Below, piece after piece: positions 1-39,592 of a DNA stretch of 39,592 bases. The translations under genes and the position numbers were made by a program. The notes under the pieces were generated by a model. That model was not told where the DNA came from. It ran no database searches and saw only the letters and a program-made list of their open reading frames with translations. The stretch comes from Phenylobacterium sp. (lineage in GTDB: Bacteria > Pseudomonadota > Alphaproteobacteria > Caulobacterales > Caulobacteraceae), in assembly GCF_016793285.1 (NCBI RefSeq), contig NZ_JAEUMO010000248.1, forward strand, positions 1-39,592, written 5' to 3'. The number at the start of each line of letters is the position of its first letter. Within the stretch, counting starts at the first letter, position 1.

Positions 1-1
1 C

Positions 2-382
2 CATGCGGTCGACAGCTCGGAAATGGCGTTCCGCACCGTGGGACGCCTGGCGATCGAGGAGGCGATGGAGCAGACCGGCACCATCCTGCTGGAGCCGATC
101 GAGAAGCTGACGGTCTACTCGCCCTCGCCCAGCGCCAGCCATGTGACCTCGGCCCTGACGGCCCGGCGCGGCCAGATCCTGGGACTCGCCCCGCGCGAAG
201 ACTGGCGCGGCTGGGAGCAGATCGAAGCCTACCTGCCGCAGAGCGAGCGGCAGGGCCTGATCGCGGAACTGCGGGGCCTCACCCAGGGTCTCGGCGCCTT
301 CGAGGCCGACTTCGACCACATGAGCGAGCTCCACGGCAAGGCGGCCGAAGAAGCGGCGCAAGGCGCGCGGCCGGGCGCGTAG
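2..382 (+). CDS. Elongation factor G-like protein, C-terminal part (5' end outside window)
   Basis: The open frame enters from the left edge and reads HAVDSSEMAFRTVGRLAIEE, which matches the EF-G domain IV signature HAVDSSE followed by a hydrophobic helix. It continues into a domain V-like stretch (ILLEPIEKLTVYSP, then RRGQILG). EF-G is the GTPase that drives ribosome translocation or recycling. The tail, with a DFDHMSELHGKAAEE-like end, resembles the shorter EF-G-like (FusA2-type) proteins more than canonical FusA, so the exact subclass is uncertain. Only the last 126 codons are visible, so the GTPase domain cannot be checked. The methionine at base 23 is internal and not a start. Confidence 0.85.
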   Translation, partial: HAVDSSEMAFRTVGRLAIEEAMEQTGTILLEPIEKLTVYSPSPSASHVTSALTARRGQILGLAPREDWRGWEQIEAYLPQSERQGLIAELRGLTQGLGAFEADFDHMSELHGKAAEEAAQGARPGA

Positions 383-530
383 AGGCGAGGGCGCGACGTT
401 CCTCGAGCCGGACGACTTCGGCCGCGACCCAGGGGAGGATGGCCGCGGCCGGAGTCCGGTTCCTGGAGGCCCCGCGCCACGAGCCCTACGGCCGCGTTGG
501 GGAAGGACCTCTACGGGAACAGGTGGGACC

Positions 531-1181
531 TCATTCGGCCGGTTCGGTAGCCGGCTGCTGGGCGGCCGCGATCAAGCCGTCGTCGATCGAGGTGGCGCGC
601 TGCGAGGCCGGCCGCGCCGTGTGCCTGGCGACGTAGGCCTGGAAGGCCGGACGCGCCTCGATCGTGCCGAACTGCATGCCCCAGGCGAGGTGCGAGGCGA
701 TGTAGAGGTCCGCGGCCGTGAAGTGGCCGCCGGCCAGATGGTCACGGCCCTCGAGCGCGCCTTCGAGCGTGTTCAGCACATCGGCGGGGCAGCCGAAGCC
801 GACCATGCCGCGCTGGTCCTGCGGCACCTCGATCCCGAGCGCGCGGAACGACGCCATCTGCTCGATCGGCCCGGCGCCGAAGAAGAGCCAGCGGTAGTAG
901 GGTCCGCGGTCCTTGCTGCCGTGCGGCGGGGCCAGGTTCGCCTGCGGGAAGGCGTCGGCGAGATAGGCGCAGATGGCGGCGCACTCGGTCACCACGGTCC
1001 CGCCGTGGACTACCGTCGGCACCTTGCCCATCGGGTTGATCGCGAGGTACTCGGGCGACTTCGCTGCTCCGGTCTCCCACGTCATGATCTTCGTGTCGTA
1101 GGGCTGGCCTACCTCCTCCAGCATCCAGCGGACGATGCGGCCACGCGACATGGGGTTGGTGTAGAAGACGAGGTCGGACAT
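531..1181 (-). CDS. Glutathione S-transferase family protein
   Basis: A 216-residue cytosolic GST-fold protein. The N-terminal thioredoxin-like half opens MSDLVFYTNPMSRGRIVRWM and carries NPMGKVPTVV (cis-proline region) and VVTECAAICAYLAD (glutathione gamma-glutamyl contact motif, usually ES/EC). The C-terminal half is all-alpha and includes HFTAADLYIASHLAWG. I chose the ATG at 1181 over the upstream in-frame start at 1232 because it is preceded by AGAAGGAG and gives the normal GST N-terminus. The gene stands alone, facing the EF-G-like gene, and shares its upstream side with the DUF2306 gene on the same strand. The substrate cannot be assigned; glutathione conjugation or peroxide/xenobiotic detoxification is the family role. 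Confidence 0.88.
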   Translation of the reverse strand: MSDLVFYTNPMSRGRIVRWMLEEVGQPYDTKIMTWETGAAKSPEYLAINPMGKVPTVVHGGTVVTECAAICAYLADAFPQANLAPPHGSKDRGPYYRWLFFGAGPIEQMASFRALGIEVPQDQRGMVGFGCPADVLNTLEGALEGRDHLAGGHFTAADLYIASHLAWGMQFGTIEARPAFQAYVARHTARPASQRATSIDDGLIAAAQQPATEPAE

Positions 1182-1247
1182 GGGGGGCTCCTTCTGACCC
1201 GCACTAAACGCCCGGCCTGCTGACAGGGCCATGTCAGCAGCGTGGCG

Positions 1248-1868
1248 TCAGGCAGCGGCGGGCGCCCGAAAGACCGCGCGCCGGCGCATCCAGAGTTCGA
1301 CGACGATCAGGTTCGGGATCCACGAGACCCAGGCGGTCAGCCGGTAGCCGTCCATGAAATCGAAGCCCAGCATCGGCGCGACCGGCAGGTAGAGCCGCAG
1401 CGTCACGGCCGCGAATGTCATGGCGAACGAGCGGATCATCCAGCGGCGGTGTTCGTCGAACCGCCGCGCGCGGGCGAAGCGCCAGGCCTGCGTCGTCGCG
1501 TAGATCCAGCAGACCGCCAGGAGGCCGAAGCCGAGGCCGGCGATGGGGCCGGCCGTCGAGCCGAACGACATCACCAGACCGGCCGCTCCGCCCACGATGC
1601 AGCCGGCCGCGTAGATGCGGCCCAGCCACCGGTGGAGGCCCCTGGCGCGCCGCACGGCGGGCAGGAACTGGAACATGCCGACGAGCAGCGCGGTCGCGGA
1701 GCCGAGCGCATGCACGGCCAGCCAGGGCCGCGCGAACAGGTTCCCCAGGATGTCGGGCGACACGATCGGTTGGCCCGGCAGCAGCAGGCGGTACGAGAAG
1801 ATCGCGACCCCCACGCTGAGGAAGGCGGCGAGGCCCCAGGCGTTGGCGAGGGCGGTGCGGCGGGTCAT
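1248..1868 (-). CDS. DUF2306-like multi-pass membrane protein
   Basis: About 206 residues with five to six hydrophobic segments (for example AAFLSVGVAIFSYRLLL, LAVHALGSATALLVGMFQFL, AAGCIVGGAAGLVMSF). Features typical of DUF2306 are the RGLHRWLGRIY motif around the middle and DEHRRWMIRSFAMTFAAVTLRL. The function of DUF2306 is unknown. The ATG at 1868 is preceded by GGAG at a six-base distance; longer in-frame starts exist but give an Arg-rich N-terminus unlike the family. It is transcribed divergently from the LytTR gene at 2022, and such pairs often share regulation, so this protein is a likely target of that regulator (inference). Confidence 0.8.
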   Translation of the reverse strand: MTRRTALANAWGLAAFLSVGVAIFSYRLLLPGQPIVSPDILGNLFARPWLAVHALGSATALLVGMFQFLPAVRRARGLHRWLGRIYAAGCIVGGAAGLVMSFGSTAGPIAGLGFGLLAVCWIYATTQAWRFARARRFDEHRRWMIRSFAMTFAAVTLRLYLPVAPMLGFDFMDGYRLTAWVSWIPNLIVVELWMRRRAVFRAPAAA

Positions 1869-1931
1869 GGCGGGCTCCATCGACTGTCGCGCCCACGATG
1901 CCCGGAGCCCGCGTCCGGCCAAGGGGCGGAT

Positions 1932-2003
1932 GCGCGAACGGCGCCGTCCGCGCGCGAACGGTTCCGCCCGTTTCGCCATTCGTGGCAGAGTTCACGCGAA
2001 CGA
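1932..2003. promoter_or_regulatory. Phased direct repeats between DUF2306 and LytTR genes (candidate LytTR sites)
   Basis: CGCGAACG occurs at 1933-1940, 1953-1960 and 1995-2002. The first two sit in a 20-bp imperfect tandem unit (GCGCGAACGG at 1932 and 1952). Start-to-start spacings are 20 and 42 bp, so all copies fall on nearly the same helix face. LytTR regulators are known to bind paired direct repeats with a spacing near two helical turns, with a core compatible with AACG/CGTT. The third copy ends 20 bp before the LytTR start codon. Binding is inferred. Confidence 0.5.
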
Positions 2004-2021
2004 ATCTTCGCACGAGACGCG

Positions 2022-2789
2022 ATGACGACGACACCTGCCCCGTTCCGGGCCCGCCTCTGGACGCGCCTGGCCGCCGACGTCGGCCTCTGGGCCGCCATCG
2101 GTATCGTGATGGCGTTGCTCGGGCCGTTCGGTTCGTCCGAGCGGTCGCTGTTCGAGCGGGTGGTCTACTGGCAGCTCTGCATGGTGGGCGGCGGGGCGAT
2201 CGGCATCGCGATCGACACGCCCGTGAGACGCCTCCTGCCGGGCTTCTGGCCGCGGTTGCTGGCCTCCAGCGCCCTGATGACCCCGCCCGTGACCATGCTG
2301 GTGGCCCTGGCCAACAACATCCTGGCCGGGATGCGGCTGACGCCGCGCCATATCGCAGAGCCGTGGTTCCAGGTGTTCGTCGTCTGCTTCGCGGCCATGT
2401 GCCTGCGCCAGCTCGTGTGGGCGGAAGCGCCGGCCGGCGCCATGGCCGCGCCCGAGGAGCCGCCGGCCGACCCGCTGGCCGCCTTCCGCCAGCGGCTCTC
2501 GGCGAAGCGACGCGAGGCCACCCTGATCGCGGTCGAGGCCGAGGACCACTACCTGCGTGTCCACACCGACGCCGGCGACGAACTCATCACCGCCCGCTTC
2601 GGCGACGCCGTGACCGAACTGGCTGGCGCGAAGGGCTTCCAGACCCATCGGTCGTGGTGGATCGCCGCCGACGCCATCGAGGACGTGAAGTGGCTCCGCG
2701 GCCGCGGCGAGGCGACGCTTAAGTGCGGGCTGAAGGCGCCGATCAGCCGGGGCAACGCCGCGGCGCTGAAGGCGGCCGGCTGGTTCTGA
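2022..2789 (+). CDS. LytTR DNA-binding protein with membrane domain
   Basis: A 255-residue protein. Residues 1-135 hold about four hydrophobic helices (for example GLWAAIGIVMALLGPF, LLASSALMTPPVTMLVALA, FQVFVVCFAAMC). Residues 155-253 form a LytTR domain with the family hallmarks VEAEDHYLRVHT, QTHRSWWIA and ISRGNAAALKAAGW. It has no receiver domain, so it belongs to the membrane-anchored LytTR group, which are sometimes paired with a small membrane partner. The neighbouring divergent DUF2306 gene is a candidate partner or target. The open frame extends far upstream, but that part is antisense to DUF2306; the ATG at 2022 gives the natural membrane N-terminus. The direct repeats just upstream suggest autoregulation (inference). 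Confidence 0.85.
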   Translation: MTTTPAPFRARLWTRLAADVGLWAAIGIVMALLGPFGSSERSLFERVVYWQLCMVGGGAIGIAIDTPVRRLLPGFWPRLLASSALMTPPVTMLVALANNILAGMRLTPRHIAEPWFQVFVVCFAAMCLRQLVWAEAPAGAMAAPEEPPADPLAAFRQRLSAKRREATLIAVEAEDHYLRVHTDAGDELITARFGDAVTELAGAKGFQTHRSWWIAADAIEDVKWLRGRGEATLKCGLKAPISRGNAAALKAAGWF

Positions 2790-2942
2790 GCGCGGCGCGC
2801 GCCGTGTGGCCTGAACCTCGCACGACGCAGAAGGGAGCCCCGGCCGGACGCGCCACGCCTGGACGCCCGTTCGCGCTTCGTCGCTGGACAAACGCGGGCC
2901 CACCCCTTTCTCTGCGCGGATTCAGCGCTGGGGAGTGCTTCG

Positions 2943-4982
2943 ATGCGGTTGGCTGTTCTGGTGGGCGCGGCGTTTCTGGCGGCCGCGGGCGGGGCGTATG
3001 CGCAGGTCGCCGACGGGCCGACGCGGACCTTCGGGTCGCGCGACCTCTTCGGGCTGCAGCAGGCCAGCGACCCGCAGGTCCGGCCGGACGGCGGCGCGGT
3101 CGCCTACGTCCGGGTCGCCAACGACATCATGACCGACCGGGCCGGGCGCTCGATCTGGCTGGTCGACGCGGCGAGCGGCGTGCAGACGCCGCTGGTCGTC
3201 GACGGGAACGCCAACCTCTCGCCGCGCTGGTCGCCTGACGGCTCGCGGCTGGCCTATGTCGCGGCGGGCCCGGACGGCGCGCAGCTCTACGTCCGCTGGG
3301 TGGCCTCGGGCCGCTCGGCCAAGGTCGCGACCCTGGAGCAGGCGCCGAACGACATCGCCTGGTCCGGCGACGGCAAGACGCTGGCCTTCACCATGCTGAC
3401 CCTCGACGAGGGCAAGCCGCTGGGCGCGCCGATCCGCAAGCCCGAGGGCGCCAGGTGGGCCGAGCCCCTGCGCGTCATCGACCGGATGATCTACCGCGCC
3501 GACGGCGAGGGGCTGCTGAAGCCCGGCTACCGGCAGGTGTTCGCCGTCTCGGCCGACGGCGGCCAGCCGCGTCAGCTCACCTTCGGCAAGTTCGACGCCG
3601 GCGGCCCGATCGCCTTCGGCCACGACGGCCGGCAGGTCTACTTCTCGACCAACCGCGCCGAGAACTGGGAGCGCGATCCGGGCGAGGCCGAGATCTACGC
3701 GGTCGGCGTGGCCGACGGCGCGCTGGCCCGCCTCACCCACCGCGTCGGCCCGGACGGCGCGCCCGCCGTGTCCCCCGACGGCTCCAGGATCGCCTACGTG
3801 GGCTACGACGACACCCGAAAGCGTGGCTACGAGAACGTGCGCCTCTACGTCATGGACAGCGACGGGAAGAACAGCCGCGTCCTGACCGGCGGCCTCGACC
3901 GCAGCGTCGGCTCGCCCCAGTGGGCCGCCGACGGCCGGAGCGTCTACGTGCAGGTGGAGGACCAGGGTGCGACCCAGGTGGCGCGCGTCGGCCTGGACGG
4001 CAAGGTCGAGACGGTGGTGCGGGGTCTGGGCGGCGACAGCCTCGACCGGCCCTACGCCGGCGGCGCCTACTCCGTCGGCCGGGGCGGCGTTGTCGCCTTC
4101 ACGCAGGGGGCGAGCGACCGTCCCGCCGACCTCGCGGTCTGGCGCGGCGGCAAGACCACCCGCCTCACCGACCTCAACGCCGACCTGCTCGCCGGCCGCG
4201 CGCTGGGCAAGGTCGAGCCTCTGGCGGTGACCTCCAGCTACGACAAGAGGCCGATCGGGACCTGGATCGTCACGCCGCCCGACTTCGACCCGTCGAAGAA
4301 GTACCCGCTGATCCTCGAGATCCACGGCGGCCCGTTCAGCGCCTACGGCCCGACCTTCGCCACCGACATGCAGCTCTACGCGGCGGCCGGCTACGTCGTG
4401 GTCTACGCCAATCCGCGCGGCTCCACCTCTTACGGCGACGAGTTCGCCAACACGATCGACCGCAACTACCCGAGCCACGACTACGACGACCTGATGAGCG
4501 CAGTGGACGCCGCCGTCGCGAAGGGCTTCGTCGATCCGAACCGCCTCTATGTGACCGGCGGCTCGGGCGGCGGCGCGCTCACCGCCTGGATCGTCGGCAA
4601 GACCGACCGCTTCCGCGCGGCCGCCACGCAGAAGCCGGTGATCAACTGGACCAGCCAGGTGCTCACCACCGACGGCTACACCTTCATGGCCGACTACTGG
4701 TTCGGGAAGATGCCGTGGGAGGACCCGCAGGGGTATTGGGCCCGCTCGCCCCTCAGCCTCGTCGGCAACGTCAAGACGCCGACCCTGGTGGTCGTCGGCA
4801 CGGACGACAACCGCACCCCGCCATCCGAGGCCGAGCAGTACTTCACGGCGCTGAAGCTCCGGGGCGTGCCGACCTCGCTGGTGCGCGTGCCCGACGCCAG
4901 CCACGGCGGCATCGCGGCCCGGCCGTCGCAGTCGGCGGCCAAGGCGCAGGCGATCGTCGCCTGGTTCGAACGCTACAGGTAG
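2943..4982 (+). CDS. Secreted S9-family (prolyl oligopeptidase-like) serine peptidase
   Basis: 679 residues with a clear signal peptide (MRLAVLVGAAFLAAAGGAYA-Q). The N-terminal beta-propeller built of WD40/TolB-like repeats (SPDGSRLAYVA, SGDGKTLAFTM, SPDGSRIAYVG) spans roughly residues 30-400. The C-terminal alpha/beta hydrolase domain carries the oxyanion-loop element EIHGGPFSAYG, the nucleophile Ser541 in GGSGGG, Asp622 in GTDDNRTP, and His654 in DASHGG. The layout and length match S9C acylaminoacyl/dipeptidyl peptidases exported to the periplasm, which cleave short peptides. A good ribosome site (GGGGAG, seven bases before ATG) supports the start. It is a single-gene unit followed by a GC-rich inverted repeat. 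Confidence 0.93.
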   Translation: MRLAVLVGAAFLAAAGGAYAQVADGPTRTFGSRDLFGLQQASDPQVRPDGGAVAYVRVANDIMTDRAGRSIWLVDAASGVQTPLVVDGNANLSPRWSPDGSRLAYVAAGPDGAQLYVRWVASGRSAKVATLEQAPNDIAWSGDGKTLAFTMLTLDEGKPLGAPIRKPEGARWAEPLRVIDRMIYRADGEGLLKPGYRQVFAVSADGGQPRQLTFGKFDAGGPIAFGHDGRQVYFSTNRAENWERDPGEAEIYAVGVADGALARLTHRVGPDGAPAVSPDGSRIAYVGYDDTRKRGYENVRLYVMDSDGKNSRVLTGGLDRSVGSPQWAADGRSVYVQVEDQGATQVARVGLDGKVETVVRGLGGDSLDRPYAGGAYSVGRGGVVAFTQGASDRPADLAVWRGGKTTRLTDLNADLLAGRALGKVEPLAVTSSYDKRPIGTWIVTPPDFDPSKKYPLILEIHGGPFSAYGPTFATDMQLYAAAGYVVVYANPRGSTSYGDEFANTIDRNYPSHDYDDLMSAVDAAVAKGFVDPNRLYVTGGSGGGALTAWIVGKTDRFRAAATQKPVINWTSQVLTTDGYTFMADYWFGKMPWEDPQGYWARSPLSLVGNVKTPTLVVVGTDDNRTPPSEAEQYFTALKLRGVPTSLVRVPDASHGGIAARPSQSAAKAQAIVAWFERYR

Positions 4983-4983
4983 C

Positions 4984-5008
4984 CCCGCCGCATCGCGGCG
5001 CCGGCGGG
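4984..5008 (+). terminator. GC-rich inverted repeat after the S9 peptidase gene
   Basis: CCCGCCG (4984-4990) and CGGCGGG (5002-5008) form a seven-bp stem with an 11-nt loop, beginning right after the stop codon at 4980-4982. There is no U tract, so termination would be weak or Rho-assisted. Confidence 0.35.
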
Positions 5009-5073
5009 ATGCCAAGGCTCCGCGAACATGGTCTATATCGAGTCAGACACGCCTGTTGTTGGGGCAGACGAGC

Positions 5074-6039
5074 ATGACCCGGGCCTCCACGCCCCACAGT
5101 TCGATCCGCGCGGCGGGGCGCCTGGCGAACGGCTTCGCGCTCGATCTCGTGAAGCTGGGCGGGTTCGGCCGCGACGTGATCGACGGCCTGCTGCTGTGCG
5201 CCATCGCCCAGGCCAACGTGGCCCAGATTTCGCGCAGTCCCGAACTCCAGCGCCGCTACGCCGCCCTGGACCAGCCGCCGCCCGACGACCTCCGCCGCCC
5301 GGTCAGCATCAGCGCGGTCGCCAATTCGCTGCGCCTCCCGTTCGAGACGGTGCGCCGGCGGATCGCGACCCTCGTCGGGCTGGGCGTGGTGATCAGCGTC
5401 CCCAAGGGCGTCATCCTGCCGGCCGCGCCCCTCTCCTCTCCGTTCTACCGGATGAGCGCCGAGGCGCAGTACGGCCTGGTGCGCAACCTCTACGTCCGCT
5501 TGCGCGGCATCGGTCTCTGCGAAGACCTGCCCGAACCCAGCGCCCCGAGCTTCGACGCCGAGAACCCGCCACTCCGGCTGGTGATGCGCCTGTCGGCCGA
5601 CTACCTCCTGCGGCTCGCCGACCCGATCACCCTCCACGTCGGCGACCTGGTCACCGGCCTGGTGCTGATGGACGTCATCCACGCCAACACCGAGCACCTG
5701 GCCGACAGCGAGGGCGGCGACGCCGACGCCGGCTGGTCGCCCGAGGCCTTCGTTCCGGACGACCGGCGCAGCCCCATCCGGCCGACCGCGCTGGCGGAAC
5801 GCCTGGGCATTCCGCAGGAGACCGTCCGGCGCCATATCCAGCGCCTGCTGGACGCCGACCGATGCGAACGCAGGGAGAACGGAATCGTGGTCCCTGGCCG
5901 CATTCTGGCCCGCGAACCGTTCATCCAGTACATGATGGACAATCAGTCGCACCTGCACCGTTTGTACGCCGGATTGGCAGATTTTGGCGTTCTGACCGAG
6001 TGGAACCGCGAGATATTGTCCCTCAGGGGCGCAGCCTGA
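5074..6039 (+). CDS. Internally duplicated winged-helix protein, putative transcription regulator
   Basis: 321 residues that I cannot assign to a named family. Two winged-helix-like modules are visible: residues 77-117 (SISAVANSLRLPFETVRRRI, then GLGVV and KGVIL) and residues 235-282 (TALAERLGIPQETVRRHIQR, then ENGIVVPGR). The duplication is wider than the HTH. Each copy is preceded by a helix (VIDGLLLCAIAQANV / LVTGLVLMDVIHANT) and followed by another (YGLVRNLYVRLRGIGL / SHLHRLYAGLADFGVL), so a unit of about 120 residues appears twice. Both recognition helices carry ETVRR. A TTG codon at 5056 would add six residues; the ATG at 5074 seems the likelier start, although no strong ribosome site is seen. 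The gene is monocistronic and followed by a good terminator. Confidence 0.7.
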   Translation: MTRASTPHSSIRAAGRLANGFALDLVKLGGFGRDVIDGLLLCAIAQANVAQISRSPELQRRYAALDQPPPDDLRRPVSISAVANSLRLPFETVRRRIATLVGLGVVISVPKGVILPAAPLSSPFYRMSAEAQYGLVRNLYVRLRGIGLCEDLPEPSAPSFDAENPPLRLVMRLSADYLLRLADPITLHVGDLVTGLVLMDVIHANTEHLADSEGGDADAGWSPEAFVPDDRRSPIRPTALAERLGIPQETVRRHIQRLLDADRCERRENGIVVPGRILAREPFIQYMMDNQSHLHRLYAGLADFGVLTEWNREILSLRGAA

Positions 6040-6054
6040 CCGAAACGAGAACGC

Positions 6055-6078
6055 GGCTACCCCCCAAAATGGGTAGCC
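6055..6078 (+). terminator. Intrinsic terminator of the duplicated winged-helix gene
   Basis: GGCTACCC (6055-6062) and GGGTAGCC (6071-6078) are a perfect eight-bp stem around an eight-nt loop, followed by CTCAATTTT. It lies 16 bp after the stop codon. Confidence 0.65.
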
Positions 6079-6119
6079 CTCAATTTTCCAACCGCTCCGC
6101 CATGCCTCAACCTATCGGC

Positions 6120-6137
6120 GTACCTCGGGGGAGGTAC
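6120..6137. promoter_or_regulatory. Perfect palindrome upstream of the XRE regulator
   Basis: GTACCTC (6120-6126) and GAGGTAC (6131-6137) surround a GGGG spacer. The site lies 60 bp before the XRE start codon and just ahead of a G-rich stretch, a position suited to an autoregulatory operator. This is inference only. Confidence 0.35.
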
Positions 6138-6196
6138 AGGCGCGGGGGCCGCCCATCGGGGGGTGGCGCGGTCCCCGCATCACCTGGTCGGGGCAA

Positions 6197-6640
6197 ATGA
6201 CGAGACCTCTGGAACGCGAGCTTCGTGGCGCGCCCATGACCGGGCCAGCCGAATCCGGGCGCGGTGACGGGCCGCATCCGGTCGACCGGCACGTCGGCCT
6301 GCGCATCCGCATGCGCCGCAAGGAAATGGGCGTCAGCCAGGAAAGGCTGGCCGAGTCGCTCGGCATCACCTTCCAGCAGGTGCAGAAGTACGAGCGCGGC
6401 GCCAACCGCGTGTCGGCCTCGAAGCTCTGGGAGATCGCCGCGGCCCTGAAGACGCCGGTGGCCTACTTCTACGACGGCCTGGGCGACCAGGAAGCCGCCG
6501 CCGCCCAGCGCAACGCCGCGCAGGAGTTCATGTGCTCCAGCGAAGGCATCGAGCTGATGGCCGCCTTCCCGCGCATCGCCGAGCCGGCCATCCGCCGCAA
6601 GATCGTCGAACTCGTCCGCGTCGTCGCCGACGAGGTCTGA
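6197..6640 (+). CDS. XRE-family helix-turn-helix transcriptional regulator
   Basis: 147 residues. After an unordered N-terminus, HPVDRHVGLRIRMRRKEMG leads into a Cro/CI-type HTH (VSQERLAESLGITFQQVQKY, then ERGANRVSASKLWEIA) at about residues 35-90. A short C-terminal tail with an AIRRKIVELVRVVADE helix follows. This architecture is very common in Caulobacterales and other alphaproteobacteria, usually in several copies per genome, and most members have no known target. Either the ATG at 6197 or the one at 6236 (MTGPAES) could be the start; the conserved part begins after both. No local partner gene is evident. The palindrome at 6120-6137 may be its own operator. Confidence 0.88.
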   Translation: MTRPLERELRGAPMTGPAESGRGDGPHPVDRHVGLRIRMRRKEMGVSQERLAESLGITFQQVQKYERGANRVSASKLWEIAAALKTPVAYFYDGLGDQEAAAAQRNAAQEFMCSSEGIELMAAFPRIAEPAIRRKIVELVRVVADEV

Positions 6641-6735
6641 TCGCGCCGGGGCGAAATTCGAACGGCCGTTGTCGGGAACGGACTGGCGTCCGCGTCCTTG
6701 AGGGGACAGATGAACCTGCCTCCCGGAGCTTCCCG

Positions 6736-7446
6736 ATGCGCCTCGTGACCATCCTCGTCGCCGCCACCGCCCTGGCCGCCTGCTCGCAGGCTCCGAGCGC
6801 GAAGAAGACCGACGCCGCGCCCGCGGCCGCGCCGGCCGCGCCGGCCTCGGACGCGCTGCCCGGCGACTACCGGATGGACCTCGCCCACACGAGCGTGAAC
6901 TTCCGGGTCAGCCACCTGGGCTTCTCGAAGTGGACCGCCCGTTTCACGAAGATGGACGGGACGCTGAAGTTCGATCCGGCGAACCCGGCGGCGCAGAGCG
7001 TCGCGGTCACGATCGACGCCACGTCGCTGCAGACCAACTACCCGAAGCCCGCCGAGCTCGACTTCGACGCCGAGGTCGAGACGTCGTTCCTGGACGCCGC
7101 CAGGTATCCGACCATCACGTTCAGGTCGACGAAAGTGACGCCGACCGGCCCGAACACCGCCGACCTGACCGGCGACCTGACGCTGCACGGCGTCACGCGG
7201 CCGGTGACGCTGAAGGCCACCTTCAACGGCGGCTACAAGCCCAACGCCATGGATCCGGGCGGTCGCATCGGCTTCTCGGCCCAGGGCGTCTTCAAGCGCT
7301 CGGACTTCGGCATCAGCTACGGCATCCCCGCGCCCGGGACCAACCTGGGCGTCGGCGACGACGTCGAGGTGATCGTCGAGACCGAGTTCCAGATGGCCGA
7401 CCCGCCGCCGGTGCAGTCCGCGCCGGCCACGCCGCCGAAAGGCTAG
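6736..7446 (+). CDS. YceI-family lipoprotein
   Basis: 236 residues. A lipoprotein signal ends in LAAC (Cys16), followed by an Ala/Pro-rich linker and then a YceI lipocalin-like beta barrel from about residue 45: YRMDLAHTSVNFRVSHLGFS, SVAVTIDATSLQTN, FRSTKVTPTG, LTGDLTLHGVTRPVTL and the conserved GRIGFSAQGVFKRSDFGI. YceI proteins bind long amphipathic lipids such as isoprenoids in the periplasm; the ligand here is unknown. The start is fixed by a GGAG site and the lipobox. Its stop codon overlaps the stop of the convergent HxlR gene through the shared CTAG at 7443-7446. Confidence 0.92.
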   Translation: MRLVTILVAATALAACSQAPSAKKTDAAPAAAPAAPASDALPGDYRMDLAHTSVNFRVSHLGFSKWTARFTKMDGTLKFDPANPAAQSVAVTIDATSLQTNYPKPAELDFDAEVETSFLDAARYPTITFRSTKVTPTGPNTADLTGDLTLHGVTRPVTLKATFNGGYKPNAMDPGGRIGFSAQGVFKRSDFGISYGIPAPGTNLGVGDDVEVIVETEFQMADPPPVQSAPATPPKG

Positions 7447-7961
7447 TAGCGGGCGGCGTTCCTGGCCACCACCGCCTCGTAGGCCGCCTGCAGCTCCGCG
7501 AGAACCGACCGGCCTCCGCCGGGCGCGCCCAGGTGCAGCACGCGCAGCTCGTCCATGAACGCCTCCCACATCGCCGGGCCGCCCGCCTCCAGCAGCTCGG
7601 CGCGGATCGAGAGTTCCTCGCTCACCGGGAGGTGGCGGCGGCCCCAGCCGCCCACCATGGCCATGATCGGCACGAGCTGGATGGCGCGCTCGGTCAGGCT
7701 GTAGATGGCCTTCTGCTTGTGGGTCGGATCGTCCGCGCGGCTGATCATCCCCTGCGCCATCAGCTTCTTCAGCCGGTCGGCCAGGATGTTCGAGGCGATC
7801 CCCTCCTCCGACTTCCCGAGCAGCTCGCGGAAGTGGCGGCGGTTGCCGAACATCAGGTCGCGCAGGACCAGCAGGCTCCACCGGTCGCCCAGGATCTCCA
7901 GCGTGAGGTTGATCGGGCACCCGGAGCGAAGCGCGTGGGACTCGGCCATGACTGATTGCAT
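7443..7961 (-). CDS. HxlR-family winged-helix transcriptional regulator
   Basis: 172 residues starting MQSVMAESHALRSGC; a second ATG at 7949 is an equally good start. The HxlR hallmark begins right away: GCPINLTLEILGDRWSLLVL, then LMFGNRRHFRELL, IASNILADRLKKLMAQGMI and KAIYSLTERAIQLVPIM. HxlR regulators sense small molecules or redox state, in some members through the N-terminal Cys, here Cys14 of the longer form. It lies 68 bp downstream of the MFS gene on the same strand. The two could be cotranscribed, but the gap holds overlapping inverted repeats suggesting a separate, self-controlled promoter. Confidence 0.9.
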   Translation of the reverse strand: MQSVMAESHALRSGCPINLTLEILGDRWSLLVLRDLMFGNRRHFRELLGKSEEGIASNILADRLKKLMAQGMISRADDPTHKQKAIYSLTERAIQLVPIMAMVGGWGRRHLPVSEELSIRAELLEAGGPAMWEAFMDELRVLHLGAPGGGRSVLAELQAAYEAVVARNAARY

Positions 7962-7971
7962 ATTCGCACTG

Positions 7972-7996
7972 GTTGCTGCGAACGCAACTTCGTTCG
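7972..7996. promoter_or_regulatory. Overlapping inverted repeats before the HxlR gene (candidate operator)
   Basis: CGAACG (7979-7984) and CGTTCG (7991-7996) are six-bp arms with a six-bp spacer. GTTGC (7972-7976) and GCAAC (7984-7988) form a second, overlapping pair. Both lie 11-35 bp upstream of the HxlR start. Dimeric winged-helix regulators usually bind such sites; autoregulation is an inference. Confidence 0.4.
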
Positions 7997-8029
7997 TTTC
8001 GGGCGGAGCGTCCGGGGACGCCCCTCTCC

Positions 8030-9517
8030 TTACGCCAGCTTGCCCGTCGCCGACGCCGGCTCGCCCTCGGCGACGAGGTCGGCGGCGGCGGCCAGCCTGC
8101 GCAGCGTCTCGGCGTGGCTGGCGCGGCTGATGCCATAGCCCAGCAGCAGCGCCGTGGCCGTGCCGTAGAGCACGATCTGCGTCGGCACATAGACGTGGCC
8201 CAGCGCCGAGAGGATGGAGGCGTCGACGGTCCCCGGCTTCGCGCCCGTCGGGAAGTTGATCGTCGAGATGATCAGGCCCGAGGCGAAGATGCCGAAGCCG
8301 GTCGTGGACTTCGAGGCGAACGCGATGGCGGCGAAGAACACGCCCTCCTGCCGCCGTCCGGTCTTGAGCTCGGAATCCTCCACCACGTCGGCGATCATAG
8401 AGGAGAAGAGGATGTTGGCGACGATCCCCAGGCCCACCGCGAAGATGTTGGTGATGAAGGTCGTGACGAAGAGCGTCTGCGTGCCGTTCTCCGGCCAGAG
8501 GCCCATCAGCCGCAGCACGATCGGTCCGATGGCGAAGGCGAGCCCCACGGGCAACAGCACCATGGCGACGGTGCGCTTCTCGAAGCGGGCCGCGAGGCGC
8601 GGCGCGAGCAGGAAGGCCAGGATCGCGGCGGTCAGGCTGGAGAAGGTGAAGAGACCGATCTGCAGCGCGCTGAATTCCCAGAAGTAGGTCGAGAAGTAGA
8701 GGTTGATCGCGAAGCCCAGGCCGATGCCCGCGTAGAGGAAGAAGGCCGAGAGCAGGATGAAGGCGAAGTTCCGGTTGGCCATGGTGCCCACGAACTCGCG
8801 GGCCAGCCGGCCCAGGGTCACCCGCTGCTGCGGCGGATCGCGCAGGTAGGGGATCTGCCGGTGCGTCCCGATGGACGTGACCAGGATCGCGAACAGCATG
8901 AGGCCGCCGGCGAAGAGGCCGTAGTTGGCGTAGCCCTGCGGGTTGAGCTGGCCCACGGAGTACTCCGACGTCGGCTTCAGGAAGACGAACAGCGCCAGGC
9001 CGTACATCGCCAGCCCGCCCACCCAGCCGAACAGGTAGCGGTAGGCCAGGATGCGCGTGCGCTCGTCGTACTCGGTGGTCAGCTCGGCGGCGAGCGCGGC
9101 GGACGGGATCTCGTAGCAACTGATGAAGCTGCGGATCAGCACGGCGGCCGCGAACAGGAAGATCAGGAGCTGTGCGTGCCCGAGCCCCGCGGGCGGGTTC
9201 CAGAGCAGCGCGTAGGAGACGGCCACCGGGATCGCCGCGCCGTACATCCACGGGTGCCGGCGGCCCCACTTCGAGCGGGTGTTGTCCGAGAGCTGGCCCA
9301 CGATCGGGTCGACGAAGGCGTCGAGGATCAGCGCCAGCATGATCGCGAAACCCACTTCCTTCGCCGGCAGCCCCAGCACCTGGGCGAAGAAGAAGGCGAG
9401 GAAATAGGAGAAGCCGTTGTCCTTGACCCCGAAGGCCACGCTGCCGAAGCCGTAGAAGATGCGGGTGGGCAGGCTGAGGCGTCGCGCATGGGCGGGCGCC
9501 GCGAGGTCGGTGGGCAA
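8030..9517 (-). CDS. MFS transporter, GPH (glycoside-pentoside-hexuronide:cation) type
   Basis: 495 residues with 12 predicted membrane spans. The N-terminal element RIFYGFGSVAFGVKDNGFSYFLAFFF, the motif DAFVDPIVGQLSDNTRSKWGRRHPWM (loop 2-3) and FAINLYFSTYFWEF are typical of the MelB/GPH branch of MFS_2 proteins, which import sugars or glycosides with a cation. I chose the TTG at 9517 because a perfect GGAGG sits eight bases before it; the upstream in-frame ATG at 9595 would add 26 Pro/Arg-rich residues. The substrate cannot be read from sequence. It is divergent from the secreted hydrolase at 9697 and upstream of the HxlR gene on the same strand, so that regulator may control it. Confidence 0.88.
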   Translation of the reverse strand: MPTDLAAPAHARRLSLPTRIFYGFGSVAFGVKDNGFSYFLAFFFAQVLGLPAKEVGFAIMLALILDAFVDPIVGQLSDNTRSKWGRRHPWMYGAAIPVAVSYALLWNPPAGLGHAQLLIFLFAAAVLIRSFISCYEIPSAALAAELTTEYDERTRILAYRYLFGWVGGLAMYGLALFVFLKPTSEYSVGQLNPQGYANYGLFAGGLMLFAILVTSIGTHRQIPYLRDPPQQRVTLGRLAREFVGTMANRNFAFILLSAFFLYAGIGLGFAINLYFSTYFWEFSALQIGLFTFSSLTAAILAFLLAPRLAARFEKRTVAMVLLPVGLAFAIGPIVLRLMGLWPENGTQTLFVTTFITNIFAVGLGIVANILFSSMIADVVEDSELKTGRRQEGVFFAAIAFASKSTTGFGIFASGLIISTINFPTGAKPGTVDASILSALGHVYVPTQIVLYGTATALLLGYGISRASHAETLRRLAAAADLVAEGEPASATGKLA

Positions 9518-9696
9518 GGGGCGATCCTCCGGATTTCGCGGCTTTCCGCCGTCTGGCCGTTGGTGCAACGTGGACGGGGCGCCGGGCGGCGTCAATCCGG
9601 TTTGAATGTCCGGTACGACACACGGATATCAGGCGCCTCGGCTATACGTTTGAGTATCTGGTATCATCCACACGACGACGAGGCGGGAGGCGAGCG

Positions 9697-10722
9697 ATGA
9701 GGTTTTTCAGCAAACGGATGAGCCTGGGCCTGATCCTGGGGCTCATCGTGACGACGGCGGCCGCGGCGCAGGCGCCGACCGTCCCGAAGCGCAACCCGGC
9801 CGATCCGGCCACCTGGCCCACCGGCCGCGCGGCCCAGTACCAGGCGCCGGACGACGTCGCGTTCAGAAGCGTGAGCATCCTCAGCGAAGGCGTGCGCCTG
9901 CACGGCGAGATGTTCACGCCCAAGGCCAGGGTGGGCCAGAGGCTGCCGACGATCGTGATGGCGCACGGCTGGGGCGGCACCGCCTCGGGCTTCCGCGCCG
10001 ACGCCGTGCAGCTCGCCCGGGCGGGCTACCAGGTGCTGACCTTCGACTACCGGGGCTGGGGCGAGAGCGACAGCCGGGTGATCCTGACCAGGCCACAGCC
10101 GACCCTGCCGCCCGGCCGCCGCTTCACCGCCGAGGTCGAGGCCGTGCGCGGCTACGTCGACCCGTCCGAGCAGACCCAGGACTGGTTCAACGTCCTGGAC
10201 TGGGCGGCCGCCGACCCGGGCGTCGATCCCGACCGCATCGGCATCCGCGGCTCCAGCTTCTCGGGCGGCATCGTAGTCTATGTGGCCGCGCGCGACGAGC
10301 GCGTGAAGGCGCTGGTCAGCCAGGTGGGGTCGGTGCCCTCCAGCCCGCCGCCCGGCGCGCCGAACCCGACGGCCGCCGGCGCCCGCGCCCAGGCCGCCAG
10401 GATGGCCCGCGGCGAGGTCGGCTATCCCGAACCCGGCGCGCAGGTCGTCGGCGCCCTGATCGGCGCGCCCATCGGCGACAAGTTCCTGCGCTGGACCCCG
10501 GGCGACGACGCCCAGGATGTGCGCGCCGCCAGCCTCTTCATCATCGCCGAGAAGGAGGAGCTGTTCGACAACCGCCCGAACGCCATCCTGGCGAGCACGC
10601 GCGTGAAGGGCCCGGTGAAGCTGGTCACGCTCCCCGGCATCGCCCACTATGGCGTCTATGGCGAGAAGCGCGAGGAGGCGGTGAACCTCGCGATCCAGTG
10701 GTTCGACCAGTACCTGAAGTAA
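9697..10722 (+). CDS. Secreted alpha/beta hydrolase (CocE/dienelactone-hydrolase-like)
   Basis: 341 residues with a signal peptide (SLGLILGLIVTTAAAAQA). The hydrolase fold shows the oxyanion region MAHGWGGTASGF, a DYRGWGESDS loop, the nucleophile Ser187 in GSSFSGG, Asp291 in ELFDNRP and His317 in GIAHYGVYG. The GxSxSGG elbow and YRGWGESD resemble the X-Pro peptidase/CocE-like and S9-like esterases. It acts outside the cytoplasm on an unknown ester or amide. It is transcribed away from the GPH transporter across a 179-bp intergenic region, so a pair of extracellular hydrolase plus importer is possible (inference). It converges on the tandem TetR gene. Confidence 0.85.
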   Translation: MRFFSKRMSLGLILGLIVTTAAAAQAPTVPKRNPADPATWPTGRAAQYQAPDDVAFRSVSILSEGVRLHGEMFTPKARVGQRLPTIVMAHGWGGTASGFRADAVQLARAGYQVLTFDYRGWGESDSRVILTRPQPTLPPGRRFTAEVEAVRGYVDPSEQTQDWFNVLDWAAADPGVDPDRIGIRGSSFSGGIVVYVAARDERVKALVSQVGSVPSSPPPGAPNPTAAGARAQAARMARGEVGYPEPGAQVVGALIGAPIGDKFLRWTPGDDAQDVRAASLFIIAEKEELFDNRPNAILASTRVKGPVKLVTLPGIAHYGVYGEKREEAVNLAIQWFDQYLK

Positions 10723-10776
10723 GTCGCGGCCCGTTCAGGAACGTCATCCCCGCCCCCGCCATGGCGTTCGGTTGGC

Positions 10777-12045
10777 TCAGGTCGCGGCGGGCGAGGCCAG
10801 GCCCTCGAACAGCGGCCGGACGTAGTGGGCCACCACCGCGTCCGCCGCCATGCCGGGCGTCCAGTAGTGCAGTTCCGCCGCGGCGTTGATCGCCGAGCTG
10901 ATCACCTGCGAGGCGATGTTGACGTCCACCGGCGCGACCGAGCCGTCGGCGATCCCGTCGCAAAGGATCGAGGCCAGCCGGTACGACAGCCGGTCGAACC
11001 GCTGCAGCAGGCCGAGCCGGATCGGCTCCGGCACCGCCGTCAGCGCCGAGGTGCGCAGCAGCGGCGCCGCGCCGCTCATCTGGTGCTCGATCAGCGCCGA
11101 GACCGCCGAGACCAGCACCTCCAGGCCCGATCCGCCGGCCCGCTCCGCCGCGTGGATCGCGCGCCACATCAGGTCGAAGGTGCGCTGGAAGCAGGCGACC
11201 ACCAGCTCGTCCTTGGTCTCGTTGTGGTGGTAGAACGCGCCCTTGCTGACGTTCAGCCGGGCGGAAATCCGCTCGACCGAGGCGCCGTGATAGCCCTCAT
11301 CGTTGATCAGGTGGGTGGCGGCGCGCAGGAACTGCTCTGACGACGAGGTGGCGATCGGCGCGTCGGCGCGCGACAGGTCCAGCGGCTTCGGCTGCGGCCA
11401 CGCCGCCCCCTTCGCCATCAGGCCGCGGGTCAGGATCGCGGCCATCCGGTCGGCGGTTCGCGGGAAGTCGGCGCACTCGGCCTGGTGCTGCCAGGCGCAG
11501 ATCCAGAACACCTGGCTCAGCAGCGCGTGCGCGCGGGCGTTGCGGTGCAGCCGTGGCAGGTCGCCCTTGCCGGCCAGGAGGCCGCGGAAGGCGCGGTACA
11601 TCCCGACATAGGCGTCGTTGACCGGCTCGCAGTTGAGCGCGCGCACGTCGTTGAACACAGGCAGGCGATCGGCCTCGCCCAGGTCGACCCGCCGGGCATG
11701 GGCGAAGTAGCCGCGGATGAAGGCGGAGAGGCGCGCCTCGGGCGTCGGCTCGCCCGCAGCGGCAGCGATCAGGTCGCCATACGCCTCGACGCCCTTCAGG
11801 AAGGCGGCGGCGGCCAGGTCTTCCTTGTTCCTGAAGTAGTAGATGACGCCGGTGGGCACGAGGTCGAGACGGGCGGCCACGTCGCCGAGCGTCATGCCGC
11901 GCACGCCCTTTCGGTTCATCTCCTCGACGGCGGAGCGGACGATGGCGCCGCGCCTGGCCTCGTAGCGGCGCGTCGGCCGCCGCGCTGCGGGTTCGTCGCC
12001 GCCGGCCTCGCCGTCGCCGCCCGCGTCATGGCCCGTCATTGACAT
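10777..12045 (-). CDS. Tandem TetR/AcrR-family regulator (two TetR units in one chain)
   Basis: 422 residues, about twice the normal TetR length. The first HTH lies near residues 52-72 (TLGDVAARLDLVPTGVIYYF) and is followed by its own ligand-domain-like helices. A second complete TetR unit begins near residue 230, with HTH VERISARLNVSKGAFYHH (about 255-275) and another C-terminal helical domain ending VVAHYVRPLFEGL. Both halves carry the TetR pattern of a helix, a G(V/A)xYY/H turn and KxEL. The second is the more canonical. A single chain could act as a built-in pseudo-dimer. Start ATG at 12045 or 12039. It is divergent from the CoA-transferase at 12175, its most likely target. Confidence 0.88.
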   Translation of the reverse strand: MSMTGHDAGGDGEAGGDEPAARRPTRRYEARRGAIVRSAVEEMNRKGVRGMTLGDVAARLDLVPTGVIYYFRNKEDLAAAAFLKGVEAYGDLIAAAAGEPTPEARLSAFIRGYFAHARRVDLGEADRLPVFNDVRALNCEPVNDAYVGMYRAFRGLLAGKGDLPRLHRNARAHALLSQVFWICAWQHQAECADFPRTADRMAAILTRGLMAKGAAWPQPKPLDLSRADAPIATSSSEQFLRAATHLINDEGYHGASVERISARLNVSKGAFYHHNETKDELVVACFQRTFDLMWRAIHAAERAGGSGLEVLVSAVSALIEHQMSGAAPLLRTSALTAVPEPIRLGLLQRFDRLSYRLASILCDGIADGSVAPVDVNIASQVISSAINAAAELHYWTPGMAADAVVAHYVRPLFEGLASPAAT

Positions 12046-12049
12046 GTCA
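12040..12049. promoter_or_regulatory. Perfect 10-bp palindrome at the tandem TetR start codon
   Basis: TGACATGTCA spans the first possible start codon of the TetR gene and lies in the 129-bp divergent region. A TTGACA hexamer on the plus strand overlaps it. A clear -10 box is not visible, so promoter assignment is weak. It is a possible operator for the adjacent regulator. Confidence 0.3.
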
Positions 12050-12174
12050 CGCTTCTACCGAAAAAGCGCTGCGGTCTCCATCACCCCCTGCCGCAGGGTC
12101 ATCCGGCGGCGCGTCGAGTTGTCGGCGGCCCCGGCGCGCGGTTAGGTGGCGCGTGCGTCGCGTCGGAGGTTCGT

Positions 12175-13344
12175 ATGCTGCTGGAAGGCCTGAAGGTCGT
12201 GGAGATGTCCACCTGGGTGGCGGGGCCCAGTTGCGCCGCGGTGATGGCCGACTGGGGCGCCGAGGTCATCAAGGTCGAGAGCCCGATGGGCGACGTCACC
12301 CGCACCTTCTTCCCCAACCCCGCGAACGGCCAGAGCCCGATCTACGCTAACGAGAACCGCGGCAAGAAGGGCGTCGTGCTCGACACGACGAAGCCCGAGG
12401 GCCGTGCGGCCCTGAAGCGGCTGCTCGAGGACGCCGACGTCTTCGTCACCAACACGCGGCCGGGCTCGCTGACGAAGATCGGCCTCGACTACGACAGTCT
12501 CAAGGGCGCCTTCCCCAGACTGATCTACGCCGCCGTCACCGGCTTCGGCCTGACCGGCCCCTGGGCCAACGAGGGCGGCTTCGACATCACCGCCTTCTGG
12601 GCCCGCAGCGGGGTCGCGCGCGCCACCATCCCGACCGACCAGGAGCCCTTCCCGTCCCGCCCGGGTTTCGGCGACCACGTGACGGCGATCACGACCGTGG
12701 CCGGCATCCTGGCGGCGCTGCATGAGCGGCACTCGACCGGCAAGGGCCGCCTCGTGGAGACCAGCCTGCTGCGCGCCGGCAGCTACGCGATCAGTTGGGA
12801 CCTGGCGCTGCAGCTCTACTACGGCGAGGTGCAGACCGCGGGCCCGCGCGACGACCGTCCCGTGGCGATTTCGGGCTTCTTCCGCACCAAGGACGACCGC
12901 CACCTGGTGATCGTACCCAAGAACGTGAACTGCTTCACCAATGTGATGATCGCCATCGACCGCCCCGAAGTGGTGGCCGATCCGCGCTTCGAGATCCCGA
13001 TGCTCGACATGGACATCGTCCGCGAGGCGCGCGCGATCTGCGACGAAGGCTTCGCCCGGTTCACGCTGGAGGAGATCGGCGAGCGGCTGAACGAACTCGA
13101 CGTGGCCTGGGGCCCGCTGGGCACGCTGGCCGAACACGCCGCGTCCGAGCGCGCCGAACTCGCCGGCTGCTTCGTGGAGCTGGAGGACGGCCTCGGCGGC
13201 AGGTTCCGCGGCGCCGCGACGCCGGTGCGGTTCCCGGAGGGCGCGCCGGCCGTGGGCCGCCACGCGCCGGCGCTCGGCGAACATACGCGCGAGGTTCTGG
13301 AGGCCGCGGGCCTCACCCCCGACGAGATCGCCGCGATCCTGTAG
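12175..13344 (+). CDS. CaiB/BaiF family III CoA-transferase
   Basis: 389 residues. The N-terminus LLEGLKVVEMSTWVAGPSCA, then DWGAEVIKVE, YANENRGKKGVVLD, TNTRPGSLTKIGLDYDSLK and AVTGFGLTGPW are the ordered family III signatures. The catalytic aspartate is Asp167 in PGFGDHVTAI. Family III enzymes move CoA between carboxylic acids through aspartyl-CoA anhydride intermediates. The substrate is not deducible; length and motifs fit the formyl-CoA/carnitine/bile-acid group. No acyl-CoA dehydrogenase or ligase is adjacent. It is divergent from the tandem TetR regulator and followed by a stem-loop shared with the convergent upp gene. Confidence 0.9.
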   Translation: MLLEGLKVVEMSTWVAGPSCAAVMADWGAEVIKVESPMGDVTRTFFPNPANGQSPIYANENRGKKGVVLDTTKPEGRAALKRLLEDADVFVTNTRPGSLTKIGLDYDSLKGAFPRLIYAAVTGFGLTGPWANEGGFDITAFWARSGVARATIPTDQEPFPSRPGFGDHVTAITTVAGILAALHERHSTGKGRLVETSLLRAGSYAISWDLALQLYYGEVQTAGPRDDRPVAISGFFRTKDDRHLVIVPKNVNCFTNVMIAIDRPEVVADPRFEIPMLDMDIVREARAICDEGFARFTLEEIGERLNELDVAWGPLGTLAEHAASERAELAGCFVELEDGLGGRFRGAATPVRFPEGAPAVGRHAPALGEHTREVLEAAGLTPDEIAAIL

Positions 13345-13386
13345 GGCACACGCCTGGCCGCAATGCGCTCCGCCGCCGGACAGAAC

Positions 13387-13414
13387 GGGCCGCGCAGGGT
13401 CAGCCGCGCGGCCC
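13387..13414. terminator. Stem-loop between convergent CoA-transferase and upp genes
   Basis: GGGCCGCGC (13387-13395) and GCGCGGCCC (13406-13414) form a perfect nine-bp stem with a ten-nt loop, midway in the 220-bp gap between two convergent genes. It could serve both directions. No U tract follows on either strand, so its efficiency is uncertain. I see nothing else in this gap. Confidence 0.45.
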
Positions 13415-13564
13415 GAGGTCGAGGAAGGAGAACGCCCCGGAAGGGCTGAACCCATTGGCGCCCCCTCGTGGCGGGCCGGCAACGACGGTGGCGTCAGGCG
13501 GTCGAACTTCCCGCCGATCGCCCAGGATCGCGGCAGCACCGCGCCGCGGCGCCCGGTTTTGCGG

Positions 13565-14206
13565 CTAGCGGGTGCCGTACATGCGGTCGCCCGCGTCGCC
13601 CAGCCCCGGCAGGATGTAGCCGTGGTCGTTCAGCCGCTCGTCGACCGCCGCCGTCCAGACCTTCACCGCGGCGTGGTGGCCCTGGAACTTCGACAGTCCC
13701 TCCGGAGAGGCCAGCAGGCAGGCCATGCGGATATCCTTCGCGCCGGCCTCCAGCAGGCGGTCGACCGCGGCGATGGCGGTGTTTCCGGTGGCGAGCATCG
13801 GGTCGATCACGATCACGCTGCGGTCGGCGAGATCGGCCGGCGCCTTGAAATAGTATTCCACGCAATTGAGCGTCGCCGGGTCGCGGTAGAGGCCGATGTG
13901 GGCCACGCGAGCCGCCGGGACCAGGTCGAGCATGCCGTCCAGCATGCCCATGCCCGAGCGCAGGATCGGCGCGAACACCAGCTTCTTGCCCGCCAGCATC
14001 GGGGCCCGCATCGCGGTCAGCGGCGTCTCGATCTCCACCTGCTCCAGCGGCAGGTCGCGGGTGACCTCGTAGGCCAGCAGCGAGCCGATCTCCTTCAGGA
14101 GCTGGCGGAAGCTCTTGGTCGAGGTGTCCTTCTTCCGCATCAGGGTCAGCTTGTGCTGCACCAGCGGGTGGTCGACGACGGTGACGCCCTTGATGGCCCG
14201 AGCCAT
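13565..14206 (-). CDS. upp: Uracil phosphoribosyltransferase
   Basis: 213 residues with all UPRT landmarks: [22 protein letters not shown] at the N-terminus, [24 protein letters not shown], the PRPP-binding loop [19 protein letters not shown] and the uracil-binding C-terminal [17 protein letters not shown]. It makes UMP from uracil and PRPP. The ATG at 14206 is preferred to a TTG six bases upstream. It is the last gene of the minus-strand unit GTP cyclohydrolase II homologue - DUF1688 - upp, 12 bp after the DUF1688 stop. In the yeast URC pathway, a UPRT (URC6) provides the UMP-level intermediate, so this copy likely feeds that pathway as well as salvage. Confidence 0.95.
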
Positions 14207-14218
14207 GCGCAAGTCCCT

Positions 14219-15382
14219 CTAGAAAACCGTGCCGTCGGAGATGACGGCGATGGGCGGGCCCGCGTCGGCCCGCTTCTCCCGGGCGATGCGCCGGCCCGCG
14301 GCCCACGACCCGCCCTCCAGCACCCGCGCCAGCGGGAACGCTGCGGCGCTGACCCCCAGCCGCGCGCGGACCAGCGGCGCGAGCCTGTCGAGCAGCGCCA
14401 CGGTCAGGGACCGCCAGCCCACGACCAACGGCCCGTCGACGGGATGCGCGCGGCCGGCGTCGGCCGGATCGGCCAGTTGCAGGACGCCGGTGTCCACGAA
14501 GAGGCCCCCGTTGCGGTATTCCGCGAGGCCCGTCAGCCCGTCGACGTCGACGACCTCGATCCCCGCCGCCTCCAGCGGCTCGATCAGCGAATAGCTCATC
14601 CACTGGCTGAGCTTGTGCAGCGGCACGTAGCCGTCGACGGCCGGGTGGGTCCAGCAGTCGCCGAGCGGCCGCCCGCCCAGGCTCAGGCGGCCCGGCCAGA
14701 TCGGCCCCAGCGCCTGGAGCAGCACCTCCAGGATCACCGGGGCGCGCAACCGCCCGCCCTCGGCGTGCTTGCTCATGACATCGAACAGCGCGCCCGGCCG
14801 GCCCACCGCGTCGCCCAGCCGGCGCAGCAGTTCGGCGCGGCCTTCGAGGCCTACCAGCGGGTTGTCGTCGCGGACCTGGAACGCCTGCGCGATCATCGCG
14901 GCGTCCACCTTCGCCAGTCCGTCGGCGCGCAGCGGATCGGCCGGATCGGCCGACAGCGCCCCCGACTGAAAGAGCCGCAGCGACGCCACGCCCAGACCCT
15001 CGGATCGCCCCAGCACCGCGCCGGTGGCCGCGTCGCAATAGCGCCACGCCGCGCCTGCGCCGGCGTCCAGCAGCACCGAGGGGATCACCAGGTCGAAGGC
15101 GGCGCGGCCGAGCTCCTTCGGGTCTGCCGGCTTCTCCGCCTCGGCCCACAGGTCGCGGCCCTCCACGACGAAGTGCCGCCAGCGGGCGTGGAACGGCACG
15201 TCGAGGTCCGGATAGTTGGTCCGCACCGTCTCGACGGTGAGGTCGGCGGCGATCTCCAGCCGGTCGAGGTCCAGCCGCCACTCGGCGAGCCTCCCCGCCT
15301 CGGCCAACGCCAGCATCTCATGCGCCCGCTCGCGCACGGCCGCCGCGGTGAGCAGGCGGCGGGCTTCAGCAGCTTCCGACAA
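14219..15382 (-). CDS. urc4: DUF1688 / URC4-type uracil catabolism protein
   Basis: 387 residues matching the DUF1688 (URC4/Urg3) family: the N-terminal DLTVETVRTNYPDLDVPFHARWRHF, the central DLVIPSVLLDAGAG and RLFQSGALS, then HPAVDGYVPLHKLSQWMSYSLIEPLE, DGLTGLAEYRNGGLFVD and WRSLTVALLD. The family is genetically required for uracil use in Lachancea kluyveri, but its chemistry has not been firmly defined. The start codon is TTG, directly abutting the TAG stop of the upstream GTP cyclohydrolase II homologue (zero spacing), with AAGGA eight bases before. This is strong translational coupling and shows the two act together. Confidence 0.92.
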   Translation of the reverse strand: MSEAAEARRLLTAAAVRERAHEMLALAEAGRLAEWRLDLDRLEIAADLTVETVRTNYPDLDVPFHARWRHFVVEGRDLWAEAEKPADPKELGRAAFDLVIPSVLLDAGAGAAWRYCDAATGAVLGRSEGLGVASLRLFQSGALSADPADPLRADGLAKVDAAMIAQAFQVRDDNPLVGLEGRAELLRRLGDAVGRPGALFDVMSKHAEGGRLRAPVILEVLLQALGPIWPGRLSLGGRPLGDCWTHPAVDGYVPLHKLSQWMSYSLIEPLEAAGIEVVDVDGLTGLAEYRNGGLFVDTGVLQLADPADAGRAHPVDGPLVVGWRSLTVALLDRLAPLVRARLGVSAAAFPLARVLEGGSWAAGRRIAREKRADAGPPIAVISDGTVF

Positions 15383-16639
<1,257 letters not shown>

Positions 16640-16663
16640 GCGTGGCGTGACCTCCAGAGTCGA

Positions 16664-16700
16664 AAAGGCCCTGCCCGGTTTTCGCCGGCGCAGGGCCTTT
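16664..16700 (-). promoter_or_regulatory. Terminator-like hairpin in the leader of the URC operon
   Basis: AAAGGCCCTGC (16664-16674) and GCAGGGCCTTT (16690-16700) form a perfect 11-bp stem. An inner CCGG/CCGG pair (16675-16678 with 16685-16688) extends it across one bulged base. On the minus strand the RNA hairpin ends in UUUU and sits eight bases before the ribosome site of the GTP cyclohydrolase II homologue. No gene ends here on either strand, so it is in a 5' leader, where it would act as an attenuator or other switch (inference). In the plus direction it lies 124 bp before the DUF1428 gene. Confidence 0.6.
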
Positions 16701-16824
16701 GAGAGCGAACAGTGATCCTAGTGCGCGGAATTGGCAACAAATCCTCTATGCGGTGTCGGAACGACCCGCGCCCGCGCGTCTTCAAGAGGCCGGGCCGACC
16801 GGGCATCACATCGGAGACACTGAC

Positions 16825-17178
16825 ATGACCTACGTCGACGGCTTCGTCCTGGCGATCCCCAAGGCCAACAAGGCGAAGTATCTCGAGATGGCGCAGAAGG
16901 CCTGGCCGCTCTTCAGGGAGTTCGGCGCGATCCGCCATGTGGAGTGCTGGGGCGACGATGTGCCCGACGGCAAGGTCACCGACTTCAAGGGCGCGGTGAA
17001 GGCCAAGGACGACGAGGTCGTGGTCTTCGCATGGGTCGAATACCCCTCCAGGGCGGTCCGCGACGCGGCCAACAAGCGGATGATGGAGGACGAGCGCATG
17101 TCGGGCATGGAGATGCCGTTCGACGGCGCCCGCATGATCTTCGGCGGCTTCACGCCGATTCACGACGAAAGCGCCTGA
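16825..17178 (+). CDS. DUF1428 (YbaA-like) family protein
   Basis: 117 residues, full length for the family: MTYVDGFVLAIPKANKAKYL, then HVECWGDDVPDGKVTDFKGAV, DDEVVVFAWVEYPSRAVRDA and MPFDGARMIFGGFTPI. This is a ferredoxin-like, dimeric alpha/beta-barrel fold of unknown biochemical role. The start at 16825 has CGGAG eight bases upstream and gives the exact family N-terminus; a longer frame from 16699 has no family support. It is single, divergent from the URC operon and convergent with allantoicase at an 11-bp gap. Nothing ties it to nucleobase breakdown except position. Confidence 0.9.
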   Translation: MTYVDGFVLAIPKANKAKYLEMAQKAWPLFREFGAIRHVECWGDDVPDGKVTDFKGAVKAKDDEVVVFAWVEYPSRAVRDAANKRMMEDERMSGMEMPFDGARMIFGGFTPIHDESA

Positions 17179-17189
17179 CGCGGCCGACG

Positions 17190-18173
17190 CTAGCGCACGA
17201 CCGTCCCGTTCAGCCGCAGGCGGCTGACGCCGCCGTCGGGGTAGATGTTCAGGCGGACGAAGCGGACCGCGCCGAGGTCCGCGAGTTCGTCGCGGAACGT
17301 GTGGACGGTGTCGGCCTGAAGCTTCACCTCGGGCAGCAGAACCGGCCAGGCTTCGGCCTGCGCGGCGATCTCGTCGGGCGCGCCGTGGGCGCGGCGCGTG
17401 GCCTGGATCGAGCAGCGGTCGGGATAGTTGCCCTTGAAGTGCGCGGTGTCGACCACGACCTCGCCCACCCGGCCGAAGGTCCCGAGTTCGAGGATCGCCC
17501 AGTCGTGGCCGGGTTCGCGGCGCCGCCGCGTCTCCCAGCCGTCGCCCATGTTCACGCCGCGGCCGGGCGCGGTCAGGTTGCCCACAGCGCCGTAGTGCTC
17601 GTCGTTGGCGATGATGCCGCGCCCGCCGTTGGCGACGGCCAGCAGGTCGACGACGGCGCCGTCGGCCACCTCGCCCCAGTCGGGTTCGACCCGGCCCCAG
17701 ACGCGCAGGCGCGCCACGCCGCCATCGGGATAGATGTGAAGGCGGACATGGGTGATCGGCTCGGCGTGGTCGACCGGTACGTAGATGCGGTCGTCGCCGT
17801 GGAGGTCGACGCGCGGCGTCACCTTCACCCAACCCGCCGCCGGATTCGGCTCGTCCGACCGGCAGACCTCGACCTCGGCGCCGGGCGGGTAGTTGCCGGT
17901 GAAATGGCTGGTGTCGATCTCGAAGCCGGCGACGCGGCCCGCGACGCCGAGCCGGATCACGCACCAGTCGTGGCCGGGGCCGCGCTTGCGGCGGCTCTCC
18001 CAGCCGTCCATCCACTTGCCGTTGTCGTCGTACTTGCCGGCGATGAAGACCGGTGGCTCGGGCGCGATCAGCCGGGCCTTGTCGGCGAAGAAGTCGTCGG
18101 TGGCGAACACCACCTCCGAGCCCAGGCGAGGCTGGGCGAGGTCCACGTACCGGCGGCGCAGGTCGTCGAACAT
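17190..18173 (-). CDS. alc: Allantoicase
   Basis: 327 residues, the usual allantoicase length, built of two homologous beta-sandwich repeats. Repeat 1 contains GHDWCVIRLGVAGRVAGFEIDTSHFTGNYPP and HVRLHIYPDGGVARLRVWG. Repeat 2 contains GHDWAILELGTFGRVGEVVVDTAHFKGNYPD and FVRLNIYPDGGVSRLRLNG. The enzyme hydrolyses allantoate to ureidoglycolate and urea in the cytoplasm. It is the last gene of the operon puuE - hydrolase - uraD - alc, eight bp after uraD. The ATG at 18173 gives MFDDLRRRYVDLAQPRLGSE, the standard N-terminus. Use of allantoicase rather than allantoate amidohydrolase fits the ureidoglycolate lyase encoded on the other strand. Confidence 0.96.
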   Translation of the reverse strand: MFDDLRRRYVDLAQPRLGSEVVFATDDFFADKARLIAPEPPVFIAGKYDDNGKWMDGWESRRKRGPGHDWCVIRLGVAGRVAGFEIDTSHFTGNYPPGAEVEVCRSDEPNPAAGWVKVTPRVDLHGDDRIYVPVDHAEPITHVRLHIYPDGGVARLRVWGRVEPDWGEVADGAVVDLLAVANGGRGIIANDEHYGAVGNLTAPGRGVNMGDGWETRRRREPGHDWAILELGTFGRVGEVVVDTAHFKGNYPDRCSIQATRRAHGAPDEIAAQAEAWPVLLPEVKLQADTVHTFRDELADLGAVRFVRLNIYPDGGVSRLRLNGTVVR

Positions 18174-18181
18174 CGGCGGGC

Positions 18182-18655
18182 TCACATCAGGTCGGCGAGG
18201 CGCAGGCTTGCGATCCGATGGATCTGGGCGATGGCCGTCGCGAATTCGGTCTCGAGGTCGTTGGCGAGGCGCGCCTCGAAGGCGGCCAGAATCTCCGCTC
18301 GTTCTGCACCCTTCACCACGTAGACAAAAGGGAACTGAAAGCGCGCATTGTAGGCCGCATTCAGGCGGCGGAAGGCGGCGAACTCCTCGGCGCTGCACCG
18401 GTCGAGGCCGGCGCCGGCCTGCTCCTTCACGGACGCTTCGGCCATCGCGGTGCGGCTGGCGAGTTCCGGGTGCGCCCGGATCAGCGCCAGCTTCTTCTCC
18501 CGCGGCGCGGCGTCGACCACGGCGGCCATGGCGGCGGCGAGCTGCTCGCGGTCGTGCGGCGGGTCGGGCCAGACGCCCTCGGCGACCCAGGGCGAGGCCT
18601 CGTAGACCGCGCCGAACCGGGCCAGGAACTCCGCGCGCGAGAGCTTGCGGCTCAT
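18182..18655 (-). CDS. uraD: 2-oxo-4-hydroxy-4-carboxy-5-ureidoimidazoline (OHCU) decarboxylase
   Basis: 157 residues. Family markers in order are FLARFGAVYEASPWVAEGVW, AHPELASR with the catalytic His62, the SVKEQAGAGL segment, FAAFRRLNAAYNARFQFPFVYVVKG, and a C-terminal helical stretch ending IASLRLADLM. The enzyme converts OHCU to S-allantoin, the third step of urate breakdown after PuuD and UraH. Its ATG overlaps the TGA of the preceding hydrolase gene (ATGA at 18652-18655). Fused UraH-UraD proteins exist in other species; here the two are separate and on opposite strands. Confidence 0.95.
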   Translation of the reverse strand: MSRKLSRAEFLARFGAVYEASPWVAEGVWPDPPHDREQLAAAMAAVVDAAPREKKLALIRAHPELASRTAMAEASVKEQAGAGLDRCSAEEFAAFRRLNAAYNARFQFPFVYVVKGAERAEILAAFEARLANDLETEFATAIAQIHRIASLRLADLM

Positions 18656-19461
18656 CCGGCGAAGGCCCGTTCGAGGAACGCCACCAGGTTCGCGCGCGCC
18701 GCAGCGGCGGCCTGCGGATGGAACTCGAACGGCACCGGTCCGCCCTTGCCCTTGTGCGCGTAGGGATCGGTGATGACCTTCGCCGGCAGGTCGCGGTCGA
18801 AGGCGTGGGTCGCGCCCTCGTGGACGACGAGTTCCACGCGCGCCCGGTCGGCCGGCGCGAGGGAGGCGAGGAAGCCCGCGCAGACCTCGGGGTCGTCGTA
18901 GGCGTCGGCTCCGCCCGCCTGGATCAGCACGGGCGCTCCGGCGAGGTCGGCGAAGTCGTGGCCGGGCGCGCGGTTGTAGCTCCAGAGCGCGGGATAGAAG
19001 GCGGCGTGGGCGGCGAAGGCGGTCCCGGGCTCGGCATGCGCCGCCACGTTGGCCCGCGTGGCGCTCAGCAGGCTCACGACGCCGCCCCAGGAGAACCCGG
19101 CGACGGCGATGCGCCTGGGGTCCACCTCGGGCTGCCGGGCCAGGAAGGCGAGCGCGGCGAAGGCGTCCGGCAGGGTCGAGGGCACGGACGACGGCCTGCC
19201 GGCCGCGCCGCGGACCGTCCCGCGCGCGGCCCACATGTCGACCTCAAGGGTTGCGATCCCCGCGGCGTTCAATGCTGAGATGTGGAAGCCGCCGCGGCCG
19301 TCGACGCCGTCCGAGCCATGGCAGACGACCACCGCGCCGACCTGCGGCGGCGCCGCGCCCGGCTCGACCAGCGGCACGCGAAGCTGACCCGCCACGGTCA
19401 GGCCGTCGCGGGTGGGGAACGCCACGTAGGACGTCCGGAAGGCCATCGGTTCAGCCGCCAT
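18652..19461 (-). CDS. Dienelactone-hydrolase-like protein within the allantoin operon
   Basis: 269 residues, cytoplasmic (no signal peptide), alpha/beta-hydrolase fold: VVVCHGSDGVDG (oxyanion region), the nucleophile elbow GFSWGG with Ser124, an acid in GADAYDDPE (Asp186 or Asp189) and His219 in GATHAF. Classical dienelactone hydrolases use Cys; here it is Ser, as in many DLH relatives. Its start (19461, or 19446 with GGCGG upstream) overlaps or abuts the puuE stop, and its stop overlaps the uraD start, so it is translationally locked between two allantoin-pathway genes. No step of the known pathway needs it. It may hydrolyse a side product or a ureide ester/lactam; this is speculation. Confidence 0.85.
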   Translation of the reverse strand: MAAEPMAFRTSYVAFPTRDGLTVAGQLRVPLVEPGAAPPQVGAVVVCHGSDGVDGRGGFHISALNAAGIATLEVDMWAARGTVRGAAGRPSSVPSTLPDAFAALAFLARQPEVDPRRIAVAGFSWGGVVSLLSATRANVAAHAEPGTAFAAHAAFYPALWSYNRAPGHDFADLAGAPVLIQAGGADAYDDPEVCAGFLASLAPADRARVELVVHEGATHAFDRDLPAKVITDPYAHKGKGGPVPFEFHPQAAAAARANLVAFLERAFAG

Positions 19462-20362
19462 GGGGATACGTCTCCCGCCAGTGCCGGGCGATCTCGACGC
19501 GCCGGGCAAACCAGACATCCTCGTGTTCGAGCGCATAGCGGATGAACCGCTCCAGCCCCGCGATCCGGCCCGGCCGCCCGACGATGCGGCCATGCAGGCC
19601 GACGCTCATCATCTTCGGCCGCTCGGCGCCCTCCGCGTAGAGCACGTCGAACGCGTCCTTCAGGTAGCCGAAGAACTGCTCGCCCGTGGCAAGCCCGCCG
19701 CCCGAGAAGCGCATGTCGTTGGCCTCCAGCGTGTAGGGCACGATCAGGTGCGGCCGTCGGTTGACCTCGGTCCAGAACGGCAGGTCGTCCGAGTAGTCGT
19801 CGGCGTCGTAGAGGAATCCCCCGTCGTCGGCGATCAGCTTGCGCGTGTTGGGGCTGGTGCGGCCGGCGTACCAGCCCAGCGGATGCTCGCCCGTCAGCCG
19901 CCTGTGGATCTCGATGGCGCGGTGCAGGTGCTCGCGCTCCACCCGCTCGGGCACGTCCTGGTAGCTGATCCAGCGCCAGCCGTGGCTGGCGATCTCGTGG
20001 CCGGCCTCCAGCATCGCCTCCACGACGGCCGGGTTGCGCTCCATCGCCATGGCCACGCCGAACACCGTCACCGGCGTCCCGTAACGCTCGAAGAGGCGCA
20101 GCAGCCGCCACACGCCCGCGCGGGCGCCGTACTCGTAGATCTGCTCCATCGACATGTGCCGCGCGCCCAGGACCGGCGCGGGGGCGATCAAGTCGGAGAG
20201 GAAGGTCTCCGCGCCCGGGTCGCCGTGCAGGACCGAGTTCTCGCCGCCCTCCTCGTAGTTCAGCACCATCTGGATCGCGATGCGCGCGCCCCCGGGCCAG
20301 CGGGCGTGCGGCGGGTCCCTGCCGTAGCCGATCAGGTCGCGCGGATAGGACGTCTCGGGCAT
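19451..20362 (-). CDS. puuE: Allantoinase PuuE (polysaccharide-deacetylase-like, metal-independent type)
   Basis: 303 residues, matching PuuE: the N-terminal YPRDLIGYGRDPPHARWPGG, then ARIAIQMVLNYEEGGENSVL, HMSMEQIYEYGARAGVWRLL, the NodB-like GHEIASHGWRWISYQ, GWYAGRTSPNTRKL, DADDYSDDLPFW and IVPYTLEANDMRF. It hydrolyses allantoin to allantoate and is unrelated to the amidohydrolase AllB. The ATG at 20362 gives the conserved start; an upstream ATG would add a short non-conserved tail. It is the first gene of the minus-strand purine operon and divergent from uraH across 111 bp. Confidence 0.95.
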   Translation of the reverse strand: MPETSYPRDLIGYGRDPPHARWPGGARIAIQMVLNYEEGGENSVLHGDPGAETFLSDLIAPAPVLGARHMSMEQIYEYGARAGVWRLLRLFERYGTPVTVFGVAMAMERNPAVVEAMLEAGHEIASHGWRWISYQDVPERVEREHLHRAIEIHRRLTGEHPLGWYAGRTSPNTRKLIADDGGFLYDADDYSDDLPFWTEVNRRPHLIVPYTLEANDMRFSGGGLATGEQFFGYLKDAFDVLYAEGAERPKMMSVGLHGRIVGRPGRIAGLERFIRYALEHEDVWFARRVEIARHWRETYPHGG

Positions 20363-20399
20363 GGATCGACCGCTTAGCAGGGGTTCGGGCGGCATGCAG

Positions 20400-20419
20400 C
20401 GTCGCAATCCTGCGCGACG
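20400..20419. promoter_or_regulatory. Inverted repeat in the divergent puuE-uraH promoter region
   Basis: CGTCGC (20400-20405) and GCGACG (20414-20419) are six-bp arms with an eight-bp spacer, 38 bp from the puuE start and 54 bp from the uraH start. TTGCAA follows at 20421. A single operator here could control both purine operons. No purine-responsive regulator gene is in the window, so the binding protein is unknown. Confidence 0.4.
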
Positions 20420-20473
20420 GTTGCAATTCGCGGCCCGAGCGCGGAATCTGGACGGCCGACTGCTGGACTTCGA

Positions 20474-20815
20474 ATGAGCGGCCTCACCACCCACGTCCTC
20501 GACACCATGCATGGCCGGCCCGCCGCGGGCATGTCGCTGCGCCTGCTGCGCGGCGCCGAGACCCTGGTGGCGACGGTGACCAACCTCGACGGCCGGCTGG
20601 ACAGGCCGTTGCTCGCCGGATCGGCGCTGAGGGCGGGCGGCTACCGGCTGGAGTTCGACGTCGGCGAATACTTCCGCGACATGGGCGTGCCGCTGTCGCA
20701 GCCGTCGTTCCTGGAGACCGTGGTCGTCGATTTCAGCGTCGACGAGCCGGAGAGCCACTATCACGTACCGCTGCTGGTCAGCCCGTTCGCCTACTCGACC
20801 TACCGGGGCAGTTGA
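20474..20815 (+). CDS. uraH: 5-hydroxyisourate hydrolase (transthyretin-like)
   Basis: 113 residues, with the transthyretin-related protein signatures: LTTHVLDTMHGRPAAGM (His7), TNLDGRLDRPL (Arg41), GGYRLEFDVGEYF, the ESHYHVPLLVSPFAYSTY segment (His97) and the diagnostic C-terminal YRGS. It opens 5-hydroxyisourate to OHCU. There is no periplasmic signal, so it acts in the cytoplasm. First gene of the plus-strand purine operon, two bp before xdhA. Confidence 0.97.
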   Translation: MSGLTTHVLDTMHGRPAAGMSLRLLRGAETLVATVTNLDGRLDRPLLAGSALRAGGYRLEFDVGEYFRDMGVPLSQPSFLETVVVDFSVDEPESHYHVPLLVSPFAYSTYRGS

Positions 20816-20817
20816 GG

Positions 20818-22246
20818 ATGGCCCGCCCGATCCGCTTCCTGCTCGACGGCGTGGTCCGCGAGTCGCCGGCCGACACCGACCCGACGCTGACGGTGCTGAA
20901 CCTGCTCCGCTACCATCTGCGCCGGACGGGCACGAAGGAAGGCTGCGCGGAGGGCGACTGCGGCGCCTGCACCGTCGTGCTGGGGGAGCTGGAGGGAGAG
21001 CGGGTTCGGTTCCGCGCGGTCAACGCCTGCATCCTGTTCGCGCCGATGCTGGACGGCCGGGCGCTGTTCACGGTCGAGAGCCTGGGGCGCGAAGGCGCGC
21101 TGCATCCCGTCCAGCAGGCGATGGTCGACCTGCACGCCAGCCAGTGCGGCTTCTGCACGCCGGGGTTCGTGATGAGCCTCTACGCGCACCAGCGCGAGGG
21201 CGCGCCGAGCGACCCGCAGAGCCTGAAGGACGCGCTCGCCGGCAACCTCTGCCGCTGCACGGGCTACGGTCCGATCCTGGCGGCCGGGCAGGCGATGGGC
21301 GCGGCCCCCGAGGCGGACATCGCCGCGGCGCTGAAGGCGATCCAGCCCGCCGAGGGCCTCGCGATCGAGCACAAGGGCCGCCGCTTCGTCGCGCCGCGGT
21401 CGGCCGACGAGCTGGCCGCGACGCTGGAGGCGAACCCGGACGCGACGGTGCTGGCGGGCGGAACCGACATCGGCCTGTGGGTGACCAAGCAGCGGCGGGT
21501 GCTGCGGACGATCGTGTCGCTGAACGACTGCGCGGACCTGAAGGCCGTCGAGGACCTCGGCCCTGCGATCCGGATCGGCGCGGCCGTGCGCTACGCCGAC
21601 GCCCACGCGGCGCTGGCCGCGCTGCACCCCGACTTCGGCGAGCTGCTGCGCCGGCTGGGCGGGCAGCAGGTGCGGAACCTCGGCACGGTCTGCGGCAACA
21701 TCGCCAACGGCTCTCCCATCGGCGACATGCCGCCGGCGCTGATCGCCGCGGACGCGACCCTGGTGCTGCGCAGGGGCGCCGCGCGGCGGGAGCTGCCGCT
21801 GGAGGCCTACTTCCTGGCCTACGGCAGGCAGGACCGCGCGCCCGGCGAGTTCGTCGAGGCCGTGATCGTGCCGAAGCCGGCGGCCGGTCGGATCTTCAGG
21901 ATCGCCAAGCTTTCCAAGCGCTTCGACCAGGATATCTCAGCGGTCTGCCTGGGCCTGTCGGTGGGCGTCGAGGCCGGTCGGGTCACCGACGCGCGCATCG
22001 CCTTCGGCGGCATGGCGGCGACGCCGAAGCGCGCGGTTGCCTGCGAGGCGGCGCTCGCCGGCCGACCCTGGACGCCCGCGACGGTGGAGACCGCGGTCGG
22101 GACCCTCGCCGACGACTTCGCGCCGATCACCGACATGCGGGCCTCCGCAGGCTACCGGCTCGAAGCCGCCGGCAACCTGATCCGCCGCGCCGTCCTGGAG
22201 AGCCAGGGCGCCGCGGCGCGCCTGCTCGACGCCGAGGCGGTCGCCC

Positions 22247-22254
<8 letters not shown>
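20818..22254 (+). CDS. xdhA: Xanthine dehydrogenase small subunit (2Fe-2S and FAD)
   Basis: 478 residues. Residues 1-165 are the ferredoxin-like and helical [2Fe-2S] domains, with Cys43, Cys48, Cys51 and Cys71 for one cluster and Cys110, Cys113, Cys145 and Cys147 for the other. The FAD domain follows (VLAGGTDIGLWVTKQ, LGGQQVRNLGTVCGNIANGSPIGDMPPALIA) and then the CO-dehydrogenase flavoprotein C-terminal domain. It passes electrons from the molybdenum site to FAD and NAD+. The ATG at 20818 follows the uraH stop by two bp; an upstream TTG overlapping uraH is less likely. It overlaps xdhB by eight bases. Confidence 0.97.
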
Positions 22255-24548
<2,294 letters not shown>

Positions 24549-24556
<8 letters not shown>

Positions 24557-25679
24557 GTCGCCCCCGAAGGCCCTCCCCCTCGAGGGCGGAGGATCGGGCG
24601 GCGCCGCCGCCGACGCGGCCCGGATCGCGCATCTGGCCACGACGCCGAGTGCGCCCGACGTCGACGGACCGGCGAACACCACCATCCCCGGCCCTTCCTC
24701 CGTCGAGGCGGAAGGGCGAACATCCGCCGGCTGGATCCGCGAGGCGCTGGAGTCCGTCCGCAGCGGCGAGACGCTGGCGATGGCGACCGTCGTCGGCGCG
24801 CGGGGGTCCACGCCGCGCGAGGCCGGCGCGCGGATGCTGGTGTGGCCCGACCGCTTCAGCGGCACCATCGGCGGCGGCGCGCTGGAGAAGCAGGCGCTGG
24901 ACCAGGCGCGCCGGCTGCTGGCGCAGGACGTGCGTCGTCACGCCCTGCAGGACTATCCGCTCGGGCCGCTTCTGCGGCAGTGCTGCGGCGGCCACGTCCG
25001 GCTGCTGCTGGAGCGCCTGGACGGCGAGAGCCTGGCGTGGCTGACGCCGGCGGCCGCGGCGCGCGGCCCCTTCGCCTTGACCGCGAGGTTCGCCGGGGGC
25101 CGCATGAGCCGTTCGCTGGACGGGCCGGGACCGCACGGCTCGGACGGTCCGACGACCCCGATCATGGAGGTGCGCTGCTTGTCCGAAACGATCCGCCCCG
25201 CGCTGCCGCGCGTGGTCATCTTCGGCGCGGGCCACGTCGGCCAGGCCGTGGCGCGGGCGTTCGCGCCCCTGCCCTTCCACCTCGACTGGCTGGCCAGCCG
25301 CGAGGATCTGCGGCCGGAAGCCAGCGGCACGCGGGCCGAGATCTTCCCGGAGGACGAACTGGTGGAGGCCGTCGAGGCGGCCCCGGCCGGCACGCTGGTG
25401 GCGATCTTCACGCACAGCCACGATCTCGACTACCGGCTGACGCTGGCGGCGCTGCGGCGGGACGACCTGGCCTACGTCGGCCTGATCGGCTCGCGCACCA
25501 AACGGGCGCGCTTCGACCGGCGCCTGCGCGACGACGGCGTGACCGAAGCCGAACTCGCCCGCCTCACCTGCCCCATCGGCATCGCCGACCTGAGGTCGAA
25601 GGAGCCGGCGGTGATCGCGATCGCGCTCGCGGCCCAATTGCTGAAGCTGACCGAAGCCGCCGGGGACGCGGACGCCTGA
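24549..25679 (+). CDS. xdhC: Xanthine dehydrogenase accessory protein XdhC with aberrant N-terminus
   Basis: 376 residues. From Trp62 on it is a regular XdhC: LAMATVVGARGSTPREAGARML, SGTIGGGALEKQAL, CCGGHVRLLLE, then a Rossmann domain with VVIFGAGHVGQAVARAF and FTHSHDLDYRLTLAAL, YVGLIGSRTKRARF. XdhC binds molybdenum cofactor, helps its sulfuration and inserts it into XdhB. Residues 3-60 are a Gly/Ala/Pro-rich stretch without family similarity that coincides with a palindromic DNA repeat (24571-24716). No ATG, GTG or TTG lies in frame just before Trp62. The start at 24549, overlapping xdhB, is therefore probably real and the repeat is translated. Confidence 0.92.
24571..24716. repeat. Paired palindromic repeat (REP/MITE-like) inside the 5' end of xdhC
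   Basis: The left end holds CCTCC, the palindrome CCCTCGAGGG and GGAGG (24572-24593). The right end holds CCCTTCC (24692-24698) and GGAAGGG (24710-24716) with further pairing inside. The two ends are imperfect inverted copies of each other (GCCCTTCCGCCTCGACGGAGG-like when the right end is read on the minus strand, against GCCCTCCCCCTCGAGGGCGGAGG on the left). The block is in frame and has no stop codon. Copies of this type are common between genes in related genomes; family membership needs a genome search. Confidence 0.5.
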
Positions 25680-26878
25680 TGGTGGCGGCGCTGGAGATCT
25701 GGGCCAATCTGGCGATCCGCTGGCTGCACCTGATCGCGGGCATCTCCTGGATCGGATCGTCCTTCTATTTCATGTGGCTGGACAGCCATCTGAAGAAGCC
25801 CGACGACGCGCCGGCCGATGTTCCGGAGGGGGGCGTCGCCGGCGAACTCTGGAGCGTCCACTCGGGCGGCTTCTACCGGCAGATGAAGTTCATGGTGGCC
25901 CCGGCCGGGATGCCGCAGGACCTGCACTGGTTCAAGTGGGAGGCCTACACCACCTGGATCTCGGGCTTCCTGCTGCTCGGTCTGATCTTCTACGTGGGCG
26001 CCGACCTCAACCTTATCGACAGGAGCAGGGCCGACCTCGCCGGCTGGCAGGCCATCGCCCTGGGCCTCGGCAGCCTGGTCGCCGGGTGGGCGGTCTACGA
26101 CGGCCTCTGCCGCTCGCCCGTCGGGCAGAACCTGAGGCTTTTCAGCGTCGTGTGGTTCGCCGTTCTCGTGGCCGCCGGGTGGGGCCTGACGCGCGTCTTC
26201 TCCGACCTCGGCGCCTTCATGCATGTGGGCGCGATCATCGGCACGGTGATGGCCGCCAACGTGCTGATGATCATCATCCCGAACCAGCGCAAGGTGGTGG
26301 CCCAGGTGCTGGCGGGCGAGACGCCCGACCCGGCCCTCGGCAAGCAGGCCAAGCAGCGTTCGGTCCACAACAACTACATGACGCTGCCGGTGCTGTTCAT
26401 CATGATCAGCAACCACTACCCGATGATCTTCGCCGCCCCGCTGAACTGGCTGTGGCTGGCGGGGCTGGGGATCGCCGGCTGGACGATCCGCCACTTCTTC
26501 AACCTGCGGAACGCCGGGCGCACGGAGCCGCAGGTGCTGGTGTTCGGCGCCCTGGCCTTCCTGACCGTGGCGGTGCTCAACGAGACCGCGCGGCCGAAGC
26601 CGGCGGCGGTCGCCGGGGTTCCCGCCTACGCCGAGGTCCGCGCCATCGTCGACCGGCATTGCGTCACCTGCCACGCGGCGCATCCGACGCACCGCGGCGT
26701 TCCCGTCGCCCCGAACGGGGCGATGTTCGACACGGCCGAGGGGCTGCGGAAGCACGCCCAGCGCATCTACGAGCGCGCGGTGGCCACCACCTCGATGCCG
26801 CAGGGCAACGAGACCGGCATGACGGCGGAGGAGCGCGGCAAGCTGGGGGCGTGGATCAGGTCGGGGGCCAGGACATGA
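25679..26878 (+). CDS. puuD: Membrane urate hydroxylase PuuD with C-terminal cytochrome c domain
   Basis: 399 residues. The N-terminal domain has about eight membrane spans and PuuD motifs: NLAIRWLHLIAGISWIGSSF, SGGFYRQMKFMVAP, LHWFKWEAYTTWISGF, AHVGAIIGT-like FMHVGAIIGTVMAANV, IPNQRK and HNNYMTLPVLFIMISNHYP. The C-terminal part from about residue 315 is a cytochrome c domain with CVTCH and a likely Met axial ligand in TTSMPQGN. PuuD oxidises urate to 5-hydroxyisourate and is thought to pass electrons to the respiratory chain through its heme, instead of making peroxide like soluble uricase. The ATG overlaps the xdhC stop (TGATG); the stop overlaps the next gene (ATGA). Confidence 0.96.
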   Translation: MVAALEIWANLAIRWLHLIAGISWIGSSFYFMWLDSHLKKPDDAPADVPEGGVAGELWSVHSGGFYRQMKFMVAPAGMPQDLHWFKWEAYTTWISGFLLLGLIFYVGADLNLIDRSRADLAGWQAIALGLGSLVAGWAVYDGLCRSPVGQNLRLFSVVWFAVLVAAGWGLTRVFSDLGAFMHVGAIIGTVMAANVLMIIIPNQRKVVAQVLAGETPDPALGKQAKQRSVHNNYMTLPVLFIMISNHYPMIFAAPLNWLWLAGLGIAGWTIRHFFNLRNAGRTEPQVLVFGALAFLTVAVLNETARPKPAAVAGVPAYAEVRAIVDRHCVTCHAAHPTHRGVPVAPNGAMFDTAEGLRKHAQRIYERAVATTSMPQGNETGMTAEERGKLGAWIRSGART

Positions 26879-27369
26879 GGCGGATCGTTCCCGAGCCCCT
26901 GACCGCCGACGCCTTCGCCCCGTTCGGCGATGTGATCGAGGCCACCGACGAGGCGGAGGTCATGCCGATCAACCAAGGCTGGACCACCCGCTTCAATGCG
27001 CTGGCCGACGTCGCGGTGGGCGACGGGCGCGCGATCATCAGCATCTTCCGCTCGAGGCCGCTGACGCCGCCCGTACTGAAGGTCTTCGAGCGCCACCCGC
27101 TGGGCAGCCAGGCCTTCATGCCGCTGGACGGCCGGCCGTTCCTGGTGGCGGTCGCGCCGGGCGGCGGCGACTTCGACCCGGCCGCCGTGCGCGTGTTCCG
27201 CGCCGCCGCGACGCAAGGAGTGAACTACGCCAGGGGGACGTGGCACCACTTCCTGCTGGCCCTGGAGGCCGAGAGCGACTTCCTGGTGGTCGACCGCGAC
27301 GGCGGCGCGGGCGAGAACCTCGACGAGGCCGAGCTCGCGGAAGCCGACTGGATCGCCGTCGCGCCATGA
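26875..27369 (+). CDS. allA: Ureidoglycolate lyase
   Basis: 164 residues, the normal AllA length: IVPEPLTADAFAPFGDVIE at the N-terminus, then FNALADVAVGDGRAIISIFRS, KVFERHPLGSQAFMPLDGRPFLVAVAP, GVNYARGTWHHFLLAL and DFLVVDRDG. It is a cupin-like fold that splits ureidoglycolate into glyoxylate and urea, the last step of the allantoin route. The start overlaps the puuD stop by four bases, so the two are translationally coupled. With allantoicase, it accounts for release of both urea molecules; no urease gene lies in the window. Confidence 0.95.
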   Translation: MRRIVPEPLTADAFAPFGDVIEATDEAEVMPINQGWTTRFNALADVAVGDGRAIISIFRSRPLTPPVLKVFERHPLGSQAFMPLDGRPFLVAVAPGGGDFDPAAVRVFRAAATQGVNYARGTWHHFLLALEAESDFLVVDRDGGAGENLDEAELAEADWIAVAP

Positions 27370-27403
27370 GCCCGCCTTCGCCAGGGCCTCGGAGCGAAGC
27401 ACG

Positions 27404-28711
27404 ATGAGCCGCCAGGCCTACCGCGCCGCCCTGCTCCACATGCTGGACGATCCGGCGCGCACGCCGGCGGCCGACGCCTGGGCCTACCACCCCGACGGCC
27501 TCCTGGTCGTGGAGGACGGCCACGTCGCGGCCTTCGGCGCCCATGCCGACCTGGCCCCGACGCTGGGCGCCGACGTCGCGGTCACCGAGCTGCCCGGCCG
27601 CCTCATCACCCCCGGCTTCGTCGACGCGCACGTCCACTACCCGCAGGTCGACGTCATCGCCGCGTGGGGAACGCAGCTCCTCGACTGGCTCGCCACCCAC
27701 ACCTTCCCGGCCGAGCAGGCCTTCGCCGACCGGGCCCACGCCGACGCGGTCGCCCAGGTGTTCCTGGACCAGCTCCTGGCCAACGGGACCACCTCGGCGC
27801 TGGCGTTCTGCACCGTCCACAGGACCTCGGCCGACGCGCTCTTCGAGGCGGCGCTCGCGCGCAACATGCGCCTGATCGCCGGCAAGGTGCTGATGGACAG
27901 CAACGCGCCCGCCGGCCTCACCGACACCGTGGAGGGCGGCCGCGCCGACACCGAGGCGCTGATCCGCACATGGCGGGGCCGCGGGCGCCTCGGCTACGCC
28001 GTGACGCCGCGCTTCGCCGTGACCTCCAGCGACGAGCAGCTCGCCATGGCCGGCGAGGTGCTGGCGGCCCACCCCGAGGCGCTGCTCCACACGCACATGT
28101 CCGAGAACCCGGCCGAGATCGCCGAGGTGTCGCGCCGCTTCCCCCAGGACCGCGACTACCTCGCGGTCTACGAGCGGCACGGCCTGGTGGGACGCCGCTC
28201 GGTCTTCGCGCACTGCGTCCACGCGACGGACGACGCGTTCGGCCGGCTGGCCGCGGCCGGCGCCTCGGCCGCCTTCTGCCCCTCGTCCAACCTGCTGCTG
28301 GGCAGCGGGCTGTTCAGCCTGAGGCGGGCGTGCCGCTGCGGCGTGAACACCGCGCTCGGCACCGACGTCGGCGGCGGGGGCTCGTTCTCGCTGCTCGCCA
28401 TGATGGGCGAGGCCTACAAGGTGGGGCAGCTCCTGGGCGACAACCTGGACCCGCTGCACGCCTTCTATCTCGGCACGCTGGCCGGCGCGCGCGCCCTGCG
28501 CATCGACGACAAGGTCGGCAACCTCCTCCCGGGCAAGGAGGCCGACTTCGTGGTGCTCGACCTGGCCGCCACGCCGCTCCTGGCGCGCCGGACGAGGAGC
28601 GCCGGGACGCTGGCGGAGACCCTGTTCATCCTCTGCGTCCTCGCCGACGACCGCGCGGTCGAGCGCACCTATCTGGCCGGCCGCCCGGCCCACGTCCGCG
28701 GCGGCGCCTGA
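27404..28711 (+). CDS. guaD: Guanine deaminase
   Basis: 435 residues of the amidohydrolase superfamily. Metal and substrate motifs are ITPGFVDAHVHYPQ (His76, His78), the guanine deaminase-specific NGTTSALAFCTVH, LLHTHMSENPAEI, SVFAHCVHATDDAF, SAAFCPSSNLLLGSGLF and TALGTDVGGGGSFSLLAMM, followed by the C-terminal GKEADFVVLD. It converts guanine to xanthine and ammonia and so feeds XdhAB. It lies 34 bp after allA behind a CGGAG ribosome site and closes the plus-strand purine operon, converging on the adenosine deaminase gene. Confidence 0.96.
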   Translation: MSRQAYRAALLHMLDDPARTPAADAWAYHPDGLLVVEDGHVAAFGAHADLAPTLGADVAVTELPGRLITPGFVDAHVHYPQVDVIAAWGTQLLDWLATHTFPAEQAFADRAHADAVAQVFLDQLLANGTTSALAFCTVHRTSADALFEAALARNMRLIAGKVLMDSNAPAGLTDTVEGGRADTEALIRTWRGRGRLGYAVTPRFAVTSSDEQLAMAGEVLAAHPEALLHTHMSENPAEIAEVSRRFPQDRDYLAVYERHGLVGRRSVFAHCVHATDDAFGRLAAAGASAAFCPSSNLLLGSGLFSLRRACRCGVNTALGTDVGGGGSFSLLAMMGEAYKVGQLLGDNLDPLHAFYLGTLAGARALRIDDKVGNLLPGKEADFVVLDLAATPLLARRTRSAGTLAETLFILCVLADDRAVERTYLAGRPAHVRGGA

Positions 28712-28733
28712 ACTGCGGGCCTCGTCGCGGCCT

Positions 28734-30206
28734 TCAGAAGCGGGCCGCCTCGAAGGCCTTCAGCAACCGCTCGTGCCGCCACTGCTCGCGGGCCTTGTCG
28801 CTCCTGGCGACGAGGCCGGCGCAGGCGCCCTTCGGCGTCTCGGCGCCGATCTGGCCGGCGCAGGCGGCGACGGGCCGGCGATAGACGTTCGGGTCGGCCC
28901 AGAGGCCGTCGCCCGCCAGGAAGCTGAAGGCGATGGCGTTGCGCGCGGCGGTCTTCAGGTCGGCATAGGTCGCTCCGTTCCTCACCGCGGCCGCGTAGTC
29001 GCCCGAGAGCTCGGTGCGCGTGATGCCGGCGTCGTCGGTGGAGAGGGCCACCGGCACGCCCTTCTTCCGGAACCAGGCGTAGGGGTGATCCTTCGGGTCG
29101 ATCTCCAGGATCGCCTGGTTGGAGAGCATGTTGACCTCGATCAGCACGCCCTTCGCCGCCATCTCCTCGGCGGTGGCGTCGGCGCCGACCTCCTCGGGGA
29201 GCGCCACGCCGTGGCCGATGCGGCGGGCGCCGGCCACGCGGACCGCGTCGCGGACGTGGTGGCTGAGGGTCCTGGGCGTCACGAGCTTCAGGGTGAGCTC
29301 GCCGGCGTGCAGGGCCACCGGCGTCGCGCGGCCGTGGTCGGTCAGCAGGTCCACGATCTGCATGTGCAGGTCGTAGTAGCGGGTGGAGTCGAAGCCGTCC
29401 TCCGGCGCCACGAGCTGCAGGCCGACCCAGCGCCGGTCGGCCGCCACCACCGCGACGCCCATCTGGAGCTGGGCCATCGTCTGCTCGGGCGGCCCGTCGC
29501 GCAGGGCCTGGGCGAGGAAGCGGAACGTCACCTGGCAGCCCGGCCGCTCGTCCGCGGCGCCGCACCGCAGGACCTCGCGCGCGCGCTCGACGATCCGGTC
29601 GGTGTCGGCGCTGACCGCGGGGACCAGGCCGTCGATCCCGGCCGCGGCGAGCGCCGCCCTGGTGGCCGCCGGCGTCCCCCGCCAGCCGACGCGCGCGCCC
29701 AGGCCCCGCGACGGGCCGAACTGCGGCGTCACCATCAGCTCGGCGTAGAAGGTGTTCTGCCGCGCGAGGCCGTCCAGCGTTTCGGCGAGCGCGTCGCCGG
29801 CGCGCTTCGGCGTGGTCGCGCGGCGGGCGAAGGCGGTGAAGAACTGGTCGTGACCCGAGCGGTCGCGGAAGCCGGGACGGCGCGTCGTCAGGCTGTCGAT
29901 CAGGGCCGAGCGCAGCGGCTCGCTGGCCTGGACCTCGGCGGCGGGCTTCATGGCCTCGCCGGCGCAGGCGAAGCTGATGGCCAGGGCCGCGGTGTCGACG
30001 CAGAGCCCGTCCTGCGCCGCCCAGGCCAGGATGTCCTCGGCCGGCGCGCCGCCGCCCAGGTGGTTGTGCAGCTCGCCCCCCTTCGGGAACGCCTTCAGGA
30101 AGGCGGCGAGCTCGGCCGCGCCCATCTTCGCCAGGTCCGGGGGCGCGGCGGCGGCGGGGGTCGCGAGCGCGAGCGCCGCTGCGAGGGGGGTCAGGAGTCT
30201 TCGCAT
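28734..30206 (-). CDS. Exported adenosine deaminase-like protein
   Basis: 490 residues. An N-terminal signal peptide (MRRLLTPLAAALALATPAAA) is followed by an adenosine deaminase TIM barrel: KGGELHNHLGGG (His47, His49), VALHAGELT, RRIGHGVALPEE and VALSTDDAGITRTEL. It is about 150 residues longer than cytoplasmic Add and resembles secreted ADGF/CECR1-like deaminases. It would deaminate adenosine in the periplasm or outside. The ATG at 30206 is chosen because it gives the signal peptide; an upstream in-frame start would overlap the nitroreductase gene. It lies 32 bp after that gene and is the last gene of the long minus-strand run. Confidence 0.9.
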   Translation of the reverse strand: MRRLLTPLAAALALATPAAAAPPDLAKMGAAELAAFLKAFPKGGELHNHLGGGAPAEDILAWAAQDGLCVDTAALAISFACAGEAMKPAAEVQASEPLRSALIDSLTTRRPGFRDRSGHDQFFTAFARRATTPKRAGDALAETLDGLARQNTFYAELMVTPQFGPSRGLGARVGWRGTPAATRAALAAAGIDGLVPAVSADTDRIVERAREVLRCGAADERPGCQVTFRFLAQALRDGPPEQTMAQLQMGVAVVAADRRWVGLQLVAPEDGFDSTRYYDLHMQIVDLLTDHGRATPVALHAGELTLKLVTPRTLSHHVRDAVRVAGARRIGHGVALPEEVGADATAEEMAAKGVLIEVNMLSNQAILEIDPKDHPYAWFRKKGVPVALSTDDAGITRTELSGDYAAAVRNGATYADLKTAARNAIAFSFLAGDGLWADPNVYRRPVAACAGQIGAETPKGACAGLVARSDKAREQWRHERLLKAFEAARF

Positions 30207-30238
30207 GGCGGTCAACCGGCCAAAGCTCGCCCGCGCGG

Positions 30239-30862
30239 TCAAGCTTCGGGCGCCGCCGCCCGCTGGCCGCCGAGCCTGCCCTCGAAGGCGAAGGTGGCGA
30301 CGGCGTTGCGGCCGCTGGGGACTTCGCGGGCGCGCAGCGCCTCGTCGAGGACCTCGGGATCGGCGATCCTGCCGACGGCGATCGCGGCGTGGACCTCGTA
30401 CTGGTCGGCGTCGACGCCGAGCGCGTCGTAGGACCGCGCGAGATCGAAGCCCGCCATGCCGTGCGCGGCCCAGCCGATGCGGCTCGCCTCCAGCGCGAGG
30501 TAGCCCCAGGCGGCGCCGGCGTCGAACGCGTGGCTGCGCACCGGCGCCGGGTCGCGGCCCTCGGTGCGGCGGAAGCGGTCGGAGACGACGAACATCAGGA
30601 CCGAGGCGTTCTTCGCCCAGGACTGGTTGTAGGGGATCAGGAGGTCGAACAGCGGCGCCCAGGCCGGCGTGTCGCGGTGCGCGTAGACGAACCGCCAGGG
30701 CTGGCCATTGAAGGCCGAGGGCGCCCAGTGGGCGGCCTCGAACAGGCGCAGCAGGTCTTCGTGCGGCATCGCCTCGCCGGTGAAGGCGCGCGGCGACCAG
30801 CGCTGCAGGAAGATCGGATCGACCTCGTACTCGGCCGTGCGGCCGTTCAGCGTCTGCGTCAC
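30239..30862 (-). CDS. Nitroreductase-family flavoprotein in the RutE position
   Basis: 207 residues with nitroreductase motifs: RWSPRAFTGEAMPHEDLLRLFEAAHWAPSAFNGQPWRFVY, LMFVVSD, AFDAGAAWGYLALEASRIGWAAHGM and a C-terminal RIADPEVLDEALRAREVPSGR. It binds FMN. It follows rutC by one base, exactly where malonic-semialdehyde reductase RutE would be expected, but I recognise none of the E. coli RutE sequence (for example its MKWGPTSANCSPARIV stretch). It may replace RutE or recycle flavin for RutA. The start codon is GTG at 30862, dictated by the tight spacing to rutC. Confidence 0.88.
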   Translation of the reverse strand: MTQTLNGRTAEYEVDPIFLQRWSPRAFTGEAMPHEDLLRLFEAAHWAPSAFNGQPWRFVYAHRDTPAWAPLFDLLIPYNQSWAKNASVLMFVVSDRFRRTEGRDPAPVRSHAFDAGAAWGYLALEASRIGWAAHGMAGFDLARSYDALGVDADQYEVHAAIAVGRIADPEVLDEALRAREVPSGRNAVATFAFEGRLGGQRAAAPEA

Positions 30863-30863
30863 C

Positions 30864-31253
30864 CTACTTCTTCCCCACGTGCGCGATGGAGGCGATCTCG
30901 ACCAGGAAGTCCGGCCGCACCAGCCCGCAGACGATGCAGAACCGCGCCGGCTTCTCGCCCGGGAAGTACTCGGCGTAGACCTTGTTCATGGCCGCGTAGT
31001 CGGCCCAATCCTTCAGGAAGATGTGGTTCATGGTGACGTCGTCCATCGTGCCGCCGGCGGTCTCGATGACGGACTTGATGGTCTCCAGCACCTGCCGCGT
31101 CTGGGCCTCCGCGTCGCCGACGTGGGCGACGCCGTTGTCCTTGTCGAAGGCGAGCGTCCCGGAGACGTAGACCACGCCGTCGGCCAGCGTGCCCGGCGAG
31201 AACGGTGCGATGGGCGTCTGCGTCCCAGGTGGGGTGATGACGGTCTTGGGCAT
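30864..31253 (-). CDS. rutC: Aminoacrylate deaminase RutC (RidA family)
   Basis: 129 residues: [20 protein letters not shown], then [75 protein letters not shown] and [12 protein letters not shown]. This is the RutC branch of the RidA/YjgF fold, with the conserved Arg in KPARF. It speeds conversion of 3-aminoacrylate to malonic semialdehyde and ammonia. AGGAG precedes the ATG. It lies eight bp after rutB and one bp before the nitroreductase gene. Confidence 0.95.
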
Positions 31254-31261
31254 TCGCTCTC

Positions 31262-31987
31262 CTAGATGTTCTCGGGCGGCGCCTGGCCGACGGCGCCGCA
31301 GAAGTCGGCGGTGTTCGACACCCAGCCGAAGAACCGCTCGACGTTGAAGACGGTGGCTTCCTGCAGGAAGGCCGGGCCGGCCTGGTGCGTGGCGTCCTCG
31401 ATCAGCACGCCGAAGTACTCGCGGTGGAAGCCGTCGCGCAGGGTCGACTCGACGCAGACGTTGGTGGCGATGCCGCAGAAGGCGAGGTTCCTGATGCCGC
31501 GCGCCCGCAGCATCGAGTCGAGCGCGGTGTTGTAGAAGGCCGAGTAGCGCGGCTTCTCGATGACGATGTCGCCCCGCTGCGGCGTCAGGCGGTCGACCAG
31601 GGCGTAGTCCCAGGTCCCCTTGGCGAGCAGCGTGCCCGAGAGTTCCGGCTTGTCGCGCATGGTCTTGAGCGCATTCGACTTCCACCAGTTGGGAGACCCC
31701 TCGCCGCCGGCTTCGGCGTAGTCCGGGTCCCAGCCGTTCTGGAAGAACACGATCTGCACGCCGGCCCTTCGCGAAGCCTCGACCAGCACGGCGATCTTCT
31801 CGATGACGGCCGCCGCGCCGCCGATGTCGAACCCGGCGATGTCGAGGTAGCCGCCGGGCGAGGCATAGGCGTTCTGCATGTCGACCACGATCAACGCGGT
31901 CGCCTTGGGGTCGATGGGCAGGTTCTCGGGCCGCGCCGGCAGCGTCACGGCGCCGGCGATGGGGACGGTGGGCCTAGGCGCCGACAT
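31262..31987 (-). CDS. rutB: Ureidoacrylate amidohydrolase RutB
   Basis: 241 residues of the isochorismatase-like cysteine hydrolase fold. Catalytic residues are Asp36 ([18 protein letters not shown]), Lys145 ([15 protein letters not shown]) and Cys178 ([16 protein letters not shown]). Segments [24 protein letters not shown] and EDATHQAGP follow E. coli RutB closely. It hydrolyses ureidoacrylate to aminoacrylate, CO2 and ammonia. It overlaps the rutA stop by 14 bases and is translationally coupled to it. Confidence 0.97.
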
Positions 31988-33050
31988 GCTGGCGGCTCTG
32001 CATCAGCGGCTGGATCTTCGTCCCGAAGTCTTCGACCCCCCGCACGAAGTCGTCGAAGGTCAGCAGGACGCCGGCGGTCCCGGGCACGCCCGCCACTTCG
32101 TCCAGCATGCGGGCGATGTTCTCGTAGCTCCCCACCAGGGTGCCCATGTTGAGGTTCACCGCCGACTCCGGCGCGGCGAGCTGGGTGGTGTTGGTGTTCG
32201 AGGTGCCGCCCTGGGCGTTCGGCGCGGCCTGGTTGGTGAGCCAGGCCAGCGCGTCCTGGTCGGCGCCGTCGCGGTATAGCCGCCACTTGGCCATGGCCTT
32301 CTCGTCGGTCTCGTCGGCGATGACCATGAAGAGGATGTAGGCGGCGACGTCGCGGCCGGTCCTGGCCTTGGCGGCGGCGAGGCGGTCGTTCACCCCGGCG
32401 AACGCGGTGGGCGTGTTGGTCCCCTTGCCCAGCGCGAACGAGTAGTCGGCATACTCGGCGGTGAAGGCCAGGCCCTCGTCGGACGATCCGGCGCAGATGA
32501 TCTTCACGCCCGGCGTCGGCTTCGGCGAGACCCGGCAGTCGTTCATCGTCAGGTACTTGCCCTTGAAGTCGGAGACGCCGGTCTCCATCAGCCCCTTCAG
32601 CACCGTCGCGTACTCGGCGAGGTAGTTGTAGCGGTCGGCGTAGTGGCTCTCGCCCGGCCACAGGCCCATCTGGTCGTACTCGGCCTTCTGCCATCCGGTG
32701 ACGAGGTTGATGCCGAAGCGGCCGGGCGCGATGGAATCGATGGTCGACGCCATGCGCGCAACGATGGCCGGCGGGATCGTCAGCGTCGCGACGGTGGCGA
32801 ACAGCTTGATCTTCGACGTCACCGCCGCGAGGCCCGCCATCAGGGTGAAGCTCTCGAGGTTGTGCTCCCAGAACTCGCTCTTCCCGCCGAAGCCGCGCAG
32901 CTTGATCATGGAGAGCGCGAAGTCGAAGCCATGGCGCTCGGCCTTCTGGACGATCTCCTTGTTGAGCGCGAAGCTCGGCATGTACTGCGGCGAGGTGGTC
33001 GAGATGAGCCAGCCGTTGTTGCCGATCGGGATGAAGACGCCGATTTCCAT
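31974..33050 (-). CDS. rutA: Pyrimidine monooxygenase RutA
   Basis: 358 residues, a bacterial luciferase-like flavin monooxygenase. [76 protein letters not shown] and [19 protein letters not shown] are near-identical to known RutA. It uses reduced FMN and oxygen to cleave the uracil ring to ureidoacrylate (peracid form). The ATG at 33050 has AGGGG upstream. No flavin reductase RutF is in the window, so reduced FMN must come from elsewhere or from the nitroreductase. A candidate coupling hairpin links it to the upstream LOG gene. Confidence 0.97.
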
Positions 33051-33056
33051 GGGATT

Positions 33057-33116
33057 CCCCTGACGCAGCCGGTGAGTTGGCGCCGCCGGGCGGCCGAACG
33101 CAAGCGGGCTCAGGGG
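33057..33116 (-). promoter_or_regulatory. Possible SD-sequestering stem between the LOG gene stop and rutA start
   Basis: In the minus-strand RNA, CCCCUGA (33116-33110) contains the LOG stop codon and is complementary to UCAGGGG (33063-33057), which holds the rutA ribosome site. A ribosome finishing the LOG gene would melt the stem and free the site. Seven base pairs with a 46-nt loop is modest, so this is a hypothesis from placement. Confidence 0.35.
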
Positions 33117-33904
33117 TCGTGCGGGTTGGGATCCCAGTCCGGCTGCCGGTAAGGCTTCAGCCCGCCGTCCAGCAGGCATTGCCAGACCTCTTCCGCACTC
33201 TCGGCGAACCGGAAGAGGCCCAGGTCCGCCTCGGCGATCATCCCGCGCGCGATCAACGCTTCGAAGTTGATGATCGAGCGCCAGTAGGCCTGGTCGAACA
33301 GCACGATCGGGATCGGCTGGCTCTTCTCGGTCTGGCGCAGGGTCAGGATCTCGAAGAGTTCGTCCAGCGTGCCGAAGCCGCCGGGGAACACCACGAGCGC
33401 GGTCGCCCGCATCGCCAGATGCATCTTGCGCACCGCGAAGTAGTGGAAGCGGAACGTCAACTCGGGCGTCGAATAGCTGTTCGGGTACTGCTCGTGCGGC
33501 AGGGTGATGTTGAGTCCGATCGACGGCGCGCCGGCGTCGCAGGCGCCGCGGTTGGCCGCCTCCATCACCCCCGGCCCGCCGCCGGTGCAGATCACGTTGT
33601 GCCGCTCCTGGCGGTCGGACAGCCGCGCGCCGCCCTCCCGCGAGGCGATCTCGCCGAACCGGCGCGCCTCGGCGTACCAGCGCCGGTGGTCGTCCGAGCC
33701 GTCCTCCCGGATCCGCGCCGAGCCGAAGACGACGATGGTGGAGCGCACGCTCCAGGCGCGCAGCGCCTCGTCGCACTTGGAGAATTCCAGCATCAGCCGC
33801 ACGCCGCGCTGGGAGTGCTGCAGGATGAAGTCGGGGTCCAGCGAGGCCAGCCGGTAGGTCGGCGACGCCATCTGCTGGGCGGACGGGTGGTCGTTCTCGG
33901 TCAT
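33110..33904 (-). CDS. LOG-family / TIGR00730 Rossmann-fold protein (putative nucleotide 5'-monophosphate nucleosidase)
   Basis: 264 residues. Family motifs are [14 protein letters not shown] (residues 108-121), the Arg-Lys pair FAVRKMHLA (159-160) and PGGFGTLDE (174-182). LOG-family proteins remove the base from nucleoside monophosphates (cytokinin ribotides in plants, purine and pyrimidine NMPs for PpnN-type enzymes). The N-terminal stretch of about 55 residues is longer than in minimal LOG proteins. It sits 59 bp upstream of rutA and 26 bp after the HupE-like gene on the same strand, so it could release uracil from UMP to feed RutA. That role is inference; the fold is certain. Confidence 0.88.
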
Positions 33905-33930
33905 CCGGCCCTTCTAGGCCGCCGTTCGCG

Positions 33931-34911
33931 TCACTGGAACACCACCACGACGCGCTCGATGAACCAGAAGGCCGCGAAGCTCCCGATGGCGTAGGGCGCG
34001 ATCAGCCGGGCGCGCGCCGGCAGCTTCAGGCGGCGCAGCGCCAGCATCACGGCCACCGCGACCGCCACGAACATGAGCTGCCCCAGCTCCACGCCGATGT
34101 TGAAGAGCAGCAGCGAGGCCGCGACCGCCCGCGGCGGCAGCCCGATCTCGGCCAGGGCGCCGGCGAACGCCAGCCCGTGCAGCAGCCCGAAGATGAAGGC
34201 CACCAGCCAGGGCCAGCGGCGCGTGACGCTGGGCCCGTCGCGAAGCAGTTCGGCGGCGACGAACACGATCGAGAGCGCGACGAGGCTCTCCACCAGCGCC
34301 GAGGGGACATGGACCCAGCCCAGGGCGGCGGCGGCGAGCGTGAGGCTGTGGGCGACCGTGAAGGCGGTGACGGCCTTGATCAGGTTGCGGTTCGGGCCCA
34401 CCAGCAGCAGCAGGCCCAGCACGAACGCCAGGTGGTCGACGCCCATCAGGATGTGCTCGACGCCGAGCTTCAGGTAGGCGGGCACGGCCGGCGCCGCGGC
34501 CCTGGCCAGCGCGAAGCGGTAGGTGGGCTGGATCGGCTTCACCACCGTCTCGATCCGGCGGCCGTCCGCGAGGTCGACCTGCACCAGGACGTCGGTGATC
34601 GAGCGCTCCAGGCCGGCGATCCGCAGCGTCTGGCCATCCAGCGGCGCCGGCGACCTGACGTCCCACGTCCGCACGAGGAACCCGGGCGCGGCGTACTCCT
34701 CGGCAGGCCTGGCGGCCAGCCAGCCCGAGGAGAGCTGCGGCTTCAGCGACAGGATCACCTCGCCCATCGCCGGCTGCTTCCAGTAGACCCGCCAGTGGCC
34801 CGCCGACTGCTCGGTGATCTGCAGCAGGGCCGGCCGCACCTCGTGCGCCGCGGCGGCGGCCGGCCAGAGGAACGCCGCCGCGAGGAGCAGCAGCGCCAGG
34901 ATGCGGCTCAT
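33931..34911 (-). CDS. HupE/UreJ-family membrane protein with periplasmic N-terminal domain
   Basis: 326 residues. A signal sequence ([21 protein letters not shown]) is followed by about 125 residues with no membrane span and then six or seven spans carrying HupE/UreJ motifs: [47 protein letters not shown] and [10 protein letters not shown]. Conserved His and Asp residues in the spans suggest divalent metal transport; short HupE/UreJ proteins are nickel permeases. The extra domain marks a less characterised subgroup. A nickel supply for urease would suit the urea made nearby, but no urease is seen. It lies 37 bp after the parvulin gene, and the two probably work together. Confidence 0.85.
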
Positions 34912-34948
34912 CCGGCTGCGCTTCCTTCGGGAGCTCCGAAGGCCGGGC

Positions 34949-35833
34949 TCACGGCCTGTCCTCGCGCACCACGCGATAGCGGCCGACCAGCCTGGCCACG
35001 GCCTTGGCGTTCGCCTGCGCCTGGGTGTCGGCCAGATAGTCCTGCAGCACCTGCGCCTGCACGGTCTCGAACGGCGCGCGGCCGGCCGGCGCGCGGTCGG
35101 TCACGTAGACGAGATGCCAGCCGTAGCCGGACCGATAGGGACCGGACCAGGCGCGCACCGGGGCGCCGTCGATCCGCGCCGCGAGCTCGGTGTCGCCGAA
35201 CAGCCGCCGCGCCTCGGTGGCCGTGAGCGCCGCATAGCGCGACTGCTCGGGGTACGGGTCGGCGTCGACGGCGTCGGGCGGCGCGCCGCCGATGAGCGCG
35301 GTCAGCGCCGCCTGCGCGCGCGCGCCGGCGTCGCCCGGCCGGTCGGGCGAGAAGTAGAGGTGGTTGAAACTGGTGCGGACCGGCGCGGCGTAGCGGGCCG
35401 CGCGCGCATCGAACCAGGCTCTCAGTTCGGCCTCGTCCGGCGGCTTCGGCAGGCTGCGGTCCTGGTAGAGGAACTCGACCTTCTGGGCGATGCGGCGGCG
35501 GACCACCTCGTCGTCGCGGTCGAAGCCCATCGCCTGGCCCTCGCGGACCATGGCCTCCTCGCGCACCCAGGCGTCGACAGCGTCCTCCAGTTGCCGGGGC
35601 GACGGCGGCGCGCCGAACTGCAGGCGGTAGGTCTGGGCCAGCGCCGCCACGCGCTGGGGCGTCACGGTGATGGTGCGGCGGTCGTTGGCGTCGCGCCACG
35701 CCTGCCCGGCCAGGAACAGCAGCAGGCCGGCCACGAAGAAATGCAGCAGCGGCTCGCGCAGGATCCGGCGCACCCGGCCGCCCCTGGCGGACCCGGGCGT
35801 CGCGCCGCCCGCCTGCGTCGTCTGCTCCGCCAC
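34949..35833 (-). CDS. Membrane-anchored parvulin-type peptidyl-prolyl isomerase (PpiC family)
   Basis: 294 residues. One membrane span near residues 28-46 (LLHFFVAGLLLFLAGQAW) anchors a periplasmic part with a SurA-N-like helical segment (PSPRQLEDAVDAWVREEAMVREGQAMGFDRDDEVVRRR) and a degenerate rotamase domain at about residues 155-270 (HLYFSPDR, TEARRLFGD, WSGPYRSGYGWHLVYVTDR). The start is GTG at 35833, five bp after the upstream stop. It may fold or assemble its HupE-like neighbour or the TonB receptor (inference from operon position). Confidence 0.85.
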   Translation of the reverse strand: MAEQTTQAGGATPGSARGGRVRRILREPLLHFFVAGLLLFLAGQAWRDANDRRTITVTPQRVAALAQTYRLQFGAPPSPRQLEDAVDAWVREEAMVREGQAMGFDRDDEVVRRRIAQKVEFLYQDRSLPKPPDEAELRAWFDARAARYAAPVRTSFNHLYFSPDRPGDAGARAQAALTALIGGAPPDAVDADPYPEQSRYAALTATEARRLFGDTELAARIDGAPVRAWSGPYRSGYGWHLVYVTDRAPAGRAPFETVQAQVLQDYLADTQAQANAKAVARLVGRYRVVREDRP

Positions 35834-35838
35834 GCCGC

Positions 35839-37110
35839 TCAAGCCTTCAGCGCGCCCGCGATCACCTGGGCGAAGGCGTGCGCCACGGGCGGCGCCAGCG
35901 CCGCGGAGACGCAGCGCAGGTCGTCGTTGCGCGCGTGGTGGAAGCGGTGGCTGCCGAAGATGCCCATGACCGGGTCGTAGCCGGCGGCCAGGATGCTGCC
36001 CAGCTCGCCCGCGGCCTGCCGGGGGTCGGCCTCGTACACCTGCTCCAGGCCCGGCATCCCGGCGAACGCCCGGGCGCTGGCCGCCGCCAGCGGGTGGCTG
36101 ACCAGCAGGAAATGCTGCGGGTCCATGCTGGGCAGCGGCGACAGGAAGGTCCCGCGCTCGTGCCAGTCGCGGGCCGCGACGTTGGCGCCCAGATGCACCC
36201 AGAGCGCGGTGTCCCGGGGCTTCGGCGCCAGCGCATGGATGAACGCCTCGCCGCCCGCGTACTCGTACTCGTGGCCTGTCGTGGCGATCACGGCGACGTT
36301 CACCGGAAGCTTCGCCGTCGCGGCCCACTTCACGAGCATCAGCCAGGCCGCCACGCCCGTGCCCCGCTCCCCCGCGCAGGTGAACCAGCCCGAGCGCGGC
36401 GTCGAGATCACCAGCCATTTCGCGGCCTTGCGATCCAGCTTCGCGGTGACGTTGAACGCCGGGCGGCGGAAGGCGCGGCCCGGGATGGCGATCGTCGCCG
36501 TCTCGCCGCGGGCCGCCGCCTGCAGGAACGGCTCGGCGGCCTTCGGGGCCAGCACGGCGACCGGCCTGTCGAAGAGCGGCGCGTCGACCGGCGCGTTCAG
36601 GGCCAGCGCCTCGCCGCTCGGCCCGGTGGTCACGATCACCACCGCCTGCGCGCCCTTGGCGAACAGGGCGTGTACGCGCCGCGCGACGTCGCCCTTGGCC
36701 GTGGACCAGCGCGCGTAGGGCAGCGCCAGGATCGAGATGCCGCCGCCGCCCAGGCTGAGGGGCGCGGTCAGGCCGGGCGTGGTCTGCACATGCGCCTGCG
36801 GGATCAGGTCGGCCGTCGCCGCGCCGCAGGTCAGCGTCGCCTCGCCCTCGTAGGCCGGCGTCTCGATGGTCTGCCGGGCGGTCGCGTAGCCCAGCGCCCT
36901 CAGCTCGTCTTCGAGCCAGACGCCGGTGGCGGTGTCGCCGGGCCCGCCGGACGCCTTCACGCCGAAGCCGTGGTAGCGCTCGAGGATGCGCCTGGCCTCC
37001 GCCTCGTCGGCGGCGGCGACGGGCGCGGCGGCGGCCACGGCAGAGGTTCCCGCGACCAGGAACGGTGCGCCCAGCACGGCGCGGCGGGAAGCTTGGACCG
37101 GTTCGCTCAT
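35839..37110 (-). CDS. M28 peptidase-like exported protein with degenerate metal site
   Basis: 423 residues. The N-terminus has a possible twin-arginine signal (ASRRAVLGAPFLVAGTSAV). A PA-like insert lies around residues 115-215 (ALFAKGAQAVVIVTTGP), followed by an M28-like core. The usual HxD first motif is replaced by STPRSG (236-241), the bridging-Asp segment by AGERGTG (247-252), and the EE motif by GHEYEYAGG (279-287). Only the late His motif (HHARNDD, 391-397) and Glu281 look retained. It may be catalytically inactive or use a different site. It lies ten bp after the hydrolase gene and five bp before the parvulin gene in the same transcription direction. Confidence 0.75.
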   Translation of the reverse strand: MSEPVQASRRAVLGAPFLVAGTSAVAAAAPVAAADEAEARRILERYHGFGVKASGGPGDTATGVWLEDELRALGYATARQTIETPAYEGEATLTCGAATADLIPQAHVQTTPGLTAPLSLGGGGISILALPYARWSTAKGDVARRVHALFAKGAQAVVIVTTGPSGEALALNAPVDAPLFDRPVAVLAPKAAEPFLQAAARGETATIAIPGRAFRRPAFNVTAKLDRKAAKWLVISTPRSGWFTCAGERGTGVAAWLMLVKWAATAKLPVNVAVIATTGHEYEYAGGEAFIHALAPKPRDTALWVHLGANVAARDWHERGTFLSPLPSMDPQHFLLVSHPLAAASARAFAGMPGLEQVYEADPRQAAGELGSILAAGYDPVMGIFGSHRFHHARNDDLRCVSAALAPPVAHAFAQVIAGALKA

Positions 37111-37120
37111 GCCTCCGACG

Positions 37121-38191
37121 CTAGCGCAGGCCCTCGACCGTTTCGATGGGCGTCGGCGGTCCGCAGCGCATAGCCTTGGTGTATGCGCTCCCGGCTCCGG
37201 CGATCCGCGCGGGCAGGTCGCATTCGGCGGCCAGCGCCGCCCTGTCGCCCTTCAGATAGGCGTCCCAGAACCGCACGGTCTCGGTCTTCACGATCTCCAT
37301 CTGCGGCGGGTCGATCGGCTTCAACTGCTTCAGTTGATCGCGCCGACCGCCGAACAGCGCGTGGTCGGCGCCGGTCAGGACGATCAGGAACTGGTCGGCG
37401 CCCTGGATCGCCTGGAAAGGCGTGGTCCGCTCGAACGGCGTCTTCTCCAGATCGAAGGGTGTGGCGTCGGCCGTGCCGGTGAAATGCAGCATCGGCGTCC
37501 TGATCCGCGCAAAGGCGGCCCTGGCGTCGTCGCCGCGCGGCTTGTTGGGGCTGTAGGCGATCGCGGCCTTGATGCGCGGCTCCATGAAGGCCGTGTCGCC
37601 GGGCATGGCCGGCAGCCGCTGGCCCACCGCGGTCAGGGTCGAGAGCGCGCCGTAGGAATGGCCCGACATGCCGACGCGGCCCAGGTCGACCTTGCCGGCG
37701 AGCGCCGGGTCCGCGGCGATCCGGTCCAGCGCGAACGGGATGTCGCCGTAGCGGCCGCGCGCCGCGTCGCTGGTCATGCCGGCCCGGCCGGCCGCGACCC
37801 GCGCCGCCTCCGCCACAGGAGGGCCGCCGCCCGCCAGCAGCGCGGTGTCGGAGCCCGCGTGCTGCACGGCCACCACCGCGTAGCCCGCCTGCGCGACCGC
37901 GGTCAGGATGTAGGCGGACGCCTCGCGGCTGCCGCCCAGGCCGTGGCTGTGGATCACCAGCGGGAACGGGCCCGGCCCCGTCGGCAGGTACAGCTTGTAC
38001 GGCACGACCCGGCCGTCCCGGGCCGGGTCGGTCCACTGTCCGTAGCGGATCTCCACACCCTGCGCGGCCGCCGCGGCGGGCGTCCCCGCCGCGAGACCCG
38101 GCGTCGCGAGGCTGGGCGCCGCGAGGCTCGGCGCCGCCGCGCCCGCGAGGAGAACGGCGAGCGCGGCGACGGCCGAAGCGAACCCCTGCAC
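37121..38191 (-). CDS. Secreted alpha/beta hydrolase (PAF acetylhydrolase/dienelactone hydrolase-like)
   Basis: 356 residues. The signal peptide is Ala/Leu-rich and is followed by a low-complexity repeat (APSLAAPSLATPGLAAG). The hydrolase domain has VIHSHGLGGSRE (oxyanion), the nucleophile Ser179 in SGHSYGALST, an acid in GTADATPFD and His in GADHALFGG. It resembles the chlorophyllase/PAF-AH II-like hydrolases that cleave esters outside the cytoplasm. The start is taken as GTG at 38191, five bp after the TonB receptor stop codon, since no ATG gives a signal peptide; no strong ribosome site is visible, so coupling to the receptor gene is likely. The substrate is unknown. Confidence 0.8.
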   Translation of the reverse strand: MQGFASAVAALAVLLAGAAAPSLAAPSLATPGLAAGTPAAAAAQGVEIRYGQWTDPARDGRVVPYKLYLPTGPGPFPLVIHSHGLGGSREASAYILTAVAQAGYAVVAVQHAGSDTALLAGGGPPVAEAARVAAGRAGMTSDAARGRYGDIPFALDRIAADPALAGKVDLGRVGMSGHSYGALSTLTAVGQRLPAMPGDTAFMEPRIKAAIAYSPNKPRGDDARAAFARIRTPMLHFTGTADATPFDLEKTPFERTTPFQAIQGADQFLIVLTGADHALFGGRRDQLKQLKPIDPPQMEIVKTETVRFWDAYLKGDRAALAAECDLPARIAGAGSAYTKAMRCGPPTPIETVEGLR

Positions 38192-38196
38192 GCCCG

Positions 38197-39592
38197 TTAC
38201 CAGGTGAAGCGGAGCTGGGCGCCCCAGGTGCGCGGCAGGTTGTAGCGGCGCACGTCGCCGGTGGCCGACGGCGCGTGGAACACGAGGTAGTTCTCCTGGC
38301 CGGCGTTGTTCACGAAGGCGGTCAGGTCGTAGTACTTCCAGCTCACGCCGGCGCGCACGTTGAACAGCACGTAGTCGTGCAGCAACGTCGTCTGGTTGGC
38401 CTCCTGGACACCGCCCTGACGGGCGTTGCCGTTGAGGTTCACGTAGCCGCTGACGCCCTCGGTGATGTCGTGGCGGTAGTTGACCGTGAAGGTCTGGGTC
38501 CACTTGGGCTGCTGCGGCTGCTTGTAGCCGTCGTAGCGGCCGCCCTTGACGTGGCCGCCCTGGCGCGAGCCGCCCACGGTGACCCGCAGGTTGCCGCCCG
38601 CGACCTGGGCCCGCGCGGTCGCTTCGACCTCGACGCCCCACAGGGTCGCCGGACCGGCGTTGAACGCATACGACGTCGCCTGCACGGGGCACGCCGGGTT
38701 GTTGGCGCGGCAGCCGTTGTCGCCCTGGATCACCAGGTTCTTGTAGTGGTTCGAGTAGCCGGCGGCCGTGACGTAGATGTTGCTGGCCAGGTTGCCCTTG
38801 AAGCCGACCTCGTAGGCCGTGACCGTCTCGTTGTCGAACTCGGGGGGCGGCGCGAGCACCGGATCCTGGCGCGAGTCGCCGAGGTTGCCGTTGAAGCCGC
38901 CCGCCCGGTAGGCCGAGCCGATCTTGGCGTACATCATCATCAGGGACGTCGGCTTGTAGGCGACGGTGGCGGTGTACGAGACGTTGTCCTGCTTGCGCTC
39001 GCCCGTCGGGTTGACGCTGGCGCCGGCCACCGGGGTGTCGGTGACGAACAGGAACTGGCGGGCCAGGAAGTTGCGGTCGTCGTGCGTGTAGCGCAGGTCG
39101 CCCGAGAGCTTCAGTTGCTCGGTCAGGTCGTAGTCCGCCGACCCGTACACCGCATACGACGAATAGCGCGCCCGGCCGCGGGTGACGGTGCCGAAGTTGT
39201 TGCTGGCCGCCGTCGGCGTCTTGCCGAGGATGCTCGAGGTGGTGTCGTTCAGCAGATACCATTCGCCGCCGAGCACCCAGTTGACGCCGTTCGTGTCGCC
39301 GACGAGGTGGGCGTCGTAGTAGCTGATGCGGGCGTGGTCGATCTGGTCGCCGCCCTGGTTGTAGTCGGCCGCCCGGATGGCGGCGAGGCCGGCGGTCGAG
39401 ACCCGGCCCGGCATCGCCGACAGTTCGTCGAAGAACTGGCGCGAGAGCGCGTCGCGGTCGTACTGGTTCTGGCCGCGGCGGTCGCGCAGGTTGACGACCG
39501 TCGACAGGGTGGCCCAGCCGAGGTCGGTCTGGGTGGTGAACTCCAGGTTGCTCACCCGCTGCTTGCCGGTGGAGTCGGTGTTCCACGGCGTG
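38197..39592 (-). CDS. TonB-dependent receptor, C-terminal beta-barrel part (5' end outside window)
   Basis: The open frame runs out of the right edge. The visible 464 codons are barrel strands with the alternating pattern of TonB-dependent receptors: YSSYAVYGSADYDLTEQLKLSGDLRYTHDDRNF, VSYTATVAYKPTSLMMMYAKIGSAYRAGGFN, VTAYEVGFKGNL, and a C-terminus RTWGAQLRFTW ending in an aromatic residue as required by BamA recognition. The YAKIGSAYRAGGFN and YEVGFKGNL motifs are typical of the large proteobacterial receptor expansions. The plug and TonB box lie outside the window, so the ligand cannot be suggested from sequence. It heads a minus-strand series of eleven closely spaced genes reaching down to adenosine deaminase. 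Confidence 0.93.
   Translation of the reverse strand, partial: TPWNTDSTGKQRVSNLEFTTQTDLGWATLSTVVNLRDRRGQNQYDRDALSRQFFDELSAMPGRVSTAGLAAIRAADYNQGGDQIDHARISYYDAHLVGDTNGVNWVLGGEWYLLNDTTSSILGKTPTAASNNFGTVTRGRARYSSYAVYGSADYDLTEQLKLSGDLRYTHDDRNFLARQFLFVTDTPVAGASVNPTGERKQDNVSYTATVAYKPTSLMMMYAKIGSAYRAGGFNGNLGDSRQDPVLAPPPEFDNETVTAYEVGFKGNLASNIYVTAAGYSNHYKNLVIQGDNGCRANNPACPVQATSYAFNAGPATLWGVEVEATARAQVAGGNLRVTVGGSRQGGHVKGGRYDGYKQPQQPKWTQTFTVNYRHDITEGVSGYVNLNGNARQGGVQEANQTTLLHDYVLFNVRAGVSWKYYDLTAFVNNAGQENYLVFHAPSATGDVRRYNLPRTWGAQLRFTW

What the first reader, a model, noticed from the sequence alone, without database searches (positions are those of the whole stretch)
13565..33050. URC and RUT uracil catabolic pathways flank a full purine degradation locus
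Seen: a URC-type operon (GTP cyclohydrolase II homologue, DUF1688, upp) at 13.6-16.6 kb, and rutA-rutB-rutC at 30.9-33.1 kb, with guanine-to-glyoxylate genes between. Known: URC (from Lachancea kluyveri genetics) and RUT (E. coli) are unrelated solutions to the same substrate. Having both in one 20-kb island suggests division of labour, for example URC for UMP-level or oxygen-limited use, RUT for free uracil under oxygen. I do not know of a described system with both linked.
Basis: partly seen in the sequence, partly recalled or inferred. Interest (0 to 1): 0.75.

Follow-up and report, generated by a model that had tools for sequence, protein, structure and literature searches.

The report
Two uracil pathways in one island
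A bacterium of the genus Phenylobacterium carries two different uracil-breakdown pathways in one gene island together with a complete purine-breakdown pathway, an arrangement kept in several related species and possibly tied together by how the released nitrogen (urea or ammonia) is used.

Summary
urc1-urc4-upp (13565-16639) and rutA-rutB-rutC (30864-33050) flank a complete guanine-to-glyoxylate set (guaD, xdhABC, puuD, uraH, uraD, puuE, alc, allA), confirmed by profile searches. The linkage is a kept arrangement: of 15 other URC loci in the genus (Phenylobacterium) with at least 25 kb of flank visible, 8 carry the same array with RUT. It looks genus-restricted: in other sampled genomes URC and RUT co-occur unlinked, and none of 80 named URC loci has rutABC within 10 kb. 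Three additions. (1) 16 of 27 URC-bearing relatives have urease genes beside urc1 (13 complete, 3 cut by contig ends), before allantoicase; this strain lacks them (a clean 5.9-kb absence against its closest relative found), and no urease alpha subunit or full urea carboxylase was found in its 97%-complete genome. (2) URC4/DUF1688 is predicted to have the fold of the queuosine-5'-phosphate glycosidase DUF2419, which supports a ribosylurea-cleaving, urea-releasing step. (3) RutF was not found; a flavin-oxidoreductase-like gene follows rutC. Urease tracks allantoicase better than URC. An oxygen-based division of labour has no support here; a split by nitrogen product (URC urea, RUT ammonia) fits but is untested.

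The parts
13565..14212 (-). upp, uracil phosphoribosyltransferase (URC6 role)
   Evidence: TIGR01091 270.9 bits over cut-off
14219..15382 (-). urc4, DUF1688; predicted DUF2419/Qng1-like N-glycosidase fold
   Evidence: PF07958 418.6 bits; model pLDDT 93.6; the only 11 Foldseek matches with E<=0.001 are all DUF2419 chains
15383..16639 (-). urc1, GTP-cyclohydrolase-II-like enzyme of the URC type
   Evidence: NF005536 748.1 bits; PDB 7ej3/7eev 621 bits
16789..17178 (+). DUF1428 protein; in the closest relative found (G533) the urease operon follows it directly
   Evidence: PF07237
17179..17189 (.). place where 5,861 bp holding ureDABCEFG are missing relative to G533
   Evidence: blastn: window 15385-17181 and 17190-26872 match G533 9265-11066 and 16928-26592
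17190..18179 (-). alc, allantoicase
   Evidence: TIGR02961 420.4 bits
18182..18652 (-). uraD, OHCU decarboxylase (start approximate)
   Evidence: PF09349 158.8 bits in the frame 18182-19234
18652..19461 (-). dienelactone-hydrolase-like protein; present in part of the relatives
   Evidence: PF01738
19451..20362 (-). puuE, allantoinase
   Evidence: TIGR03212 501.3 bits
20474..20815 (+). uraH, hydroxyisourate hydrolase
   Evidence: TIGR02962 120.8 bits
20812..22254 (+). xdhA
   Evidence: TIGR02963 604.7 bits
22247..24556 (+). xdhB
   Evidence: TIGR02965 1230.8 bits
24549..25679 (+). xdhC
   Evidence: TIGR02964 279.6 bits
25679..26878 (+). puuD, membrane urate oxidase/hydroxylase with a weak C-terminal cytochrome match
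   Evidence: PF06181 418.8 bits; PF13442 20.7 bits, under its cut-off of 27
26875..27369 (+). allA, ureidoglycolate lyase
   Evidence: PF04115 168.7 bits; NF009932 165 bits
27404..28711 (+). guaD, guanine deaminase
   Evidence: TIGR02967 546.8 bits
28734..30242 (-). adenosine-deaminase family protein with a signal-peptide-like N terminus (judged by eye)
   Evidence: PF00962 79.8 bits; under the NCBIfam equivalog cut-off
30239..30862 (-). nitroreductase-family flavin oxidoreductase following rutC; candidate for the RutF or RutE role
   Evidence: PF00881 76.4 bits; best PDB match 2fre, NAD(P)H-flavin oxidoreductase, 207 bits; RutE model 41.3 bits, cut-off 152
30864..31262 (-). rutC
   Evidence: TIGR03610 230.7 bits
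31262..31987 (-). rutB
   Evidence: TIGR03614 402.6 bits; PDB 8bkd 338.5 bits
31974..33050 (-). rutA
   Evidence: TIGR03612 667.1 bits; PDB 6sgl 566.4 bits
33110..33904 (-). LOG-family (possible nucleotide phosphoribohydrolase) just upstream of rutA
   Evidence: TIGR00730 96.9 bits, cut-off 96.35; PDB LOG-type matches

Best explanation
This is a nucleobase-catabolism island of Phenylobacterium in which two chemically different uracil routes and the whole guanine/xanthine route are kept together. Shown: gene content, order, its recurrence in 9 genomes of the genus, and the presence of urease between URC and allantoicase in 16 of 27 other URC-bearing genomes. Inferred: RUT (RutABC, with the neighbouring flavin oxidoreductase supplying reduced flavin in place of the missing RutF) opens free uracil with O2 and gives its nitrogen as ammonia. 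URC first makes UMP (Upp), Urc1 opens the ring, and Urc4, an N-glycosidase of the DUF2419 fold, cuts (phospho)ribosylurea into ribose (phosphate) and urea. The purine branch also ends in urea (alc, allA). In most relatives that have alc beside URC, a neighbouring urease turns this urea into ammonia. In the window's strain urease is gone, so URC and the purine branch would give carbon and excreted urea while RUT would still give usable nitrogen.
For: Profile hits. Same array in G000, G006, G108, G518, G519, G530, G532, G533, G542. rutABC tree and island-gene tree of these 9 share 5 of 6 internal splits. Urease operon identified by Pfam in G006 and, in part, in G081 of another genus and by tblastn in the others; in the family sample urease is rare (5 of 119) and 4 of the 5 are among the 14 DUF1688 genomes. 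Urease with alc: 11 of 13 alc-positive loci, 0 of 6 alc-negative. Own genome: no urease alpha subunit at E<=1e-100, no urease gene in the window at 1e-12, no over-cut-off urea carboxylase. URC4 fold match to DUF2419 and weak Q_salvage profile match in 11 of 42 URC4 proteins, best E 0.00066. Yeast literature: URC1 and URC6 to 3-hydroxypropionate and ribosylurea, URC4 to urea, URC3/5 urea amidolyase (PMC7530994, passages; PMC8709784, passage).
Against: No expression, growth or enzyme data. Urease tracks allantoicase, not URC: URC loci without alc have no neighbouring urease, so urease need not serve URC. 10 of 14 URC-bearing genomes of the family sample have no urease and none of the 22 genomes tested, which include all 14, has an over-cut-off urea carboxylase, so urea from URC would often be useless as nitrogen. 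rutA pairwise distances correlate poorly with most island genes (Spearman -0.11 to 0.43). A profile of URC4 found nothing in the PDB by sequence, and the window's own URC4 did not itself match Q_salvage. No uracil/xanthine permease of the NCS2 family in the own genome, so uptake is unexplained. The window genome is a 271-contig draft.
Confidence: 0.5

Rival explanations
1. One reading: URC serves UMP-level or oxygen-limited use, RUT serves free uracil under oxygen.
For: RutA is an O2-dependent flavin monooxygenase (recalled); URC starts from UMP via Upp in the yeast scheme (PMC7530994 passages).
Against: No oxygen-related regulator or site was looked for beyond one small promoter scan (nothing found); the co-kept XDH and PuuD steps point to respiring conditions (inference); nothing in the comparative data separates the two by oxygen.
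Confidence: 0.1
2. Redundancy with passive co-inheritance: the island is a generic nucleic-acid scavenging cluster (shared induction by nucleobases), RUT was inserted once between the flavin oxidoreductase gene and the LOG gene and is kept or lost without any division of labour.
For: RUT is missing from 7 of 15 well-visible URC loci; in G513 the two flanking genes lie 85 bp apart without rut; rutABC plus the oxidoreductase gene exist without URC in G118.
Against: Order and adjacency are kept across 9 genomes with matching trees.
Confidence: 0.25
3. Urease belongs only to the purine branch and bacterial URC does not make urea.
For: Urease follows alc, not URC (11/0/2/6 table, p=0.001); five genomes (G547, G540, G565, G539, G529) have urc1 beside guaD with neither urease nor alc seen, though three of these five contigs show under 9 kb.
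Against: Yeast URC makes urea; URC4 has a glycosidase fold fitting ribosylurea cleavage; in the class sample urease is commoner in URC genomes (20 of 37 against 94 of 348, p=0.001, not corrected for descent).
Confidence: 0.2
4. Draft-assembly artefact: urease or other parts are missing or joined wrongly in this contig.
For: Metagenome-like draft of 271 contigs, 96.92% complete.
Against: The same URC-purine-RUT order is seen in 8 other genomes; flanks of the missing urease align base for base with G533; urease alpha subunit is not found on any other contig at 1e-100.
Confidence: 0.05

Closest known systems
RUT pathway (rutABCDEFG, E. coli K-12)
   Same: RutA, RutB, RutC at equivalog level in one tight operon; strong matches to solved E. 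coli-type RutA and RutB.
   Different: RutF not found in the genome, no NCS2 permease, no RutD seen in the ORFs scanned; a 2fre-like flavin oxidoreductase and an adenosine-deaminase family gene follow rutC, a LOG-family gene precedes rutA.
URC pathway (URC1, URC4, URC6; Lachancea kluyveri) and the bacterial urc1-urc4-upp cluster
   Same: Same three genes in the same order as in Azospirillum, Pseudoroseomonas and Gordonia plasmids.
   Different: In those records, and in the 80 named loci, no RUT genes lie nearby. Yeast uses urea amidolyase; here relatives have urease and this strain has neither detected.
Bacterial purine ring-opening clusters with allantoicase, with or without urease (e.g. SAR11)
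   Same: Full xanthine-to-glyoxylate set releasing urea; loss of urease with kept purine catabolism is described for SAR11 (PMC11698098, passages).
   Different: The SAR11 passages seen do not mention URC ('urc' and 'DUF1688' not found; the one 'rut' hit is an author name).
DUF2419 / queuosine-5'-phosphate N-glycosidase (PDB 7u91 and others)
   Same: Predicted fold of URC4: TM 0.73-0.76 by target length, Foldseek probability 1.00.
   Different: 14-17% identity; active-site residues not compared; substrate surely different (inference).

Membership tests
RUT pathway | RutA, RutB, RutC orthologues | tested here: met
   Equivalog cut-offs passed
RUT pathway | RutF flavin reductase | tested here: not met
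   No TIGR03615 match at E<=0.001 in the own genome; possible substitute at 30239-30862
RUT pathway | RutG uracil permease (NCS2) | tested here: not met
   No PF00860 match in the own genome
RUT pathway | RutE malonic semialdehyde reductase | tested here: inconclusive
   Neighbouring nitroreductase-family gene scores 41.3 against a cut-off of 152; genome not searched
RUT pathway | uracil use as nitrogen source depends on rutA | not testable with these tools
   needs mutants
URC pathway | URC1, URC4 and uracil phosphoribosyltransferase genes together | tested here: met
   one operon-like run 13565-16639
URC pathway | urea-using enzyme downstream (urea amidolyase or urease) | tested here: not met
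   Own genome: no urease alpha at 1e-100, no over-cut-off urea carboxylase; met in 16 of 27 other URC genomes of the genus
URC pathway | UMP converted to urea and a C3 product | not testable with these tools
   needs enzyme assay; URC4 fold only consistent with it
Purine-to-glyoxylate pathway | guaD, xdhABC, urate oxidation, uraH, uraD, puuE, alc, allA | tested here: met
DUF2419/Qng1 glycosidase superfamily (URC4) | same fold | tested here: met
DUF2419/Qng1 glycosidase superfamily (URC4) | conserved catalytic residues | not tested
   no DUF2419 sequence or residue alignment was at hand

The most novel reading that the evidence does not exclude
The two uracil routes are split by the chemical form in which nitrogen leaves: URC (Qng1-like Urc4 releasing urea from ribosylurea) joins the purine branch at a common urea pool, RUT bypasses it and gives ammonia. 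Lineages such as this one that dropped urease keep URC and purine degradation for carbon and ribose recovery and excrete urea to neighbours, while RUT keeps uracil usable as a nitrogen source.
Probability: 0.15. Interest if true: 0.65.

Novelty: new variant of a known kind. Interest (0 to 1): 0.5.

Why it matters
A single locus with both oxygenase (RUT) and nucleotide-level (URC) uracil catabolism gives a natural system to ask why bacteria keep two routes for one substrate. The comparison also points to a function for DUF1688 (N-glycosidase releasing urea) and to a urea pool shared by purine and possibly pyrimidine breakdown, with strain-level loss of urease that would turn a nitrogen scavenger into a urea donor.

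Tried and rejected
The 80 are the best of 565 candidates, so not exhaustive, and RUT at 16-25 kb would lie outside these flanks.

Enrichment of RutA with DUF1688: positive in the class sample (5 of 8 RutA genomes against 37 of 385 overall, p=0.0003; 4 of 7 without the own genome, p=0.002; two of the four are one genus), but not in the family sample (5 of 14 against 22 of 105, p=0.30). None of these is corrected for descent.

Rfam scan: nothing. tRNA scan: nothing. Promoter/terminator scan of 16500-17300: nothing. Literature: ten searches of the held library listed no paper whose title or shown abstract describes URC and RUT in one locus or DUF1688 with DUF2419; not every listed paper was opened. 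The first tree run used some proteins read from the wrong strand and is replaced. RutE identity of the nitroreductase-like gene: not accepted (under cut-off). PpnN identity of the LOG gene: not accepted (31.5 of 450 bits).
Full report
Check of the observation. The window is the whole of contig C22 of a 4.49-Mb draft genome (271 contigs, 96.92% complete, 1.12% contaminated). Profile searches confirm urc1, urc4 (DUF1688) and upp as an operon-like run on the minus strand at 13565-16639, and rutA, rutB, rutC on the minus strand at 30864-33050. Between them lie alc, uraD, puuE (minus) and uraH, xdhABC, puuD, allA, guaD (plus), so guanine can be taken to glyoxylate. rutA-rutB-rutC-oxidoreductase-adenosine deaminase family overlap or nearly touch and look like one operon (coordinates).

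Who it is.

How general is the linkage. Family sample of 119 genomes: DUF1688 in 14, RutA over cut-off in 27, both in 5; within 25 kb in 3, all of this genus (own 16.6 kb, G006 24.1 kb, G108 24.8 kb), 473 kb apart in G047, different contigs in G022. Class sample of 385: DUF1688 in 37, RutA over cut-off in 8, both in 5; linked only in the own genome; G212 has them 142 kb apart, the other three on different contigs. For draft genomes different contigs do not strictly exclude nearness. Genus: 28 of 101 genomes have DUF1688. I mapped all 28 with tblastn. Of the 15 others with at least 25 kb visible on the island side, 8 have rutABC in the same order; the window makes nine. The seven without are G039, G093, G500, G513, G539, G543, G580. 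In G513 the genes that flank rut elsewhere lie 85 bp apart. G118, of the same genus, has rutABC plus the oxidoreductase gene without DUF1688. Among 80 named URC loci (best of 565 candidates) none has rutABC within the 10-kb flanks; four plasmid loci with 20-kb flanks have none either, only a 40% RutC-like (Rid-family) match in one.

Common descent. Trees of rutABC and of ten island genes for the nine genomes share five of six internal splits; the sixth, the place of G519, has weak support (0.47 in the rut tree). Against this, rutA distances alone correlate poorly with most island genes (-0.11 to 0.43), while rutB and rutC do better (up to 0.68 and 0.77).

The urease node. Between urc1 and alc, 13 of the other 27 URC-bearing genomes of the genus have all seven genes ureDABCEFG, and 3 more have the first three or four before the contig ends; Pfam confirms UreD, urease gamma, beta, alpha, UreE, UreF and a CobW/HypB/UreG-type GTPase in G006, and gamma, beta, UreF and the GTPase in G081 of another genus. 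In the family sample urease is rare (5 of 119) and 4 of the 5 lie among the 14 DUF1688 genomes (p=0.0006). But the tie is to allantoicase: of 19 loci with at least 9 kb visible, urease is present in 11 of 13 with alc and 0 of 6 without (p=0.001). In the class sample urease is commoner in DUF1688 genomes (20 of 37, two of them under the family's cut-off, against 94 of 348; p=0.001, no correction for descent), and no pair lies on one contig nearer than 385 kb.

Loss in the window. Against G533, the closest relative found (rutA 95%, upp 97% identical), the window is collinear at 85-93% nucleotide identity; window 15385-17181 and 17190-26872 match G533 9265-11066 and 16928-26592, so 5,861 bp with the urease operon are absent here. 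Because 16 other genomes have urease there, loss is the simpler reading. No urease alpha subunit was found in the own genome at E<=1e-100 (a short fragment could escape that limit), no urease gene in the window at 1e-12, and no over-cut-off urea carboxylase in it or in the 21 other genomes tested (weaker matches, as listed, are biotin-carboxylase and biotinyl parts, and the list was cut).

Mechanism. In yeast URC1 and URC6 lead to 3-hydroxypropionate and ribosylurea, URC4 frees urea, and URC3/5 break it down (PMC7530994, passages; the primary papers were not held). The URC4 model (42 sequences, mean pLDDT 93.6) matches only DUF2419 chains at E<=0.001 (11 of 11, probability 1.00, TM by target 0.73-0.76, 14-17% identity; next match E=1.1). 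That DUF2419 is a queuosine-5'-phosphate glycosidase is from the PDB titles and recall. This supports an N-glycosidase step releasing urea; it does not prove it. RUT chemistry (ureidoacrylate, then carbamate and aminoacrylate, then malonic semialdehyde, nitrogen as ammonia) is recalled. RutF is not found; the gene after rutC is most like a NAD(P)H-flavin oxidoreductase (2fre, 207 bits) and accompanies rutC in all nine linked loci and in G118, so it may supply reduced flavin (inference).

Reading. The island joins all nucleobase breakdown. The best distinction visible between the two uracil routes is the nitrogen product, not oxygen. In the urease-less window strain URC and the purine branch would yield urea that it cannot be seen to use, as described for SAR11 purine users without urease (PMC11698098, passages), while RUT yields ammonia. 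10 of 14 URC genomes of the family sample lack urease, so either URC is often a carbon or nucleotide-disposal route, or its end product is not only urea. This is open.

Verdict. Observation confirmed; linkage real and genus-restricted in the samples examined; oxygen interpretation unsupported; a new variant of a known kind of catabolic cluster, of moderate interest.

Noticed in passing
L037:12034-12573 (G006): A PycTM (Pycsar effector) domain protein, PF18967, sits between the adenosine-deaminase gene and the oxidoreductase gene of the RUT operon in one relative; no partner cyclase was looked for.
   Followed up: no
L038:11209-12294 and L037:8875-10518: Relatives carry a NUP-family (PF06516) and a xanthine/uracil permease (PF00860) gene between guaD and the adenosine-deaminase gene; window and G533 lack both, and the own genome has no PF00860 member.
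   Followed up: partly
window 33931-35860: A HupE/UreJ-like gene and a PpiC-type isomerase gene are inserted between LOG and M28-like genes relative to G533; a HupE-like gene also follows LOG in G530.
   Followed up: no
window 28734-30242: The adenosine-deaminase family protein looks secreted (hydrophobic, alanine-rich N terminus, judged by eye), hinting at extracytoplasmic nucleoside processing.
   Followed up: no
window 10777-12045: A regulator with two TetR-type domains next to a CoA-transferase gene, kept beside URC in several relatives; its targets are unknown.
   Followed up: no
L040 / G039 (P. kunshanense BUT-10): URC, guaD and LOG kept but rut, xdh and alc absent, with a ureF-like match (61%) left near urc1, a possible urease remnant.
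   Followed up: partly
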